Shown: positions 1-64,000 of the stretch, piece by piece
Layout: the number at the start of each line of letters is the position of its first letter
How positions within the stretch are numbered: position 1 is the stretch's first letter
From: Longitalea arenae
GTDB lineage: Bacteria; Bacteroidota; Bacteroidia; Chitinophagales; Chitinophagaceae
Reading direction: 5' to 3'
Length of the DNA: 64,000 nucleotides
Assembly: GCF_016924755.1 (NCBI RefSeq)
Contig: NZ_JAFFJX010000016.1
Location: forward strand, 1-64,000
Translations under genes and position numbers: made by a program
Notes under the pieces: generated by a model
Database searches by the model: none
The model's input: the letters and a program-made list of their open reading frames with translations, nothing else
What the model was told of the DNA's origin: nothing

Positions 1-158
1 TGTCCCTGCTGGTAAAAAATAGCCTAACAATTCTTTTTCCTGGTCCTTTTCCAATGTTTCTTGTCAGTTTTATTAGGCTGCAAAACAACAACTTTCTCCT
101 AAATCCCCCAATTTTTCAACCTGATCCTTTTTTATGCTATATTAGCAGTGGTGGAAAT

Positions 159-187
159 AAAAAAAGCCACCCGTAGAAACGGCTGGC
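159..187 (-). terminator. Leftward intrinsic terminator
   Basis: On the minus strand a 9-nt arm (187-179) pairs with 174-166 around a 4-nt loop with one C:C mismatch, and is followed by seven T residues (165-159). No protein gene on the minus strand ends here, so it must serve a non-coding transcript or a remnant. Confidence 0.55.
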
Positions 188-309
188 CTCTAACGATTGC
201 TTGCCATATGAAAAAAGAGATAAATCTATTTGTCTTTTTGAATACTGCATGTTATCTTGCCGTATTCTTTTGAGCCTCTAATGATTGCTATTCACTCTAA
301 CGATTGCTT
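187..309. repeat. Three copies of CTCTAAYGATTGCT
   Basis: The 14-mer CTCTAAYGATTGCT (Y = C or T) occurs near positions 188-201, 276-289 and 295-308. The spacing is unequal (88 and 19 nt), so this is not a simple tandem array. All three copies fall inside the predicted leftward transcript. Confidence 0.6.
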
Positions 310-338
310 CCCAATACCATTTTGCTCATTTGCTGAAT

Positions 339-370
339 CAAAAGTAGGATGTAAATCCGTACCTTTCAAA
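339..370 (-). promoter_or_regulatory. Bacteroidota-type promoter, leftward
   Basis: Read on the minus strand: TTTG (370-367), 20 nt, then TACTTTTG (346-339), which matches the TAnnTTTG -7 consensus of the Bacteroidota primary sigma factor. The predicted start is near 335. Such short motifs also occur by chance. The facing terminator raises the odds. Confidence 0.35.
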
Positions 371-459
371 ACATCTTACTACCGGTTTTATTACGCCAAA
401 AGCGTGAAAAAAATCCTAAAGCCCTTACCGGTATTGAGTTTCAGGCAAATTTCATAATT

Positions 460-2022
460 ATGTCCAACCGATTTACAGATGCGCTGTTTCAATTGGTTCA
501 TTCACTGGAGAAGTCGGAAAAAAGGCACTTTAAGCTTTATATAAAAAGGAGTTCGGCTAACGAAGACTTGAAGATCATACGGTTATTCGACGCGTTGGAT
601 AAATTGCCCGAGTATGACGAAAAGTTGTTACTTAAGAAATTACCAGACATTAAGAAGCCGCAGCTTGCCAACATAAAGACACATTTATATAAACAGTTAC
701 TGGCCAGCCTTCGGCTGTTAAAAGCCACCGAAAATATTGACCTTCAACTCAGTGAACACCTCGATCATGCGCGGGTGCTTTACAATAAGGGATTAAAACT
801 GCAAAGCCTTAAAATTCTTGAAAAGGCTAAGGAGATCGCACGCGCGAACCAGAAATTCAATTTTCTGGCCCAGGTGATCTCATTGGAGAAAAAGATCGAA
901 ACACTTCATATTACCCGCAGTTCTACCGAAAAAACACTGTTGCTGGCCGAGGAGGCCCTGGAGATCAGCAGCCATATCGATCGCGTAACGCGGCTCTCGA
1001 ACCTGGCCCTGCTGTTGTACCGCTGGTTTGTGCTGAATGGCCATGCCCGTAACCCGGAAGACGAGCAGGATCTCAAAAAATTCTTCAAGGAATACCTGCC
1101 TGCCGATATAGATGCAGTGAACGGTTTTTACGAAAAGCTGTACCTCTACCAGAGCTACAGCTGGTATGCATTTATAAAGCAGGACTTTTTACTGTATTAC
1201 AAGTACGGGCAGAAATGGATCGATCTTTATAATGAACATCCCCTGATGAAGGAAGTGGAAACAGGCCACTATATAAAGGGAATGCATAACCTGCTGAACG
1301 CCCATTTCGATCTGCGCAATTTCAAAAAGTTTGAGATCACGCTCAAACAGTTTGAAGAATTTGCCAAAACCCCCGTGGCTACGCACCACGATAATTTCCG
1401 CACACACACATTCATTTATATCAACAGCGCCAAAATTAACCAGCACCTCATGCAGGGAACCTTCCGGGAAGGGCTGGCACTGGTACCTGAAATAGAAGAA
1501 AAGCTGGAAGAGTATGCGTTGTTCGTTGATCAGCACCGCATCCTGGTATTCAACTACAAGATCGCCACCTTGTATTTCGGCAATGGCGAGTTTGAAAAAT
1601 GTATCGATTACCTGCAACGCATTATCAATGGTCCCATTGACCTGCGGATCGATCTGCAGTGTTATGCCCGCTTACTGCACATGCTGGCCCATTATGAAAT
1701 GGGGAATTATGAGCTGATGGAGTCGCTCAGCAAATCGGTTTTCCGTTTTATGGCCCGCATGAAAAATATAACGGTCGTGGAAGAAGAAATGCTGAAGTTC
1801 CTGCGCCATTCTTTTGGGGTGAGTCCGCGCGAGTTAAAACCGGAGCTGGAGAAATTCCTGAACAAGATCAAACACCTGGAGAAGAACCCCTACGAAACAA
1901 GGGCCTTTGCATACCTCGATATTATTTCCTGGACGGAAAGCAAAGTGTACCAGAAGACCATGCGGGAAGTCGTATATGAAAAATATTTAAAAAGCAAACA
2001 CCGGGGAACCGTTGTAGCCTGA
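460..2022 (+). CDS. Conserved helical protein, function unknown
   Basis: This is a 520-residue soluble protein with no signal peptide or membrane segment. It is rich in Lys, Leu and Glu, and its many amphipathic helices with recurring Tyr/Ala/Leu patterns (for example around residues 100-200 and 350-420) resemble TPR-like solenoid repeats. No catalytic motif is visible. The N-terminal part (residues 10-35, with SLEKSEKRHFKLY) is the most distinctive stretch. It stands alone, with a palindrome 17 nt after the stop. I do not recognise a named family. A scaffold or protein-binding role is only a guess from the repeat-like fold. The ATG at 460 fits the reading frame well. Confidence 0.8.
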   Translation: MSNRFTDALFQLVHSLEKSEKRHFKLYIKRSSANEDLKIIRLFDALDKLPEYDEKLLLKKLPDIKKPQLANIKTHLYKQLLASLRLLKATENIDLQLSEHLDHARVLYNKGLKLQSLKILEKAKEIARANQKFNFLAQVISLEKKIETLHITRSSTEKTLLLAEEALEISSHIDRVTRLSNLALLLYRWFVLNGHARNPEDEQDLKKFFKEYLPADIDAVNGFYEKLYLYQSYSWYAFIKQDFLLYYKYGQKWIDLYNEHPLMKEVETGHYIKGMHNLLNAHFDLRNFKKFEITLKQFEEFAKTPVATHHDNFRTHTFIYINSAKINQHLMQGTFREGLALVPEIEEKLEEYALFVDQHRILVFNYKIATLYFGNGEFEKCIDYLQRIINGPIDLRIDLQCYARLLHMLAHYEMGNYELMESLSKSVFRFMARMKNITVVEEEMLKFLRHSFGVSPRELKPELEKFLNKIKHLEKNPYETRAFAYLDIISWTESKVYQKTMREVVYEKYLKSKHRGTVVA

Positions 2023-2039
2023 GTTAAAACTTCATTAGC

Positions 2040-2066
2040 GGTGCCACGGCTTTAAGCCGTGGCACC
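2040..2066. repeat. Perfect palindrome after stop codon
   Basis: Eleven-base arms (2040-2050 and 2056-2066) close a TTTAA loop. There is no T-run on either side, so it is not a classic intrinsic terminator. The outer core TGCCAC...GTGGCA is shared with the palindrome at 15518-15549, whose inner arms differ but remain complementary. It is a candidate REP-like element. Confidence 0.6.
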
Positions 2067-2137
2067 GTGCTATTTCAGCCCTCTGTCTTTTTATCCGGGC
2101 GGTCTCAAACCGTGATCCGGCTCCGTTCATCCAGTCT

Positions 2138-2170
2138 TTTGGGCCAGGCCTGCCCCGTTTTGTATATTTA
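2138..2170 (+). promoter_or_regulatory. Probable promoter of the M1 peptidase gene
   Basis: TTTG (2138-2141), 21 nt, then TATATTTA (2163-2170), which is one base from TAnnTTTG. The predicted start lies near 2175, about 14 nt before the ATG at 2189. Confidence 0.4.
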
Positions 2171-2188
2171 GCAATAATTAAATCCTGT

Positions 2189-4054
2189 ATGTTATTAAAA
2201 AGGTCATTGGTTCTAATGATTTTGTCAGGTAGCCTGGTAGTAAATGCGCAGGTGTCGTTAACGATGCCGCGTAACCTGCCTGCCGCCTATGAAAAAGGAA
2301 CACGTTCGCCCAGCGGGCAGCCGGGCAGTAAATACTGGCAGAATTCCGCTAACTATAATCTTCATATCAACTTTAACCCTGAGACCCGGCTGCTGACCGG
2401 TAAGGTGGAGATCGAATACTTTAATAACAGTCCGAACCCTTTGTCACAGATCGCTTTTAAACTGTACCCGAATATTTATAAAAAGGGCAGTATCCGCATG
2501 ACGCCCGTAAAACCTTCAGATATTACCGATGGTGTTCGCATTTCTTCTTTTCAGGTGAACAATACGACGCTTGATTCCAGCAAATTCCATATTGAAGGAA
2601 CGAATATGACGGTGCCGGTTAGTGCGCTGGCGCCAGGCAGCTCCATGCGATTCAATATTGAATATTCGTACACCCTGAATAAGACCTCACATATCCGTAC
2701 CGGTGAAATTGAGCCGGGTGCCGATTTCGTGGCTTATTTTTTCCCGCGCATAGCGGTATATGACGATATTGACGGTTGGAATATGGCGCCCTATACCGGT
2801 CCACAGGAATTTTATAATGACTTTGGAAATTTTAATGTAGCCATCACCGTTCCCGTGAATTATGTGGTGTGGGCCACGGGTGACCTGGCCAATTGCCAGG
2901 AGGTGTTAAATGAAACCTATTGCCAGCGTTTGCGCACAGCCGAACAACAGGATGGGGTTATTAACATTATTGACTCAACAGATGTGAAACAGAAAAATAT
3001 CACCCGCCAGCAGCCTTTTAATACCTGGAAATTTTCTGCCGCGAATGTTACCGATTTTGCTTTTGCCGTGAGCGATCATTATATGTGGAAATCGACCAGT
3101 GTAGAAGTAGATCCTGCCACAAAAAGAAGAACAAGGGTGGATGCAGTTTTTAAACCGGAACACAAAGATTATTATGAGGTAGTTGATTTCGGCCGCAAAA
3201 CAGTATGGGCCATGAGTTATGTTTTCCCCCGCTGGCCTTTCCCTTATTCGCATGAAACGATCGTTGACGGGCTCGACCAAATGGAATATCCGATGATGGT
3301 GAACGACAATCCGCTGGAAAGCCGCATTGAAACCATTGAGCTGGTCGACCATGAAGTATTTCATACGATGTTTCCCTTTTATATGGGAACCAATGAAACG
3401 AAATACGGTTGGATGGATGAAGGCTGGGCCACCATCGGCGAATGGATCATTTCATCGATCATCGACAGCAGCATAACCGACGATTATGGCGTAATGGGCT
3501 ATGAAAGAGTGGCCGGAACAGAGCACGATTCCCCGATCAGTACACTATCTACACAAATTAACGGCACTAACTATTTTGTAAATTCTTACCCAAAACCTGC
3601 ACTGGGATATCTGTATGTAAAAGATATGCTGGGCGATTCCTTATTTACCAGGGCATTGCATTATTACATCCAGCAATGGCAGGGCAAACATCCCATTCCC
3701 TTTGATTTTTTCAATTGCATGAACACAGGTTCTGGCAAAAACCTGAACTGGTTCTGGAAACGTTGGTTTATAGATGGCGGCGTACCTGATCTGGCCATCA
3801 AAAAAGTGAGTAGATCAACTACTGGTTATGCTGTGACCGTTGAATGTATTGGCCACAAGCCACTGCCTGTTGAATTGACAGTCACTTATGCCGACGATAC
3901 GAAAACCACCTTACATCGTTCTGTTGCAGTTTGGGAAAATGCCAATTCAATTAATCTTACCGTTCCTGCTAAAAAAGCTATAAAAGAGATCAAACTGGGT
4001 GGTACCTATGTACCGGATGTAAACAGGAAGAATAATGTATGGAATAATAAGTAA
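2189..4054 (+). CDS. M1 family zinc metallopeptidase, secreted
   Basis: This 621-residue aminopeptidase-like protein of the gluzincin M1 family removes N-terminal residues from peptides. It has a Sec signal peptide ending near residue 20 (VVNA-Q), the M1 N-terminal beta domain (about 55-230) and a catalytic domain with the zinc motif HEVFH at 388-392, followed 18 residues later by the third ligand E411 in DEGWA. GLDQMEYP (361-368) takes the place of the GAMEN exopeptidase loop. All key residues are present. The final 80 residues look like a beta-rich tail. It should act in the periplasm or at the cell surface in peptide scavenging. It appears to be a single-gene unit with its own promoter. 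Confidence 0.9.
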   Translation: MLLKRSLVLMILSGSLVVNAQVSLTMPRNLPAAYEKGTRSPSGQPGSKYWQNSANYNLHINFNPETRLLTGKVEIEYFNNSPNPLSQIAFKLYPNIYKKGSIRMTPVKPSDITDGVRISSFQVNNTTLDSSKFHIEGTNMTVPVSALAPGSSMRFNIEYSYTLNKTSHIRTGEIEPGADFVAYFFPRIAVYDDIDGWNMAPYTGPQEFYNDFGNFNVAITVPVNYVVWATGDLANCQEVLNETYCQRLRTAEQQDGVINIIDSTDVKQKNITRQQPFNTWKFSAANVTDFAFAVSDHYMWKSTSVEVDPATKRRTRVDAVFKPEHKDYYEVVDFGRKTVWAMSYVFPRWPFPYSHETIVDGLDQMEYPMMVNDNPLESRIETIELVDHEVFHTMFPFYMGTNETKYGWMDEGWATIGEWIISSIIDSSITDDYGVMGYERVAGTEHDSPISTLSTQINGTNYFVNSYPKPALGYLYVKDMLGDSLFTRALHYYIQQWQGKHPIPFDFFNCMNTGSGKNLNWFWKRWFIDGGVPDLAIKKVSRSTTGYAVTVECIGHKPLPVELTVTYADDTKTTLHRSVAVWENANSINLTVPAKKAIKEIKLGGTYVPDVNRKNNVWNNK

Positions 4055-4225
4055 GGATTTTTTTGCATGTAGCAGCAGGCTCAGGCGTTTAGCAAGGGGG
4101 AGGGTGGAAAAAACACTTATATTTTTTAATTTTCATTCGTTTTTGCCAATATAATTTGCATCTTTGCAGACGCTTGCTGCCATGTAAATAAGTTTATTAT
4201 TTCCATAGTAAAACCGCTTATTATA

Positions 4226-4579
4226 ATGTATACCCACATTTGGATGAAGTACCTGCCCATTATCAGAATTTTAATGAAGAAATCGGCAGCAGGTGATCAG
4301 GTTCTGAACCTCAACCGCCCGGATTTTGAAAAAGCTGGCGTTGCACGTAAAGCCGGTTACAAATTCACCATTGAGTACACCAATGGTAAAGTGGCTAACG
4401 TGATCAGCACTTCACAGCTGGCCCTTGACCTGGCTGCTGTTATGCTGGAAGACGCTACTATCAAAACCCTGTTGAGCACCAACAATTATCAGGTGAGCCT
4501 GAACACCAAGTTCCAGGTTAGCATCAAAAATTGCACCCCACAACCGGAAGCGCTGGCGCTGGAAGAAACAACAGCATAA
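4226..4579 (+). CDS. Small conserved hypothetical protein
   Basis: This is a 117-residue protein from the first ATG. ATGs at 4244 and 4274 are alternatives, and the last (MKKSAAGDQV) gives a tidier N-terminus because the first 16 residues look like translated leader. The body (NRPDFEKAGVARKAGYKF, then a beta-rich segment and the basic stretch around QVSLNTKFQV) suggests a compact soluble domain. No family is recognised. Codon choice is strongly biased to C-ending codons, as in well-expressed genes, and a clean terminator follows at 4646. It is monocistronic, between the peptidase and the helicase. Confidence 0.65.
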   Translation: MYTHIWMKYLPIIRILMKKSAAGDQVLNLNRPDFEKAGVARKAGYKFTIEYTNGKVANVISTSQLALDLAAVMLEDATIKTLLSTNNYQVSLNTKFQVSIKNCTPQPEALALEETTA

Positions 4580-4645
4580 CCAGGTAGCTTTCGTTCAACT
4601 CTTTAACCCGGCACTATTCCCTAACCGGAATAATGAATTTATATA

Positions 4646-4678
4646 GCCCTGACATAGCGTCGGGGCTTTTTGTTTTTT
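4646..4678 (+). terminator. Intrinsic terminator
   Basis: GCCCTGAC (4646-4653) pairs with GTCGGGGC (4659-4666; one G:T) around ATAGC and runs into a T-rich tract (4667-4678). It ends the 4226-4579 gene. Confidence 0.8.
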
Positions 4679-4780
4679 CATTTTCAACCCATTTCAATAC
4701 AGTTAAATTTGGTTTTTAACCAAGCCGATCTTTTATTTTTTTCCGCAACAAATAACCGGCAGAGGCATTAACTTGCATTA

Positions 4781-7135
4781 ATGATCGATTATTTACAGGG
4801 ATTGAATGAACAACAGCGTGAGGCTGTTTTACATAAAGATGGACCATTGATGATCGTGGCCGGCGCCGGTAGTGGAAAAACAAAGGTGCTTACCACGCGC
4901 ATTGCCCACCTCATGGCTACCGGTGTGGATGCTTTTAACATCCTGGCCCTCACCTTTACCAATAAGGCGGCCAAGGAAATGAAAGAGCGTATTGAAAAAG
5001 TGCTTGGGAATAATGAGGCCAGAAATTTATATATCGGCACTTTCCACAGCGTGTTTGCCCGCATTTTGCGTGGTGAAGCACATCGCATTGGCTATCCCAA
5101 CAACTTTACCATTTACGATACCGACGATACGAAGAGTGTTATCAAAACCGTGGTGAATGAACTGAACCTCGATGATAAACATTACAAACCTTCCGCGGTA
5201 TACAACCGTATTTCCAGCGCCAAAAACGCATTGGTAGGTCCGGCAGAATATGCCAATGACTATGCCATTCAGCAGGAAGATATGCGCAGTAACCGCCCGG
5301 CTATTGCACAGATCTACGATGCTTATGTAAAGCGCTGTTTTAAGAACGGGGCGATGGACTTCGACGACCTGTTGTTGAAGTTTTACGAGCTGCTGAAAAA
5401 TGTTCCCGAGTCACTTAGCAAATACCAGCGCAAATTCAAATACATTCTGGTAGATGAGTACCAGGATACCAACCCCGCGCAGTACGAAGTGATAAAACTG
5501 CTGGGCGCCATGCACGAAAATGTGTGCGTGGTGGGTGATGATGCGCAAAGTATCTACAGTTTCCGCGGCGCCACCATACAAAACATTTTGCAGTTCCAGA
5601 AAGACTATGAAGATGCCAAAGTGGTGAAACTGGAACAAAACTATCGCAGCTCCAAAAGCATTCTGGATGTTGCCAATGAGGTGATCAAAAACAACAAGGG
5701 ACAAATTCCAAAGAACCTTTGGACCGAGAAACCGGAAGGCGAAAAGATCAAACTGGTGCGGCTTAATACCGATAATGACGAAGGTAAATTTGTGGCCGAT
5801 ACCATCCAGGAACAAAAGCTGCGGAACCATTACAATAACCGCGATTTCGCTATTCTTTACCGAACCAATGCACAAAGCCGTGCTTTTGAAGAAAGCCTGC
5901 GCCGCATGGGTATTCCTTATACCATGTTCGGCGGCATCAGCTTCTACCAGCGCAAAGAAGTAAAAGATTATATTGCCTATTTGCGCGTAATTGTTAACCC
6001 GCGCGATGAAGAAGCATTGAAGCGGATCATTAACTACCCCGTGCGGGGCATTGGTAAAACAACGATCGATAAAACGGTTTTAATTGCCAATGAGCAGAAT
6101 ATCTCTATGTGGCAGGTATTGGAACGCGCGCGCGAATTTGGGTTCAAATCGGGTACGCTCGAATCGATCGACAATTTTGTTACTATGATCAAAAGCTTCG
6201 CCAGCATGCTGCAAACCAAAAATGCATATGATGTAGCGGTGCATGTAGGCAAGCAAACCAATTTTGTAAAAGAGTTATTCAACGATAAAAGCACCGAAGG
6301 CGTTCAACGCTATGAGAACGTGCAGGAATTGCTGAACAGTATCAAGGAATGGACCGAGAGCCCCGATACGGAAGAAGGGGAAGTGAACGACAAAGGATTG
6401 GGCGCCTACCTGCAACAGATCACCCTGCTCACGGATGCCGATGAAAAGGATCCCAACGCTGATACGGTAAAATTAATGTCGATCCACGCAGCGAAAGGGC
6501 TGGAATTTGGTTGCGTATTTGCCGCCGGTTTGGAAGAAATGCTTTTCCCCAATGCGCTGGCCATTAACAGCCGCGAAGAGCTGGAAGAAGAACGCCGCCT
6601 GTTTTATGTGGTAATTACCCGGGCTAAGGAAAGACTCTGGATCTCTTATGCAAATACCCGTTATCGCTTTGGTAACCTGGTTCAAAATGAACCCAGCCGC
6701 TTCCTTGAAGAGCTGCCGGAAAAATACCTGGACAGAAGTTTTGCCGGCGGAGGTATGCGCAACCAGATAAATAACCGCAGTGCATATGACCGTATGCATG
6801 GTGGTGGCTGGGGGGGCAGCTCGAATGCTGCCGACGCAGAAAAAAGGTATGGTCCGCCACCAGCAAAAAAATCTGCCACAACACCATCCACTCCATCTTA
6901 CATAACCCCGAAACCACAAAACAAAGCGGTAGAGCATGTGCCTTCGGCTGATTTTGTGGCCAGTGATGTTTCTAATTTACAGGTTGGTCAGCGGGTGGAA
7001 CACCAGAAATTCGGTTTTGGCGAAGTAATAAAAATGGAAGGAAGCGCACACAACCCGATTGCCACCGTTAAGTTTGAACTGAATGGCGAAAAAAAGATCA
7101 TGCTGAATTATGCGCGGCTGCGGATCGTTCAATAA
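4781..7135 (+). CDS. uvrD: UvrD/PcrA-type superfamily 1 DNA helicase
   Basis: This 784-residue 3'-5' DNA helicase acts in nucleotide-excision and mismatch repair and in removing stalled complexes from DNA. The Q-motif LNEQQREAV is at residues 8-16, Walker A GAGSGKT at 28-34, motif Ia LTFTNKAAKEM at 57-67 and the Walker B box DEYQD at 225-229, with motif III VVGDDAQSIYSFRGA and motif IV near QNYRSS following. The C-terminal motifs VKLMSIHAAKGLEF and VVITRAKERL are intact. A low-complexity linker (about 665-725, rich in Gly, Pro and Ser) leads to a C-terminal Tudor-like domain with VGQRVEHQKFGFGEV, as in PcrA. Length and motif set are normal for the family. Confidence 0.95.
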   Translation: MIDYLQGLNEQQREAVLHKDGPLMIVAGAGSGKTKVLTTRIAHLMATGVDAFNILALTFTNKAAKEMKERIEKVLGNNEARNLYIGTFHSVFARILRGEAHRIGYPNNFTIYDTDDTKSVIKTVVNELNLDDKHYKPSAVYNRISSAKNALVGPAEYANDYAIQQEDMRSNRPAIAQIYDAYVKRCFKNGAMDFDDLLLKFYELLKNVPESLSKYQRKFKYILVDEYQDTNPAQYEVIKLLGAMHENVCVVGDDAQSIYSFRGATIQNILQFQKDYEDAKVVKLEQNYRSSKSILDVANEVIKNNKGQIPKNLWTEKPEGEKIKLVRLNTDNDEGKFVADTIQEQKLRNHYNNRDFAILYRTNAQSRAFEESLRRMGIPYTMFGGISFYQRKEVKDYIAYLRVIVNPRDEEALKRIINYPVRGIGKTTIDKTVLIANEQNISMWQVLERAREFGFKSGTLESIDNFVTMIKSFASMLQTKNAYDVAVHVGKQTNFVKELFNDKSTEGVQRYENVQELLNSIKEWTESPDTEEGEVNDKGLGAYLQQITLLTDADEKDPNADTVKLMSIHAAKGLEFGCVFAAGLEEMLFPNALAINSREELEEERRLFYVVITRAKERLWISYANTRYRFGNLVQNEPSRFLEELPEKYLDRSFAGGGMRNQINNRSAYDRMHGGGWGGSSNAADAEKRYGPPPAKKSATTPSTPSYITPKPQNKAVEHVPSADFVASDVSNLQVGQRVEHQKFGFGEVIKMEGSAHNPIATVKFELNGEKKIMLNYARLRIVQ

Positions 7136-7175
7136 GCGATTGCCAATAACAAAAAAGACAATAACAAGAAGTTTT

Positions 7176-7212
7176 ACCTGCCTCCGGGTTTGCCTGGGGC
7201 AGGTCTTTTTTT
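7176..7212 (+). terminator. Intrinsic terminator of the helicase gene
   Basis: ACCTGCC (7176-7182) pairs with GGCAGGT (7198-7204), followed by a seven-T tract (7206-7212). It lies 40 nt after the helicase stop and ahead of the convergent response-regulator gene. Confidence 0.7.
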
Positions 7213-7235
7213 AGGATGTGCCATAGGAGGAATGT

Positions 7236-7967
7236 TTAAGCGGAAAATACTTTCATAACGCCGTTGCGGAATAGTTTACCAATGGGGATATCGGTCTTGT
7301 CGATTTCGACCAACTCGTTGGTGAAGGATCTTATTTTACTGATTGAAACGATGAATGACCGGTGCGTACGTACGAACTGTTTACCGGGCAACATCGCCTC
7401 CACTGAACTGATCGATTGTTTGGTAATAATGACGCCCTGTACAGTATGTACCTTAATATAGTCTTTCATGCTTTCGATGTACAGGATATCATCCAGCATT
7501 ACTTTTACCATCTTGCGATCGGCGCGGAAATACACAAAGCTTTCATTTTTCTTTTCAGGGGCTATAGGAGGCGCCACCGGCTTTGCAGTGTTTACTGCCC
7601 GGTTCAGAGGATAGGCTTTATTAACAGCTTTTAAAAAGCGGTCGAAGCGAATAGGCTTCATCAGGTAATCCACTACATCCAGCTCATAGCCTTCGAGCGC
7701 ATATTCAGAAAAAGCGGTGGTGAAAATGACCTTCGGCGGATCTTTTAATGTTTTAATAAAATCGGTACCGTTCAATTGCGGCATGCGGATGTCGAGGAAG
7801 ACCAGGTCAACGGCCTGTTGTTGTAAGGCCGTGAGCGCCTGAATGGCATTGGCGCATTCGCCGATCAGCTGCAGGGTAGGTATTTCCTGAACATAGCGCC
7901 GGATGATCTCGCGGGCCGGCGGTTCATCATCTACGATCAGGCAACGTATGGTATGCGTTTCATTCAT
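7236..7967 (-). CDS. LytTR-family response regulator
   Basis: This 243-residue two-component regulator has a receiver domain (residues 7-120: acidic pocket D13-D14, phospho-acceptor D59 in VFLDIRMP, K in LMKPI) and a C-terminal LytTR DNA-binding domain (about 145-240). The start at 7967 is chosen because ATG there overlaps the TGA of the upstream kinase gene (ATGAATGA), the usual translational coupling. The longer frame would add eight residues from inside the kinase gene. It pairs with the kinase at 7960-9123. Target genes cannot be told from the sequence. Confidence 0.9.
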   Translation of the reverse strand: MNETHTIRCLIVDDEPPAREIIRRYVQEIPTLQLIGECANAIQALTALQQQAVDLVFLDIRMPQLNGTDFIKTLKDPPKVIFTTAFSEYALEGYELDVVDYLMKPIRFDRFLKAVNKAYPLNRAVNTAKPVAPPIAPEKKNESFVYFRADRKMVKVMLDDILYIESMKDYIKVHTVQGVIITKQSISSVEAMLPGKQFVRTHRSFIVSISKIRSFTNELVEIDKTDIPIGKLFRNGVMKVFSA

Positions 7968-9123
7968 GATAGGCCAATGTAAAAGGAGCATTTTCTTTTT
8001 TCGTTAAAGGCAGGCTTTCCAATACTATGCAAAGATCCACTACAAAAACGTCTTCTGCATCGGTGATCGTTAATTCGTGTTTGGCGGGATATAACAGCTC
8101 CAGCCGCTTTTTTACATTCGAAATGCCGATTCCTTTATAATTGTTCCTGTTAACGTTGTTCGATTTACCATTCATCAGTTTTACGTACATCCTGTTATTT
8201 TCGATGCTCACCTGTAAGCTCAGCCAGGGTTGTTCAATCATATGGCTGGTGCCGTGTTTAAAGCAGTTTTCAACCAGGGGTAACAGTAACAGGGGCGCTA
8301 TGGCCAGGGTATCGGTGTTGGCCGGCAGGTCTATATGAACGTCCAGTTGATCATCGTAGCGGATCTGTTCCAGGGAAATATAGTCGCGGATCATTTTTAA
8401 CTCCTTCGACAGGGGTACCTGCGGCTGGTTGCATTCGTACAACATAAAACGCAGCATGTCTGACAGGCCCATCACCAGCTGCGAGGCCACCGGCGCGGTA
8501 TTTTGCGTATGGGAATAAATGTTATTGAGCGTATTGAATAAAAAATGCGGGTGAACCTGGGCTTTCAGCAATTGCAATTGCGCTTCGGCATTTTCTTTTT
8601 GCAGTTGCAGGTTGCGTTGTTCCTTAACGTACCAGTGTTTCATTAATTTAATCGAAGCGGCAATGCCGCCAATGGTAATGCCACCCCGCAGTCCGGCCAT
8701 GAGCGACTTATGGATGCCCATGGATGCGCGCAATCGCAAATAGTTGTCGAAGTTATGGTTCAGGATCCAGTTTTGAATTTCAGGAATGATGGTAATAGAT
8801 ATAAGGGTTGAAAGCGCGGCTGCACCGAGAAAGCATACGGCTACCCAAAACGCCGTGAGCAGGTATTTTTGTTTGAGCAGGTAGCGCGGAATTACAAAAT
8901 ACATGAGGGTATAGGACAGGGAGATATGGGCGATCATATAAGCCAGGGACTCAAAGGTGGAATCCAGTAATTGCAAGGGATAGCCGTGTTTGCCTGAAAA
9001 GCCGATAACAGAATATAACACCGCCTGGAACAACCACCAGAAAACCCAGAATGCGAGGTGCCGCCGGATGCGGTACCTGGGTTCATCTGAAAAAATGAAA
9101 GGATATTTTTCAGGGGGTTGCAT
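7960..9123 (-). CDS. LytS-like sensor histidine kinase
   Basis: This 387-residue inner-membrane kinase has four likely transmembrane helices in residues 22-160, a short coiled linker (168-188, rich in Gln, Leu and Glu), and the His_kinase domain with phospho-acceptor H191 in QVHPHFLFNTLN. An HATPase region follows, with the N-box LPLVENCFKHG and the glycine-rich KGIGISNVKKRL. No extracellular sensor domain is visible, so the membrane helices probably sense the signal. It forms a two-gene operon with the LytTR regulator, whose start codon overlaps this gene's stop. Confidence 0.92.
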   Translation of the reverse strand: MQPPEKYPFIFSDEPRYRIRRHLAFWVFWWLFQAVLYSVIGFSGKHGYPLQLLDSTFESLAYMIAHISLSYTLMYFVIPRYLLKQKYLLTAFWVAVCFLGAAALSTLISITIIPEIQNWILNHNFDNYLRLRASMGIHKSLMAGLRGGITIGGIAASIKLMKHWYVKEQRNLQLQKENAEAQLQLLKAQVHPHFLFNTLNNIYSHTQNTAPVASQLVMGLSDMLRFMLYECNQPQVPLSKELKMIRDYISLEQIRYDDQLDVHIDLPANTDTLAIAPLLLLPLVENCFKHGTSHMIEQPWLSLQVSIENNRMYVKLMNGKSNNVNRNNYKGIGISNVKKRLELLYPAKHELTITDAEDVFVVDLCIVLESLPLTKKENAPFTLAYHE

Positions 9124-9186
9124 ATCCTAAAGTTACGTTTCGTTTGGCTTTGCCCGCAGCTGGTTAGTGTTAATATCGCTGTACGG

Positions 9187-9537
9187 CTAATTTTTGTCGA
9201 CTAAAGTAACGGGGGATGGATGCGTGGGCTGGGAGTGCGACTGGTGTTGCTTTTCCCAGGCCAGCACGGAGGCTTCCAGGACCTGTTTCAACTGCATGCG
9301 GATTCTTTTTTTGGCCGGATCGAGGCGTTTGCCTTCCACTTTTACTTTGTATACAAGCACGCCTTCGTTGTTATAATAGTAAACAATGTTTTGTTTGGGT
9401 GTATGGATATTTGATTGAACCACCCACCATCCTTTGTCAGATGCCCATGCCGGCGGAACCGGTTTTTTATCCTGGGCAGGCAGGGCGATATGGCCCAGAA
9501 GGCCCGCAAGTAGTGCTGTAAAAAAATGTTTTTTCAT
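9187..9537 (-). CDS. Secreted small hypothetical protein
   Basis: This 116-residue protein has a Sec signal peptide (MKKHFFTALLAG..., cleavage near ALPA-Q at residues 21-22). The mature part has a Trp/Tyr-rich beta segment (VVQSNIHTPKQNIVYYYNNEG) ending in a basic helical tail with MQLKQVLEASVLAW. No family is recognised. It is monocistronic, 63 nt before the kinase gene on the same strand. An inverted repeat lies just upstream of its start (9545-9576). Confidence 0.65.
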   Translation of the reverse strand: MKKHFFTALLAGLLGHIALPAQDKKPVPPAWASDKGWWVVQSNIHTPKQNIVYYYNNEGVLVYKVKVEGKRLDPAKKRIRMQLKQVLEASVLAWEKQHQSHSQPTHPSPVTLVDKN

Positions 9538-9875
9538 GGCTAAACTTTACGGTGAAAGAATATTTACCCCGTAAAGCTATTCTACCAGCTCTCCTCGCAG
9601 TTTGTAAAGTGGCTGGCCTGGGGTACTAAAAGGTTAGAACGCCGGTAACGGTAGACAAACTGTGAAAGCAAAGACGAAATGATCTGGTCGACGAAATAGA
9701 AAGCAGCTCGACAAGTACGATGAATTACAACTTAAAAAAGACCCAGGTAGTTGTTGTGCGGTTAAGTTATTGAATTGTAGTACCTAATAGTTGATCCGTG
9801 TCAAAAATATTCGGATTTACAACAAAGACCTGATACAGGATTGATTAAATGGCAAAACTTTACTACCTTATATGA
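9538..9875. other. Intergenic gap with one inverted repeat
   Basis: CTTTACGG (9545-9552) and CCGTAAAG (9569-9576) form an 8-bp inverted repeat with a 16-nt spacer, 8 nt upstream of the secreted-protein start, a position that suits an operator. Nothing else is recognisable in the remaining 300 nt before the transposase-like gene. Confidence 0.4.
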
Positions 9876-10403
9876 ATGCACGAAAAACCCCCACCCTTCG
9901 GCTCTTATTATGTAACATTAAGTGTTTCAGGCTGGATAGATGTTTTCACCTGTCACACCTATTGTGAAATTCTAATTGACAACCTAAACAACTGTATTGA
10001 CAACAAAAACCTGCATGTTTATGAATACGTGTTAATGCCCAGTTACATTACCATCATTGCCTCCTCCAAGAAAAAGCACATCTCTACCATTCTGCGAGAG
10101 TTCAAAAATGGAACTGCAAAGCAGATCTTGAAATCAATTTCAGAAAATCCCGACGAAAAGCGAAAGGAATGGATGATGCGGTTATTCTCTTATTACAGTA
10201 ACCGGTATCAGAATGATGCAGAGCATCACTTCTGGCAATTTGGCAACCATCCGGTTGTATTGGACAGCACCGAATTGTTTGCCCACCATGTAACGGAAGT
10301 GAAGAACCTGCCGGTTACCACCAGGCTTGTTGATGACCCGCATCATTATGTTTACAGCAGCGCCAATCCGCAGCAACGGGTTAAGCTGGCGCCCTGGCAA
10401 TAG
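9876..10403 (+). CDS. Catalytically dead REP-associated Y1 transposase homologue
   Basis: This 175-residue protein is related to the intact gene at 10765 (shared WIDVF, YVLM/WVLM, a DLRRSW/EKRKEW-like segment, HYLYSSA/HYVYSSA). Family members cut single-stranded DNA with an HUH metal site and one tyrosine. Here the HUH position reads S-Y-I-T (56-59) where the neighbour has N-H-L-H, and the catalytic tyrosine position is E141 by alignment to Y148 of the neighbour. The reading frame is open and of normal length, so it is not simply a decaying pseudogene. It may be a domesticated DNA-binding protein. Homology is seen in the sequence; the domestication is inference. Confidence 0.7.
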   Translation: MHEKPPPFGSYYVTLSVSGWIDVFTCHTYCEILIDNLNNCIDNKNLHVYEYVLMPSYITIIASSKKKHISTILREFKNGTAKQILKSISENPDEKRKEWMMRLFSYYSNRYQNDAEHHFWQFGNHPVVLDSTELFAHHVTEVKNLPVTTRLVDDPHHYVYSSANPQQRVKLAPWQ

Positions 10404-10764
10404 TAACTGCCTATTAATACCGTATACCTGGTTAACCTATAATGATACCGGCCGGTTTCATATTCCTTAATTGGCCGGATACACTATTATTATGTCGTTT
10501 CAAGCCCATTAAACCCGGCCGTTTCAAAGAGATATCACTGCAGCGGCGACCACTTAAAAAAAATATTATCAAAAAATTATTATTCGTGAACAGCTATTAA
10601 CATCCGGCGTTTTTATAAACAACATTTTGTATATTACACTCCCTTGTCTTTGATTTATATTCTGACCTGATTGTACGTATTCCGCGCCCGCAACCAATAC
10701 AACAGCATTACTATTCACCCGGCTTATACGCTTATTAATGAACCATTGATAAAGCAATGCTCCT
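10404..10764. other. Intergenic gap between transposase-like genes
   Basis: This is AT-rich, with several GGCCGG blocks (around 10451, 10477 and 10515) but no clear promoter, terminator or REP palindrome. No gene is seen. Confidence 0.4.
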
Positions 10765-11367
10765 ATGATCAATAAAAATAAAAACCAGGGTTTTCAGGAA
10801 CAGGATTGTTCTTATTTGACTTTTAATGTGGTAGACTGGATAGATGTTTTTATAAGACCAACGTATAAACAGATCATTGTTGATGCACTAAACTATGTTG
10901 TTGAAGCCAGAAAGTTTACGATATATGCCTGGGTTTTAATGACCAACCATTTGCACCTGCTCGCCAGGGCGCAGGAGGGGTCGGGCCTGGCGATGATTGA
11001 AAAAGAATTTAAAAGATATACCACCACGAAGATCCTCGAGGCGATTGATATTGAGCCCGACCTTCGCCGTTCGTGGATGCTGCAGCGATTTGAAGGCTGC
11101 AGCCTGAGCCTTAAAAAAATAGAAAAATTTCAATTGTGGCAAACCTGCACCAATCCCTCTTATATTGACTTCAAACAGGTGTACAAATTGCAGGAAAGGG
11201 TTTTATACATCCACGAAAATCCCATCCGCGATGGAATAGTCAGCAGCCCTGAGCATTATTTATACAGTTCGGCCACCGACTATGCCGGTAAGCCAGGCAT
11301 GGTTAAAGTAAATGTCATAAACTTTGAAGCGTTGCGCATGTCTTTATTGAAGAACGGATCAGCTTAA
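10765..11367 (+). CDS. REP-associated tyrosine (Y1, HUH) transposase
   Basis: This is a 200-residue RAYT/IS200-like nuclease. The HUH motif is H62-L-H64 in LMTNHLHLL and the likely nucleophile is Y148 in VLYIHENPI, followed by the family signature GIVSSPEHYLYSS. Such proteins nick single-stranded DNA at palindromic REP elements and are usually single, non-mobile genes. No inverted repeats or IS ends flank it. Its last 9 nt overlap the 3' end of the convergent ArsC-like gene. An inactive relative lies 361 nt upstream. The protein should be active as far as the motifs show. Confidence 0.85.
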   Translation: MINKNKNQGFQEQDCSYLTFNVVDWIDVFIRPTYKQIIVDALNYVVEARKFTIYAWVLMTNHLHLLARAQEGSGLAMIEKEFKRYTTTKILEAIDIEPDLRRSWMLQRFEGCSLSLKKIEKFQLWQTCTNPSYIDFKQVYKLQERVLYIHENPIRDGIVSSPEHYLYSSATDYAGKPGMVKVNVINFEALRMSLLKNGSA

Positions 11368-11712
11368 GGCATTCTTCAAAGCTGCCACCGTCTTTTTTTC
11401 ACTACCCACAAAAATGCTATCGTTCAGGAAGACCACCGGTCTTTTCAAAAACGTATATTCTTCCAGGATCAGCTTCCGGTAATCATCTTCGGTAAGGGCT
11501 TTGTCTTTTAAACCCATTTCCTTGTATTTCAGGGCGCGCCGGCTGAACAAGGATTCATAACTGCCGGTTTTGGCCTTCATTTCATCGAGCTGGGCAGCCG
11601 TTATAGGCTGGCTTTTAATATCCTGCATCTCGAAGCCCTTTTTATCAATGCCGGTTTCTTTAATAATTGCCTGGCAGGTGGTACAATTGGCCAAATGATA
11701 AATTTTCTTCAT
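11359..11712 (-). CDS. ArsC/Spx/YffB-family thioredoxin-fold protein
   Basis: This 117-residue arsenate reductase-like protein has its redox site C10-T-T-C13 near the N-terminus, followed by the family's helical insert (residues 35-75, with SLFSRRALKYKEMGL) and the LKRPVVFLND strand bearing the conserved Arg-Pro. The C-X-X-C form with no third cysteine is more like Spx/YffB than a classical thioredoxin-coupled arsenate reductase, so arsenate may not be the substrate. No other ars genes lie nearby. It is convergent with and overlaps the transposase gene by 9 nt. Confidence 0.85.
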   Translation of the reverse strand: MKKIYHLANCTTCQAIIKETGIDKKGFEMQDIKSQPITAAQLDEMKAKTGSYESLFSRRALKYKEMGLKDKALTEDDYRKLILEEYTFLKRPVVFLNDSIFVGSEKKTVAALKNALS

Positions 11713-11763
11713 AAATGCTTTAAATCAATTAGTAAGAGCGGCAAATGTACAAAGCAGCTGGAT

Positions 11764-11817
11764 AAGTCAAAGCAGGCAAAGACCCAAAGCAGTCAAAAGA
11801 GTCAAAGGAGTCAAAAG
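11764..11817. repeat. Degenerate 9-nt tandem repeat (AGTCAAARG)
   Basis: Three clear units at 11791-11799, 11800-11808 and 11809-11817, preceded by looser copies from 11764. The 15-mer GTCAAAGGAGTCAAA here recurs at 26798-26812, about 15 kb away. Confidence 0.6.
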
Positions 11818-11896
11818 GGTCATAGGCTCAGCTACTTTTAATTTACCGGCTATTTTCAGCTCTTTGACCAGATTATGACCTTTAGCCTGTAATTTT

Positions 11897-12463
11897 TTGG
11901 GTATTTCGACGACCAATTTGGTATCTTTTCCGCTAAAACCAACCCAATTGCAGGCAAAACTTAACCAGGATGAGTTTGTGGCATTGGTGCACCAACACCG
12001 CGCTATGTTGTATAAGGTGTGCAACTTGTATTGTACATCTGAATACGATAAACAGGACCTTTTCCAGGAGATCGTGATACAATTATGGGGCGCATACCCA
12101 CGGTTCAGGGGTGATTCTAAATTCAGCACCTGGCTGTACCGTATTGCACTCAATACCGCCATTTCTGACCTGCGTAAACAAAAGAAGATCATTAAAAGCG
12201 TAGAACCCGAATTATTACCAACCGAGATACAGGACATTCAATACAGTAATGAAAAAGAAGAGCGGTTGCAGCAACTTTATAAAGCGATCAGCCATCTTAC
12301 TGAAATAGAACGGGCTATTGTAATGCTGTACCTTGAAGACAAGAGTTACGATGAAATGGAAGATATTTTGGGGATCAATCAGAATAACCTGCGCGTGAAA
12401 ATGAACCGGATCAAAGAAAAATTACGTAAACTCACAAAATCTGTAGAACATGGAGTTAGATAG
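11897..12463 (+). CDS. ECF-type RNA polymerase sigma factor
   Basis: This is a 188-residue sigma-70 family group 4 factor. Region 2 (about 24-95) contains the core-binding and -10 recognition helices, with QDLFQEIVIQLWGAYPRFRG and FSTWLYRIALNTAI. Region 4 (about 125-180) ends in the helix-turn-helix SYDEMEDILGINQNNLRVKM. No ATG is available before region 2, so the start is a TTG at 11897 or one of the later in-frame TTGs (for example at QAKLNQDEF). The gene overlaps the next one by 14 nt. Its partner is that membrane protein rather than a standard FecR-like anti-sigma factor. Confidence 0.85.
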   Translation: MGISTTNLVSFPLKPTQLQAKLNQDEFVALVHQHRAMLYKVCNLYCTSEYDKQDLFQEIVIQLWGAYPRFRGDSKFSTWLYRIALNTAISDLRKQKKIIKSVEPELLPTEIQDIQYSNEKEERLQQLYKAISHLTEIERAIVMLYLEDKSYDEMEDILGINQNNLRVKMNRIKEKLRKLTKSVEHGVR

Positions 12464-13118
12464 CCTGAAAGATATCTGGAAAAACCTGGGTGAAGAAGAG
12501 TTACAACCGGGCAGGGAAGTACCGATTTCGTCCATGTTGCAAAAACGGTCGCAAAGTACTATTGCCAGGTTAAAACGAAATCTTAACCGCGAGCTGATTG
12601 CGGTGGTGATCATATATTCTTTAAACATCTGGTACATCATTGCCTTCCAACGCTTATACAGTGAGCTTGCTGTATTATTATTGCTGGTAGGCGGCGCTTT
12701 CCTGTTTTATTATTACCGCAAGAACAAGCTGCTGAAAGAAATGCAATGCGTGGCTTGTGAGGTAAGGTCGAATCTGAAACAGCAGCTTGCTACCCTGGAA
12801 AAATACGTTCGCTTTTATTTTGTTGCCGGCAACATAATTACGCCCCTGGCGTATTTTGCAGCCGGCGCTATTATTTTATACAATAGCCAACCGGTTACAC
12901 CACCACTGAATGATCTGCCATTCGAGGCGGAGACCTCCGTTTCGCAAATGCCCATCGCTTCGCATATCAGCAATCACCGTTTTTTCATATTATTTATTTC
13001 CATGGGCGCGGTAGTTACTGTAGGCACCTATTTTTTTAACCGTTGGCTTATTAATAAACTATATGGCCAGCATATTCAGAAGTTGAAAGAATTGTTGCTG
13101 CAAATGGAAGAAGATTAG
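12450..13118 (+). CDS. Membrane protein encoded with the ECF sigma factor
   Basis: This is a 222-residue protein. The cytoplasmic N-terminal segment (1-45, MELDSLKDIWKNL...) is typical of Bacteroidota proteins that follow ECF sigma genes. Four hydrophobic helices follow, at about 47-66, 72-88, 123-144 and 176-198, and it ends in a charged coil with QKLKELLLQME. It overlaps the sigma gene by 14 nt, so the two are translationally coupled. A role as anti-sigma factor is likely from position and topology, but no known anti-sigma domain is visible. Confidence 0.75.
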   Translation: MELDSLKDIWKNLGEEELQPGREVPISSMLQKRSQSTIARLKRNLNRELIAVVIIYSLNIWYIIAFQRLYSELAVLLLLVGGAFLFYYYRKNKLLKEMQCVACEVRSNLKQQLATLEKYVRFYFVAGNIITPLAYFAAGAIILYNSQPVTPPLNDLPFEAETSVSQMPIASHISNHRFFILFISMGAVVTVGTYFFNRWLINKLYGQHIQKLKELLLQMEED

Positions 13119-13273
13119 CGTAATGCCTGGCCACCTTTTCAAACCTGAACCGCTAATCGGCGTTCGGGCTCTCCACGAAAGGCAGATATTCCAGGCACGA
13201 TCACCGGCAAGGAGCCGTGGGGTTGGGGAGTACCTTATTTTTAAGTAATTTCAACTCCCTAAAACGATTTGTT

Positions 13274-14143
13274 ATGCCTACTCGTCGGGATTTCATCAGG
13301 CAATCATCCCTGCTTACCGCCAGTTTGTTTATCAGTAAAGAAGAATGGTTCGCTACCTCTAAAAAAATTGGTCTCCAGCTCTATACGCTCCGCAATGAAA
13401 TGGATAAAGATCCCAAAGGCACTTTAGCCAAAGTGGCCGCCCAGGGGTATAAAACCGTTGAAACCTATGGGTATGGCAACGGCAAATGGTTTGGCATGAA
13501 TGCAGCCGAATTAAGGTCAACCTTAAAAGCAAATGGCCTGTCAACCCCCAGTGGCCATACTTTTCCCGCCAGTATCTTTTTACAAAGCGGCTGGGAAGAA
13601 AAGTGGAAACCTGCGGTAACAGACGCCAAAACCGTAGGCCAGGAATATATTGTGATACCCTGGCTGGAAGAAGAATACCGCAAAGAGGCCGATAATTATA
13701 AAAAAATTGCGGCAGCCCTTAACAAAGCGGGAGCAATTGCTAAGAACTCGGGCATAAAGCTCGCCTATCATAACCACGATTTCGAATTCGATACTGTTGG
13801 GGGAAATACGGGCTTCGATATCTTCTTAAAAGAAACAGATCCGAAACTCGTGTTTTTTGAATTGGATATATATTGGGTGAGCAAAGCCGGAAAAGATCCG
13901 CTGGCCCTTTTCGCAAAACATCCCGGCCGCTTTGCCATGTGGCATGTAAAGGATATGGATAATACGCCTCAAAAGAATTTTACGGAAGTGGGCAGCGGTG
14001 TCATTGATTACAAGAAGATATTCACCTTTGCCAAACAAAGCGGTATGAAACACTTTTTTGTAGAACAGGATATGTGTCCCGGTGCGCCGCTTGACAGTAC
14101 CGCGAAAAGTATCAGCTATCTGAAAAAGAATATCATTCGATAA
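13274..14143 (+). CDS. Tat-exported sugar isomerase/epimerase (TIM barrel)
   Basis: This 289-residue AP_endonuc_2-type TIM-barrel protein is of the family that isomerises or epimerises sugars and keto-sugars using a metal. The start at 13274 gives a twin-arginine signal (PTRRDFIRQSSLLTASLF); the longer frame would put 19 unlikely residues before it. Metal-site segments are YHNHDFEF, FFELDIYWV, MWHVKDMD and FFVEQDM. A close relative with the same layout lies at 26942-27814, at the other end of the locus. It is followed by a Gfo/Idh/MocA gene 38 nt downstream, probably in one operon. The substrate is probably a keto-sugar released in the periplasm. Confidence 0.88.
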   Translation: MPTRRDFIRQSSLLTASLFISKEEWFATSKKIGLQLYTLRNEMDKDPKGTLAKVAAQGYKTVETYGYGNGKWFGMNAAELRSTLKANGLSTPSGHTFPASIFLQSGWEEKWKPAVTDAKTVGQEYIVIPWLEEEYRKEADNYKKIAAALNKAGAIAKNSGIKLAYHNHDFEFDTVGGNTGFDIFLKETDPKLVFFELDIYWVSKAGKDPLALFAKHPGRFAMWHVKDMDNTPQKNFTEVGSGVIDYKKIFTFAKQSGMKHFFVEQDMCPGAPLDSTAKSISYLKKNIIR

Positions 14144-14181
14144 ACTGTTTATCCTATTATCAATACCTAATAACATTAACT

Positions 14182-15513
14182 ATGATGCATCGCAGGCGTT
14201 TTTTACATCAGGCGGGCACTTTGCTTGCCGGGGGAACCTTATTATCAGCACTCGATAATAAAACATTTGCCATCTTTAAGAACCGCATTGCTCCTTCTGA
14301 TCAGCTGCGTTTGGGCGCCATCGGTATCAATGGCATGGGCTGGGCTAATGTAACCGCTGCCCTGAAAGTGCCAGGGGTAAACCTGGTGGCTTTGTGCGAT
14401 GTTGACAAGAACGTGCTGGATAAAAGAAAAGCCGAGTTCAGCAAACTGAATATCGATGCTACAAAGGTGAAGACCTATAGCGATTACAGGCAGCTGCTCG
14501 ACCAGAAAGATATCGACATCGTCATTGTAGGCACGCCCGACCACTGGCATGCCCTGCAGATGATCCATGCCTGCGAAGCCGGCAAAGATGTTTTTGTTGA
14601 AAAGCCGGTGGGGAACTCTATTGTGGAATGCCGGGCCATGGTTGCCGCACAGCAACGGTATAACAAGGTAGTGCAGGCAGGCCAGTGGCAGCGCAGCCAG
14701 CAACATTTTAAAGATGCCGTGGAATATGTGCAAAGCGGAAAACTGGGCATGATCAGAACCGTAAAGGTCTGGTGTTACCAGGGCTGGATGAAGCCCGCAC
14801 CGGTTGTACCTGATAGTAACCCGCCGGCTGGTGTAGATTATGCTGCCTGGCTGGGCCCCGCACCTAAAAAGCCATTTAATGCCAGCCGTTTTCATTTTAA
14901 TTTCCGGTGGTTCTGGGATTATGCCGGCGGCTTAATGACCGACTGGGGCGTGCACCTGCTCGATTATGCCCTGCTGGGCATGAATGCCGATGTGCCCAAA
15001 TCAATTGCAGCCCTGGGCGGAAAATTTGCTTATCCCGATCTGAGCCAGGAAACTCCGGATACCCTCACCACTCTTTACGAGTTTGATAAATTTAACCTCG
15101 TGTGGGATTCTGCAATGGGCATCGATAACGGCTCCTATGGCAGGAACCACGGCATCGCCTTTATCGGCAATAATGGTACATTGGTGCTGCACCGCGGAGG
15201 CTGGGAAGTACTGGAAGAACCACAAAGCACTAATAAAGCCAGCAAGTCATTTGTAAAACCTTCCGATAACGGCTTGAACAATCACTGGGTGAATTTCATT
15301 GATGTGGTGAAAACGAGAAAGATGCAAGACCTGAATTGTTCTATTCAGGCAGGCGCTCATGTGGCTACCGTTGCGCAAATGGGAAATATTTCATTCCGAA
15401 GCGGACAAAGACTGGTATGGGATAAGGCGAATGGAAAATTTACCGATGAAAAGATCAATAGTGAATACCTGATGAAGGAGTATCATAACGGATATAAATT
15501 GCCGAAGGTCTAA
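14182..15513 (+). CDS. Tat-exported Gfo/Idh/MocA oxidoreductase
   Basis: This is a 443-residue NAD(P)-fold oxidoreductase. It has a twin-arginine signal (HRRRFLHQAGTLLAGG), a Rossmann fold starting at about residue 43 (GAIGINGMGW), the family EKPVG motif, and a C-terminal alpha/beta domain with WDYAGGLMTDWGVHLLDYAL, which contributes the catalytic residues. Exported members of this family keep a tightly bound cofactor and act on sugars in the periplasm. It lies 38 nt after the TIM-barrel gene and is followed at once by a bidirectional hairpin. It is the periplasmic counterpart of the non-exported relative at 18737. Confidence 0.9.
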   Translation: MMHRRRFLHQAGTLLAGGTLLSALDNKTFAIFKNRIAPSDQLRLGAIGINGMGWANVTAALKVPGVNLVALCDVDKNVLDKRKAEFSKLNIDATKVKTYSDYRQLLDQKDIDIVIVGTPDHWHALQMIHACEAGKDVFVEKPVGNSIVECRAMVAAQQRYNKVVQAGQWQRSQQHFKDAVEYVQSGKLGMIRTVKVWCYQGWMKPAPVVPDSNPPAGVDYAAWLGPAPKKPFNASRFHFNFRWFWDYAGGLMTDWGVHLLDYALLGMNADVPKSIAALGGKFAYPDLSQETPDTLTTLYEFDKFNLVWDSAMGIDNGSYGRNHGIAFIGNNGTLVLHRGGWEVLEEPQSTNKASKSFVKPSDNGLNNHWVNFIDVVKTRKMQDLNCSIQAGAHVATVAQMGNISFRSGQRLVWDKANGKFTDEKINSEYLMKEYHNGYKLPKV

Positions 15514-15517
15514 ATAT

Positions 15518-15549
15518 AAGTATGCCACACCTGAAGGTGTGGCATACTT
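15518..15549. terminator. Bidirectional hairpin between convergent genes
   Basis: This is a perfect palindrome with 15-base arms around a 2-nt centre, 4 nt after the stop of 14182-15513 and 13 nt from the stop of the convergent DUF1080 gene. It has no long T-run. The core TGCCAC...GTGGCA matches the palindrome at 2040-2066 while the inner arms differ but stay complementary. Confidence 0.6.
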
Positions 15550-15562
15550 ACATAATTACTTC

Positions 15563-16363
15563 TTATAATTTTCTGATCTTAATATTCCGGTACCACACCG
15601 TGTTGCCATGATCCTGTAAAGCGATCCTTCCTTTTTTGTAGGTTCCAAAGCCTTTCCATTGTTTGAATTTGCTGGCTGCGATCATTTTTTGCCAGTTCTC
15701 ATCCCACATGGTGGTGCTCAGTACCCTGGTGCCATTCAAATGAAATTCAAGGGCGCCTTTATTGGAAATGATCTCTACCTGGTTCCATTCACCGGCCGGC
15801 TTTACGGTTTCCGGTGAGCTCGTAATAAGATCATACAGGTCACCTGCGCGGTGTTTAGTGATCTTAGCATCGGGATGTGCTGCATTATCCAGTACCTGCA
15901 TTTCAGGACCGGTAAAATAGGTTTCGCCAAATGAAGGTCCTTCCTGCACATAGAACATGATACCGCTATTGCCAGCGGGAGCAATTTTCCATTCCAGCTT
16001 CAGGTGAAAGCTTTCGTATTCTTCATTGGTGAGCAGGTCGCCGCCACCGGTGATCTTACCATCCTTTATATTGGTCGTATCCAGATAGAGGGTGCCATCG
16101 GCCACCTGCCAGGCTGAGCCATCGCTTTTCTTGTTAAAAACATGGAAGTTGCTTTTCGATGTGCCATCGAAGAGCAATTGCCAGCCGGCATTTTTTTCTT
16201 CATCGGTGAGGCGGTTGTTCATATCAGCGGGAGCAGCAGCCATGGTGTCTGTTTTAGTTGTATCAGAACCGGATTGTTCTATGCCGGTGTTTCCGTCCTG
16301 GCAACCGGCAATCGTTCCTGCAATTGCACCGGCAAATAACAGGCAAGCAAAAGTTGTGCGCAT
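15563..16363 (-). CDS. DUF1080 (3-keto-disaccharide hydrolase family) lipoprotein
   Basis: This 266-residue protein is a lipoprotein. The start at 16363 gives a signal peptide with lipobox TIAGC (C21); the longer frame adds 48 residues that overlap the upstream gene. The rest is one concanavalin-like beta-sandwich DUF1080 domain (about 60-265) with WQLLFDGTSKSNF, YESFHLKLEWK, GNSGIMFYVQEG and WNQVEIISNKG. Family members break the glycosidic bond of 3-keto-glycosides. It is the second of a tandem pair; the other copy (16389-17108) shares most of these motifs. It should face the periplasm or the outside. Confidence 0.9.
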   Translation of the reverse strand: MRTTFACLLFAGAIAGTIAGCQDGNTGIEQSGSDTTKTDTMAAAPADMNNRLTDEEKNAGWQLLFDGTSKSNFHVFNKKSDGSAWQVADGTLYLDTTNIKDGKITGGGDLLTNEEYESFHLKLEWKIAPAGNSGIMFYVQEGPSFGETYFTGPEMQVLDNAAHPDAKITKHRAGDLYDLITSSPETVKPAGEWNQVEIISNKGALEFHLNGTRVLSTTMWDENWQKMIAASKFKQWKGFGTYKKGRIALQDHGNTVWYRNIKIRKL

Positions 16364-16388
16364 ATAAGATGATTTTATGAAAAGAGAA

Positions 16389-17108
16389 TTATAACCGTTT
16401 GATCTGGATATTTCTGAACGAAACGCCATTGCCATGATCCTGCAGGGCGATCCTTCCTTTCTGGAACATGCCGAAACCGGCCCAGTTCTTAAACTTGCTG
16501 GCGGCAATCATGTTCTTCCAGTTATCATCCCACATGGTAGTAGAAACCACTTTGGCGCCATTCTGAAAAAGATCGAGTTTGCCTTTATTGATCAGGATCT
16601 CGATCTGGTTCCACTGGCCCCAGGGGCGAACGTTTTCAGGTGTGCTGGCAATGAGATCATACAGGTCGCCGGCACGGTGTTTATTGATCTTTGCATCCCG
16701 GTGGCCATTGTTGTCAATGATCTGCATTTCGGGACCGGTCAAATAGGATTGGCCATATTTTGGATCTTCCTGGGTCAGAAAAATAATACCGCTGTTACCC
16801 GCCGAATCAATTTTCCATTCCAGCTTCAGGTGAAAGTTTTCGTATTCTTCATTGGTAACGAGGTCGCCACCGCCCGCGCCGTTCTTCCTGGCAGCGGGAT
16901 CCAGGTATAAAATACCGTTTTGCACTTTCCAGGCCGAGCCATCAGACTTATTATTATAAACGTGCCAGTTGTCTTTTGAAGAACCATCGAACAGAACCTG
17001 CCAGCCATCATTTTTCTTTGAGGAACCTTTTGTAGCGTCGGTAGTTTTACTGGCGCTGTGACAGGCCAGTGTTAGAACCGGCAATAAAGCGATAATGAAC
17101 TTTCTCAT
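16389..17108 (-). CDS. DUF1080 (3-keto-disaccharide hydrolase family) lipoprotein
   Basis: This is a 239-residue protein from the ATG at 17108, with lipobox LTLAC (C16). A single DUF1080 domain (about 35-238) carries WQVLFDGSSKDNW, YENFHLKLEWK, GNSGIIFLTQED and WNQIEILINKG. It is 25 nt upstream of its paralogue 15563-16363 in the same direction, so the two are probably cotranscribed. The linker after the lipobox is shorter than in the paralogue. The two copies may prefer different keto-glycosides, since substitutions cluster in loops such as FLTQEDPKYG versus FYVQEGPSFG. That preference is inference. Confidence 0.9.
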   Translation of the reverse strand: MRKFIIALLPVLTLACHSASKTTDATKGSSKKNDGWQVLFDGSSKDNWHVYNNKSDGSAWKVQNGILYLDPAARKNGAGGGDLVTNEEYENFHLKLEWKIDSAGNSGIIFLTQEDPKYGQSYLTGPEMQIIDNNGHRDAKINKHRAGDLYDLIASTPENVRPWGQWNQIEILINKGKLDLFQNGAKVVSTTMWDDNWKNMIAASKFKNWAGFGMFQKGRIALQDHGNGVSFRNIQIKRL

Positions 17109-17154
17109 GAATTTATTCAAAATAAAATGTTCCCGTATCGGGAGCAATACATTA

Positions 17155-17187
17155 AAAAAGAGACCCCCGCTTTGGTGGAAGCAGGGG
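17155..17187 (-). terminator. Intrinsic terminator, leftward
   Basis: On the minus strand CCCCTGC (17187-17181) pairs with GCGGGGG (17170-17164; one G:T), followed by TCTCTTTTTT to 17155. It ends the cytochrome c transcript and separates it from the two DUF1080 genes. Confidence 0.75.
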
Positions 17188-17198
17188 CTATAGTGATG

Positions 17199-17585
17199 TT
17201 ACTGATTTTTTAACGAGAGAATGTAGCGAACCATTTCCTTAGCGCTGTCTGCACTCAGTGTTGGGTGAGGTGTCATGGGTACAGTGCCCCAGTTGCCTGA
17301 ACCTCCTTTGATGATCTTATCGGCCAGCATCGTAATATTTTCATCTGTTGCTTCATATTTCTTTGCTACTTCAGTATAAGCAGGACCAATATTTTTTTCA
17401 TTGATCTTGTGACAGGTAGTGCAATCCAGGGCGCCGATCATTTCCAGGGCCTTCTCATTGCCACTGGCTGCAGGTGCAGTGCTGGCATTATCTGCCGGTT
17501 TATCTTCCGTGCCCTTATTGGTATCTCCGGATCCGCAGGCCACCATAGCTGTACATAAAGCAGCAAAAACAACTAATTTCTTCAT
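17199..17585 (-). CDS. Lipoprotein c-type cytochrome
   Basis: This 128-residue monoheme cytochrome has a lipobox MVAC (C17), an Ala/Asp/Pro-rich tether (20-42), then a class I cytochrome domain with heme motif C55-T-T-C58-H59 and the likely sixth ligand M104 in VPMTPHP. A small membrane-anchored cytochrome in a locus with GMC dehydrogenases and a gluconate-dehydrogenase-type small subunit is the expected electron acceptor, as in flavoprotein sugar dehydrogenases. It lies between the cytoplasmic TIM-barrel gene and a terminator. Confidence 0.9.
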   Translation of the reverse strand: MKKLVVFAALCTAMVACGSGDTNKGTEDKPADNASTAPAASGNEKALEMIGALDCTTCHKINEKNIGPAYTEVAKKYEATDENITMLADKIIKGGSGNWGTVPMTPHPTLSADSAKEMVRYILSLKNQ

Positions 17586-17639
17586 CGAAACAAAAGTTTA
17601 AGTTCAGAATTGTGCAAGTTATATATTTAGCAAATTACA

Positions 17640-18695
17640 TTATTTTAATCCTAATACCGATCTGTTAAATTTTTCATCGCTGCCTGTGCCGGCGAAATCG
17701 TCAAAGGCTTTTTCGGTAACACGAATGATATGGTCTTTAATGAACACAGCTCCTTCTGCGGCGCCGTCTTCGGGATGTTTAATGCAACATTCCCATTCGA
17801 GCACAGCCCAGCCTGCATAATCGTAGGCTGCCAGTTTGCTGAAGATAGATTTAAAATCTACCTGGCCATCACCCAGTGAACGGAAACGGCCGGCCCGGTT
17901 GATCCAGCTCTGATAGCCGCCATACACGCCCTGTTTGCCGGTGGGATTGAACTCGGCATCTTTTGCATGGAACATGCGAATGCGCTCATGGTAGTTATCG
18001 ATATATTCAAGGTAATCGAGGCACTGTAATACCAAATGAGAAGGATCGTACAGCAGGCATGCGCGCGGATGGTTATTGGTGTGTTGCAGAAAGAGCTCGT
18101 AAGAGATGCCGTCATGCAGGTCTTCCCCGGGGTGAATTTCATAACAGAGGTCAACACCGCATTCGTCAAATTCATTCAGGATGGGCAGCCAGCGATTGGC
18201 CAGTTCCCTGAAACCTGTTTCAACCAATCCGGCAGGACGTTGTGGCCATGGATATACGGTAGGCCACAAGAGCGCGCCACTAAAAGTGGCATGTGCATTC
18301 AATCCCAGGTTTTGAGAGGCTTTGGCTGCATAGCGTACCTGCTGTACAGCCCATTCTGTTCTTGCTTTGGGATTATTGCGCAATTTTTCCGGTGCAAAGC
18401 CATCGAAGAGGGTATCGTAAGCAGGGTGCACAGCTACCAGCTGCCCCTGCAAATGGGTCGACAGTTCAGTGATCTCGAGTCCGCATTCCTGCACAAGACC
18501 TTTTACTTCATCTGCATAGGTCTTGCTTTCTGCTGCCTTCTGCAGATCAATACAGCGGCTGTCCCAGGTAGGTATTTGAACACCCACAAAACCCAGGCTT
18601 TTGGCCCACTGGCAAATTGATTTCAGGGAGTTGAACGGAGGCTGGTCGCCCATGAATTGGGCGAGGAATAATCCGGGTCCTTTTATCGTCTTCAT
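17640..18695 (-). CDS. Cytoplasmic sugar isomerase/epimerase (TIM barrel)
   Basis: This is a 351-residue AP_endonuc_2-type TIM barrel. The start at 18695 (MKTIKGPGLFLAQFMGD) fits the family; the longer frame adds 21 residues running back towards the neighbouring gene. No signal peptide is present, unlike the other three TIM barrels of the locus. Metal-site segments are YEIHPGEDLHDG, LLYDPSHLVLQ, RMFHAKDAEF and AVLEWEC. It follows the Gfo/Idh/MocA gene at 18737 by 41 nt, and the pair probably works on the same imported sugar derivative. Confidence 0.9.
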   Translation of the reverse strand: MKTIKGPGLFLAQFMGDQPPFNSLKSICQWAKSLGFVGVQIPTWDSRCIDLQKAAESKTYADEVKGLVQECGLEITELSTHLQGQLVAVHPAYDTLFDGFAPEKLRNNPKARTEWAVQQVRYAAKASQNLGLNAHATFSGALLWPTVYPWPQRPAGLVETGFRELANRWLPILNEFDECGVDLCYEIHPGEDLHDGISYELFLQHTNNHPRACLLYDPSHLVLQCLDYLEYIDNYHERIRMFHAKDAEFNPTGKQGVYGGYQSWINRAGRFRSLGDGQVDFKSIFSKLAAYDYAGWAVLEWECCIKHPEDGAAEGAVFIKDHIIRVTEKAFDDFAGTGSDEKFNRSVLGLK

Positions 18696-18736
18696 TAAAT
18701 GGCGCTTTGAGATGAATGATTGGGGATTTATGTGTG

Positions 18737-19903
18737 CTACACTTCGAAGAGGGTCCATTTTTCTTTGCTGGCGCTGCTCTTAACTACGTTATCGATGAAC
18801 GCCATGCCACGAACGCCTTCGTCTACCCGCGGAAAGTCGAGCATTTCTTTGCTGGGTTCTTTGCCTTCAATGTGCGCACCCAGGGTCAATGCGAAGTTGC
18901 GGTAAATATTGCCGAAAGCTTCGAGGTAACCCTCGGGGTGCCCGCCCGGCGTGCGGCAGTTATGTGTGGCGAAAGAAGACAAAACGCCTGTGTAGTTGGC
19001 GCCGGCGCGCAGGATCTGTGTCGGCTGATCGAGCCATTTAACGATAAGTGTATTGGGTTCGTGCTGTGCCCATTCGAGGCCGCCACGTTCGCCATATACG
19101 CGGATCTTCAATGCATTTTCTTCACCGGCCGCTACCTGTGAGGCCATCAATACACCGGCAGCACCATTATCGAATTTTAATAGAACGTTGCCATCATCAT
19201 CGAGGTGACGGCCTTCTACCATCGTGTTCAGATCAGCGCAGAGATGGGTGATCTTTAAACCGGTAATATATTCTGTAAGATGAGCAGCATGGGTTCCTAT
19301 ATCGCCCATACAGCCGCTTTTACCCGATTTTTTCGGATCGGTTCTCCAGGCGGCCTGGGCATTGCCTTCGCGTTCAGACAAGCGGCTTAACCAACCCTGC
19401 GGATATTCCACATATATTTTTCTGATCTTGCCAAACTCACCGCCCTGTACCATGGCGCGGGCCTGCTTAACCATCGGGTAGCCGGAATAGGTATGTGTTA
19501 AGCACAATTGCAAACCGGTCTCTTCCACTTTTTTGCTTAACTGTTTAGCTTCGTCGAGGGTGAAGGTCATGGGCTTTTCTATCACCACATGAAAGCCATG
19601 GTCAAGCGCCATCATAGCTGGTGCAAAGTGAGCGAAGTTGGGCGTTACGATGGTCACAAAATCCATCCGTTTATCGGCCGGCAACTTGCTTTCTGCCTTG
19701 ATCATATCTTCATATTTGGTATATATGCGGTCATCGGGCAGAAACAACATTTTACCAGATTCGATAGCCGTTCCGGGATTTATGCTCAAAGCACCACAGC
19801 TGAGCTCTATAAGGCCATCCATATTAGCAGCAATGCGGTGAACAGCGCCGATAAAGGCATCTTTGCCTCCACCTACCATTCCCATTCTTAATTTTCTGTT
19901 CAT
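18737..19903 (-). CDS. Cytoplasmic Gfo/Idh/MocA oxidoreductase
   Basis: This 388-residue NAD(P)-dependent sugar oxidoreductase has no signal peptide. The Rossmann fold starts at residue 6 (GMVGGGKDAFIGAVHR) with the EKP motif in VVIEKPMTFTL. The C-terminal domain includes GCMGDIGTHAAHLTEYITGL with the family's catalytic histidine. A plausible job is reduction of a 3-keto-sugar back to the parent sugar, or the reverse, after import. It is the first gene of a leftward unit and is divergent from the MFS transporter across a 175-nt region that holds an inverted repeat. Confidence 0.9.
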   Translation of the reverse strand: MNRKLRMGMVGGGKDAFIGAVHRIAANMDGLIELSCGALSINPGTAIESGKMLFLPDDRIYTKYEDMIKAESKLPADKRMDFVTIVTPNFAHFAPAMMALDHGFHVVIEKPMTFTLDEAKQLSKKVEETGLQLCLTHTYSGYPMVKQARAMVQGGEFGKIRKIYVEYPQGWLSRLSEREGNAQAAWRTDPKKSGKSGCMGDIGTHAAHLTEYITGLKITHLCADLNTMVEGRHLDDDGNVLLKFDNGAAGVLMASQVAAGEENALKIRVYGERGGLEWAQHEPNTLIVKWLDQPTQILRAGANYTGVLSSFATHNCRTPGGHPEGYLEAFGNIYRNFALTLGAHIEGKEPSKEMLDFPRVDEGVRGMAFIDNVVKSSASKEKWTLFEV

Positions 19904-20011
19904 GAAATTGAAATTAGGAAATGTGAAAAAGGATTTGTTTTAAAATAAAAAATTACATTTACATGCTTTTGTGAATCTAACGAATTCATAATTGCATTCG
20001 ATAAAGTTAGG

Positions 20012-20051
20012 TGGTTCGGTAAAAACTTTAAAAATTATCAATTACGAACCA
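20012..20051. promoter_or_regulatory. Inverted repeat in divergent promoter region
   Basis: TGGTTCG (20012-20018) and CGAACCA (20045-20051) form a 7-bp inverted repeat with a 26-nt AT-rich spacer, 27 nt before the transporter start. It could be an operator for the sugar locus. No regulator gene lies in the locus itself. Confidence 0.3.
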
Positions 20052-20078
20052 TATTTTAACCAAAAAAGATTTCTTGCC

Positions 20079-21386
20079 ATGCAACAGCCAACTATACATC
20101 GCGGCCAGCTTTTCTGGGCCAGTTGTTTAGCTCTTTTAGTAACCTCTTTATCTTTCGGCATCCGCGCCGGTATCTTAAACCAGTTAGGGGAAGAATTTAA
20201 CCTGAACGCTTCTCAATTAGGAACCATTGCTGCAACCGCTTTCTGGGGCTTTCCCCTGGCCGTGATCATCGGCGGAATGGTTGTGGATATTATCGGCATG
20301 AAAAGGCTCCTGCTGCTTGCCTGCCTGTTCCATTTGTTGGGTATCATATTAACTGTGTTTGCCAACGGTTACTGGACGCTATTTCTGTCTACCTTATTAA
20401 TAGGCATTGCTAACGGAACTGTTGAGGCTGCCTGTAATCCCCTGGTCGCAGCCATTTACCCGGATAATAAGACCACCAAGCTGAATCACTTTCATCTCTG
20501 GTTCCCCGGTGGTATTGTTATAGGAACGCTCATCGTGTTCTTATATAATAAAGCAGGCATTGGGCCAATTGCGGGTATGGAACCCTGGCAGATACAGGTG
20601 GCGGTCATGCTCATTCCAACCTTAATTTATGGGTATATGGTAAGCCGACTGAAATTCCCCGTCACCGAACGGGTGGCTGCGGGCGTATCAACCGGTGAAA
20701 TGTATAAATCATTATTGAATCCGTTGTTCATTTTCATGATCATTTGCATGTTCGGCACAGCGATCACCGAATTGTTCACCGGTCAATGGATCGATGTATT
20801 ATTGAAGAATGTTACCGATAACGCTATTTTGATCCTTACACTGGAAACCGGTGTAATGGTCATCGGCCGCGGACTGGCCGAGCCGGTGGTGCACAGATTA
20901 TCGCCGCAGGGCGTACTGCTGATCTCTGCCATGCTCTCTGCCATAGGCATTTACCTGCTGGGCCATACCACCGGAAATATGGTATTTGTGGGCGCCCTGA
21001 TCTTCGGCATGGGGGTATGTTATTTCTGGCCTACAATGCTGGGATTTGTTTCTGAGAACCTTCCCAAAACAGGCGCCGTAGGATTGAACTTAATGGGGGG
21101 CGCGGGTATGTTTGCCGTGTCTGTTTATATGATGTTCATGGGCAGCCATTATGATAAACTGCTGGGCGAGAAATTGCCCGCCGGCGCCGATCTCAAAACC
21201 TACAATAGCGCGCCGCCCGGATCAGAAATGGCCAATACCCTTAACGAGGCCAAAAAACTGGCCGGTCCTGAGATATTAGATACTACTTTGATCATACCGG
21301 CCATCCTGGTGCTTGCATTTGCAGGATTGGTATTTTACATGCGGGGCAGAAAGAAGGCGGAATTGTTAACACCCGTTAGCGCATAA
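20079..21386 (+). CDS. MFS sugar transporter
   Basis: This 435-residue inner-membrane transporter has twelve predicted helices and resembles the FucP-like sugar:proton symporters, with no extra domains. The start at 20079 (MQQPTIHRGQLFWAS) puts the first helix at residues 12-32; the longer frame adds 29 polar residues. Features include AATAFWGFPLAVIIGG and the loop IIGMKRLLL between helices 2 and 3, and a polar helix with GTAITELFTGQWIDVLL. It probably brings the periplasmic product of the oxidation locus into the cell for the two cytoplasmic enzymes encoded divergently. Confidence 0.88.
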   Translation: MQQPTIHRGQLFWASCLALLVTSLSFGIRAGILNQLGEEFNLNASQLGTIAATAFWGFPLAVIIGGMVVDIIGMKRLLLLACLFHLLGIILTVFANGYWTLFLSTLLIGIANGTVEAACNPLVAAIYPDNKTTKLNHFHLWFPGGIVIGTLIVFLYNKAGIGPIAGMEPWQIQVAVMLIPTLIYGYMVSRLKFPVTERVAAGVSTGEMYKSLLNPLFIFMIICMFGTAITELFTGQWIDVLLKNVTDNAILILTLETGVMVIGRGLAEPVVHRLSPQGVLLISAMLSAIGIYLLGHTTGNMVFVGALIFGMGVCYFWPTMLGFVSENLPKTGAVGLNLMGGAGMFAVSVYMMFMGSHYDKLLGEKLPAGADLKTYNSAPPGSEMANTLNEAKKLAGPEILDTTLIIPAILVLAFAGLVFYMRGRKKAELLTPVSA

Positions 21387-21490
21387 TAATACTATCTTAA
21401 CCTTTTGTAATATTTTAACGCTTGCGGTTTTACATTTAATCGTTTTTGCGAGAACAATTTGTAAATTTCAATCTTAACATTTAAACCAAC

Positions 21491-22381
21491 ATGGCCAATC
21501 AATCGAGAAGAGTTGCCATTAAGAACCTGGTAGCTGGCACTGCAGCGCTGGGTACGGCCAACATGCTTTCATCTTTTACCACTCCCGGGGAAACTAAATC
21601 CACTACTTTGAAAGGAAATATCAACCACTCCGTTTGTCGTTGGTGCTACGGGTCTATTGAGCTGGAAGAGTTTTGTGTTGCTGTAAAAAAAATGGGCATC
21701 AAAGCCATCGACCTCGTTGGTCCTAAAGACTGGCCTACCCTGCAGAAACATGGAATATTTTCATCCATGTGCAATGGTGCTGAAATAAACCTGGTAGATG
21801 GCTGGAATGATAAAAAGTTCCATGCGCAGCTGATAAAGAATTATACAGAAATGATACCCCTGGTAGCGAAAGCAGGTTATAAGAACCTGATCTGCTTCAG
21901 CGGCAACCGCCGGGGTATAAGCGATGAAACCGGCTGGAACAATTGTGCAGAAGGTTTGAAACAGGTCATGAGCCTGGCCGAGAAACATAACGTTGTGCTT
22001 GTCATGGAGCTGCTCAACAGCAAAGTGAACCATAAAGATTACCAGTGCGATAAAACCGCCTGGGGCGTAGAACTGGCCAAGCGCATCGGCAGCGAAAACT
22101 TTAAACTGTTATACGATATCTATCACATGCAGATAGATGAGGGGGATGTGATAAGAACCCTCAAAGACAATCACCAGTATATTGCGCATTACCATACCGG
22201 CGGTGTTCCCGGAAGAAATGAGATCGATGAAACCCAGGAGCTTTATTATCCGGCCATCATGAAAGCCATTCTGGATACCGGTTTCAAAGGATATGTGGCC
22301 CAGGAATTCATTCCCGCCCGCAAGACCAATGAAGAAAAGCTGGCATCGCTCGAAAAAGCTATTAAGATCTGTGATGTATAA
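21491..22381 (+). CDS. Tat-exported hydroxypyruvate isomerase-like TIM barrel
   Basis: This is a 296-residue AP_endonuc_2/Hyi-type protein. It has a twin-arginine signal (NQSRRVAIKNLVAGTAALG), then a barrel opening with HSVCRWCYGSIELEEF as in hydroxypyruvate isomerase homologues. Metal and active-site segments are VVLVMELLNSKVNH, LLYDIYHMQIDEGD, AHYHTGGVPGRNEID and AQEFIPAR. In this setting it probably isomerises a keto-sugar or osone rather than hydroxypyruvate. It is 53 nt upstream of the first GMC dehydrogenase, likely in one operon. Confidence 0.88.
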   Translation: MANQSRRVAIKNLVAGTAALGTANMLSSFTTPGETKSTTLKGNINHSVCRWCYGSIELEEFCVAVKKMGIKAIDLVGPKDWPTLQKHGIFSSMCNGAEINLVDGWNDKKFHAQLIKNYTEMIPLVAKAGYKNLICFSGNRRGISDETGWNNCAEGLKQVMSLAEKHNVVLVMELLNSKVNHKDYQCDKTAWGVELAKRIGSENFKLLYDIYHMQIDEGDVIRTLKDNHQYIAHYHTGGVPGRNEIDETQELYYPAIMKAILDTGFKGYVAQEFIPARKTNEEKLASLEKAIKICDV

Positions 22382-22434
22382 AAACGAATATAATTTTTCA
22401 TACGTCTTTCCATTTAATAAAAAACGATTGAACC

Positions 22435-24114
22435 ATGGCAGATAATGTTTATGATGCTATTGTAGTGGGGTCAGGTATCAGTGGTGGTTGGGCTGCAAAG
22501 GAGTTAGCCGAAAAAGGATTAAAGGTACTGTTGCTCGAACGCGGTGAAAACATCGAGCATGTAAAAGGTTATACGAACGCCAACAAGGCCCCCTGGGAAT
22601 TCCCACATCGTGGCGGTAAAACCCAGGAAATGGTAAAAGATTATCCCGTCCTGAACCGGGATTATCCATTGAACGAAATGAACCTGAATTACTGGACCAA
22701 CGAAAAGGATTGTCCGTATACCGAAACAAAACGGTTCGACTGGTTCAGAGGTTATCATGTAGGCGGCCGTTCATTGATGTGGGGGCGCCAAAGCTATCGC
22801 TTCAGCGACCTCGATTTTGAAGCCAATGCCAAGGAAAAAATTGCCGTCGACTGGCCTATCCGCTATAAAGACATCGCTCCCTGGTACGACTATGTTGAAA
22901 AATTTGCCGGTATCAGCGGTACCAAAGAAGGGCTGGCCGTTTTGCCGGATGGACAATTTCAACCCGGCATGGAGTTGAACTGCGTGGAGAAAGATGTAGC
23001 CGCCCGCCTGAAGGAACACTACAAAGGTCAGCGTCATTTGTTCATTGGCCGGGTAGCCAATATTACCCAGCCTTTACCGGGCAGAACCAATTGCCAGTAC
23101 CGCAACAAATGCTGGCTGGGTTGTCCGTTCGGCGGGTATTTCAGCACCCAATCATCTACATTGCCCGCTGCCATGGCAACCGGTAACCTCACCCTGCGTC
23201 CGTTCTCCATTGTAACAAGAGTATTGTATGATAAAGACAAGAAAAGAGCTACGGGTGTGGAAGTTATGGATGCGCAGGAAAACAAGACCTACGAGTTCAA
23301 ATCGAAAGTGGTATTCCTCTGCGCTTCGGCCTTCAACAGCACCTGGGTATTGTTCAACTCTGCCACCGATGTTTGGCCTGGCGGACTGGGCAGCAGCAGC
23401 GGCGAGTTGGGCCATAATGTGATGGACCACCACTTCCGTGTAGGCGCTGAGGGCATTGCTGAAGGATATGAAGACAAATATTATTTCGGCCGCCGCCCAA
23501 CCGGTTTTTATATTCCACGCTTCCGGAATGTAGGCAACGATAAAAGAGATTATACCCGTGGATTTGGATACCAGGGTGGCGCCAGCCGCCAGGGTTGGAA
23601 CCGCCAGATCGCGGAATTGAGCATTGGCGCAGAACTGAAGAACGCCCTCGCTGAACCAGGCCCCTGGTCGCTGGGTATGACCGCCTTTGGCGAAATTCTG
23701 CCCTACCACGAGAACAGGATCTCACTCGATAAAACGAAAAAAGATAAATGGGGTTTGCCCGTGCTGGCCATCGATTGTGAATTGAGGGAGAACGAAATGA
23801 AAATGCGGGTAGATATGAAGAATGATGCTGTGGAAATGCTGACCGCCGCCGGTTTAAAGGATGTTAAAGCCACGGAAAGCGAATATTTCATGGGTATGGG
23901 CATTCATGAAATGGGTACCGCCCGCATGGGCCGGGACCCCAAAACCTCGGTGCTGAATGCACATAACCAGGTTTGGGATGCCCCCAACGTTTATGTAACA
24001 GATGGCGCCTGCATGACTTCGGCTGCCTGCGTTAACCCCTCACTTACCTATATGGCATTGACGGCCCGCGCCGCTGACCATGCCGTAAGTGAATTGAAAA
24101 AAGGAAACCTGTAG
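22435..24114 (+). CDS. GMC flavoprotein sugar dehydrogenase, copy 1
   Basis: This is a 559-residue FAD enzyme. The Rossmann motif VVGSGISGGWAAKEL is at 10-24, GRSLMWGRQS at 111-120, and the active-site pair is H491 (HEMGTARMG) and N534 (CVNPSLTY). C220, C226 and C230 form C-X5-C-X3-C, the spacing of the [3Fe-4S] ligands in bacterial FAD-glucose dehydrogenase, so electrons probably leave FAD through an iron-sulfur cluster to the cytochrome. It has no signal peptide. Relatives are exported bound to a Tat-bearing small subunit, here encoded at 26179. The likely reaction is oxidation of a glycoside hydroxyl (C3) to a ketone. Confidence 0.92.
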   Translation: MADNVYDAIVVGSGISGGWAAKELAEKGLKVLLLERGENIEHVKGYTNANKAPWEFPHRGGKTQEMVKDYPVLNRDYPLNEMNLNYWTNEKDCPYTETKRFDWFRGYHVGGRSLMWGRQSYRFSDLDFEANAKEKIAVDWPIRYKDIAPWYDYVEKFAGISGTKEGLAVLPDGQFQPGMELNCVEKDVAARLKEHYKGQRHLFIGRVANITQPLPGRTNCQYRNKCWLGCPFGGYFSTQSSTLPAAMATGNLTLRPFSIVTRVLYDKDKKRATGVEVMDAQENKTYEFKSKVVFLCASAFNSTWVLFNSATDVWPGGLGSSSGELGHNVMDHHFRVGAEGIAEGYEDKYYFGRRPTGFYIPRFRNVGNDKRDYTRGFGYQGGASRQGWNRQIAELSIGAELKNALAEPGPWSLGMTAFGEILPYHENRISLDKTKKDKWGLPVLAIDCELRENEMKMRVDMKNDAVEMLTAAGLKDVKATESEYFMGMGIHEMGTARMGRDPKTSVLNAHNQVWDAPNVYVTDGACMTSAACVNPSLTYMALTARAADHAVSELKKGNL

Positions 24115-24118
24115 GGCC

Positions 24119-24307
24119 AATTTGCTAATGTGCTGATTAACTGATGTGCTAATGCAATTATGCACGAAGCATAACTTGTAAAAGGCTCATATATGTTGTG
24201 AAGACAGTTAAAAAAATATTTTAAATTACACGCTGCTTTACTTTATTGGAATGCGTCTTTAAACTGTATTTCATTAGCACATTAGCACATTATCAAATTA
24301 GCAAATT
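24119..24307. repeat. Inverted 8-nt repeat blocks framing a GMC intergenic gap
   Basis: AATTTGCTAATGTGCT (24119-24134) lies just after the stop of GMC copy 1. Its complement, interrupted by 8 nt, fills 24276-24307 (units ATTAGCAC, ATTAGCAC, ATTATCAA, ATTAGCAA) right up to the ATG of GMC copy 2. The middle is ordinary AT-rich sequence. Confidence 0.55.
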
Positions 24308-26023
24308 ATGCCAGGAGATTCTCTAAACGTACACCTAAACACGAAAGCAACCGCACAAAATACCTATGATGCCATTGTGATTGGATCTGGAATAAGTGGT
24401 GGCTGGGCCGCAAAGGAATTATGCGAAAAAGGTTTGAAAACATTGGTGCTGGAACGGGGTAGAAATGTAGAGCACATAAAAGACTACGCCGGAACAGAAA
24501 AGAATATCTGGGAACTGACCCACCATATGCGACTGTCTGAAGAAGACCGGAAAAACAGTCCCATCCAAAGCAAATGTTATGCTTTTGATGAAGTTTCAAA
24601 AAAGTTCTTTGTCAACGACGTTGAAAATCCATACAACCAGGTAAAGAAGTTCTACTGGATCCGCGGTTACCATGTAGGTGGCCGTTCGCTGATGTGGGGC
24701 CGTCAAAGCTACCGCTGGAGCGACCTCGATTTTGAAGCGAATGCCAGAGATGGTCATGGTGTTGACTGGCCCATCCGGTACAAAGACCTGGCGCCCTGGT
24801 ATAGTTACGTTGAAAAATTCGCGGGGATCAATGGTAATAAAGACGGTTTGCCGCAATTGCCCGATGGTGAGTTCTTACCTGCCATGGAAATGAACTGCCT
24901 CGAAAAACATGTGGCGGCCAGCCTGAAGCAAAACTATAACGACCGGGTTATGATCATGGGGCGTTCTGCGAATCACACAAAACAGGTGGGAGATCGCGGG
25001 CCCTGTCAGTACCGCAACAAATGCCATCAGGGTTGTCCCTTCGGTGGCTATTTCAGCAGTAACTCGGCTACTTTACCAGCAGCCCGGGCTACCGGCAATA
25101 TGACCTTAAGGCCGAATTCGATTGTACTTGAAGTGCTGTATGATAAAGATAAGAAGCGTGCTACGGGGGTTCGCATTCTCGATGCCGAGACGATGAAAAC
25201 GGAAGAGTATTATGCAAGGATCATTTTCCTGAATGCTTCTACCCTGGGCACTGCACAAATTTTATTACAATCTGTTTCGGATGCATTTCCGAATGGTTTG
25301 GGTAACAGCAGCCAGCAGGTAGGGCATAACCTCATGGATCACCACTATGGTGTGGGCGCCCGGGGCGAGTTTGATGGGTTTTCAGACCAATACTATTATG
25401 GTAGAAGACCGAATGGCATTTACATCCCCCGCTTCAGGAATATCAATGAGAAAACAAAACGCAGCGACTATGTGCGCGGTTTTGGTTACCAGGGCGGCGC
25501 TCAGCGCGGCCGCGTTGATCATGCAGATGGCATCGGGGTTGAACTGAAAGAAAAGCTAACCGAACCCGGTAACTGGACGATGCAGATAGCTGCCTGGGGT
25601 GAGCATTTACCATATTATGAAAACAAGGTAACCTTAAATAAAGAGAAGAAAGACAAATACGGATTGCCAACGCTCGATATCGATTGTGAATTCAAGGAAA
25701 ACGAGAAGATCATGCGAAAGGATATGATGGAGAGCGCTCAGGAAATGCTGGAAAAAGCAGGATTGAAAAATGTAAAAACATTCGATAACAATCCCCCGCC
25801 CGGATTCTGTATCCATGAAATGGGTACTGCGCGGATGGGTAAAGATCCTAAGACTTCCGTGTTGAACGGTTTTAACCAGATGCATGAAGTAAAGAATGTT
25901 TTCAATACCGATGGCGCCTGTATGGCCTCATCAGCCTGCCAGAACCCATCGTTGACCTATATGGCGCTTACGGCCCGGGCAGCGGATTATGCGGTAAATG
26001 AATTGAAGAAAGGGAACCTGTAG
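24308..26023 (+). CDS. GMC flavoprotein sugar dehydrogenase, copy 2
   Basis: This is a 571-residue paralogue of the preceding gene, with a 12-residue longer N-terminus and a different segment at 60-110. It has FAD motif VIGSGISGGWAAKEL (24-38), iron-sulfur ligands C233, C239 and C243 (C-X5-C-X3-C) and active-site H503 and N546. No signal peptide is present. All catalytic residues are intact in both copies, so substrate range rather than decay probably explains the pair. Only one small-subunit gene follows, 155 nt downstream; whether both copies use it cannot be seen. Confidence 0.92.
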   Translation: MPGDSLNVHLNTKATAQNTYDAIVIGSGISGGWAAKELCEKGLKTLVLERGRNVEHIKDYAGTEKNIWELTHHMRLSEEDRKNSPIQSKCYAFDEVSKKFFVNDVENPYNQVKKFYWIRGYHVGGRSLMWGRQSYRWSDLDFEANARDGHGVDWPIRYKDLAPWYSYVEKFAGINGNKDGLPQLPDGEFLPAMEMNCLEKHVAASLKQNYNDRVMIMGRSANHTKQVGDRGPCQYRNKCHQGCPFGGYFSSNSATLPAARATGNMTLRPNSIVLEVLYDKDKKRATGVRILDAETMKTEEYYARIIFLNASTLGTAQILLQSVSDAFPNGLGNSSQQVGHNLMDHHYGVGARGEFDGFSDQYYYGRRPNGIYIPRFRNINEKTKRSDYVRGFGYQGGAQRGRVDHADGIGVELKEKLTEPGNWTMQIAAWGEHLPYYENKVTLNKEKKDKYGLPTLDIDCEFKENEKIMRKDMMESAQEMLEKAGLKNVKTFDNNPPPGFCIHEMGTARMGKDPKTSVLNGFNQMHEVKNVFNTDGACMASSACQNPSLTYMALTARAADYAVNELKKGNL

Positions 26024-26025
26024 AA

Positions 26026-26079
26026 CAATGTGATAATGTGATAATTCAATAATGTGATAATTTGATAATGTGATAATGG
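26026..26079. repeat. Degenerate 8-nt tandem repeat (AATGTGAT)
   Basis: About six units of AATGTGAT, with variants AATTCAAT and AATTTGAT, directly after the stop of GMC copy 2. The unit differs from those at 11764, 26761 and 34558. Confidence 0.65.
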
Positions 26080-26178
26080 TTTTATACTGAACCCGACTAT
26101 TATCAGGCAGGTTAACTGATCTAAAGACTTTAAATTATTTCAAATTCTCAAATAGATTCATACTTCAAATTAATAATT

Positions 26179-26754
26179 ATGAACAGAAGAGACGCTTTAT
26201 CCCGTGTTGCTTTGTTGTTGGGGGGAACGGTAATAGGGGCTGAATTCTTTCTGAGCGGTTGCACCAACAGTGATAAAAAAATTGGCCAGTCTGTTGACTT
26301 TACGGCCGACGATATCGCTTACCTCGATGAAGTAGCGGAGACCATCATACCTGCTACAGATACCCCCGGCGCTAAAGAAGCCAAGGTAGGCGCATTCATG
26401 ACCGTTATGGTCAAGGATTGCTATAAGGAAGACGATCAAAAGGTCTTCCTCGAAGGCATGAACAAGCTGAATGAAGCAGCAAGGAAAAAATTCAATGGCA
26501 ACGGGTTTATGAAAATAACCCCTGAACAAAGAAAAGAGCTGCTGACAGCCATCGATAAAGAGCAAAAGGAATATGCGAAGAACAAAGAAAAAGATGCCGC
26601 AGCCCATTATTTCACAATGATGAAACAGTTAACGCTGTTAGGTTACTTTACATCAGAACCCGGCGCCACCAAGGCATTGCGTTATGTGCCTGTTCCGGGC
26701 CGTTTCGAAGCCTGTATTCCGTATAAAAAAGGCGATAAGGCCTGGGCTTTATAA
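26179..26754 (+). CDS. Gluconate 2-dehydrogenase subunit 3-like small subunit
   Basis: This is a 191-residue protein of the Gluconate_2-dh3 family. The N-terminus combines a twin-arginine motif (NRRDALSRVALLLGG) with a lipobox-like FLSGC (C28), so it should be exported folded by Tat and possibly lipid-anchored. The mature part has the family start FTADDIAYLDEVAETIIPATDTPGA and a helical core ending with LRYVPVPGRFEACIPY. In known enzymes this subunit carries the flavoprotein across the membrane as a complex. It is the export partner expected for the two signal-less GMC subunits upstream. Confidence 0.9.
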   Translation: MNRRDALSRVALLLGGTVIGAEFFLSGCTNSDKKIGQSVDFTADDIAYLDEVAETIIPATDTPGAKEAKVGAFMTVMVKDCYKEDDQKVFLEGMNKLNEAARKKFNGNGFMKITPEQRKELLTAIDKEQKEYAKNKEKDAAAHYFTMMKQLTLLGYFTSEPGATKALRYVPVPGRFEACIPYKKGDKAWAL

Positions 26755-26760
26755 AAGAAT

Positions 26761-26852
26761 AAGACAAAAGAGCCAAACAGTCAAAAGAGTTATAAGCGTC
26801 AAAGGAGTCAAAGAAGTCAAAAGAATTTTGACCATTTTGACTCCTTTGACTT
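26761..26852. repeat. GTCAAAR repeat array folding into a hairpin
   Basis: Units of the form AGTCAAARG run rightwards from 26761, and a reversed block follows. GTCAAAGGAGTCAAA (26798-26812) is exactly complementary to 26836-26850, with a further inner stem GTCAAAA/TTTTGAC. The same 15-mer occurs at 11801-11815. It sits between the small-subunit gene and the last TIM-barrel gene. Confidence 0.65.
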
Positions 26853-26941
26853 GTGTCACTTATGTTGATAGTTCCTGTGTCAGTTCCTGATATTCATTTC
26901 GGGGTTCTATCTTAAATGAATTAATTACAACAACCAATTTC

Positions 26942-27814
26942 ATGTACAACAGAAGAAGTTTTCTCAAGGCAACCGGAACATTGGCTTCTGGATTACTCGT
27001 TTCACGATCAGTTTTTTCCATGGATGAACCGGAGGCTAAAGGCGCTATTAAAAAATTCGGCCTGCAGTTATATTCGCTGCGCAGCGACCTGCCTAAAGAC
27101 CCCAAGGGCGTTTTGAAACAGGTAGCCGGCTTCGGTTATAAACAAATTGAAAGTTATGAGGGCAAGGATGGTATGTTCTGGGGCATGACCAACAAGGAAT
27201 TCAAAAAGTATATGGATGAGCTGGGCATGACCATCGTTTCGAGCCATTGTAATATCAATAAAGATTTTGAAACGAAAGCGGCAGAGGCTGGCGAAATAGG
27301 TATGAAATATTTGATCTGCCCGAGCCTCGGCGGCGCCAACAAATCAATTGATGATTTCAAAAAGGCCGCTGAGAAATTTAATGCCTGTGGCGAGATCTGT
27401 AAAAAGAACGGATTACGTTTCGCTTATCACAACCATGGTTACAGCTTTACCGAAATGGAAGGTCAGCTTCCGCACGATGTGCTGATGCAAAACACCGATG
27501 CCGGCCTGGTTGACTTTGAAATGGATATTTACTGGGTAGTTACAGCCGGCGCTGATCCTATCGCCTGGTTCAACAAATACCCCGGCCGGTGGAAGCTCTG
27601 CCATGTAAAAGACCGCAAAAAAGGCGCTGGTGCAAATGATCATGATGCTTCTGTTGACCTGGGCACAGGCAGCATTGATTTTAAAAAGATCTTGAAAGCG
27701 GGTTCTGCCAAAGGACTGGAATATTATATCGTTGAGCAGGAACGTTACGATAACAGCACACCGCTGAAAAGCGCCGAAGCAGACGCGAAGTATATGAAGA
27801 AATTTAAGATGTAG
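26942..27814 (+). CDS. Tat-exported sugar isomerase/epimerase (TIM barrel)
   Basis: This is a 290-residue AP_endonuc_2 protein. It has a twin-arginine signal (YNRRSFLKATGTLASG), then KFGLQLYSLRSDLPKDPKGVL, which closely matches GLQLYTLRNEMDKDPKGTL of the gene at 13274. Metal-site segments are FAYHNHGYSF, VDFEMDIYWVV, LCHVKDRKK and YYIVEQERY. It closes the sugar-oxidation locus and is followed by a good terminator. The paralogue pair at both ends of the locus suggests duplication inside the pathway. Confidence 0.88.
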   Translation: MYNRRSFLKATGTLASGLLVSRSVFSMDEPEAKGAIKKFGLQLYSLRSDLPKDPKGVLKQVAGFGYKQIESYEGKDGMFWGMTNKEFKKYMDELGMTIVSSHCNINKDFETKAAEAGEIGMKYLICPSLGGANKSIDDFKKAAEKFNACGEICKKNGLRFAYHNHGYSFTEMEGQLPHDVLMQNTDAGLVDFEMDIYWVVTAGADPIAWFNKYPGRWKLCHVKDRKKGAGANDHDASVDLGTGSIDFKKILKAGSAKGLEYYIVEQERYDNSTPLKSAEADAKYMKKFKM

Positions 27815-27836
27815 ATTGACATTCGTTTAATATTGG

Positions 27837-27876
27837 AAGCCTGAAAGGATTTCGGTTCTTTCGGGCTTTTGTTTTT
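27837..27876 (+). terminator. Intrinsic terminator closing the sugar locus
   Basis: AAGCCTGAAAG (27837-27847) pairs with CTTTCGGGCTT (27858-27868; one G:T), followed by TTGTTTTTG. It is 22 nt after the stop of the TIM-barrel gene. Confidence 0.85.
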
Positions 27877-27973
27877 GTTACAGGTTGCAGGGATTTCAAG
27901 AAATAAGCCGTATAACCTGAAACGTGTAACCTGTAACCCTTCTTTCTTTACCTTTAATAAAACACTATATGCT

Positions 27974-28399
27974 ATGCGAAATTTATTTTTCTTATTTCTT
28001 GCATGCTTTCTTCTTACGGAAACCCGGGCCCAGGATAATGATGAACAGGCGATCCGAAAGATCTTAGGAGATCAAATCACGGCCTGGAACAATGGCAACC
28101 TGGAAGTATTTATGAAAGGTTACTGGAACAGCGATTCGCTGATGTTCATTGGAAAAAGCGGGGTGACCTACGGTTACCAGAACACCCTGATGAATTATAA
28201 AAAGAATTACGGGAATGCCGACGCCATGGGCACCCTCTCCTTTGACCTGGTGAAAGTACAGCGGCTCTCGCCCGAATACTATTTTGTCGTAGGCAAATGG
28301 CAGCTGAAACGGACAATCGGCGATGCGGGTGGCCATTATACTCTTCTCTTTAGAAAGATCAACGGGGCCTGGGTGATCATAGCTGATCATAGCAGCTAA
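27974..28399 (+). CDS. Secreted SnoaL/DUF4440-like protein
   Basis: This 141-residue protein from the ATG at 27974 has a signal peptide (MRNLFFLFLACFLL..., cleavage near TRAQ). The longer frame adds 35 residues of leader. The mature part is a cone-shaped NTF2-like domain: DEQAIRKILGDQITAWNNGN helix, GYWNSDSLMFIGKSGVTYG strands and the C-terminal VVGKWQLKR and HYTLLFRKINGAWVII strands. Such proteins bind small molecules or act as isomerases, and many have no known role. It is monocistronic. Confidence 0.82.
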   Translation: MRNLFFLFLACFLLTETRAQDNDEQAIRKILGDQITAWNNGNLEVFMKGYWNSDSLMFIGKSGVTYGYQNTLMNYKKNYGNADAMGTLSFDLVKVQRLSPEYYFVVGKWQLKRTIGDAGGHYTLLFRKINGAWVIIADHSS

Positions 28400-28616
28400 C
28401 TGACTGAACATTCATCGTTCAACTTTGAAGGCCAATGCATAAAAGGTTGCTGGCCTAACACTTTTGTTGAGCTGATTTCCCGGCAATTGTGAACTTAGTA
28501 ACCACCCTGTTTAGGGGCCAGGGGCTGTGTAATAAATTCACGCTCATACCGTTTAAAGAAGTCAACCAGGCCGTAGATTTGTGCCGCCGGATGTATAATA
28601 TCCTAATTGAATATTA

Positions 28617-29471
28617 ATGAGAAAGATTATCACGCTGTTATGTTGCCTGCCCCTGGCGACAGTTGCCCAGAATTTCCATTTTTCCGCCCGCGTTGGGATT
28701 GCCAATTACCAGGGCGATCTGCAGGAGAAGAATATAACCTTTAAACAGGCAAAATTATTAGGGTCATTCGGCGCCCAATACGACCTCTCCGAACATTTTA
28801 CAGCCCGTACTTATTTAACACTTACTTCCTTACAGGCCGACGATAAAAAAGGCTCTGCCGGTATGCAAAGGCGCAACCTGAATTTTGCTTCCAGGGTCTT
28901 TGAATGGGAGCTTGGCGCACAGTATAATATTCTGAGTTTAAATAATTCCTGGATCACACCCTATGTATTTGCAGGAGTGGGTTTGTATAATTTCAAACCC
29001 TATACCCGTACGGAAGATGGCACGAAGACCTACCTGAAACCATTAAGCACAGAGGGACAAGGCATTATTCCCGGTAAAAAAGAATACAAGCTCACACAGT
29101 TCAATATTCCTCTGGGTGTTGGCGCCACCTATGTTATTACCGAAGATATCCGGGTTGGCCTGGAGCTCGGCTACCGCAAGTTGTTTACCGATTACCTCGA
29201 TGATGTAAGTGCTGAATATGTAGACCAGGGTGTTTTGCTGGCTGCCAAAGGGCAAACCGCTGTTGACCTGGCTTACCGGGGCGATGAAGTAGGCGCCGGC
29301 GCATATCCGGCTGCAAAAACACCCCGTGGCGGCGCCAATGAAAAAGACGGTTTTTATTATATGGCCCTTACGGTTACCGTACGTTCATTTATCGATCAGT
29401 ACAAACGTATTGCCGGATTACCATCCTATCATAAAGATAAAAAAGTGGGTTGTCCGGCCACCAGGTTTTAA
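28617..29471 (+). CDS. DUF6089-type outer-membrane beta-barrel protein
   Basis: This 284-residue secreted protein has signal peptide MRKIITLLCCLPLATVAQ. It is rich in alternating aromatic/polar strands, with FSARVGIANYQGDLQEK at 22-38 (the conserved N-terminal pattern of DUF6089, G-x-x-x-Y-x-G-D-L), FEWELGAQYNIL, ITPYVFAGVGLYNF, GVGATYVITEDIRVGLELGYRKLFTDYLDDV and a terminal strand YYMALTVTVRSF. An outer-membrane porin-like or structural role is likely. A relative lies at 55521-56276. Its last 4 nt overlap the 3' end of the small convergent gene 29468-29695. Confidence 0.85.
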   Translation: MRKIITLLCCLPLATVAQNFHFSARVGIANYQGDLQEKNITFKQAKLLGSFGAQYDLSEHFTARTYLTLTSLQADDKKGSAGMQRRNLNFASRVFEWELGAQYNILSLNNSWITPYVFAGVGLYNFKPYTRTEDGTKTYLKPLSTEGQGIIPGKKEYKLTQFNIPLGVGATYVITEDIRVGLELGYRKLFTDYLDDVSAEYVDQGVLLAAKGQTAVDLAYRGDEVGAGAYPAAKTPRGGANEKDGFYYMALTVTVRSFIDQYKRIAGLPSYHKDKKVGCPATRF

Positions 29472-29695
29472 CCGTGTGGAAATTTTTTCTTCCAGATGCG
29501 GACAAAAAGATAAATAAGGGTGGTGAGGCTGGCGACGCTCCAGATATAAAAGATGATATTTCCAACTGTGACGGTTGTATGGGGTACCATTAGGTCATTA
29601 TAGGCCCCGATGCCCAGCGTTAGGGTAAGCCATAAGAACATTAAAAAAACCGTCCAAACGATGCGCTTCAGAAAATCTTTAATATCATCTTCCAT
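29468..29695 (-). CDS. Small two-helix membrane protein
   Basis: This is a 75-residue protein with an acidic start (MEDDIKDFLKR), two hydrophobic helices at about 13-33 and 44-63, and a basic tail (RIWKKKFPHG). Composition and topology support a real inner-membrane protein of unknown role. Its 3' end overlaps the convergent DUF6089 gene by 4 nt and it is 78 nt from the lysozyme gene upstream on the same strand. Confidence 0.65.
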   Translation of the reverse strand: MEDDIKDFLKRIVWTVFLMFLWLTLTLGIGAYNDLMVPHTTVTVGNIIFYIWSVASLTTLIYLFVRIWKKKFPHG

Positions 29696-29773
29696 GATGC
29701 AAATATTAGGAATGAATCTAACAGCAAGGTAAGATAAATAAGAAGTATGCCAGTTGATACCGGTGTGCCCGCA

Positions 29774-30547
29774 TCAATTGATCAGCAAACTTTTGAAATC
29801 TGTAGAGTCGCCGCTAAAGGCATTGAAATCAACTTTGCAGAAGATCCCGTTCACATGGCCCTGTTCGCTGTATTGCCAGAAATGCCAGTCGCGGTAAATG
29901 CGGGGTTTTTCTTTTTGCAGGTAATGGGCCACCCACAGCGGATAATCGTCGAATTCATCTTTTAAAACCTGCTGGTAAAAGTCAACATTGGCATAAATGA
30001 TGGGTTTTACTCCATAATAGTTCTCTACGGTTACCAGCCATTCATGAACGCGTTCGCGTACTTTTTTGTAAGGCACGCCATAGGTGGCTTCTACATCCAG
30101 TACGGGCGGCAGATCGCCGGGCGCCAGTTCTACTGTTTTTATGAAATGTTCGGCCTGCGCCTTGCCGTTTTTGGTGGCAATGAAAAAATGATAAGCGCCC
30201 CGGGCCAAACCGGCCTCTTTGGCGCGCTTCCAGTTACGTTTAAAAAAGCGGTCCTCACTCATCAGCCCTTCTGTAGCCTTAATGAAGGTAAACCCAACTT
30301 TTATTCCTTCTACATTCATCGCTTTTACACTTTCCCAATCGATGGTTTCCTGATAGCGGGATACGTCGATACCATGTATAGTATAACGGGTGGGAATATC
30401 AATGCCAAAAGCTTCGTACCGGGCAAAATGGGCCCGCCTTTCCTGCCACCATTCATACACGCGTAAAAATAACATAAATATGGTGGCGGCTACGATCAGT
30501 CCTACTACGAGTTTCCAGACAATGGCTACCTTTTTTCTATTTGCCAT
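29774..30547 (-). CDS. GH25 lysozyme-like muramidase, membrane-anchored
   Basis: This 257-residue protein hydrolyses the MurNAc-GlcNAc bond of peptidoglycan. One N-terminal helix (residues 8-28) acts as uncleaved anchor or signal, followed by a GH25 barrel (58-255) with catalytic-site residues D61 (HGIDVSRYQ), D151 and E153 (PVLDVEATYG). The Tyr/Trp-rich C-terminal strands (DWHFWQYSEQGHV) match the family. The start at 30547 (MANRKK) is preferred; the frame extends four residues further. It is divergent from the radical SAM gene. Confidence 0.9.
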   Translation of the reverse strand: MANRKKVAIVWKLVVGLIVAATIFMLFLRVYEWWQERRAHFARYEAFGIDIPTRYTIHGIDVSRYQETIDWESVKAMNVEGIKVGFTFIKATEGLMSEDRFFKRNWKRAKEAGLARGAYHFFIATKNGKAQAEHFIKTVELAPGDLPPVLDVEATYGVPYKKVRERVHEWLVTVENYYGVKPIIYANVDFYQQVLKDEFDDYPLWVAHYLQKEKPRIYRDWHFWQYSEQGHVNGIFCKVDFNAFSGDSTDFKSLLIN

Positions 30548-30683
30548 AAGGGTACACAAATATATTGGAGCGCTTAAACAAAGCGATGATATAATCTGTT
30601 GAAGTGGAAAATTTTAACTCTTTTAAACGTTAGGGTACATAAAACATTGTCTTTATGGCAATGAACCCTAATTTTACACTTCT

Positions 30684-31715
30684 ATGCCCGCAATTAACTG
30701 GCACGATAGTTTCAATTTATTATCGAGGTTAACCCCCCGGCGGGCCTGGAATGCGGGTAAAGTATTAAGTAGTTATTATATAAGTAAGATAACCGGCAAA
30801 CCAGTGCAGTGGGGGTATCCGATCTCTATTTCTTTCGAGCCTACCACATCGTGCAACCTTCGCTGTCCCGAATGCCCCAGCGGATTAAGGGCGTTTACCC
30901 GCCCTACGGGTATGTTGCAAAAAGATTTCTTCCGGCAAACAATTGATCAGTTATCGCGCGACCTGCTCTACCTGGTATTTTATTTTCAGGGTGAGCCTTA
31001 CCTCAACCCGGGGTTCCTTGACATGGTAAAATACGCATCGGACAAAGGAATTTATACGGCCACTTCTACCAATGCACATTATCTCACCGATGAAAATGCC
31101 CGGAAAACGGTAGAAAGCGGCTTAGACAGGTTGATTATTTCCATTGACGGTACCACCCAGGACGTATATCAGCAATACAGGGTGGGCGGAAAATTGCATA
31201 AAGTGTTGGAGGGGGCCCGGAATATTGTGAAGTGGAAAAAAGAATTGAAGAGCAAAACGCCGTTTGTGTTCTTCCAGTTCCTGGTAGTTAAACCAAACGA
31301 GCACCAGATAGAAGCGGTTAAAGCGCTGGCAAAAGAGATAGGGGTAGATGAAGTGCGGTTCAAGACAGCCCAGGTATATGATTATGAGAACGACCCCAAC
31401 CAGTTGATCCCTACTATTGAAAAATACAGCCGTTACCGGAAGAACCGGCAGGGACAAATGGAATTTAAAAATAACCTGCAGAACCATTGCTGGCGTTTAT
31501 GGCACGCCACGGTCATCAGCTGGGATGGTTTGGTTGTGCCCTGCTGCTTTGATAAGGATGCGCAGCATACTTTGGGCGATCTTAAAGGAAAAAGCTTTAA
31601 AGAGGTATGGCATAACGATAAGTATAAACGCTTTCGGGAACAGGTGCTGTCTGGCAGGAAAAATATTGATATCTGCGCCAACTGCAGTGAGGGCACCAGG
31701 GTATGGGGCGATTGA
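30684..31715 (+). CDS. Radical SAM protein with SPASM domain
   Basis: This is a 343-residue iron-sulfur enzyme. The radical SAM cluster motif is C57-X3-C61-X2-C64 in TTSCNLRCPECPSG, followed by the YFQGEPYLNP strand and the SIDGTTQDVYQQYRVGG SAM-binding segment. The C-terminal SPASM-type region has CWRLWHATV, WDGLVVPCCFDKD and ICANCSEG, giving ligands for an auxiliary cluster. Relatives modify peptides or cofactors, but no precursor peptide gene is seen nearby, so the substrate is unknown. It is monocistronic. Confidence 0.9.
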   Translation: MPAINWHDSFNLLSRLTPRRAWNAGKVLSSYYISKITGKPVQWGYPISISFEPTTSCNLRCPECPSGLRAFTRPTGMLQKDFFRQTIDQLSRDLLYLVFYFQGEPYLNPGFLDMVKYASDKGIYTATSTNAHYLTDENARKTVESGLDRLIISIDGTTQDVYQQYRVGGKLHKVLEGARNIVKWKKELKSKTPFVFFQFLVVKPNEHQIEAVKALAKEIGVDEVRFKTAQVYDYENDPNQLIPTIEKYSRYRKNRQGQMEFKNNLQNHCWRLWHATVISWDGLVVPCCFDKDAQHTLGDLKGKSFKEVWHNDKYKRFREQVLSGRKNIDICANCSEGTRVWGD

Positions 31716-31963
31716 CCATTACAGGAAATACTTATCCCTGTCAGGAAAAATTATATAAACCAGCCTGGAATCGTGTTAGATTGATGGTAAGCAAGCAGAA
31801 AAAATGTAATTTCGAAATTCAAAATTGGTTTAGCAGCAAAACATTTCTGCGTTAGGTCAAAACAGTAGGCCAGACCATATAACCCCTAGCAACCGATAGA
31901 ACCTCAGAACCCAGAAACCTCATCCTCCCCAGCCTGACCGCAGAAGTAATTAAACGAAGTACC

Positions 31964-32434
31964 ATGTCTTTGTCTGCATCTGTTTGTAGTAGGTTGCAAC
32001 ATCAGCATGAAGCCATTCCTGAATTGTTGAATGGTATTTCAGAAGAAAAATTAAAGCAACGAATACATAAAGATAAATGGAGCGCATTTGAACAGCTGGC
32101 GCACCTGGTTTCGTACCAACCTGTTTTTTTGCAACGGTTGCAAAAAATACAAGCGATGAATGAACCAGTGTTCGATCGGTATGTAGCCGATGATGACCCT
32201 GCTTTTATAGCATGCTGTAGTAGATCGATACATGAATTGCTGTCTGATCTTGCGGGTCAACGAACGGATATTATTAATCATCTTATGACATTAACCGGGG
32301 CAGCTGTAAGCAAAGCCGGCCGTCATCCTAAATATGGTTTATTAACTGTGGCGGAATGGACGGAGTTCTTTCTACTGCACGAAGCCCATCATGTATTCAG
32401 CATATTTATGCTGACGCGGTTGAGCCGCGAGTAA
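31964..32434 (+). CDS. DinB-like four-helix protein
   Basis: This 156-residue protein of the DinB/YfiT-like superfamily is a metal-binding four-helix bundle. The patterns WSAFEQLAHLVSYQP (first His, helix 2) and EWTEFFLLHEAHHVFSIF (two later His) supply the three-histidine metal site. Some relatives are thiol-dependent transferases, others have no known activity. It is upstream of a MarR-type regulator on the same strand (58 nt gap). Confidence 0.82.
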   Translation: MSLSASVCSRLQHQHEAIPELLNGISEEKLKQRIHKDKWSAFEQLAHLVSYQPVFLQRLQKIQAMNEPVFDRYVADDDPAFIACCSRSIHELLSDLAGQRTDIINHLMTLTGAAVSKAGRHPKYGLLTVAEWTEFFLLHEAHHVFSIFMLTRLSRE

Positions 32435-32492
32435 GTACTATCAGGTATGTGATTTGAATATTTACCATTAACTCCTGTGTAATTGTAATGCC

Positions 32493-32945
32493 ATGAGTAT
32501 TGAAAAAGATATACAACAGACTAAATTCCGGAACGAGTATCATAAAACCGTGGTCAATCTGATCTTTACATATAACTGGATAACAGAAAAGACCAAGCAG
32601 TTTTTTGATAAAGGTGATATAACTTCCCAACAGTATAATATCCTCCGCATTTTGCGGGGCGCCGGAAAACCCTTGTCAACCCTGCAGATCCGTCAACGGA
32701 TGTTGGACAAAATGAGCGATACGAGCCGTATTGTTGACAGGCTGGTAAAGAAGGAACTGGTTCAGAAAGTTATTTGCAAAACCGACCGCCGGCTGGTTGA
32801 CGTAACCATTACCGACATGGGGATGCAATTGCTCGACAAGCTCGACAGTTATAACGAGCAGATGGATGCGATGCTTGGCAGCCTTACTGAAGAAGAAGCC
32901 AAAATGTTAAATGATCTACTTGATAAAATAAGAAGCTCAGAATAA
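32493..32945 (+). CDS. MarR-family transcriptional regulator
   Basis: This is a 150-residue winged-helix repressor-type protein: dimerisation helices at both ends, helix-turn-helix around SQQYNILRILRGAGKPLSTLQIRQRM and recognition region MSDTSRIVDRLVKKELV, and wing with KTDRRLVDVTITDMG. Its target is probably itself or the DinB-like gene before it. No operator palindrome stands out upstream. Its own start (32493) lies in a 58-nt gap with AT-rich sequence. Confidence 0.88.
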   Translation: MSIEKDIQQTKFRNEYHKTVVNLIFTYNWITEKTKQFFDKGDITSQQYNILRILRGAGKPLSTLQIRQRMLDKMSDTSRIVDRLVKKELVQKVICKTDRRLVDVTITDMGMQLLDKLDSYNEQMDAMLGSLTEEEAKMLNDLLDKIRSSE

Positions 32946-32985
32946 CCGTACTTTGTAATTACATCCGTTAATCTTTAATCCGAAT

Positions 32986-34557
32986 ATGAAAAGAACTACA
33001 TGCCTGATGGTAGTGGCCTGTTTTTTAGTGTTTAATGTAGTAGCGCAACCTAAATATGAATTTAGGGCGGCGTGGATCGCTACAGTAGATAATATCGACT
33101 GGCCCTCACGCGGTAACTTTAGTACAGAAAGTCAGAAAGCAGAATATATAAATCTGCTTGAAATGCATAAGCGTAATGGCTTGAACGCCGTTATCGTACA
33201 GGTACGACCCTGCGCCGACGCATTTTATCCTTCGCAATACGAGCCCTGGAGCCAGTGGCTTACCGGTAAACAAGGTAAGGCGCCAACGCCTTATTACGAC
33301 CCGCTGGCATTCATGGTAGAGGAGGCCCATAAAAGGGGCATGGAATTCCACGCCTGGTGTAATCCTTACCGTGCCGAATTTGCCATTGGCAAATCTTCCA
33401 TCGCGCCCAATCACATCACCCGCACGCATCCCGAATGGTTTTTGAGCTATGGCGGAACCCGCTATTTCGACCCCGGTAACAAGGAAGCTCAAAACTACGT
33501 GGTGAACGTGATCCGGGATATCGTGAACCGGTACGATGTAGATGCCATTCACTTTGACGATTATTTCTACCCATACCCCATCTCAGGGAAAGAGTTCCCT
33601 GATAAGGAATCTTATGAGAAATATGGCAATGGCTTAAGCCTGGCCGACTGGCGGCGCAGCAATACCGACTCCATCATTTTAAAACTGAGCAATGCGATAA
33701 AAGAAGAGAACCGTCTTTGCCGTTTCGGCATCTCGCCCTTCGGCATCTGGAAGAACCGCAGCCAGGACCCCGAAGGCAGCGACACCAAGTCCCTCACCAA
33801 TTACAACGAACTGTATGCCGACATCGTGCTGTGGTTGAAAAGCGGCTGGATCGACTATGTGGCTCCCCAGATCTATTTCGAGTTTGGTCACCCCAGGGCA
33901 GCTTATGAAGTACTGCTCGACTGGTGGGCCAAGCATAGCTACGGCAAACATTGTTATATTGGCCTGGGTATCTTCAAGGCCGGAACCAATGCGGCCTGGC
34001 GCGATAAGACCCAGTTGCCCCGGCAAATACAGGCTATGCGTAAATACCCTGAAATACAAGGCGCTATCTATTTCAGCACCCAGTCATTTGTAAAAAATCC
34101 AATGGGTTGGAACGACAGTCTTCGTTACAATTATTATAAAGAGCCTGCCATGATACCGCCCATGCCCTGGATCGATTCATTGCGGCCCGAAAGCCCCGAT
34201 GTGGTTTCAATAAAACCGGTAGATACCGCCCTGCGGATAGAAGTTGTGCGGACCGGTGTTCAGACCAAAAAGATAAAATGCTACCGCTTATACGCTTGCT
34301 ACAACGAGGAGTTCAATAACAATAATTTTTATAATGCCCAGCTGATCGGAAGCCGCTTTGATTCAGGCGATAGCTGTGTATTTTTTGCACCGCTGCGCAA
34401 CGACCGCAAATTTGTACGCTTCTATGTAACCTGCCTCGACGACGAAAATAATGAAAGCAAACCTTACCCAAACTGGCCCATAAAGCTGGAAGCGGTAAAG
34501 GTCGACCGCCTGGGCTGGACCCTTACCAAAGAACCCAATGCCGTGGCTAATAATTAG
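32986..34557 (+). CDS. Secreted GH10-like hydrolase (GHL10/DUF187)
   Basis: This 523-residue protein has signal peptide MKRTTCLMVVACFLVF, cleaved near VVAQ. The GHL10 barrel (about 22-340) has EFRAAWIATVDNIDWP, FHAWCNPYRAEF, AIHFDDYFYPYP, RFGISPFGIWKN and DYVAPQIYFEFGHP, the motif set of this family; the acidic residues in HFDDY probably form the active site. The C-terminal 120 residues form a fibronectin-like beta domain. Members are thought to act on cell-wall or surface glycans. It is followed by a long simple repeat and then a terminator. Confidence 0.9.
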   Translation: MKRTTCLMVVACFLVFNVVAQPKYEFRAAWIATVDNIDWPSRGNFSTESQKAEYINLLEMHKRNGLNAVIVQVRPCADAFYPSQYEPWSQWLTGKQGKAPTPYYDPLAFMVEEAHKRGMEFHAWCNPYRAEFAIGKSSIAPNHITRTHPEWFLSYGGTRYFDPGNKEAQNYVVNVIRDIVNRYDVDAIHFDDYFYPYPISGKEFPDKESYEKYGNGLSLADWRRSNTDSIILKLSNAIKEENRLCRFGISPFGIWKNRSQDPEGSDTKSLTNYNELYADIVLWLKSGWIDYVAPQIYFEFGHPRAAYEVLLDWWAKHSYGKHCYIGLGIFKAGTNAAWRDKTQLPRQIQAMRKYPEIQGAIYFSTQSFVKNPMGWNDSLRYNYYKEPAMIPPMPWIDSLRPESPDVVSIKPVDTALRIEVVRTGVQTKKIKCYRLYACYNEEFNNNNFYNAQLIGSRFDSGDSCVFFAPLRNDRKFVRFYVTCLDDENNESKPYPNWPIKLEAVKVDRLGWTLTKEPNAVANN

Positions 34558-34713
34558 GCAAAAGCAGAGCCACAAGGCAATAGGCAATAAGCAATAGGCA
34601 AAAGGCAGAGCCATAAGGCAAAAGGCAATTAGCAATAAGCAATAGGCAATAAGCAATAGGCAATTAGCAATAGGCAATAGGCGATAGGCAATAGGCAATA
34701 GGCAATAGGCACA
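34558..34713. repeat. Degenerate 7-nt tandem repeat (GGCAATA)
   Basis: About twenty units of GGCAATA with variants AGCAATA, GGCAAAA and GGCAATT begin right after the hydrolase stop. Read leftward it gives a spurious Leu/Ile/Tyr-rich open frame. The 17-mer at 34576-34592 is found in reverse complement at 63467-63483, inside the start of the CusB-like gene. Confidence 0.75.
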
Positions 34714-34738
34714 AAAAATTCAAAGGATTAAAGATAGG

Positions 34739-34770
34739 GGGCTTCCTGCAAAGGGAGCCTCTTTTTGTTT
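34739..34770 (+). terminator. Intrinsic terminator
   Basis: GGGCTTCC pairs with GGGAGCC(T) (34739-34760) around TGCAAA, followed by TTTTTGTTT. It probably ends the hydrolase transcript after the repeat array. The rest of the 34771-34993 gap shows only an ACAAACC-type repeat (34959-34973). Confidence 0.65.
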
Positions 34771-34993
34771 CATTTCAGTTTCGGGCAAAATTTAGGTGCT
34801 TAGTGGGCATCGACCATCGACTAATAACCATTCCCATCGGCCCCGTTTTATCGAACCGGCCCCCACTATTGCCCGAAATCTCTACCTTTGCTGTCCAATA
34901 ATTTAGCCATTCAGCGTTAATGGAGAGCATTTTAGATCAATACTGATCAAGCGAAACGACAAACCACAAACAAAAACCATAAACAAATTCGAT

Positions 34994-36211
34994 ATGCCTG
35001 GCTTTGAACTTTTTGGCGCCGATGAACGCAAACATGTAAATGATGTCATGGAAACCGGTATCCTGATGCGATTTGGTTTCGATGGAGCCCGTAAAGGGAT
35101 CTGGAAAGCAAAAGAACTGGAAGCCGCTATCAGTAAGAAATTTGGTTGCCAGTTTACCCATCTGGTTTCCAGTGGAACCACCGCCCTCACCACCGCGCTG
35201 AGCGCACTGGGCATCGGTTATGGCGATGAAGTGATCATGCCCACCTTCACTTTTGTGGCCAGCTTTGAAGCCCTGATCAGCGTAGGCGCCGTGCCCGTAC
35301 TGGTAGATGTAGACGATACCCTCACCCTGAACCCGGATGCCGTACGCAAAGCCATTACCGCCAAAACGAAATGCGTAATGCCTGTGCATATGTGTGGGGC
35401 CTCAGCGGATATGGACGCACTGCAACAGATCTGCAAAGAACATAACCTGTTATTGCTGGAAGATGCCTGCCAGAGTTTTGGCGCTACGTATAAAGGAAAA
35501 TACCTGGGAACCATCGGCGATGCCGGTACCTATTCATTCGACTTTGTAAAAACTGTTACCTGCGGTGAAGGCGGAGCGATTGTTACCAACCGCGCAGATG
35601 TATACAGCAACAGCGACGGTTACAGCGATCATGGCCACGACCATAAAGGTGTTGACCGTGGGGCCGACCTGCATCCATACCTGGGTTATAATTTCCGCAT
35701 TTCCGAACTGCATGCCGCAGTGGGTTTGGCCCAGTTCAATCGCCTAGAAGAATTTCTGACCAAACAACGCGCCGGACATGCCCAATTAAAAGCCATCCTG
35801 GCGCAGGTACCGGAAATTAGTTTCCGCCGGGTGCTCGATGAAGCGGGTGACAGCTGCACTTTCTTAAGCTGGTTCCTGCCTACTGCCGAGCTTACCCAGG
35901 CTGTGGTGGCTGAATTAAAAGCCCAGAACAGCTGGGGCGGCAATTTCTACTGGTTCGATCATAACTGGCATTATATCCGCAAATGGGAACACCTCAAAAA
36001 AGGCATTACCCTCAATGCACTGCATCCTGATTACAAAGCAGCCATCCTGCAACAAACTAATAAAGATTTCTCAGCCAGCGACGCTGTTATGAGCCGCGGC
36101 ATTACTACCCAGATCTCATTGCTGCCTACAGAACAGCAAATGAAAGAGAAAGGTGAGAAGATCGTGAGCGTGGTTAAAAAGGTACTGGCTGCACAAAAGA
36201 TATCTGCCTGA
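34994..36211 (+). CDS. DegT/DnrJ/EryC1/StrS-family aminotransferase
   Basis: This is a 405-residue PLP enzyme of the sugar aminotransferase family. SSGTTALTTALSALGIGYGDEV (59-80) binds the cofactor phosphate, EDACQSFGA (156-164) holds the Asp that contacts the pyridine nitrogen, and K186 in SFDFVKTVTCGEGG is the Schiff-base lysine. The next segment, DHGHDH, and the C-terminal domain follow the family. It transfers an amino group to a keto-sugar, typically for surface polysaccharides. No other sugar-nucleotide genes are nearby, so the exact sugar is unknown. Confidence 0.92.
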   Translation: MPGFELFGADERKHVNDVMETGILMRFGFDGARKGIWKAKELEAAISKKFGCQFTHLVSSGTTALTTALSALGIGYGDEVIMPTFTFVASFEALISVGAVPVLVDVDDTLTLNPDAVRKAITAKTKCVMPVHMCGASADMDALQQICKEHNLLLLEDACQSFGATYKGKYLGTIGDAGTYSFDFVKTVTCGEGGAIVTNRADVYSNSDGYSDHGHDHKGVDRGADLHPYLGYNFRISELHAAVGLAQFNRLEEFLTKQRAGHAQLKAILAQVPEISFRRVLDEAGDSCTFLSWFLPTAELTQAVVAELKAQNSWGGNFYWFDHNWHYIRKWEHLKKGITLNALHPDYKAAILQQTNKDFSASDAVMSRGITTQISLLPTEQQMKEKGEKIVSVVKKVLAAQKISA

Positions 36212-36295
36212 TAATAATTTTAGAAAGCGGACGGCGTTTAGAAGAATGATCGCTCAGATCATCTTCTAAACGCTTTTAATCTTCCTGTTTCAACG

Positions 36296-36826
36296 ATGAA
36301 AACAACCGTTATCTCTATAAAAACCGGAATGTTCATATGCCTGGGCGCCATAATTATACTGGCCGGCTGTAAAAGCCAGGACTCGCAGCATGATGCGGTG
36401 GCCGGTAACCTGACTGACTCTGCCCGGAAAGCACAGGATCGCATCGATAGCCTCAGAAAGACCCACTACTTAAATAATGACCTGTCGATTATTTTTCTCG
36501 ATGCCACTTCCTGGATCATGCAAACGCAAATGGCTTTAACCAAAGCAGAAATGGCCGGCAATAAAAAAGAGATGGTGGATAGCATTCTCATCAACAGCAC
36601 AAAAGGCGATACCTTATATTTAACCCTGCGCAGAATGTACGAGGCCGGAGCTGTATTTGCAGATAATTATGCAGAAAAAGATCAGTTCAGGGCCATGCGC
36701 GAGCCCGACAGTTCAAAACTCTGGCTGCAGAAATATTTTAAGGAAAGCACTCCCTCAGAAGCGCTCAAAACATTGGGCAAATTCCAGAACGATGTAACGG
36801 CCATCAATAAGATAGTGAGGAAGTAA
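36296..36826 (+). CDS. Lipoprotein of unknown function
   Basis: This 176-residue protein has signal peptide and lipobox ILAGC (C25 in IIILAGCKSQ). The mature part is highly helical and charged, with a likely coiled region (QDRIDSLRKTHYLNNDL and ALTKAEMAGNKKEMVD) and an end segment EALKTLGKFQNDVTAINKI. No family is recognised. It lies 84 nt after the aminotransferase gene on the same strand. Confidence 0.7.
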   Translation: MKTTVISIKTGMFICLGAIIILAGCKSQDSQHDAVAGNLTDSARKAQDRIDSLRKTHYLNNDLSIIFLDATSWIMQTQMALTKAEMAGNKKEMVDSILINSTKGDTLYLTLRRMYEAGAVFADNYAEKDQFRAMREPDSSKLWLQKYFKESTPSEALKTLGKFQNDVTAINKIVRK

Positions 36827-36920
36827 GACCGGTGAAAGATGTGTCTTGAATATCCGTCGCGTTTAACGTCGTTCCTCCGGCGTAAAGGGAATAACCGCGA
36901 CAGCGGAGCAGCGCGGCGAA

Positions 36921-36954
36921 TGAACCACAAACCACAAACAACAAACCACAAACT
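36921..36954. repeat. Degenerate ACAAACC repeat
   Basis: Units of CCACAAA/ACAAACC fill 36921-36954. The 15-mer at 36927-36941 is repeated exactly at 34959-34973, before the aminotransferase gene. Confidence 0.6.
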
Positions 36955-36955
36955 C

Positions 36956-37333
36956 TTAAGGTCCTTTTCCCTCGAGCTTATCTACATGGTCCAATGATCC
37001 CAACCTGAATCGAAGTGGAATTCGGGTTGCTTTTTCCAACTGCAGCTCCTTTTTACAAAAAAAGCCAAACTGAATCGTATATAGATTGTTACCTATAGTG
37101 TTAATGTTCGGCCGAACCGGGATCTGCGCCCGATCGCTGAACTTTGGGCGTTTTAGCGTATGAAAACCAACTGTTAATAACTTTTCAGGCAGATCATACA
37201 TAGATATTGCGGCCACCTTTTCCGGTGAAAACAACGCCTGACCAGCAGGTATATTTACCTGGTTTTGAGCCAAAACAGCCCCCGTTTTAAAACAAAAAGC
37301 CGCAAAGACAATAATTTTATAAAATCGTTGCAC
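36956..37333 (-). CDS. Secreted hypothetical protein
   Basis: This 125-residue protein has a Sec signal peptide ([20 protein letters not shown]) and a beta-rich mature part with two basic-aromatic strands ([16 protein letters not shown] and [14 protein letters not shown]). No family is recognised. It is divergent from rpoN and ends inside a repeat-flanked gap. The signal peptide is the main support for it being real. Confidence 0.6.
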
Positions 37334-37428
37334 AACGTTGATTACATTTGTCTGTAAATTTACGGCCTGATTTTTGTGGTTGCGGCGGATTTTTTAAATT
37401 TTTTTTGGGTGACTAACTGACTAAAATA

Positions 37429-38928
37429 TTGACGCACATGGCATTGAGTCAAAGTTTACAGCAAAAGCTACTACAAAAACTTTCTCCACAGCAGATTCAA
37501 CTGATGAAACTGTTGCAGGTGCCTACAGCTAATCTGGAAGAACGGATCAAAGAAGAGCTTGAAGAGAATCCGGCTTTGGAATTGTCGGAGGAGAACCATG
37601 ACGAGCAATACGATAATGAAACCAAAGACGAGTTCGATAGCAGTGACGAGGAGGATTTTGATGTAGACGGAAGTGAAGACGAATATGACAATATAGATAT
37701 TAGCGAATATGTAGGAGATGAAGATGGCGAAATTGCTGATTACAAATTGCGGGATGATAACTATCCCGAAATGGACGACAAAAAGGTAGTTCCATATAAA
37801 ATAGAAACGTCTTTTCATGAACACCTGTTGGGTCAGTTGGGCATGTTGAAGATGAGCGATAATGAACGCAGGATTGCGGAACAGATCGTAGGCAGTATTG
37901 ACGATGATGGGTACCTGCGCCGGGAAACTGCTGCCATTGTTGACGATCTGGCTTTTAGGCAGAATATTGAAACGAATGAACAGGAAGTAGAGAAGGTGAT
38001 CAGGCTGGTACAACAGTTCGATCCGCCGGGAGTATGCGCCCGCGACCTGCAGGAATGTTTGTTATTGCAATTGTACCGTCAGCAACGGGAAGGCAAGAAT
38101 GTTGACAAAGCCATTGACGTTCTTACCGAATATTTTGATGAGTTCACCAAAAAGCACTACGATAAAATTCAACGGGGCCTTAACCTCGACGACGAGCTGT
38201 TGAAAGAAGTGATCAGCCAGATCATTCGCCTTACACCCAAACCGGGCGGTAACCATGCCGATATCAACAAGGCGGAAAGTTATGTAGTACCGGATTTCTT
38301 TGTTTATAACAACGGGGGCAAGCTGGAGTTAACGCTCAACTCGAAGAATGCGCCTGACCTGCGTATCAGCGAAGGGTATCGCGATATGCTCCGCGAATAT
38401 GATAAAGGCAGCAAAAAAGACAAACGCCAGAAAGAGGCCATTCTCTTCATTAAGCAAAAAATAGACGCTGCCAAGTGGTTCATCGATGCCATTAAACAGC
38501 GGCAGCATACACTGAGCAGTGTAATGGAAACCATTATGAGCTATCAGCGCGAGTTTTTCCTTACGGGCGACGAAACCACGCTGAAGCCTATGATCCTGAA
38601 AGATATTGCCGAACGCACCGGCCTCGATATTTCCACCGTAAGCCGCGTGGCCAACAGCAAGTTTGTACAAACCGAATTTGGAACCTACCGGCTGAAATTC
38701 TTCTTTAGTGAATCGCTCAGTACCGATAGCGGCGAAGAAGTTTCTACCCGGGAAGTAAAGAAAATTCTCAGCGATCTTATAGAAGGCGAAAGCAAGAAGA
38801 AACCCCTGAGCGACGAAAAACTCACCGAGCTATTGCAGGAAAAAGGTTATAATATTGCACGCCGAACCGTTGCCAAATACCGCGAACAATTGAATATTCC
38901 GGTGGCCAGGTTGCGGAAAGAACTGTAA
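37429..38928 (+). CDS. rpoN: RNA polymerase sigma-54 factor
   Basis: This is a 499-residue sigma-54. Region I (1-45) is Gln/Leu-rich with SQSLQQKLLQKLSPQQIQLM, needed for activator control. Region II (about 48-115) is very acidic (Asp/Glu runs). The core-binding domain follows (120-300). The DNA-binding domain has the helix-turn-helix RTGLDISTVSRVANSKFVQ and the RpoN box ARRTVAKYR at 477-485. All regions are intact. It works with AAA+ activators at -24/-12 promoters. The PAP2-like membrane gene starts 7 nt after its stop. Confidence 0.97.
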   Translation: MTHMALSQSLQQKLLQKLSPQQIQLMKLLQVPTANLEERIKEELEENPALELSEENHDEQYDNETKDEFDSSDEEDFDVDGSEDEYDNIDISEYVGDEDGEIADYKLRDDNYPEMDDKKVVPYKIETSFHEHLLGQLGMLKMSDNERRIAEQIVGSIDDDGYLRRETAAIVDDLAFRQNIETNEQEVEKVIRLVQQFDPPGVCARDLQECLLLQLYRQQREGKNVDKAIDVLTEYFDEFTKKHYDKIQRGLNLDDELLKEVISQIIRLTPKPGGNHADINKAESYVVPDFFVYNNGGKLELTLNSKNAPDLRISEGYRDMLREYDKGSKKDKRQKEAILFIKQKIDAAKWFIDAIKQRQHTLSSVMETIMSYQREFFLTGDETTLKPMILKDIAERTGLDISTVSRVANSKFVQTEFGTYRLKFFFSESLSTDSGEEVSTREVKKILSDLIEGESKKKPLSDEKLTELLQEKGYNIARRTVAKYREQLNIPVARLRKEL

Positions 38929-38935
38929 TAGCAAT

Positions 38936-39601
38936 TTGTTTATGTCAACAACACCGCTTACTGCCCTGCCCCCAAAAGAACCAGCGCTCATCAGGGCTTT
39001 GGCTCATTTTTTCTCTTATATATTTCATCCTTTATTTATCCCGGCCTATGTGACCGCCTTCCTGTTGTTTGTTGATCCTTATTCATTTGCCGGGGTACAG
39101 TATAAATACAAAATTTTCAGGCTCATTTCAGTGCTCTTCAATACTGCGGTGATACCCGGTTTTGCAGTCTTCCTCATGTGGCGGCTGAAGCTGATCCAAT
39201 CCATGCATCTGCGTACACAAAAAGAGCGGATCATTCCCTATGCCGCCGCCATGATCTTTTACTTCTGGGCCTGGTATGTATTCCATAACCAGAAAGATAA
39301 TCCACAACCATTTCTCGATTTCTTACTCGGCTCCTTCCTGGCTGTTTGCGCCGCCTGGTTCTTAAATATTGTTACCAAGGTAAGCATGCATGCCATTGGT
39401 GTGGGTGGACTGGCATTGTTCTTCCTGTTACAGGCATTTACCGAACAGGACGTAACCGGCGTTTATTTTTCCTTCGCTATACTGATAGCCGGCTTGGTGT
39501 GTACCAGCCGCCTGATCGTTTCAGATCATACACAACGCGAGATTTACCTGGGCTTCTTTGCCGGCGCCCTTTGCCAGTTGCTGGCCATGTGGCTTCAATA
39601 A
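38936..39601 (+). CDS. PAP2-like integral membrane protein
   Basis: This 221-residue protein (or 219 from the ATG at 38942) has about six hydrophobic helices. Two segments recall the PAP2 phosphatase superfamily: KVSMHAIGVGG in place of the PSGH motif, and SRLIVSDHTQREIYLG in place of SR-x5-H-x3-D. The first motif lacks the canonical serine, so activity as a lipid phosphatase is uncertain. It starts 7 nt after rpoN and is probably cotranscribed with it. Confidence 0.75.
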   Translation: MFMSTTPLTALPPKEPALIRALAHFFSYIFHPLFIPAYVTAFLLFVDPYSFAGVQYKYKIFRLISVLFNTAVIPGFAVFLMWRLKLIQSMHLRTQKERIIPYAAAMIFYFWAWYVFHNQKDNPQPFLDFLLGSFLAVCAAWFLNIVTKVSMHAIGVGGLALFFLLQAFTEQDVTGVYFSFAILIAGLVCTSRLIVSDHTQREIYLGFFAGALCQLLAMWLQ

Positions 39602-39607
39602 AATAAA

Positions 39608-39630
39608 AAAAGCTCAACGGGTGAGCTTTT
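39608..39630. terminator. Bidirectional intrinsic terminator
   Basis: AAAAGCTCA (39608-39616) pairs with TGAGCTTTT (39622-39630) around a 5-nt loop, with A-run and T-run on the two sides. It ends the rpoN unit and possibly the convergent L,D-transpeptidase gene. Confidence 0.8.
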
Positions 39631-39688
39631 GAACGCGCCCGAAGAAGGTTCAGCCGGGCGGGCTTCCATCATCTGAAGTTGGTGTTGG

Positions 39689-40471
39689 TTAACTATTCAG
39701 TACTTTAGACTTCTGTATATAGCTTTTCGTGGGATGGTAAATGAACAGGCAACTACCATCCTTGATCGTTTGAATAACTTTTCCGGTTTCTTTCTGCGGA
39801 AGTGCCGGGCATCCGAAGCTGCGGCCATTGAAAGGGCTGCGGCTTAAAAAGCTGGCGCCAACATAGTTTGACCCGTGAATAACAATATTCCGCTCGTCGG
39901 CTTTGTCATTGATATTTTTTTCCAATCCTTCGATCTTCAGGGCCAGACCATGGCTGCCGTAATAAGTATTTCCGGTTACATAAAAACCCAGACTGCTTTT
40001 GTGCGATTCAGGACTGTTTGAGAAAGAACGGGCATATTCTCCACCAGAGTTGCGGCCATGCGCCACCCAGGTATTGATCAACACTTTCTTTTTGGCCATA
40101 TCAATCACATAAAACCGTTTTCTGCGTGACGACTGGCTGAAATCGCAGATGGAAAGCACCTGGTCCTTCATCACTTTTCCGCGCTCTACCAGATTTTTAT
40201 AACCTTTCAGCGCATATTCAAAAGCTTTGGTCGACAGGCCTAATTTTTTCAGGTTCATGGAACTGTACAGGCTCCTGGCTTCTTCTGCGAGCATTTCTGC
40301 AGCCGATCTTGTAACTACGGTGCTTGTTGCGGTAACCGGAACGGCGGCATTCGGCGCACTCACCACAACCGGCTTTCTCTCTTCACTTCCTGTACCGGAG
40401 GATACCACCGGCGACACTGCCAAAAAGCACAACAACACTCCAAACGACATTGACTTATGTGACCGTTTCAT
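39689..40471 (-). CDS. YkuD_2-type murein L,D-transpeptidase
   Basis: This 260-residue secreted enzyme makes or exchanges cross-links in peptidoglycan, or attaches proteins. It has a basic N-terminus with hydrophobic signal (residues 9-24), a Pro/Val/Thr-rich linker (33-55), then the catalytic domain with WVAHGRNSGGE, SSLGFYVTGNTYYGSHG and the catalytic H199 (IVIHGSNYV) and C221 (GRSFGCPALP). The family usually relies on this Cys. It is a paralogue of 54626-55429 with the same motifs. Confidence 0.88.
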   Translation of the reverse strand: MKRSHKSMSFGVLLCFLAVSPVVSSGTGSEERKPVVVSAPNAAVPVTATSTVVTRSAAEMLAEEARSLYSSMNLKKLGLSTKAFEYALKGYKNLVERGKVMKDQVLSICDFSQSSRRKRFYVIDMAKKKVLINTWVAHGRNSGGEYARSFSNSPESHKSSLGFYVTGNTYYGSHGLALKIEGLEKNINDKADERNIVIHGSNYVGASFLSRSPFNGRSFGCPALPQKETGKVIQTIKDGSCLFIYHPTKSYIQKSKVLNS

Positions 40472-40668
40472 GGGACTAATAACGTATAAAAACTATTTGC
40501 AACTAATTGATGAAAAACAATACGGTTGTAGAACGAAGCTTTGCGAAAAATATTTTCGCATTTTAAGCGCTGATAGCCGTGTTTTCCGAAATTTTGGCAA
40601 TAGTATGTATATCGGGGTATTTGCTGGTAAGAGAATTCCCTTATTGATAGTAAGTATTTGGGAGACAG

Positions 40669-41706
40669 TTATTTGTTGCTCCCTTCGCTCCGCTTTTCGA
40701 TATTGAATTCCGAGGCGTAGATCTTGATCAGCACAAGGAAAAGGGATATTAAGATCGGACCGAATATGAGACCGATAAACCCAAAAAGGCTTACCCCGAT
40801 AATTACGCCAAAGCCGGTAATAAGAGGATGCACGTCGCCGATCCGTTTCAACACCCAGAAGCGGAACAGGTTATCAACCGACCCAATGACGCCAAAACCG
40901 TATAAAAGCATGATCAGGCCCTTGCCATTGCTGCCGGCGGCGAAGAACAAGAGGGCAACCGGCACATAGGCCAAAGCGGCGCCCACTACAGGCAGCATAC
41001 TCGTGATACAGGTGATCACAAACCAAAACCATGGTTCTTCAACCCCCAGGATCAGGTAACAGATAAGACCGAAGATACCCTGGATAATGGCAATGAGTGG
41101 AATACCGATCGCGTTCGAGTATACCATGCTGTTGAGCTCTTTGCGTAAGAGCAGGGTGTTTTCATCTTTGAGCGGCACCCAGTCATAAAAGTTGGATTCC
41201 ATTTTACGCCCATCAACGAGCATAAAAAATAATATGAAATACATGATGATGATGCCGGTGAGCGTATTAAAGGTAGCACCAAGGATCTTTGGTACCGTAT
41301 TGCCGCCCCAGGCGGTTATCTTCTCAAGATTGGTGGTGGTAAGGATCTGGATCTTGTAGCGGGCTTCCAATCGTTCAACAAATGCTTGCAGGCTGGCAAG
41401 CACTTCCTGCGAATGCTCCATGGCAAAGGCGATCTTTGAAGTAAGCATGTTCACCACCAGGAAGATAGGCAACAGGATGATGACAAAGGACAGCAGCATG
41501 AGCAAGGCGGCGGACAAACCTTTTTTCCATTTATACCGGCCCTGTAAAACGAACATCCATTTGCGAAGCAGCACATACAAGGTGTAAGCACCAAGAAAGG
41601 CCGGAATAAGGCTTCTCAATTGGTTGAACAGTACAATGCCAAGCGTAATGATGGTAGCCAGTATAAGTATCTGCCTTATAAAATTATTGGGTATTTGCTG
41701 CTTCAT
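40669..41706 (-). CDS. AI-2E family transporter
   Basis: This is a 345-residue inner-membrane protein with eight predicted helices of the AI-2E (TqsA/PerM) family. Examples are LILATIITLGIVLFNQL near the start, AFLGAYTLYVLLRKWMF, and the conserved late segments WFWFVITCITSMLPVVGAALAYVP and PLITGFGVIIGVSLFGFIGLIFGPILIS. Members export small molecules or act in ion exchange, and few are tied to the signal autoinducer-2. It is separated by a strong terminator from the upstream MATE gene, so it has its own promoter. Confidence 0.9.
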   Translation of the reverse strand: MKQQIPNNFIRQILILATIITLGIVLFNQLRSLIPAFLGAYTLYVLLRKWMFVLQGRYKWKKGLSAALLMLLSFVIILLPIFLVVNMLTSKIAFAMEHSQEVLASLQAFVERLEARYKIQILTTTNLEKITAWGGNTVPKILGATFNTLTGIIIMYFILFFMLVDGRKMESNFYDWVPLKDENTLLLRKELNSMVYSNAIGIPLIAIIQGIFGLICYLILGVEEPWFWFVITCITSMLPVVGAALAYVPVALLFFAAGSNGKGLIMLLYGFGVIGSVDNLFRFWVLKRIGDVHPLITGFGVIIGVSLFGFIGLIFGPILISLFLVLIKIYASEFNIEKRSEGSNK

Positions 41707-41760
41707 GCTGGTTGTAACTTAATGAATTAACTCATAATAGCAAAAGCTATTCCGCCAAAA

Positions 41761-41790
41761 TAACAAAGGCTCCAGAAGGAGCCTTTGTTA
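41761..41790 (-). terminator. Terminator of the MATE gene
   Basis: This is a 13-bp perfect stem (41761-41773 with 41778-41790) and AGAA loop, followed on the minus strand by a TTTTG tract. It is 10 nt after the MATE stop. Confidence 0.8.
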
Positions 41791-41800
41791 ACTGTTCTGT

Positions 41801-43195
41801 TTATACTTTGACCTTCTTCCATTTACCCTTTTTGAAAAGAATGATACCGGCAATGGAGATCCCCGTTTCAGCCAGTACAATGGCAATGAACACGCCATTG
41901 GGCCCCAGCTTAAAGACCAGGGCCAGCAGCAATGCCAGCGGCACCTGAAATAACCAGAATCCGAAGATATTGATAAGCGTAGGCGTTTTCGTATCGCCCG
42001 CACCATTGAAGGCATTGGTAACGACCATACCTATGCCATAAAAGATATAGCCGAGGCTTACGATCCGTAAAGCGGTTACTGCATATGATTCTACCGTAAC
42101 GTCCTTATTCATGAAAGCTACAATAGGCTGCGCAAACAGCAGGAAGATCAGCGTTACAAAGATCATGAAGATGGTATTATACCGCGCTGTGCGCCAAACC
42201 GACTGTTCGGCCCTTTCGGGTTGCTGCGCGCCGAGGTTTTGACCTACCAGCGTGGCAGCTGCATTGCTCATACCCCAGGCGGGCAGCAAAAAGAACATGA
42301 TCAGCCGGATGGCCACGCCATAACCTGCTACAGCCGGATCGCCAAACTCCGTCATAATACGGGCAAGCACCATCCAGCTGGCAGATGCGATCAGGAACTG
42401 GGCGGTACCCGTCCAGGCAATGTTCGAAATAGATCTAATGATGGGCCAGTCGGGTACAAAGTCCTTTAACCTGATCTTGATAATGCGCTTGCCACTGAAT
42501 AAATGAGAGATCTGGTACAGCACACCGATACCGCGGCCAATGGTGGTGGCCAGGGCGGCGCCGGTAATACCGAATGCGGGAATAGGCCCGGCTCCGTAAA
42601 TCAATACCGGGCATAGAATGATATTACAAATATTGGCGATCCATAAAGAGCGCATCGCAATGGAGGCATCACCAGCTCCTCTGAAAATACCGTTGATGAG
42701 GAAAAGCATCATGATAACTACACTACCGCCATAAATGATCCGTGTATAGTTAGTGCCTATTCGAACGGTTTCAGGAGATGCGCCCATAAGTTTCAAAATT
42801 TCCGGCGCAAATACAACGCCTGCAACGCTGATAACGGCTGTAACGAACAGCGCTACCAATAAGGCCTGGATCCCGGCTTTGGAAGCTGCTTCGGGATTCT
42901 TTTCGCCAATCCGGCGTGCAACGGTGGCCGTTGCAGCCATGCTTAAACCGATCGCAAGGGAATACACAATGGTGAGCACCGATTCGGTAAGCACCACGGT
43001 CGACACGGCTTCATTTTTACCAAGACGGCCTACAAAGAAAATATCCACTACCGCAAAAACCGACTCCATGCACATTTCAAGTATCATGGGTACTGCCAGT
43101 AAGAACACGGCACGGCGAATGCTTCCCTGGGTATAGTCCTGCTCCTGCCCTGATAATGCCTGTTTGAATAAGGAAAAAAATGTTTTGATACGCAT
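41801..43195 (-). CDS. MATE-family multidrug efflux transporter
   Basis: This is a 464-residue inner-membrane antiporter with twelve helices in two similar halves. The start at 43195 (MRIKTFFSLFKQ) is preferred; the longer frame adds 30 residues of leader. The first half has FLLAVPMILEMCMESVFAVVDIFFVGRLG and the second LMVLARIMTEFGDPAVAGYGVAIRL, the family's N-terminal and central patterns. It exports cationic drugs or metabolites using proton or sodium gradients. It is divergent from the TetR gene at 43531, which probably regulates it. Confidence 0.92.
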   Translation of the reverse strand: MRIKTFFSLFKQALSGQEQDYTQGSIRRAVFLLAVPMILEMCMESVFAVVDIFFVGRLGKNEAVSTVVLTESVLTIVYSLAIGLSMAATATVARRIGEKNPEAASKAGIQALLVALFVTAVISVAGVVFAPEILKLMGASPETVRIGTNYTRIIYGGSVVIMMLFLINGIFRGAGDASIAMRSLWIANICNIILCPVLIYGAGPIPAFGITGAALATTIGRGIGVLYQISHLFSGKRIIKIRLKDFVPDWPIIRSISNIAWTGTAQFLIASASWMVLARIMTEFGDPAVAGYGVAIRLIMFFLLPAWGMSNAAATLVGQNLGAQQPERAEQSVWRTARYNTIFMIFVTLIFLLFAQPIVAFMNKDVTVESYAVTALRIVSLGYIFYGIGMVVTNAFNGAGDTKTPTLINIFGFWLFQVPLALLLALVFKLGPNGVFIAIVLAETGISIAGIILFKKGKWKKVKV

Positions 43196-43378
43196 AGTAC
43201 CAACGTTAGTTGTTTGGCCTGACATACAGATCCTGTTTAACTGGTAAGACAATAATAATAAGGGGTGCGCAGCAAGCGCTAACAAAAAATGTTACCGGGG
43301 AACTGGGTGTTCGTGAAACATACCTGATGCTGCAGCGAACGAAGTCTTAAAGTTTCATATGCTAAAATTGAAGAGCAG

Positions 43379-43408
43379 CAAAGGTAGACAATGCCATTAA
43401 CACCCAAA
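43379..43408 (-). promoter_or_regulatory. Promoter of the MATE gene
   Basis: On the minus strand: TTTG (43408-43405), 18 nt, then TACCTTTG (43386-43379), a full match to TAnnTTTG. It leaves a leader of about 180 nt before the ATG at 43195, in which I see no known riboswitch. Confidence 0.5.
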
Positions 43409-43495
43409 ACTTTTTTTGTTTGCAAAAGAACGAGCCATTGATTATGAAGGATGAAAAGGGAATTTTGCCGGCCGAAAAAGGCCACGCGTTATTCT

Positions 43496-43526
43496 TTTGT
43501 AAATTAGACCGATCGGTTTATTTTTG
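43496..43526 (+). promoter_or_regulatory. TetR promoter with overlapping palindromic operator
   Basis: TTTG (43496-43499), 19 nt, TATTTTTG (43519-43526) is a full consensus promoter. Between the boxes lies TAGACCGATCGGTTTA (43505-43520), one base from a perfect 16-nt palindrome and typical of TetR-family operators. Binding there would block the -7 box, so autorepression is likely. The next start codon is the GTG at 43531. Confidence 0.7.
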
Positions 43527-43530
43527 CAGG

Positions 43531-44136
43531 GTGACAAAAGCCGAAAAAACAAAAGAATTTATTATTGCCAAGGCGGCTCCGCTATTCAATAAGAAGGGTT
43601 ATGCCGGTACTTCCATGAGCGATATTATGAAGGCCACCGGTTTGGCAAAGGGAGGCCTCTACGGCAATTTTGAAAGCAAGGATGAAATAGCTGCGCTGGC
43701 TTTTGAATATTCCTATAAGCAGCTGAAAGAAGATATTGGCCAGAAGGTAAGAGCTAAAAAGACCGGGGTGGAAAAGCTGCTCACCATTTTTCAGTATTAT
43801 AAAAATTATACGGTGTCGCCTCCTATCGATGGCGGCTGCCCGCTGATGAATACGGCCGTTGATGCCGATGATGCCTATCCTTTTTTGAAGAAGAAAGCCC
43901 GGCAGGCTTTACAGGAAATGCTGGGCTCCCTGCAACATTTTTTAAAAATGGGTATCCAGGAAGGATCATTCAGAAGCGATCTGAATGTAAAGAAAGAGGC
44001 CGAGCTCATATTTGCCCAAATTGAAGGCGGCATTATGATGGCCAAGGTGCTGGATGATGTAGCGGTACTGAACAGGTTGCTGGATAATCTTAAGACCCGT
44101 TTGGAAACGGAATACATGAGCAATTCACCTAAATAA
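43531..44136 (+). CDS. TetR/AcrR-family transcriptional repressor
   Basis: This is a 201-residue repressor starting at GTG 43531. Upstream ATGs at 43420 and 43444 lie ahead of the promoter and are unlikely. The N-terminal DNA-binding domain has KEFIIAKAAPLFNKKG and the helix-turn-helix SMSDIMKATGLAKGGLYGNFESKDEI. The ligand-binding part (about 60-195) resembles the YsiA/C-terminal TetR group with PPIDGGCPLMNTAVDADD. It is cotranscribed with a thioesterase gene 18 nt downstream and divergent from the MATE pump. It probably controls itself and perhaps the pump. Confidence 0.88.
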   Translation: MTKAEKTKEFIIAKAAPLFNKKGYAGTSMSDIMKATGLAKGGLYGNFESKDEIAALAFEYSYKQLKEDIGQKVRAKKTGVEKLLTIFQYYKNYTVSPPIDGGCPLMNTAVDADDAYPFLKKKARQALQEMLGSLQHFLKMGIQEGSFRSDLNVKKEAELIFAQIEGGIMMAKVLDDVAVLNRLLDNLKTRLETEYMSNSPK

Positions 44137-44154
44137 GATCATTAATTAAATACT

Positions 44155-44631
44155 ATGCAACCAAGATCATTTTATACAGTACGTTTCAATGACTGTGATC
44201 CTATGGGGCATTTAAACAATGCCCGGTATATCGATTATATGCTGAATGCCCGCGAAGATCACCTGAAGCAGGCATACCAGATCAATTTGCTGGATTATCA
44301 TAAACAGGGAATTGCCTGGGTAGTGCGCCGCCACGATATCCAATATGTACGCCCGGCTTTCTATAATGAGACCGTATGTATTGAATCACGCCTCATTGAG
44401 CTCGGTGATTCGCACGTGCTGGTGGAAATGTTAATGTTCGACGAAAAACAAACTACGCTAAAGGCCATTATGTGGACCAACTTTACCAGTATTGATGTTA
44501 AGACCGGCCGGCGGAAAGAGCACCCTGCCGCTTTTATGGATTTTGCGGCTACTGTTAAGGTAGACGATGTGAATATACCTGCAGGCATAAGCGAACGCAT
44601 CAAAGGCTTAACGCAAAAAGCGGAAGGCTGA
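44155..44631 (+). CDS. Acyl-CoA thioesterase (hotdog fold)
   Basis: This 158-residue YbgC/4HBT-type thioesterase hydrolyses acyl-CoA. The N-terminal FNDCDPMGHLNNARYIDYML holds the conserved catalytic Asp and the His-Asn pair of the hotdog active site. A central helix and five strands follow, ending with EHPAAFMDFAATV. It is 18 nt after the TetR gene and in the same operon, which hints that the repressor's ligand may be a fatty acyl compound (inference). Confidence 0.88.
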   Translation: MQPRSFYTVRFNDCDPMGHLNNARYIDYMLNAREDHLKQAYQINLLDYHKQGIAWVVRRHDIQYVRPAFYNETVCIESRLIELGDSHVLVEMLMFDEKQTTLKAIMWTNFTSIDVKTGRRKEHPAAFMDFAATVKVDDVNIPAGISERIKGLTQKAEG

Positions 44632-45037
44632 ATGCCACATGCGCCAAAGACCGAGCCGGTGTAGACCCCAACCACTTCATATCCCACCTTATTGAGAAGC
44701 TTCCATGCGTGAGAGCAAAGCAGCCGGTTGCGCCAGCGACCGGCTGCCGCGGCAAAGCGTTTTGATTCCGCAGTCTGCGTTTTGCCATTCTTTCATGCAC
44801 TATATTTTGCCTTCAACCTGACGTTCAGCTATAACCCTTCGCCTTCAGCCCTCAGCGTTTAAAGACGGTCTGTTAACGAATTACTAATACCATTTCATCG
44901 TGCTTTAACCCCTATTGATACCCCATTCTTCTTAGCATTTCTTTAGTAAACTTCCCTGCTTTTGTACCTTCTATTACTACATAAAGCAACACGCTTTATA
45001 CAAGTAAAAAAAGTAATTAACCTCAAAAACATTTTAT
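44632..45037. other. Intergenic gap with one hairpin
   Basis: GCAGCCGGT (44720-44728) and ACCGGCTGC (44739-44747) form a 9-bp stem with an inner GCG/CGC pair, without a T-run. The rest (44750-45037) shows AT-rich sequence leading to the small membrane-protein gene. No gene is supported here. Confidence 0.45.
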
Positions 45038-45214
45038 ATGAAAACGTTCTTTACCCTCACTACCATTGTATTGATCGTAATTGCCAGTGTAGTCAGCTTT
45101 TCTTTATATAAAAACGGGCATTATGCATTTTCAGCGTTGTTGGTATTGACCAGTTATTTGTCTGCCGCATTATGGGTATATGTGCTGGCCAGTAAGAAAG
45201 TGGTATTGAGATAA
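45038..45214 (+). CDS. 58-residue two-helix membrane protein
   Basis: The frame ATG 45038 to TAA 45212-45214 encodes 58 residues: an N-terminal helix (MKTFFTLTTIVLIVIASVV), a short polar turn YKNGHY, a second helix (about 31-50) and a basic tail ASKKVVLR. It is followed at 45252 by a good terminator, which supports a real transcript. No family is recognised. It is probably a small inner-membrane peptide. Confidence 0.65.
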   Translation: MKTFFTLTTIVLIVIASVVSFSLYKNGHYAFSALLVLTSYLSAALWVYVLASKKVVLR

Positions 45215-45251
45215 CATAAAAGCTTCTTTCAGTCATAACATAAGGGTTCCC

Positions 45252-45282
45252 GGAACTGGTTCTTTAACCGGTTCCTTTTTTT
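45252..45282 (+). terminator. Intrinsic terminator of the small gene
   Basis: GGAACTGGTT (45252-45261) pairs with AACCGGTTCC (45266-45275; one G:T), loop CTTT, then seven T (45276-45282). Confidence 0.88.
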
Positions 45283-45532
45283 ATCTGCCTGCCTTATGTT
45301 CCACCTCGTTGCTCAGTTCAGGTTCTGCAGTAATAAACCAGCCCGGTAATTCGGGTTCATGTAGTTTCCAATGTCCGTCTTTATCGCGTGCAAGCGTTGC
45401 CGTAATTAACCGGCCGCTGTTGTCAATAACAGAGATATGAAAGTAAATAGCCACCGAGTTGATGCGGGCAAAATGAAACTCCCGCTCCTGCCCGTCTGTA
45501 CATAAGATCGTAGTTGAAAAATCGGTTTTCAT
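45281..45532 (-). CDS. Hypothetical 83-residue protein
   Basis: The frame from ATG 45532 (an upstream GTG at 45541 is possible) encodes a soluble beta-rich protein: TTILCTDGQEREFHFARIN, VAIYFHISVIDNSGRLITATLARDKDGHW, and an acidic tail. The alternation of strands and charged turns is protein-like. No family is recognised. Its stop lies at the T-run of the terminator above. Confidence 0.5.
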   Translation of the reverse strand: MKTDFSTTILCTDGQEREFHFARINSVAIYFHISVIDNSGRLITATLARDKDGHWKLHEPELPGWFITAEPELSNEVEHKAGR

Positions 45533-45541
45533 ATTCAGCAC

Positions 45542-45890
45542 GTTTTATCCCAATACAAAGGTGCACAATAATCTTTCCAGAGTGATTTTCTGTAGCAACC
45601 CATTCACCTAAACCCTGCATTGTAATTGCCAACTGATTGTATACTAGTAATTTATTCAATACATTTTTGTTTTAAGGACTATGATTTACAAGTTCTGTAA
45701 GCAGGATCATTTGGTTAATTTTCTCCACTAAATTCATTTCTCGCTGATAGCATTTTCCGGCAACTTTTCTTCTTAAAAAATCGTAAATTAGGTAAGGCGA
45801 CTATTGGGGATTTTTAAGGCTTGTTCCATTACTACCCATCTGTGATCAACTACCCTTTATTGCATATTCTAATTACTTTTTGCCAAAAGC
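45542..45890. other. Intergenic gap before the T9SS protein gene
   Basis: I see no gene here. CAAAGGTG at 45556-45563 is one base from a leftward TAnnTTTG box and could drive the 45281 gene. The rest is AT-rich sequence leading to the ATG at 45891. Confidence 0.35.
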
Positions 45891-48497
45891 ATGAAGAAGA
45901 CTGTTATTGGCTGTTTGCTTATGCTGTTGCTGCTTTTTACCGCACGGGCCGATCACATTACCGGCGGTGAAATGAGTTATGTTTTTATGGGCATCAATAA
46001 CGGTCAATACGTATACCAGGTCACCGCCAGATTATTCATGGATTGTTACAGTAACCGGCGACTGCCGAATCCCGCTTATTTCGGGGTTTTTAACCGCGGA
46101 ACCGGAAAACATATCCGCGATATTTCGGTACCTATGGTGCGGCAGGATGAGTTATTATTAAACAATGCTGGTCCCTGCATTACCAACCCGCCAAGAGTTT
46201 GTTACAACATCGGTATTTACGATTTTACCCTTGCGCTGCCGCCGGTTGCAGAAGGGTATATTATCGCCATACAGGTAGTTTACAGAATACAGGGCATCGA
46301 TAACCTAAGGCCGGGTTATGGTAATATTGGCGCCACCTATACGGGTGAAATACCGGGTACCGATCCGGTTTCATCAGGCGCGCAAAACCACAGCGCCCGG
46401 TTTATTGGCACTGATATGGTGGTGATCTGCGCCAATAACGCATTTTCTTACAGCTTTGCGGCAGAAGACAAGGATGGCGATCAGTTGCGGTACTCCTTCA
46501 TTAATGCGTACGTAGGCGGCTCCGGTGGCGGCGCCACCAATTTTCCACCGGCACCACCGCCCTATTCCTCGGTGCCTTATGGGGCTTCTTATGGGGCAGA
46601 TGCGCCATTGGGCAGCAATGTAAAGATCAATGCAAGTACAGGTTTGATCACAGGTGTTGCCCCCGGCGACGGTATTTATGTAGTAACGGTGCAAGTGGAA
46701 GAGATCAGGAATGGGATTGTGATCGCCACCCAGCGCAAAGACCTGCAAATACGAATAACTGCCTGTACCATTGCATCGGCCAGTATGCCGCCTGAATACA
46801 TGTTGTGCGATGATTCAAAAACCATTGCATTGTCTAACATGAGCACGAGTCCGCTCATCACTTCCACCACCTGGGAGCTGATCGATAACAAAGGAAATCC
46901 TGTATTTACCTCTGGCAGTCCGGTAACCAGTTTCACATTTCCCGATACCGGAACCTACACGGTGAAACTGGTTATCAATCGCAATCAGCAATGTTCCGAT
47001 TCAATGGTTTCAGTGGCTTATGTATACCCCGGTTTTAAACCGGATTTTACCGTACATGGTATTTGCTTTACAAAGCCGACGAGCTTTCTGGATGCATCGG
47101 TATCCGCTTATGGCCAGGTCAATTCCTGGGACTGGCAGTTTGGCGATGGTACCGACAACGATAACTCACTGGCGCCTTCACCCACTTATACGTATCAATC
47201 CATGGGTACTAAAAGCGTGCGGCTGATTGCAACGGATACGAAGGGCTGCCGCGATACCATATTGAAAAATATAAGTATCGTTGACAAGCCGCCCCTGTCG
47301 CTGGCATTTAGGGATACGCTGATCTGTACTCCTGATGCAGTTCAACTGCAGGCCAGCGGCAGTGGTTCATTTAGCTGGAGGCCCAACAACGCCATGGTAA
47401 ACGGAAATACGGCCACACCGTCCGTTGCGCCTGCAACAACTACTACCTATACTGTTCAACTGGATGATAACGGCTGCCTTAACCACGATTCGGTACAGGT
47501 GCGGGTGGTTGATCATGTTACCTTGCAGCCAATGGATGATACAACCATCTGCCAAAGCGATACCGTACGCCTCCATGTGCATTCAGATGGGTTGAAGTAT
47601 AACTGGACACCCGCTAACCAGGTGCTGCATACAAACATGCAAAACCCCCAGGTAGTCACCAGGTTCACTACAAACTACCAGGTAACGGCCAGTATCGGCA
47701 GTTGTACCGCCAGCGGTCAGATAGTGGTAACAACGGTTCCCTATCCTGTGGCTGATGCCGGCGCAGATACTACCATTTGTTTTGCCACGCCAGCCAGGTT
47801 GCAGGCTGGTACAGAAGCTACCACCTTTGCCTGGTTACCCGAAGCCTCCCTGAGCAGTTTGAATATTCTCAATCCCGTGGCCATGCCGAAAAGCACCACA
47901 GCTTATGTGCTTTCAGCCTACGACAACAAGGGTTGTCCAAAACCAGGCTTTGATACCGTTATCGTAAACGTTTTGCCAGATATCAATGCATTTGCAGGAA
48001 GAGATACAGCGGTGCTGGTGGGCCAGCTCATGCAGTTCCAGGCAAGCGGGGGAATCAGGTATCAGTGGGCGCCGGCTACCAATTTGTCGAACCCGCAAAG
48101 CGCCGACCCCATTGCCACTTACAATAGCCCTTCAAACGGCATTGTGTATAAGGTGCTGGCGTATAACCAGGCGGGTTGTGTAGATTCAGCATTTATAAAG
48201 GTGAAAGTCTTTCAGACCATGCCAACGGTTTTCGTGCCCAATGCTTTTACCCCCAACAGGGACGGAAAGAACGATCTGTTACGGCCAATTGCAGTAGGAA
48301 TGGCGCGCATCGATTATTTCCAGATCTTCAACCGCTGGGGCCAGCTGGTATTCAGAACATCAGGCAACGAACATGGCTGGGACGGAACCATTGCCGGTAA
48401 GCAGCAACCCTCCGGCACTTATGTATGGATGGTAAAAGCCGTTGATCATACCGGCGCGCCGTACGTGCAGCGTGGCACCCTGGTATTGGTTCGATAA
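45891..48497 (+). CDS. Large PKD-domain protein with T9SS type B sorting domain
   Basis: This 868-residue secreted protein has signal peptide MKKTVIGCLLMLLLLFTARA and an N-terminal beta-rich region with DHITGGEMSYVF. Several PKD/Ig-like repeats follow, with one clear PKD near 400-455 (SWDWQFGDGTDN) and later repeats starting with TICxxD or DTTICF. It ends in the gliding-motility-associated C-terminal domain (about 780-868) with TVFVPNAFTPNRDGKNDLL, FQIFNRWGQLVF and GWDGTIAGKQQPSGTYVW. That domain directs secretion by the type IX system and attachment to the cell surface. An adhesin-like role is likely. Confidence 0.92.
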   Translation: MKKTVIGCLLMLLLLFTARADHITGGEMSYVFMGINNGQYVYQVTARLFMDCYSNRRLPNPAYFGVFNRGTGKHIRDISVPMVRQDELLLNNAGPCITNPPRVCYNIGIYDFTLALPPVAEGYIIAIQVVYRIQGIDNLRPGYGNIGATYTGEIPGTDPVSSGAQNHSARFIGTDMVVICANNAFSYSFAAEDKDGDQLRYSFINAYVGGSGGGATNFPPAPPPYSSVPYGASYGADAPLGSNVKINASTGLITGVAPGDGIYVVTVQVEEIRNGIVIATQRKDLQIRITACTIASASMPPEYMLCDDSKTIALSNMSTSPLITSTTWELIDNKGNPVFTSGSPVTSFTFPDTGTYTVKLVINRNQQCSDSMVSVAYVYPGFKPDFTVHGICFTKPTSFLDASVSAYGQVNSWDWQFGDGTDNDNSLAPSPTYTYQSMGTKSVRLIATDTKGCRDTILKNISIVDKPPLSLAFRDTLICTPDAVQLQASGSGSFSWRPNNAMVNGNTATPSVAPATTTTYTVQLDDNGCLNHDSVQVRVVDHVTLQPMDDTTICQSDTVRLHVHSDGLKYNWTPANQVLHTNMQNPQVVTRFTTNYQVTASIGSCTASGQIVVTTVPYPVADAGADTTICFATPARLQAGTEATTFAWLPEASLSSLNILNPVAMPKSTTAYVLSAYDNKGCPKPGFDTVIVNVLPDINAFAGRDTAVLVGQLMQFQASGGIRYQWAPATNLSNPQSADPIATYNSPSNGIVYKVLAYNQAGCVDSAFIKVKVFQTMPTVFVPNAFTPNRDGKNDLLRPIAVGMARIDYFQIFNRWGQLVFRTSGNEHGWDGTIAGKQQPSGTYVWMVKAVDHTGAPYVQRGTLVLVR

Positions 48498-48504
48498 AAC
48501 TCAG

Positions 48505-48915
48505 TTATCGGGCAAGCTGTTTCCAGTCCATAGAAAACACATTGATCAGGCAATTGCACAAGTCACTGATGCGGGTAGGTTTGGTAAGAAAATAATGCGC
48601 CCCCAGTTTCATGATCTCCTGCCTGTCTTTTTGATTGGAGCTGGTGGTATAAATGATCAGCGGAACGCCTGAATAGCGTGGAAGCTTTTTGATCTCAACC
48701 AAACAATCCTTGCCATTTAATTTTGGCATGTTCAGGTCAAGAAAAATAAAATCTGGCAGGGGAATGCTTTCATCTTTTAGTTGTTTCAAGGCCGCCTCTC
48801 CGTTATTGGCGTAAAAACATTTAAAAGGAATCTTCAGGTCCCTCATGGCCTCATTGATAAATAGCTGGTCATCTTCATCATCATCGATAATAAATAGGGT
48901 TTTGGTTGTGTCCAT
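48505..48915 (-). CDS. Stand-alone response regulator receiver protein
   Basis: This 136-residue receiver has acidic pocket D11-D12-D13, phospho-acceptor D60 in FIFLDLNMPKLNG, the switch region IIYTTSSNQKD and the KPTR lysine. It has no output domain, as in Rcp1-type receivers that work with phytochrome or hybrid kinases. It is convergent with the T9SS protein gene with only 7 nt between stops. No kinase gene is next to it. Confidence 0.9.
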   Translation of the reverse strand: MDTTKTLFIIDDDEDDQLFINEAMRDLKIPFKCFYANNGEAALKQLKDESIPLPDFIFLDLNMPKLNGKDCLVEIKKLPRYSGVPLIIYTTSSNQKDRQEIMKLGAHYFLTKPTRISDLCNCLINVFSMDWKQLAR

Positions 48916-49186
48916 GAGGTTGAAATAATAATAAAATTAGCATTTTTCATGACTATTTTCCCTTGCCTAAAATTTTTAATCTAAAGAAAAGTATGCTGTT
49001 TTCTACAATACATGCTTTAAATGGGTTCCCGGCATATAAATGCTTCAATTAATTCTATCTCCATTAGTAATCATTGCAGGAAATCTGCGGATTAAAAAGA
49101 ATTTGTGCCTGAAACATGTATCTTCCCGTTTGCGATATTTCCGCCAAAAACGATCCCAAAGCCAACCAGCGTTAAACCAACGATTC

Positions 49187-50422
49187 ATGAACCAGCTGAA
49201 AAAAATCAAAAGCCACCTGTTTATCGGTTTATTACTGATGCCTTTTTGCCTGCATGCACAAACTGAAAAACAAGCATCAAACGGAATGGTACACCGTAAT
49301 TACTTTGTAAACGCCCTCGTACGCATTGCCGATCCGGTTTTAACATCCCTGAGTAAAAATGAATTGAAAAAGAAAATGCCGGTAGAAGCGAAAACAAACG
49401 ACCGGAAAAACTTTACATATCTGGAAGCTTTTGGCCGTTTGCTGGCTGGTATGGCTCCCTGGCTGGAACTGGGTCCGGATAGCAGCGCCGAAGGAAAGCT
49501 GCGCAAAAAATATCTCGATCTTTCGGTAATAGGCATTCGCAATGCCACCGACCCGGCGGCGCCGGATTATATGAACTTTAATAAAGGCGGCCAGGCGCTG
49601 GTAGATGCGGCGTTTTTGTCGCAGGCCCTGCTGCGCGCGCCGAACCAGTTATGGGGCCGGCTCGATGCAAAAACCAGAAAAAATGTACTGGAAGCGCTCA
49701 AGTCTTCGCGGGTGATCACACCCGGCCATAGTAACTGGCTTTTTTTCAGCGCCATGGTAGAAGCTGCTCTGCTGCAATTTGAAGGCAATGGCGATAAAAT
49801 GCGCATCGATTATGCCATACAGCAACATTTGCAATGGTATAAAGGCGACGGGGCCTATGGCGATGGTGCCCATTTTCATTGGGATTATTATAACAGCTTT
49901 GTCATTCAACCCATGTTCCTGGAAGTCTTGCAAACCCTTATCAACAGTGGACAAAAAGAGCAGAAAACCTATGCGCTGGCATTAGAGCGGGCCCGCCGCT
50001 ATGCGGGTGTGCAGGAACGTCTGATCTCGCCCGAAGGTACATACCCGCCCATTGGACGTTCACTGGCCTATCGTTTTGGCGCTTTTCAGCATTTAGCGAA
50101 GATCGCCCTGATGGGCCAGTTACCAAAAGACATATTGCCGCAACAGGTAAGGTGCGCTTTGTATGAGGTAGTAAAAAAGCAAATTGAGGCGCCTGGCACC
50201 TTCGACAAAGAAGGCTGGTTACAAATAGGCCTGGTGGGTCATCAGCCGGGGGTAGGCGAAGCGTACATTTCAACGGGCAGCCTGTATTTATGTGCACAGG
50301 TGTTTCTCATCCTCGGTTTGCCAGCAACCGATCCATTCTGGCAAAATGCCGATGCTGACTGGACTGCCAAAAAGGCCTGGAAGGGAGACGCCATTCCCAT
50401 TGACCATGCTATAGAGAACTAA
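49187..50422 (+). CDS. DUF2264-domain secreted protein
   Basis: This is a 411-residue protein from ATG 49187; the longer frame adds 49 residues without signal character. It has a signal peptide (MNQLKKIKSHLFIGLLLMPF, cleavage near LHAQ), then a DUF2264 (alpha/alpha-barrel) domain with NYFVNALVRIADPVL, SNWLFFSAMVEAALLQF, HLQWYKGDGAYGDGAHFHWD and GWLQIGLVGHQPGVGE. Family members include glycoside hydrolase-like enzymes acting on acidic sugars. The conserved WYKGDGAYGDG with HFHWDYYNS probably lines the active site. The substrate is unknown. Confidence 0.85.
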   Translation: MNQLKKIKSHLFIGLLLMPFCLHAQTEKQASNGMVHRNYFVNALVRIADPVLTSLSKNELKKKMPVEAKTNDRKNFTYLEAFGRLLAGMAPWLELGPDSSAEGKLRKKYLDLSVIGIRNATDPAAPDYMNFNKGGQALVDAAFLSQALLRAPNQLWGRLDAKTRKNVLEALKSSRVITPGHSNWLFFSAMVEAALLQFEGNGDKMRIDYAIQQHLQWYKGDGAYGDGAHFHWDYYNSFVIQPMFLEVLQTLINSGQKEQKTYALALERARRYAGVQERLISPEGTYPPIGRSLAYRFGAFQHLAKIALMGQLPKDILPQQVRCALYEVVKKQIEAPGTFDKEGWLQIGLVGHQPGVGEAYISTGSLYLCAQVFLILGLPATDPFWQNADADWTAKKAWKGDAIPIDHAIEN

Positions 50423-50632
50423 TAAGCCCCTGTACCTGCAAACCCTTAGTCACGGTTATTTAACACCCTTTTTCTGCCCTATACCTCCCTGAATCGGGTA
50501 ATTCAGCACTGATTGGTTCATTATTTGCCATTAAAAACCGATTTGAAAAATTATTAAAGGGTTGTTAAAGCAGCCGATAGTACCCAGCCAAATATTATAA
50601 AAATCCGTTAGTATAATTTGGAGGCCCATTAA

Positions 50633-51802
50633 ATGCGAAGAAAAGTTCTAATCAGCTCAGCAATTTCCGGCTTAATTCTATTTGCCGCCTGTCGTAAGAA
50701 TGCAGACGTTTCTGGCGATCCATCCATAACGAATTGTGTGGTGCAGCAAAGCGCCTCAAACGGCAGGCTGATCCCTGATCAGTACATTGTAGCCTACCGG
50801 CCCGAATTCTTTGACCGCCTGACGACAACAGCCCGTGCAGCGGATATCACCAGTACCTTGTTAAAGGCTAAAGGTATCAGCAGCACCGCTTTACAAAAGA
50901 CCTTTACAGGTGCTACCGGCGGTTTTATTGCCCGGTTATCAGCTGATGAGGTACAACGGTTAAAACAGGACGCCACTGTTGGGATGATTGAACAGGACCG
51001 CATTATTGCTTATGGATCCTGCTTTGAGGTGGTGGAGCCCCGGTTAATTACCTGGAATGTAGCACGCGTTGGTTATGGCGATGGAACCGGTAAGACCGCC
51101 TGGATCATTGATTCGGGGATCGACTTTACGCATCCTGATCTGAACGCCGATGCTACCCGCAGTAAATCTTTTATCAATGGTGTAACATCTGCAGCCGATG
51201 AAAATGGCCATGGCACCCATGTAGCCGGCATCATCGGTGCAAAGAATAATACAATAGGTATGCTGGGAGTTGCTTCCGGCGCCAGCCTGGTTGCTTTACG
51301 GGTATTTGATAAAAATGGTGAAGGAACATTGGGATCCATCATTCAGGCCCTGGCCTATATTAATCAAAATGCCAAAGCAGGCGATGTAGTGAATATGAGC
51401 CTTGGCGAAGATGAAGTGTCTTCCATTCTGGACCAGCAGGTGAAAAATACCGCGGCTAAAGGAATCTATTTTGCCATCGCGTCTGGAAATGACGGCAAGC
51501 CGGCGGTTGATTTCTCACCCGGCAGAGCCAATGCGCCGAATATCTATACCGTGTCTGCTGTTGACAGCCTCGATAATTTTGCTTCATTCTCCAATTACGG
51601 AAACAATGTAGTGGATTTTGCAGCCCCCGGCGTGCGCATTCCATCTACCTATCTCAACGGAAAATATGCCATTTTAACCGGCACGTCGATGGCAGCGCCC
51701 CATGTTGCCGGATTATTATTACTCAAAGGAAATGCAATAGTTACCTCCGGCTTTGCGAAGAATGACCCCGACGGTACAGCCGATCCTATTGCCCATAAAT
51801 AA
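50633..51802 (+). CDS. S8 subtilisin-like serine protease, lipoprotein
   Basis: This is a 389-residue protease. It has lipobox LFAAC (C20) and an inhibitor I9-like propeptide (about 47-125, with IPDQYIVAYRPEF). The catalytic domain has D160 (AWIIDSGIDFTHPDL), H193 (NGHGTHVAGIIG) and S352 (TGTSMAAPHVAG), plus the oxyanion Asn in AIASGNDGK. The full triad is present. It should be anchored at the envelope and activated by removing the propeptide. It is monocistronic, 67 nt before the Mla operon. Confidence 0.93.
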   Translation: MRRKVLISSAISGLILFAACRKNADVSGDPSITNCVVQQSASNGRLIPDQYIVAYRPEFFDRLTTTARAADITSTLLKAKGISSTALQKTFTGATGGFIARLSADEVQRLKQDATVGMIEQDRIIAYGSCFEVVEPRLITWNVARVGYGDGTGKTAWIIDSGIDFTHPDLNADATRSKSFINGVTSAADENGHGTHVAGIIGAKNNTIGMLGVASGASLVALRVFDKNGEGTLGSIIQALAYINQNAKAGDVVNMSLGEDEVSSILDQQVKNTAAKGIYFAIASGNDGKPAVDFSPGRANAPNIYTVSAVDSLDNFASFSNYGNNVVDFAAPGVRIPSTYLNGKYAILTGTSMAAPHVAGLLLLKGNAIVTSGFAKNDPDGTADPIAHK

Positions 51803-51869
51803 TTGCTTGCTACCTGTTTATAAGCATATTGGGGAAATAGTTGCCCAAGAAAGCTGGTTTTAAATTTCG

Positions 51870-52685
51870 ATGGATGATGCATCCATGAAATTGAAACAGA
51901 AACAGCCCCGCAGATATGTGGTTTCCCGGAAGCTGGATGCATTCTTTTTTGATGTGTATGCTTTCGGGCAGTTTATCGCACGCTTTTTCAGAAATCTTTT
52001 CTTACCTCCTTACGAATTCAAAGAAGTTGTACACCAGTGTTATATGGTAGGCGTGAAGTCTTTACCGCTTATAACACTCACCGGCTTCATAACCGGCATT
52101 GTATTTACCAAACAAAGCCGGCCATCCTTATCGGAATTCGGCGCCACATCGTGGTTGCCCTCGCTGGTGGCCATTGCTATCATCAGGGCATTGGCGCCCC
52201 TCGTGACCGGCCTCATCACTGCCGGTAAAGTAGGATCGAATATTGGTGCAGAACTCGGTTCCATGAAAGTAACCGAACAGATCGATGCCATGGAAGTATC
52301 GGCAACGAATCCCTTTAAATTCCTGGTAGTTACAAGGGTGATAGCCACCACCTGTATGGTGCCGTTATTGATGTTGTATATGGCGCTGGTCGCTTTGCTG
52401 GGTGCTTTTGTAAATGTGCACGCCAATGAGCAAACGAGCTTTATATTATTTATCGAGAACGGATTTCAGAGCATTAATTTCCTGGACCTCTTTTCATCGG
52501 TCTTAAAATCAGTTGTCTTTGGCTTTACGATCGGCATTGTGAGTTGTTACCAGGGCTACACTACCACGCAGGGAACACAAGGCGTAGGCCGTGCAGCCAA
52601 TACTTCCGTAGTGCTGGCCATGTTCCTCATCTTTATTGAAGAAATAATCATTGTACAGGTTGTTAACTGGTTTAGAATTACCTGA
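51870..52685 (+). CDS. mlaE: MlaE-family ABC permease
   Basis: This is a 271-residue inner-membrane permease of the intermembrane lipid transport system. It has an amphipathic N-terminal segment with FGQFIARFFRNLFLPPYEF, then five helices, including VKSLPLITLTGFITGIVFTKQS, ATSWLPSLVAIAIIRALAPLVTGLI and the signature GSNIGAELGSMKVTEQIDAM. It forms the membrane core that works with the ATPase and MCE protein that follow. Its stop overlaps the ATPase start (TGATG). Confidence 0.93.
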   Translation: MDDASMKLKQKQPRRYVVSRKLDAFFFDVYAFGQFIARFFRNLFLPPYEFKEVVHQCYMVGVKSLPLITLTGFITGIVFTKQSRPSLSEFGATSWLPSLVAIAIIRALAPLVTGLITAGKVGSNIGAELGSMKVTEQIDAMEVSATNPFKFLVVTRVIATTCMVPLLMLYMALVALLGAFVNVHANEQTSFILFIENGFQSINFLDLFSSVLKSVVFGFTIGIVSCYQGYTTTQGTQGVGRAANTSVVLAMFLIFIEEIIIVQVVNWFRIT

Positions 52686-53461
52686 TGGCAAAAAGTAATA
52701 CACATATTATCGATAGAACAAAACGGGTCATCTCCATCCGCGGCCTGCACAAATCATTTGGAACCAATCATGTATTGCGCGGTATCGACCTGGATATTTT
52801 TCAGGGGGAAAACGTTGTAGTGCTGGGACGCTCAGGAACAGGTAAATCGGTGTTGATAAAAATCATAGCGGGACTGTTAAAGCCCGACAGCGGTTCTGTA
52901 AACGTATTAGGGAACGATGTGGAACGTATCAGCTACAGGGAGCTGGAAAAGCTTCGCCTGCGCATTGGGTTTTCTTTTCAAAGCAGTGCCTTATACGATA
53001 GTATGACCGTACGGGAGAACCTGGAATTTCCCCTGCTGCGCAATTCGAAACATTTGAGCACCCAACAGGTAAGGCAGGCGGTAGAAAAAGCGCTTGATGC
53101 AGTGGGCCTGTCACAAACGATCAACCAATGGCCAGGTGAACTCTCTGGCGGGCAAAGAAAGCGTATTGGTATTGCTCGAACCCTGATCATGCAACCGGCG
53201 ATCATGCTGTACGATGAACCTACCGCCGGCCTCGATCCCATTACCAGCATGGAAATAAACGACCTCATCAATGAAGTGCAGGAGCGGTTTAACACCAGTT
53301 CTATCATTATTACGCATGACCTCACCTGCGCCAAGTCAACCGGCGACCGGGTAGCGGTTCTGCTCGACGGCCGTTTTGTAAAACAAGGATCATTCGAAGA
53401 AGTATTCACCAGTGGCGATGAACGTATAAAAAGTTTTTACGATTACAATTTTATTACATGA
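52685..53461 (+). CDS. mlaF: MlaF-family ABC ATPase
   Basis: This is a 258-residue ABC ATP-binding protein that powers lipid transport with the MlaE-like permease. Walker A GRSGTGKS is at 48-55, the Q-loop in SFQSSALYDSM, signature LSGGQRKRIGIAR, Walker B LYDEPTAGLDP and the switch His in IITHDLTCA. All are intact. It overlaps the permease gene by one base and is 25 nt before the MCE gene. Confidence 0.94.
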   Translation: MAKSNTHIIDRTKRVISIRGLHKSFGTNHVLRGIDLDIFQGENVVVLGRSGTGKSVLIKIIAGLLKPDSGSVNVLGNDVERISYRELEKLRLRIGFSFQSSALYDSMTVRENLEFPLLRNSKHLSTQQVRQAVEKALDAVGLSQTINQWPGELSGGQRKRIGIARTLIMQPAIMLYDEPTAGLDPITSMEINDLINEVQERFNTSSIIITHDLTCAKSTGDRVAVLLDGRFVKQGSFEEVFTSGDERIKSFYDYNFIT

Positions 53462-53486
53462 ACTGTATCACCAAAAATATTTTCTG

Positions 53487-54485
53487 ATGAGCACGGAAAA
53501 AAACAAACGAACAGTGATCGTAGGCCTGTTTGTAACCATTGGCCTGCTTATATTGCTGGTTGGCATTTTTACTTTAGGCGGACAGCAAAAAACATTTGCC
53601 CGGTCTATTACAGTACAAGCCGATTTTGACAATGTTAACGGATTGCAAAAGGGTGACAACGTTTGGTTTTCAGGCGTTAAAGTAGGTATTGTAAAGTCCA
53701 TAGAGATCAGCGGCAATTCGCTCATAAAAGTGACCATGCACATTGAAAGAAAAGCCCAGGAGTTCATCCGCAAAGATGCCAAAGCAAAAGTGGGAGCCGA
53801 AGGCTTTATTGGTAACAAACTGGTGGTCATTTACGGGGGAACGCCACAAGCCGGTGCTATTGAAGGCGGCGAACATCTGCAGGTTGAAAAGTCCCTCAGT
53901 ACCGAAGATATGATGGCCACCCTGCAAAAGAACAATGAGAACCTAGTTGCCATTACAAGCGATTTTAAAACAGTGAGTAACCGGCTGGTGAACGGTGAAG
54001 GAACGGCAGGTGCGTTGTTAACGGATGAGTCCTTGTACAAAAGCCTGGCAAGTACAGCCAGTAACTTACAATTGGCAGCCAGGAACAGCCAGCTGCTGAG
54101 CAGCCGTATTGCGGAATATAGCGCCCAGTTGGAGAAACCCGGGAGCCTGGCAAACGGGTTAGTGAATGACACGATGATCATGACCAATTTACAGGCGGCG
54201 GTAAAGCAGATCAACGATGCGGCCAATGCGGCGAACGCATTTACTGCCAATTTAAAAACAGTAAGTGATAACCTGCATAGCAGCGATAATACCCTGGGTT
54301 TATTATTAAACGACCAAAAAACGGCGGAAAATATGAAAAGCATTCTCGAAAATCTCAATTCGGGAAGCCGTAAGCTCGATGAAGACCTGGAAGCATTGCA
54401 GCATAATTTTTTATTCCGGGGTTATTTCAGAAAAAAGGCCCGCCAGGAGGAAAAAGCCCGCAGGGAGGCTGAAAAGAACAAATAG
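53487..54485 (+). CDS. mlaD: MlaD-family MCE-domain protein
   Basis: This is a 332-residue periplasmic substrate protein anchored by one N-terminal helix (RTVIVGLFVTIGLLILLVGI). The MCE domain (about 36-115) contains SITVQADFDNVNGLQKGDNVW and the GVKVGIVKSIEI turn. A long helical region with repeated Ala/Asn/Leu heptads (130-300) follows, suggesting a coiled coil or channel, as in longer MCE proteins. It ends in a very basic-acidic tail (KKARQEEKARREAEK). It completes a three-gene Mla operon. No MlaB or MlaC gene is visible. Confidence 0.92.
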   Translation: MSTEKNKRTVIVGLFVTIGLLILLVGIFTLGGQQKTFARSITVQADFDNVNGLQKGDNVWFSGVKVGIVKSIEISGNSLIKVTMHIERKAQEFIRKDAKAKVGAEGFIGNKLVVIYGGTPQAGAIEGGEHLQVEKSLSTEDMMATLQKNNENLVAITSDFKTVSNRLVNGEGTAGALLTDESLYKSLASTASNLQLAARNSQLLSSRIAEYSAQLEKPGSLANGLVNDTMIMTNLQAAVKQINDAANAANAFTANLKTVSDNLHSSDNTLGLLLNDQKTAENMKSILENLNSGSRKLDEDLEALQHNFLFRGYFRKKARQEEKARREAEKNK

Positions 54486-54625
54486 CCCTGCGCTATTCCC
54501 GGCTATCAACATCGATCCATATAACTGTTAAAGTTTACTTAATGGCTCGATTTGGCAAACCGCTTGCGCCCATTGCTGTTATATAGGGGTAACGTAATTC
54601 ATTAATCAATACCAAAGAGAAATTA

Positions 54626-55429
54626 ATGCCTAAATCCAACTATCCCAGGTTAAAATTCTTGATCTTCCCGCTATTACTACTCGTAGTAATAAGTTTCATT
54701 TTTGCCGCACCATCACGTGCTTTAAACAACCAAAAAGCGGATATAGCTATTCCGGTGAAGGATTCAGCTAGTGTTGATACCCGCAAGTCGGTGAACCGCT
54801 ACAGTTATTTGTACCAGCAGATGAGTCTCGACAGTCTGGGGCTGTCGCAGGAAGCATTTGACTATGGCGTACAGGGTTTTTCGGACCTTGTTGCTGCAGG
54901 CGCGGTAAAGAACAGTAATATCCTTACGATTGTCGATTTCAGTTTGCCTTCTTCGAAAAAGAGATTATTCATAATTGATGTTGCTACGGGCAAATTGCTG
55001 TTCAATACATTTGTATCGCATGGCAGAAACTCGGGAAAAGACATGGCCACTGAATTCTCGAACGAGCTTAACAGTTTTAAGAGTAGCCTGGGCTTTTATG
55101 TAACCGGAAACACGTATTCAGGCGAACATGGTTACTCCCTTCGGCTGCAAGGCCAGGAAGCAGGCATCAACGACAATGCCTATAATAGAAGCATCGTTAT
55201 GCATGCTGCCAATTATGTGAATGAAAAGGTGATAAAAGTAAAAGGATTTATCGGACGCAGCCTGGGTTGCCCTGCTGTGCCGCCATCATTACATAAAGCT
55301 ATTATCAACACGATAAAAGACGGCACTTGTTTATTTATGTACAGTCCCGACAAGTTTTACATTTCTCATTCCAAGATGATCAATCAACCGGTGTTACAGG
55401 ACACGGTGATACAAGATACAGTGGGATAG
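54626..55429 (+). CDS. YkuD_2-type murein L,D-transpeptidase, second copy
   Basis: This 267-residue secreted enzyme is a paralogue of 39689-40471. It has an N-terminal hydrophobic anchor (residues 10-28), a linker with Lys/Asp/Ser, then the catalytic domain with VSHGRNSGKDM, SSLGFYVTGNTYSGEHG, H193 (IVMHAANYV) and C215 (GRSLGCPAVPP). The C-terminus (INQPVLQDTVIQD) is longer than in the paralogue. Both keep all catalytic residues. It is 140 nt after the Mla operon and closed by a strong terminator. Confidence 0.88.
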   Translation: MPKSNYPRLKFLIFPLLLLVVISFIFAAPSRALNNQKADIAIPVKDSASVDTRKSVNRYSYLYQQMSLDSLGLSQEAFDYGVQGFSDLVAAGAVKNSNILTIVDFSLPSSKKRLFIIDVATGKLLFNTFVSHGRNSGKDMATEFSNELNSFKSSLGFYVTGNTYSGEHGYSLRLQGQEAGINDNAYNRSIVMHAANYVNEKVIKVKGFIGRSLGCPAVPPSLHKAIINTIKDGTCLFMYSPDKFYISHSKMINQPVLQDTVIQDTVG

Positions 55430-55450
55430 TGATCATATAGATCGCTTGTT

Positions 55451-55483
55451 AAAAAGGATTGACGGCAAACGTCAATCCTTTTT
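55451..55483. terminator. Strong bidirectional terminator
   Basis: This is a 14-bp perfect stem (55451-55464 with 55470-55483), loop GCAAA, A-run on the left and T-run on the right. It lies between the convergent L,D-transpeptidase and DUF6089 genes. Confidence 0.92.
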
Positions 55484-55520
55484 GGTTTTTCAGCCAGCGT
55501 ATGATCTACTGGTAAATGGC

Positions 55521-56276
55521 TTAATTGCGCATCGGCGGACAGTCAAGCGAATTTTTTCTTCCCAACGTGTATATAATGCCGATGGAATAGTTAGAGTAGT
55601 AGTCGTTCCTATCCGGATTGGAAGCCTTGCTGAACCCATCGATATAATCGTTGAAAGTTATGCGGTAAGACGCTTCTGCCATCACCGACAGCTTGTTTGA
55701 AATGGGGTACCTTACGCCTAACCCCATCGGGATAACGGGAATGGTACCAGGCAAGGTATGCAAGGTGTCAATCGCTAGCCCTTCCAGGAAGTCGGGGTCA
55801 TTGGCAAAATAATCGTAATTGACACGGCTCCAGTCGCGTTTAATGCGCAAAGAGCTCAGTCCAGCGCCACCAAAAATATAAGGGGAAAGCGTTTTTCTAT
55901 CGCTGTAGTTATTACCTAAAATATTCCAAACCAAAAGGGCTGCAATCTCGGTATTGCGGGCAGTGAATCGTAAACTGCGTTCTTTACGCCATTCCGGATC
56001 ATCGTAGTTGGCCTCATTGGCTGTCAGCTTTCCATGCGCCAGGTTGGCCCTGATAGAAAATGACCGGGTAAGTATTCGATTATAGAACAGATTGAAGGCA
56101 AAACCGGGCGATTTAAAGGCGCCTGCTGCTTCGGGCGTTAGATCGCCCTGGTAAACGAAAATGCCTGCACCAAAGCCTAATTCATGTTTAGGAAGATCTG
56201 GCTGTGCGTATGCGGCACTGAAAAAACTGCAAAATGTTATAGAAATTGCAATGGCCTTTGCGGACTTCACTTTCAT
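55521..56276 (-). CDS. DUF6089-type outer-membrane beta-barrel protein
   Basis: This 251-residue protein has a signal peptide (AKAIAISITFCSFFSAAYAQ). The mature protein is made of aromatic-rich strands with the DUF6089 opening HELGFGAGIFVYQGDLTPE and later NTEIAALLVWNILGNN, LSPYIFGGAGLSSL and SVMAEASYRITFNDYIDGF. It ends in a terminal strand with YSNYSIGIIYTLGRK. Same family as 28617-29471, though its N-terminal GVYQGDL-like motif is better kept. It probably sits in the outer membrane. Confidence 0.88.
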   Translation of the reverse strand: MKVKSAKAIAISITFCSFFSAAYAQPDLPKHELGFGAGIFVYQGDLTPEAAGAFKSPGFAFNLFYNRILTRSFSIRANLAHGKLTANEANYDDPEWRKERSLRFTARNTEIAALLVWNILGNNYSDRKTLSPYIFGGAGLSSLRIKRDWSRVNYDYFANDPDFLEGLAIDTLHTLPGTIPVIPMGLGVRYPISNKLSVMAEASYRITFNDYIDGFSKASNPDRNDYYSNYSIGIIYTLGRKNSLDCPPMRN

Positions 56277-56411
56277 GTAATGGATGTTTGGTCGCGTAGA
56301 AAGGGGCCATCAATGTTTTTTTGGTTATTGCTGTAATGTTGTAAGACGAAGATTATGCCTGAAAGTTTAATGACAACAAATTTTAGTAAATATTTTTGAA
56401 TTATATGGGCA

Positions 56412-56436
56412 TAAAAAAGCCCTGTAAAAACAGGGC
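56412..56436 (-). terminator. Leftward intrinsic terminator
   Basis: On the minus strand CAGGGC... forms a 6-bp GC stem: GCCCTG (56436-56431) with CAGGGC (56424-56419), followed by TTTTTT to 56413. It is about 130 nt after the stop of 56569-56925. Confidence 0.65.
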
Positions 56437-56568
56437 CTGCACTTTAAAAGTAACACCCATGAAAAACTCGTTACAATAATCTCTTTATACAACATTGGAC
56501 GAGCTTTTGCCTGCAACATTGCGCCTGTTTGCACATATTTAACAATCTTACCGGTATGCTTCACCGAT

Positions 56569-56925
56569 CTAATTGTTGGGTGCCCCGGCATCGATCCAAC
56601 AGGTAATAAGGGCCTTTTGGGCAGCGGAAAAACTCGCATCCTGAGGCATGGAGCCATTGGCTACAGAAGTGCGGATGCGTGCCCTTGCATTAAAGATCTG
56701 GGTGTAATCGGTAAGTGGGCCCGGACCGTTGGAAGTTCCTGCAGCATGACAATCGGGTTTTGCGCAGCTGGAGGCGATCAAAGGCTTTACATGGCCTGAG
56801 AACGAAGTGGTAACAGTGCTGCAATCAACAGTCGAGGAATCGCCGTTTTTACTGTCTTTTGTACACGAATTAGCCAGTGCTATGAAAACTATGAAACAGG
56901 CCGTCAGACTAAGAATTTTCTTCAT
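56569..56925 (-). CDS. Heme-binding-like lipoprotein
   Basis: This is a 118-residue protein with lipobox ALANSC (C21 of MKKILSLTACFIVFIALANSC). The mature part begins with VTTSFSGHVKPLIASSCAKPDCH, where C-x4-C-H is an atypical heme-binding spacing used by some Bacteroidota cytochrome c-like domains. TDYTQIFNARARIRTSVANG and the end segment KALITCWIDAGAP, with a further Cys, follow. It could be a small extracytoplasmic cytochrome. The heme binding is inferred from the motif. Confidence 0.65.
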   Translation of the reverse strand: MKKILSLTACFIVFIALANSCTKDSKNGDSSTVDCSTVTTSFSGHVKPLIASSCAKPDCHAAGTSNGPGPLTDYTQIFNARARIRTSVANGSMPQDASFSAAQKALITCWIDAGAPNN

Positions 56926-57470
56926 ACAGGCGTTTTATTGGATTAATGATTCGGTTTCTTATCTTCTGTTACGATACTACAAATAAAAAGGTTGCCGGAT
57001 CAGCGTGTTGTACTATCGAAAAGAAGCCTGGCAAAATGCTAAACTATACTACGGCACTGTATAAACAAAATTGCACTTACAGCTTACGCTGAAAACAGCA
57101 ATTAGTAAGATTAATGCGGATAGGCGGAACTGGTACATGCCCGCAAATCTTATCGATGAATTATATGTAACTATCACTATGCTCAGTACAATATCACAAA
57201 AGTGCTTTGCGGTATTGAATGGACCTGACCTTAGCAACAGATACAATATAAGTGTGATGTGTGCCGGCTGGCCTGCAATTGAAAGGACCGGGCCTGATAA
57301 AGTGAGAAGGGTTAACAGATTGACAGGGGCTGTGCGGGTTATTTAGTTGATTACGTTTAGTTTATAAGGTTGAGAATTGTGGCTACATACTGCTCACCCG
57401 CGAATTATGTAAGCTTTGATGGAAATTTTATAAATCCCATTCCAAAAAAACGCTATACTTTTACAGCGTT
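56926..57470. other. Long intergenic gap
   Basis: The 545-nt stretch has one open frame starting from a TTG (57071-57346), but it lacks signal, domain or codon pattern, so I do not call it a gene. Nothing tRNA-like or riboswitch-like was recognised. Only the last 22 nt hold an inverted repeat (next entry). Confidence 0.4.
57449..57470 (+). promoter_or_regulatory. Inverted repeat abutting the copper-locus start codon
   Basis: AACGCT (57449-57454) and AGCGTT (57465-57470) flank 10 nt that include TATACTTTTA, two bases from a TAnnTTTG box in the right phase. The second arm touches the ATG at 57471. It could be a metal-responsive operator, but no regulator gene is visible nearby. Confidence 0.35.
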
Positions 57471-57863
57471 ATGAAAAAGTTCCTGGTATTCATATTCGCC
57501 CTCTTTTACCTTGGCACCTCGGTAGGCGCTACGGTAAACCTGCATTATTGCATGGGGCGGCTGGTAAACTGGGACCTTTCCATAAAAGAATCACATACCT
57601 GTGACAAATGCGGCATGGAAAAGGTGAAAACCAAAAAGAACGGCTGCTGCGAAGACAAATACCATGTGTTACAGGTAGAGAAAGACCAAAAAGGGGAGAA
57701 CCGCTACCAGGCCGGAGCCCCTGTTGAAATTCCGCTTATTACCTCATATCCTTCTTTTATAACGCCGGTGGCCGCTTCTGTTACTGAAGAACATCCGGTA
57801 TCCAATGCGCCGCCACGAAGCGGGGTGCCCCTCCGGATCCGTTATTGCATTTTCCGTATTTGA
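57471..57863 (+). CDS. HYC_CC_PP-family secreted protein
   Basis: This 130-residue exported protein has signal peptide MKKFLVFIFALFYLG, cleaved near VGA. The family-defining His-Tyr-Cys is at 25-27 (NLHYCMG), then C44-x2-C47 (CDKCGM), C59-C60 (GCC), and a Pro-rich tail (VSNAPPRSGVPLRIR). The cysteine and methionine pattern suggests binding of soft metals such as copper. It heads the efflux locus, 175 nt before the DUF3347 gene. Confidence 0.82.
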   Translation: MKKFLVFIFALFYLGTSVGATVNLHYCMGRLVNWDLSIKESHTCDKCGMEKVKTKKNGCCEDKYHVLQVEKDQKGENRYQAGAPVEIPLITSYPSFITPVAASVTEEHPVSNAPPRSGVPLRIRYCIFRI

Positions 57864-58037
57864 TCTGTTTTCTTCCTCATGCCTGACAACCTGTTGGGCC
57901 GCTGGCATTATTTACAGCAATGCCTGCACATATCTTCCTTCTAAAATTTAATAGTGTATTTGAAAAAGCCTGGTTGCTGATCCAGCCTGCTTTTTCTGGT
58001 ATTGTTTATAATATTCATCACTTCAAAAACGAATCAA

Positions 58038-58661
58038 ATGAAACAGCTTTTTTTCGGGTTGTTGACAACTTTCTCAGTAATCGTATATTCCTGCGGTGAC
58101 AATACCTCTACGGAACAAACCCAAACGCAAAAGGATGAGCATGCTTCATCTGGTCATGCTGCCACGGAAGAGAACGCTGAAATAAAAGTAGTGAAGGCTT
58201 CCTTTAGCAATGTAGATGCCGGTGTTGCCAGCTACATGAAAAAGATCACTGATCACTATCTGCAAATAAAGAACGCGCTCACCAATGGAAAGGCAAGTGA
58301 AGCCGGTGATGCTGCTAAAAATATGCTGGAAGCTATGAAGGGCTTTGATAAATCGCTGTTAGCGGCCGATCAGAAAAAAGTGTACGATCAGCATGAGGCC
58401 GGCATGAAGGAACACGCAGAACATATTTCAAAAAGCACCAATGATCTTGAACACCAGCGCGAACGCTTTTCTCTCTTAAGCGAAAATATGTATGCCCTGG
58501 TAAAAGCTTTTGGCGGGGGAAAAACCCTGTATCATGATCATTGTCCGATGGCAAAAGATGGCAAAGGCGCTATGTGGTTAAGCGAAACCAGGGAAGTCAG
58601 GAACCCCTACTTTGGTGATAAGATGATGGAATGCGGTAGTGTGGAAGAAGAGATTCAATAA
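58038..58661 (+). CDS. DUF3347 lipoprotein
   Basis: This is a 207-residue protein from ATG 58038; the longer frame adds 12 residues of leader. It has lipobox VIVYSC (C18) and a helical core with HYLQIKNALTNGKASEAGD typical of DUF3347. The C-terminal HCPMAKDGKGAMWLSE, RNPYFGDKMMECG is a metal-binding signature found in copper-handling proteins. It is probably a periplasmic copper chaperone for the efflux pump downstream. Confidence 0.88.
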   Translation: MKQLFFGLLTTFSVIVYSCGDNTSTEQTQTQKDEHASSGHAATEENAEIKVVKASFSNVDAGVASYMKKITDHYLQIKNALTNGKASEAGDAAKNMLEAMKGFDKSLLAADQKKVYDQHEAGMKEHAEHISKSTNDLEHQRERFSLLSENMYALVKAFGGGKTLYHDHCPMAKDGKGAMWLSETREVRNPYFGDKMMECGSVEEEIQ

Positions 58662-58868
58662 ACAATGTGATAACCCCGGCCAGGGGCCGGGACAAGCCGT
58701 GATAATGAAATACAGGTTCGGATAATCAGGAGCTATGGTGAGTAACGGGCAGGCAGTGAGGCAATGAATTTCTGATGGGGCAAGATCAGATCTTAATCTA
58801 AAAGATTATGAGTCACTCAACACGCACCATTCACCATTCATGATTTACAGAGCCATCAATAAATAGTT

Positions 58869-60149
58869 ATGATATCATCATTAATAAGCTGGTCGCTCAA
58901 AAACCGGTACGTTGTACTGGCCATGGCTGCAGCTCTGTTGGCATGGGGTTTTGTCAATGTGCAGAAAAACCCCATCGACGCCATTCCCGACTTATCGGAG
59001 AACCAGGTGATCGTATTTACCGAATGGATGGGCCGCAGTCCGCAAATAATCGAAGACCAGGTGACCTATCCCCTGGTGAGCAACCTGCAGGGCATACCGA
59101 AGGTGAAGAACGTGCGGGCGACCTCCATGTTCGGGATGAGTTTCGTGTATGTGATCTTCGAAGATAATACCGATATCTATTGGGCCCGTACCCGCGTGCT
59201 GGAACGCCTGAACTATGCACAACGCCTGCTGCCCGAAGGGATCAGCCCCACATTAGGCCCCGACGGTACCGGCGTGGGACACGTGTTCTGGTACACGCTC
59301 GACGCAAAACAGATGGATCTGGGCGAACAACGGGCTTTGCAGGACTGGTATATTAAACTGGCCCTGCAAACGGTTCCCGGGGTAGCAGAGGTTTCTTCTT
59401 TTGGTGGATTCGAAAAGCAATACCAGCTTGTGCTCGATCCTGTTAAGCTGCAGTTTTACAACGTATCCCTCATGGATGTAATGAACACGGTTAAAGCTGC
59501 CAATAATGATGTAGGCGGCCGCAAGTTTGAAATGAGCGATATGGCTTATATCATCCGCGGATTGGGGTATGTGAAAAATAAGGAAGACCTGGAAAGTATT
59601 GCCGTTGGCAATTACAATGGTATTCCTGTGCGCGTAAAAGATATTGGTACGGTGCAAATGGGCGGCGATCTGCGGCTCGGCATTTTTGATGAGAATGGGC
59701 AGGGCGAAGTGGTAGGCGGCATTGTCGTAATGCGTTATGGCGAAAATGCCGATAAAGTGATCACGGCTGTTAAGGAAAAGATGAAAGAGGTGGAAAAGGG
59801 ATTGCCGCAGGGCGTAACTTTTAAAACCGGGTACGATCGCAGTGAGCTCATTCAGGCAGCCATTGGCAATGTAAAGAATAAGCTCGTTGAAGAAATGATC
59901 GTGGTATGTGTGATCGTCATTATCTTCCTGTTCCACTGGCGCAGCGCCTTAAGCATCATCATACAGATCCCCATCACCATTGCAGTAAGTTTTATTCTGT
60001 TAAATGCCGTTGGCCTGTCATCGAATATCATGTCATTGACCGGTATTGCCCTGGCCATTGGGGTTATTGTCGACAATGGCATCATTATGAGTGAGAACGC
60101 GTATCGCCATTTGGCGGAGTACCAGCAGCAGCAAAGCACAAAATCATGA
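58869..60149 (+). CDS. cusA: CusA-type RND pump, N-terminal half (frame-split)
   Basis: This 426-residue product covers helices 1-4 and the first periplasmic porter part of a heavy-metal efflux (HME) RND pump. Helix 1 starts at about 10 (RYVVLAMAAALLAWGF). Motifs are IIEDQVTYPL, TSMFGMSFVYVIF and RVLERLNYAQ. Helix 4 carries D402 (GVIVDNGIIM), part of the proton relay. A TGA at 60147 ends it in the cytoplasmic loop after helix 4. The rest of the pump continues in the next frame from 60154. Deleting one A of the run 60140-60143 would join the two frames. Confidence 0.9.
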   Translation: MISSLISWSLKNRYVVLAMAAALLAWGFVNVQKNPIDAIPDLSENQVIVFTEWMGRSPQIIEDQVTYPLVSNLQGIPKVKNVRATSMFGMSFVYVIFEDNTDIYWARTRVLERLNYAQRLLPEGISPTLGPDGTGVGHVFWYTLDAKQMDLGEQRALQDWYIKLALQTVPGVAEVSSFGGFEKQYQLVLDPVKLQFYNVSLMDVMNTVKAANNDVGGRKFEMSDMAYIIRGLGYVKNKEDLESIAVGNYNGIPVRVKDIGTVQMGGDLRLGIFDENGQGEVVGGIVVMRYGENADKVITAVKEKMKEVEKGLPQGVTFKTGYDRSELIQAAIGNVKNKLVEEMIVVCVIVIIFLFHWRSALSIIIQIPITIAVSFILLNAVGLSSNIMSLTGIALAIGVIVDNGIIMSENAYRHLAEYQQQQSTKS

Positions 60150-60153
60150 TCCA

Positions 60154-62091
60154 ATGACGAAATTATTTAAGAAAATACGCGGAAAGGATAAACCCCGCAT
60201 TCCGGAGCTCGTGCGGATGCAGATCATAGAAAAAGCCTGCAAACAGGTCTCGAGGGGCGTATTCTTTTCAACCATCATTATAATTACCTCCTTTTTGCCG
60301 GTATTCCTGCTCACCGGCCAGGAAGGAAAATTATTTCACCCGCTGGCCTTTACCAAGACCTTTATCATGGTGGTTGATGCCCTGCTGGTGGTTACGCTGG
60401 CGCCGGTACTGATCTCCTTCTTCATGAAGGGCCGTTTCAGGCCCGAAACGGCCAACCCGGTAAACCGCTTGCTCGAGCGGGTATATGAGCCGGTGATACG
60501 CGCCTGCATTAAGTGGCGCAAAACAACCATTGCCGTAAATATCATTGCGCTGGCCATCAGCATTCCGCTGCTCATGAGCCTGGGGCGGGAATTTATGCCA
60601 CCACTCGATGAAGGTTCTTTATTGTTTATGCCGGTCACTTTGCCCGATGTATCGAACAGTGAAGTGAAGCGCATTTTGCAGGTGCAGGATAAGATCATTA
60701 AAACGGTTCCGGAGGTAAAGAATGTGCTGGGTAAAGCAGGCCGGGCCAATACGGCTACCGATAACTCTCCTATCAGTATGATAGAAACCATCATCCTCCT
60801 GAAGCCACAGGCAGAATGGCGGGCCGGTATCACCAAGAATGATATCATTAATGAACTGAATAATAAACTGCAGATACCCGGTGTGACCAATGGCTGGACG
60901 CAGCCAATCATCAACCGGATCAATATGCTGAGTACCGGTATCCGTACCGATGTAGGCGTGAAAGTATATGGCCAGAACTTGGATACCATTTACGCCTTTG
61001 CTGAAACCATTAAAAAGGAACTGGAAGGAATTAACGGCATTAAAGACCTGTACGTTGAACCCATTACCGGCGGTAAATACATCGACATCCATATTAAACG
61101 CGACGAGATCAGCCGTTATGGGCTGAGCGTAGACGATGTGAACCGGGTAATTGAAATTGCTTTGGGCGGAATGAAATTAACCACTACCGTGGAAGGCCGC
61201 CAGCGTTTTTCGGTAAATGCGCGCTTTGGCCAGGATTTTCGCAATAACCTCAGTGCATTGAAACGGTTACAGGTACAAACTATGAATTATGGTCCCGTTC
61301 CCCTGGAAGCCGTAGCTGATGTTACCATTGCAGAAGGCCCGCCGATGATCAATTCAGAAAATGCCATGCTGCGCGGAACGGTTTTGTTCAATGTACGGGA
61401 GCGGGATCTTGGCAGCACCGTAAACGAAGCGCGTGAAAAACTGGACGCCATGATCAGTAAATTACCAAAAGGATACTATCTGGAATGGAGCGGCCAGTAC
61501 GAGAACCTGATGCGCAGTGAGCGCACCCTCAAGCTTATCCTGCCCGTGGTATTACTCGTTATTTTTATTTCCATGTATTTCGCATTTCATTCTGCACGCG
61601 AAGCATTTTTAAGCCTTATCACCATACCCTTTGCACTGATCGGCGGCGCCTACATGATCTGGTTCTGGGATGTAAATCTTTCAGTTGCGGTGGCCGTTGG
61701 TTTTATCGCCTTGTTTGGACTGGCCGTAGAAACGGGGATTGTGATGGTGATCTATTTGAACGATGCCATGCAGCAACTGGTAGCCCTTAAGGGAAATTCA
61801 AGGGAAACGATCACCCGGGAAGACCTGCGGGAATATGTAATTGCCGGTGCTGCGAAAAGATTACGGCCAAAGATCATGACGGTATGTGTGTCGCTGTTTG
61901 CGCTGGTGCCCATTCTGTGGAGCCATGGTGTTGGCAGTGATGTTATGAAGCCGATCGTGTTACCCATGGTGGGCGGTGTACTTACTTCTGCTACCCACAT
62001 CTTATTGGTGACCCCATTGATCTTTTTAATGGCTAAAGAATTTGAATTGCGTAAGCATGGAAAGATAGATGTATTGGAAGCAAAACATTAG
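60154..62091 (+). CDS. cusA: CusA-type RND pump, C-terminal half (frame-split)
   Basis: This 645-residue continuation of the pump has a loop segment KLFKKIRGKDKPRIPELV, helices 5-6 (GVFFSTIIIITSFLPVFLL and LAFTKTFIMVVDALLVV), the second porter region and helices 7-12, ending near LLVTPLIFLMAKEFEL. M258 in INMLSTGIRT matches the position of the metal-binding methionine of copper/silver CusA. The ATG at 60154 is 4 nt after the preceding stop, so coupled translation as a separate protein is possible. Joined, the two halves give about 1071 residues, normal for CusA. Confidence 0.9.
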   Translation: MTKLFKKIRGKDKPRIPELVRMQIIEKACKQVSRGVFFSTIIIITSFLPVFLLTGQEGKLFHPLAFTKTFIMVVDALLVVTLAPVLISFFMKGRFRPETANPVNRLLERVYEPVIRACIKWRKTTIAVNIIALAISIPLLMSLGREFMPPLDEGSLLFMPVTLPDVSNSEVKRILQVQDKIIKTVPEVKNVLGKAGRANTATDNSPISMIETIILLKPQAEWRAGITKNDIINELNNKLQIPGVTNGWTQPIINRINMLSTGIRTDVGVKVYGQNLDTIYAFAETIKKELEGINGIKDLYVEPITGGKYIDIHIKRDEISRYGLSVDDVNRVIEIALGGMKLTTTVEGRQRFSVNARFGQDFRNNLSALKRLQVQTMNYGPVPLEAVADVTIAEGPPMINSENAMLRGTVLFNVRERDLGSTVNEAREKLDAMISKLPKGYYLEWSGQYENLMRSERTLKLILPVVLLVIFISMYFAFHSAREAFLSLITIPFALIGGAYMIWFWDVNLSVAVAVGFIALFGLAVETGIVMVIYLNDAMQQLVALKGNSRETITREDLREYVIAGAAKRLRPKIMTVCVSLFALVPILWSHGVGSDVMKPIVLPMVGGVLTSATHILLVTPLIFLMAKEFELRKHGKIDVLEAKH

Positions 62092-62131
62092 TCAATTGAA
62101 ATACGCAAAGCATTGCGATAAAAAAGACAGT

Positions 62132-63391
62132 ATGTTCAAAAGATGTATAATAACCGGTATTATGGCAGGCTGGGCGATGGCCTTATCCGCTCAATCACCA
62201 ATGACCCTGCAGGAGATCTTAACAACGGTCGAGAGCAAAAACCCGGGTTTAAAAATGTATGAAGCCGAAGCCCGCGCTTTTAATGAAGCCGCCAAAGGCG
62301 CCTACAGCTGGATGCCGCCGGAGGCGGGTGCAGGCTTGTTTATGACGCCTTATGATACGAAAGAGATCAAGGCCAATCCAATGATGCATAGTGAAGGAAT
62401 GGGCTTTTTTATGGTGTCGGCGCAACAAATGTTTCCCAACCGTAAAAAGCAGAACGCCGAAGCCGCCTGGATGCGATCCATGTCAACCGTGGAAACAGAA
62501 AGAAGAAAAGTGGCATTAAATGAGTTGTTGTACACCGCCAAAAAAAGTTATTATGAATGGGTGATCCTGCTTAAAAAGCAGGCGGTGCTTGATGAAGGCA
62601 GTCATATACTTGACTTTATGATCAAAAGCGCTGAGATCCGGTATAAGAACGGTTTGGGCAGGATCAGTGCCTATTATAAAGCAAAAGCGGCGTTGGCCAA
62701 TATCGACAATATGAAACTGATGGTGGAAAGCGAGCTGCGTCAAAAGCGCATTATGCTCAACAGCCTGATGTACCGCAAGGCCGATACAGAATTCAGTATT
62801 GACACTGTCTATGATCTTAAAGAATTCTCCCCGGCCATAATGGATTCGGCCTACCTGGCCGCCAGGCGAAGCGATATCCAGGCTTTACAACGCAATATGG
62901 AAGTGAACAACCTGCAGCGTACAGCCGAGCTGGCAAAACTAAAACCGGAATTCGGGATCAGGTATGATCACATGATCGGACTGGCGGCGCAACCGGCGCA
63001 ATTTACGGTCATGGGCATGGTGAAGTTTCCGCTCGCAAAATGGTCGTCAAAAATGAATAAGGCCAAGGCCGAAAGCCTGGTATGGCAAAATGAATCCCTG
63101 CGCAGCCAGCAGCAAATGATCCTGAATGAAGCTGCCGGCATGGCGGGCTCCGCCCGTGCAGAGCTCGAAACCAAAAGGAAACAAATGCGATTATACGAAA
63201 CGCAGATCGTGCCGGCTTTGCGAAAGAATTTTCAAACCATGCAATTGGGCTATGAGCAGAACACCGAAGAACTGTTCGAACTCTTCGATGCCTGGGAAGC
63301 TTTGAATATGACGCAGCTGGAATATTTGGATCAGTTAAAGGCTGCATTGTTGCTACAGGCTGAACTTGAAAAGATACTGGAGATCAAATAA
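62132..63391 (+). CDS. TolC-family outer-membrane efflux protein
   Basis: This is a 419-residue protein from ATG 62132, with signal peptide MFKRCIITGIMAGWAMALSA, cleaved before QSP. It has two halves of long helices with the OEP pattern (MTLQEILTTVESKNPGLKMYEAE... and a second repeat around TAELAKLKPEFGIRYDHM), and ends in YLDQLKAALLLQAELEKILEI. It forms the outer-membrane channel for the CusA pump. The frame upstream of 62132 overlaps the pump stop, but the internal ATG gives the signal peptide. Confidence 0.9.
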   Translation: MFKRCIITGIMAGWAMALSAQSPMTLQEILTTVESKNPGLKMYEAEARAFNEAAKGAYSWMPPEAGAGLFMTPYDTKEIKANPMMHSEGMGFFMVSAQQMFPNRKKQNAEAAWMRSMSTVETERRKVALNELLYTAKKSYYEWVILLKKQAVLDEGSHILDFMIKSAEIRYKNGLGRISAYYKAKAALANIDNMKLMVESELRQKRIMLNSLMYRKADTEFSIDTVYDLKEFSPAIMDSAYLAARRSDIQALQRNMEVNNLQRTAELAKLKPEFGIRYDHMIGLAAQPAQFTVMGMVKFPLAKWSSKMNKAKAESLVWQNESLRSQQQMILNEAAGMAGSARAELETKRKQMRLYETQIVPALRKNFQTMQLGYEQNTEELFELFDAWEALNMTQLEYLDQLKAALLLQAELEKILEIK

Positions 63392-63398
63392 TTTTAAA

Positions 63399-64000
63399 AT
63401 GAGTAGTCATCATCGTCTATGGTCAATGGTCAGTGGTAAATGGTCAATAAACAGAGCTTATATACTGCTTATTGCCTATTGCCTGTTGTCTATCGTATTT
63501 ACAGCGTGTCAGGAAGCAAAACAAAAACAGCCACAAACACAGGCAGCTGCAAAGGAAACCTACACCTGCCCCATGCACCCGCAGATCATTAATGACAAAG
63601 CAGGCAGCTGCCCGGTATGTGGTATGGACCTCGTGAAAAAATCAGCCAATGGCGAAAAGGTCACAGATATAACCTTAAACGATCTGTTACGGCCAAGCAA
63701 CCAGTATGTGCTTTCGTCGATCCCTACGGTACATATTCAGTTGCGTGACGAACCCATAGAGATACCTGCTTATGGTTTTATTACCTATGACACCCGGCAG
63801 GTAGGCACCCTGTCTTCCAATGTATCTGGCCGCATCGAAAAGTTGTATGTCAAATACAGGTATCAAAAGGTGAGCAAAGGGCAAAAGATCATGGATATAT
63901 ACAGTCCTGAACTGTTAACGGCCCAGCAGAACCTCTTGTTCCTGCAGCAGCACGATGCAGAAAATAAAACGCTTATTGGCGCGGCGCGTCAAAAGCTGCT
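63399..64000 (+). CDS. cusB: CusB-type periplasmic adaptor with heavy-metal-binding domain (cut by the window edge)
   Basis: The first 200 residues of a membrane-fusion protein are visible. Lipobox FTAC gives C37. The heavy-metal-binding domain has C57, M59 and H60 (YTCPMHPQ) and C71-x2-C74 (CPVCGMD). The start of the adaptor fold follows (SGRIEKLYVKYRYQKVSKG, then the helix with PELLTAQQNLLFL). The signal peptide is odd: its codons coincide with heptamer repeats (63420-63447) and with the GGCAATA-type repeat (63467-63483). Start is ATG 63399 or 63426. The gene continues past position 64000. Confidence 0.9.
   Translation, partial: MSSHHRLWSMVSGKWSINRAYILLIAYCLLSIVFTACQEAKQKQPQTQAAAKETYTCPMHPQIINDKAGSCPVCGMDLVKKSANGEKVTDITLNDLLRPSNQYVLSSIPTVHIQLRDEPIEIPAYGFITYDTRQVGTLSSNVSGRIEKLYVKYRYQKVSKGQKIMDIYSPELLTAQQNLLFLQQHDAENKTLIGAARQKL

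Follow-up and report, generated by a model that had tools for sequence, protein, structure and literature searches.

A putative oxidation-first glycoside pathway divided by the inner membrane in Longitalea arenae

How would a bacterium take glycosides apart by oxidising them first, and on which side of its inner membrane would each step take place? This question is raised by a cluster of 13 genes of Longitalea arenae at positions 13274-27814 of the window, that is, the whole stretch of 64,000 nucleotides that was analysed, for which a first-pass annotation had proposed a 3-keto-glycoside pathway that starts with oxidation and has a periplasmic and a cytoplasmic half. Relatives of known function support this proposal for most of the parts, and we consider it likely that the locus codes for glycoside catabolism by a non-hydrolytic route that is split across the inner membrane. 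We infer its reactions, substrate, transported molecule and electron flow from synteny and co-occurrence as well as from gene content, homology, signal motifs and conserved residues.

Gene content and sorting by export signals

Each of the 13 genes is an open reading frame at the coordinates given in the annotation, and their products match the expected Pfam families above cut-off, namely AP_endonuc_2 (four proteins), GFO_IDH_MocA (two), 3keto-disac_hyd, which is PF06439 or DUF1080 (two), the N- and C-terminal GMC domains (two), and Cytochrom_C, MFS_1 and Gluconate_2-dh3 (one each). The genes lie in three groups, with both strands in use. As had been claimed, a scan of the 13 proteins gave no SusC/SusD and no glycoside hydrolase family, so that the SusC/SusD pair of a Sus-type polysaccharide utilisation locus is absent from them.

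The proposed sorting of the proteins by their N-termini is likewise seen. Twin-arginine motifs are present in three TIM barrels (genes at 13274, 21491 and 26942), one Gfo/Idh/MocA enzyme (14182) and the small subunit (26179), lipobox-like cysteines in both DUF1080 proteins (15563 and 16389) and the cytochrome (17199), and neither signal at the N-termini of the remaining TIM barrel (17640) and Gfo/Idh/MocA enzyme (18737). The motif of the protein at 13274, TRRDF, is clear, yet a crude hydropathy rule was not passed. The small subunit has a lipobox, FLSGC, besides its Tat motif, which the annotation had missed, and therefore reads as a Tat-exported lipoprotein, and the two GMC proteins have no export signal of their own. 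Among homologs, Tat-like N-termini occur in 71 of 71 small subunits and in 54/62, 20/21 and 23/28 proteins of the 21491, 26942 and 13274 types, and are nearly absent from those of the 17640 protein (1/53), the 18737 protein (0/53) and GMC1 (0/93), the background being 23 of 582 open reading frames of the same loci without a match to any protein of the window. This distribution is not due to chance.

Predicted oxidation and bond cleavage in the periplasm

Periplasmic glycoside 3-dehydrogenases of the LacABC type oxidise C3 and have a GMC large subunit, a Tat small subunit and a c-type cytochrome nearby. Both GMC1 (22435..24114, plus strand) and GMC2 (24308..26023, plus strand, 60% identical to GMC1) have PF00732 and PF05199 above cut-off, as FAD-fold GMC large subunits do, and phmmer matches GMC1 to fructose and glucose dehydrogenases. 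A CX5CX3CP motif is kept in 104 of 112 GMC homologs; its three cysteines align between GMC2 and fructose dehydrogenase, and GMC1 has the same motif. Counting against such an assignment, every NCBIfam model listed for the two proteins gives a score below its cut-off, and no glycoside 3-dehydrogenase is among these models. The Tat-signal Gluconate_2-dh3 small subunit, SS (26179..26754, plus strand), matches PF13618 with 144 bits and has a lipobox in 50 of 71 homologs. Judged from the genes, a cytochrome partner is encoded nearby, namely CYT (17199..17585, minus strand), a lipoprotein monohaem cytochrome c with PF00034, the lipobox MVAC and a single CXXCH in 44/44 homologs. GMC1 and GMC2, carried and anchored by SS, would oxidise C3 of a glycoside in the periplasm to give a 3-keto-glycoside, with electrons passing through an iron-sulphur centre to CYT and on to respiration. 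The Tat-signal Gfo/Idh/MocA oxidoreductase GFO1 (14182..15513, plus strand), possibly a periplasmic glycoside 3-dehydrogenase/reductase, has PF19051 and PF01408 and matches 8tdf by phmmer (1.5e-32); it might offer the periplasm another redox step, one bound to a nicotinamide cofactor. We did not file it in the glycoside 3-dehydrogenase family BT_2158_fam, since its 174.6 bits, over residues 4-278 of 443, are far under the NCBIfam cut-off of 750.

Cleavage is predicted to fall to two exported TIM barrels, TIM1 (13274..14143, plus strand) and TIM4 (26942..27814, plus strand), which are 34.7% identical to each other. By phmmer, TIM1 matches 8tct (1.4e-35) and 8bvk, the Agrobacterium enzyme AtOGE (1.3e-24), and TIM4 matches 8tcd (4.6e-37). 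In a Foldseek search with the AlphaFold model of TIM1 (pLDDT 96.8), the four top rows are titled 3-keto-beta-glucopyranoside-1,2-lyase, the best being 8tcd, 8tct and 8tcr, and AtOGE ranks eighth. When active-site residues of AtOGE (numbered as in the available part of PMC10628242) are mapped by spacing rather than by structural alignment, the counterparts of Glu39, His66, His132, His134, Asp163, His189 and Glu233 are identical in 51/51 sequences of the TIM1/TIM4 type, and at the position that corresponds to Glu161, 47 of them have E and four have Q. TIM4 has all eight residues checked, and both proteins thus combine a TIM barrel with the metal ligands and catalytic histidine of AtOGE. By homology, TIM1 and TIM4 are relatives of 3-keto-glucoside 1,2-lyases in which the beta-eliminase residues are kept, and they would release the aglycone by beta-elimination, leaving 2-hydroxy-3-keto-glucal.

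The annotation had called all four TIM barrels isomerase/epimerases, a label that seems to suit only the exported TIM3 (21491..22381, plus strand), the other three being relatives of lyases (13274 and 26942) or of a hydratase (17640). TIM3 alone among the four looks isomerase-like. It scores 92 bits against the NCBIfam model OH-pyruv-isom (TIGR03234), below the cut-off of 353, and a purpose-built TIM3 HMM gives E. coli Hyi 62.7, YgbM 43.6 and YcjR 30.5 bits, so that hydroxypyruvate isomerase appears to be its nearest group and not its assignment. Its E173, D209, H235 and E272 are invariant in 22/22 sequences, and it might be an isomerase or epimerase of an exported 3-keto sugar.

Probable hydration on both sides of the membrane

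The lipoproteins DUF1080a (15563..16363, minus strand; PF06439 160 bits; lipobox IAGC) and DUF1080b (16389..17108, minus strand; PF06439 165 bits) are 67% identical, and both domain and fold place them with hydratases and eliminase/hydratases. By phmmer, DUF1080b matches 8v31 (2.4e-38) and 8tda (1e-37), with two 'putative glycosyl hydrolase' entries ranking ahead, and the five top Foldseek matches of its model (pLDDT 95.2) include 8rr2, 8tda and 8v31. The nearest structures with an assigned activity are titled 3-keto-2-hydroxy-glucal hydratase (8tda and 8v31) or 3-keto-glycoside eliminase/hydratase (8rr2 and 9fbe); other near structures, the top match included, are titled merely 'putative glycosyl hydrolase'. 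Cleavage of 3-keto-glycosides, which the annotation had ascribed to DUF1080 proteins, is thus more likely the work of the TIM-barrel lyases, and the DUF1080 proteins more likely serve hydration, perhaps with some elimination. They would convert 2-hydroxy-3-keto-glucal to 3-keto-glucose, or else carry out both elimination and hydration on substrates not accepted by the lyases.

A DUF1080 protein is the hydrolase in a model that was proposed for Caulobacter from fitness data (PMC9007349, available part), where it would cut the 3-keto-disaccharide in the periplasm, and 3-keto-monosaccharides would later be epimerised by the TIM barrels. While a DUF1080 gene with a strong lactose phenotype in that source and the isomerase-like TIM3 speak for this model, TIM1 and TIM4 resemble lyases, and the cytoplasmic barrel a hydratase, more closely than any of them resembles an epimerase, and several DUF1080 structures are titled hydratase or eliminase/hydratase; we regard it as unlikely for Longitalea. 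Some observations count against the pathway that we prefer, as none of ten DUF1080 genes of Pedobacter GW460 gave a lactose phenotype (PMC9007349, available part), and deletion of BT2157 or BT2158 left growth on raffinose-family sugars unaffected. Since eight of the ten PF06439 matches in the genome lie beyond this locus, the function of the DUF1080 proteins may be redundant or lie elsewhere.

The second candidate hydratase is the cytoplasmic TIM barrel HYD (17640..18695, minus strand), a protein of 352 residues with its start set at the ATG at 18695. By phmmer it matches 8ro4, a 2-hydroxy-3-keto-glucal hydratase titled AtHYD, over its full length (E 1.7e-174, residues 2-351), is 73% identical to a Sinorhizobium meliloti homolog, and by sequence is a near-ortholog of the Agrobacterium hydratase. 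Because the DUF1080 proteins are related to 3-keto-2-hydroxy-glucal hydratases, the locus probably provides for hydration twice, in unrelated folds of which one is exported and one cytoplasmic. HYD is accompanied across loci by GFO2 (18737..19903, minus strand; phmmer 3v5n 6.8e-106), a cytoplasmic Gfo/Idh/MocA oxidoreductase, the two being on the same strand and at most 600 bp apart in 50 of 51 loci that have both at 40% identity or more. The transporter MFS (20079..21386, plus strand; PF07690 75.8 bits) would import the keto-sugar, as the glycal and/or 3-keto-glucose, after which HYD would hydrate leftover glycal and GFO2 would use NAD(P)H to reduce 3-keto-glucose, giving glucose. A transporter of MFS or NupG type is found somewhere in the fetched stretch of 50 of 55 HYD loci.

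The whole 3-keto-glycoside could instead be imported and cut in the cytoplasm, with the exported barrels acting on other substrates. This would suit Sinorhizobium meliloti pSymB, where the HYD-GFO2 pair adjoins a GH1 beta-glucosidase and is without an annotated GMC neighbour, and Bacillus smithii, whose LgdB2 is a hydratase and weak eliminase (PMC7676230, available part). At the Longitalea locus, however, there is no signal-less lyase, and both lyase-type barrels have Tat signals that are kept in most homologs and in 8/8 fetched loci of the genus, which makes cytoplasmic cleavage very unlikely. Within the divided pathway, we tentatively speculate, while considering it rather doubtful, that 2-hydroxy-3-keto-glucal, not a sugar or the intact keto-glycoside, crosses the inner membrane, and that there are two unrelated hydratases because the MFS or NupG-type carrier lets this glycal distribute itself over both sides of the membrane, to be handled by DUF1080 outside and HYD inside. 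As part of the same speculation, TIM3, which accompanies GMC1 in 65 of 80 loci, would be an unrecognised periplasmic 3-keto-sugar epimerase/isomerase; if true, galacto-type 3-keto sugars would enter the gluco route by way of TIM3, which would settle the fate of 3-ketogalactose.

Conservation and relation to known systems

The three gene groups across both strands could suggest that the genes are unrelated neighbours, as could four of the 16 genomes in the class sample that have both GMC1 and HYD: in one the two genes are separated by 334 kb of the same contig, and in three they are on separate contigs, so that none of the four has the pair within 20 kb. Against this, the order of all 13 genes is intact in each of the eight other Longitalea species with fetched stretches (out of nine in the search), and the same parts are rearranged but still clustered in other families and on a Hymenobacter plasmid. 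Export signals are preserved in all eight loci for the ten N-termini compared; the MFS match is merely 49-54% identical in two. The phylogenetic profiles agree as well, HYD (E 1e-60) and GMC1 (E 1e-100) being present in an identical 20 of 39 relatives. In a sample of 198 genomes from the class, 17 have HYD, 18 have GMC1 and 16 have the two together (Fisher 1.8e-20, ignoring shared ancestry), with one genome having HYD without GMC1 and two the reverse. The reading as unrelated neighbours is thus already disfavoured and highly improbable. The 80 loci fetched by GMC1 have SS in 74, GFO2 in 57, HYD in 55 and CYT in 44; the HYD match is absent from 25, where contig ends cut some stretches.

The locus is a well-conserved member of a cluster type already described in other bacteria and is not the novelty it had been presented as. 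The available part of a 2022 study (PMC9007349) describes LacABC, a DUF1080 gene, an adjacent transporter, two 'epimerases' and a reductase that matter for growth of Caulobacter crescentus on lactose, and reports comparable clusters from Indibacter, Algoriphagus and Halomonas. In Indibacter alkaliphilus LW1 we found DUF1080, CYT, HYD, GFO2, TIM3, GMC1, SS and TIM4 in a matching arrangement. The cluster is found in many Bacteroidota and some Gammaproteobacteria. Compared by description with the Caulobacter type, the Longitalea locus has two GMC proteins beside a single small subunit, a Tat lyase-type barrel pair and a Tat Gfo/Idh/MocA enzyme. Of the Bacteroides/Alistipes enzymes, the lyases AL1 and BT1 are similar to its TIM1 and TIM4 and the hydratases BT2 and AL2 to its DUF1080 proteins, and GFO1 is distantly similar to the dehydrogenases 8tdf and 8tdh. 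To this set the Longitalea locus adds oxidation by GMC proteins and cytochrome as well as the cytoplasmic pair of HYD and GFO2; we take 8tcd, 8tct, 8tda, 8v31 and 8tdf to represent the BT2156-2160 type pathway. With the four-enzyme operon of Agrobacterium tumefaciens (GlycDH, AtOGE, AtHYD and a Gfo reductase; PMC10628242, available part) it would share four chemical steps and a close HYD, GFO2 being likened to the reductase by superfamily without alignment, whereas the exported lyases and the second, unrelated hydratase family DUF1080 set it apart. The levoglucosan pathway of Bacillus smithii (LgdA/B1/B2/C) likewise comprises oxidation, elimination, hydration and reduction, two 'sugar phosphate isomerases' and Gfo-type oxidoreductases, but is NAD-dependent and has ABC-transporter genes, with no GMC, cytochrome or DUF1080 gene described in the available part of PMC7676230.

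Taken together, the analysis suggests sharper roles for proteins that a public record annotates as 'sugar phosphate isomerase/epimerase', 'TIM barrel protein' or 'DUF1080 domain-containing protein', and draws attention to two gaps in the published pathway that experiments could address, namely the molecule that is transported and the role of the conserved exported isomerase-like barrel. This barrel and the two-sided hydration are the parts worth testing.

Layout of the locus and sorting of its products

The genes studied here very probably encode a pathway of the oxidise-then-eliminate class of glycoside breakdown, in which C3 would be oxidised and elimination, hydration and reduction would follow. 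The window sits on contig 6 of the 7.28 Mb genome, and the 13 genes within 13274-27814 are split into three strand groups: TIM1-GFO1 (plus), GFO2-HYD-CYT-DUF1080b-DUF1080a (minus) and MFS-TIM3-GMC1-GMC2-SS-TIM4 (plus), with a gap of 175 bases between the divergent GFO2 and MFS genes. A Pfam scan bore out all gene families named in the first-pass annotation, and the reading as a Sus-type PUL was dropped, as the scan of the 13 proteins found no SusC/D. Rfam gave zero matches at gathering score across the whole window.

The first-pass annotation had also sorted the products by their export signals, and this sorting held both in the window proteins, whose motifs are as claimed, and in their homologs. 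Twin-arginine N-termini are present in the TIM barrels TIM1, TIM3 and TIM4, in GFO1 and in the small subunit SS, which carries a lipobox as well; DUF1080a, DUF1080b and the cytochrome CYT have lipoboxes, and HYD, GFO2, GMC1 and GMC2 have neither signal. Among homologs, counted from 40% identity and 60% coverage upwards, Tat-like signals were scored for SS (71/71), TIM3 (54/62), TIM4 (20/21) and TIM1 (23/28), and for HYD, GFO2 and GMC1 in 1/53, 0/53 and 0/93, respectively, by a crude rule that missed the window's own TIM1 and scored 23 of 582 unrelated ORFs as Tat-like; for GFO1 a single homolog passed the filter. The start codon chosen was the one nearest to the window protein's length, which biases these counts towards agreement. 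Lipoboxes were found in homologs of SS (50/71), CYT (30/44), DUF1080a (15/26) and DUF1080b (7/11), counts that are merely indicative because the same test was positive in 14 of 20 MFS proteins. Within the genus, the N-termini are almost identical across 8/8 fetched species.

Directly upstream of TIM1 (11897-13118) lie the genes for an ECF-like factor of the sigma-70 family and for a 222-aa protein that matches no Pfam family. Of the 8 genus loci fetched, 7 have both in this position, as does Pseudoflavitalea, and the two are possibly regulators of the cluster. Two adjacent proteins at 9876-11367 had no Pfam match at E 1e-5; we take their sequence to be reminiscent of REP-associated transposases. 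At 58869-62088, an AcrB-family efflux transporter extends across two adjacent open frames (profile positions 2-419 and 420-1020); the gene may be naturally split or broken, or the break may stem from a sequencing error.

Proposed elimination and hydration steps

TIM1 (13274) and TIM4 (26942) match PDB 8tct, 8tcd and 8tcs by phmmer, and the first structural matches of the TIM1 model (pLDDT 96.8) are 8tcd, 8tct and 8tcr, titled 3-keto-beta-glucopyranoside-1,2-lyase, with AtOGE of the Agrobacterium tumefaciens glycoside operon at rank 8. The metal and catalytic residues of AtOGE are reported in PMC10628242, and in the modelled stretch their counterparts, mapped by spacing, are residues 37, 69, 140, 142, 170, 172, 198 and 238. 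In an alignment of the two window proteins with 49 of 61 qualifying locus sequences, seven of these eight spacing-matched positions are the same in 51/51, and at the eighth 47 sequences have E and 4 have Q.

Among the enzymes, the predicted role of HYD (17640) is the firmest, with a phmmer E of 1.7e-174 to PDB 8ro4, a 2-hydroxy-3-keto-glucal hydratase titled AtHYD of A. tumefaciens. The model of the lipoprotein DUF1080b (16389) has as its top match 4hxc, a putative glycosyl hydrolase without assigned activity, and also matches 8tda and 8v31, titled 3-keto-2-hydroxy-glucal-hydratase, and 8rr2 and 9fbe, titled 3-keto-glycoside eliminase/hydratase. Because HYD matches 8ro4 and the DUF1080b model matches hydratase-titled entries, the locus probably encodes two kinds of enzyme for hydration, a TIM barrel inside and a beta-fold lipoprotein outside. 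Among the passages covered by a literature search, none stated such two-sided, periplasmic and cytoplasmic hydration.

For comparison across relatives, 80 loci were used, the highest-ranking of 597 confirmed relatives. They were picked by GMC1, whose presence in 80/80 is thus by construction; the fetched stretch is full-length for 54 of them, and gene counts accept any tblastn match at E 1e-8. Under a stricter filter, by which HYD is counted in 53 and DUF1080 in 36 of these best 80, the two occur together in 33. The DUF1080 alignment comprised both window proteins (DUF1080a at 15563) and 37 of 38 locus sequences, and the family, PF06439, has eight further matches elsewhere in the genome.

Proposed oxidation, electron transfer and reduction

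GMC1 (22435) and GMC2 (24308) match large subunits of fructose dehydrogenase and FAD-glucose dehydrogenase. Three cysteines (CX5CX3C) of GMC2 align with those of fructose dehydrogenase, and the motif recurs in GMC1 and in 104 of 112 GMC homologs; we assume that these cysteines are ligands of a 3Fe-4S centre. The Gluconate_2-dh3 small subunit SS (26179) found no convincing match among solved structures, the best being an S-layer protein (E 0.033). A role of CYT (17199) as electron acceptor would fit the monohaem cytochrome c of Rhizobium radiobacter, which takes electrons from glucoside 3-dehydrogenase according to PMC9915066.

GFO2 (18737) matches PDB 3v5n and is 45% identical to the Sinorhizobium meliloti Gfo enzyme adjoining that species' HYD homolog. 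Of the 51 loci with both HYD and GFO2 (at least 40% identity), 50 have them as neighbours on the same strand. By analogy with the A. tumefaciens operon, whose hydration-and-reduction evidence is termed preliminary in PMC10628242, GFO2 would be the reductase. On S. meliloti pSymB (8001-12146 of the fetched locus), HYD and its Gfo/Idh/MocA partner have a GH1 beta-glucosidase and a xylose isomerase as neighbours; since no GMC is annotated in that stretch, the two together resemble a cytoplasmic unit that is portable.

The likeness of GFO1 (14182) to the BT2158 dehydrogenase is distant, and its placement in that family was dropped, as the score lies below the curated cut-off. A different Gfo protein occurs in 31 of the best 80 of 597 loci, with its match starting at most 100 bases after GMC1 in the six loci with positions given; its representative in locus L004 scored 488 bits for BT_2158_fam, likewise below the cut-off.

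Further GMC dehydrogenases were observed. A third, 72% identical to GMC1, lies on contig 3 of the source genome (138692-140374; 6693-8420 of the fetched stretch); of the 9 congeneric species searched, 7 have similar proteins (71-73% to GMC1). Contig 3 has no PF13618 small subunit, the genome's two being on contigs 6 and 22, and this dehydrogenase may borrow SS from the window locus. Contig 22 (873000-888000) has a second GMC with a small subunit, both divergent (32% to GMC2, 26% to SS), with no other pathway genes evident among the listed ORFs. Some Chitinophagaceae loci (L026, L044, L046, L075) have one more divergent GMC, at about 32% identity to GMC2, on the minus strand between GFO2 and MFS; the Pfam scan covered the L026 copy.

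Distribution, remaining parts and relation to published clusters

Gene order is the same for all 13 in the 8 congeneric species whose stretches were fetched, and GMC1 and HYD occur in an identical set of 20 among 39 relatives. Across 198 genomes of the class, both are present in 16, HYD alone in 1 and GMC1 alone in 2; the two lie at most 20 kb apart in 12 of the 16, and the remaining four comprise one genome with a spacing of 334 kb and three with the genes on separate contigs. The hosts named include Chitinophagaceae, Mucilaginibacter, Pontibacter, Hymenobacter and Indibacter, as well as Pseudoxanthomonas, Lysobacter, Paraglaciecola and Halomonas. Genes of these types, generically annotated, are also present on a plasmid of Hymenobacter volaticus.

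TIM3 (21491) is nearest to hydroxypyruvate isomerase, and four metal-type residues are invariant in 22/22 aligned sequences (the window protein and 21 of 62 locus sequences), presumably binding metal as in the family. It is present in 65 of the best 80 of 597 GMC1 loci, in 44 of the 65 at most 600 bp from GMC1 on the same strand. Assignment as a 3-keto-glucoside 4-epimerase of the E. coli YcjR type was not adopted, because the TIM3 profile gave YcjR 30.5 bits, less than YgbM (43.6) and Hyi (62.7).

Among the best 80 of 597, 20 stretches have an MFS carrier of the window type, 43 a relative of the NupG-type nucleoside symporter, 5 both and 58 either; 50 of 55 HYD loci have one of the two anywhere in the fetched stretch. 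The two types are both members of the MFS superfamily, as PF07690 matches the NupG type too, and a common cargo would fit the occurrence of either carrier family with this set of enzymes.

The fate of 3-ketogalactose is stated as unknown in PMC9007349, on the LacABC/DUF1080 lactose cluster of Caulobacter. The kind of cluster is already described in that work, and from the comparison the window locus is therefore placed in that kind; the individual substrate, the cargo of the transporter and what GFO1 and TIM3 do are inferred. What the present analysis adds is a re-reading of the published 'epimerases' as lyases and a hydratase, a hydratase pair divided between two compartments, and the singling out of TIM3 as the remaining part.
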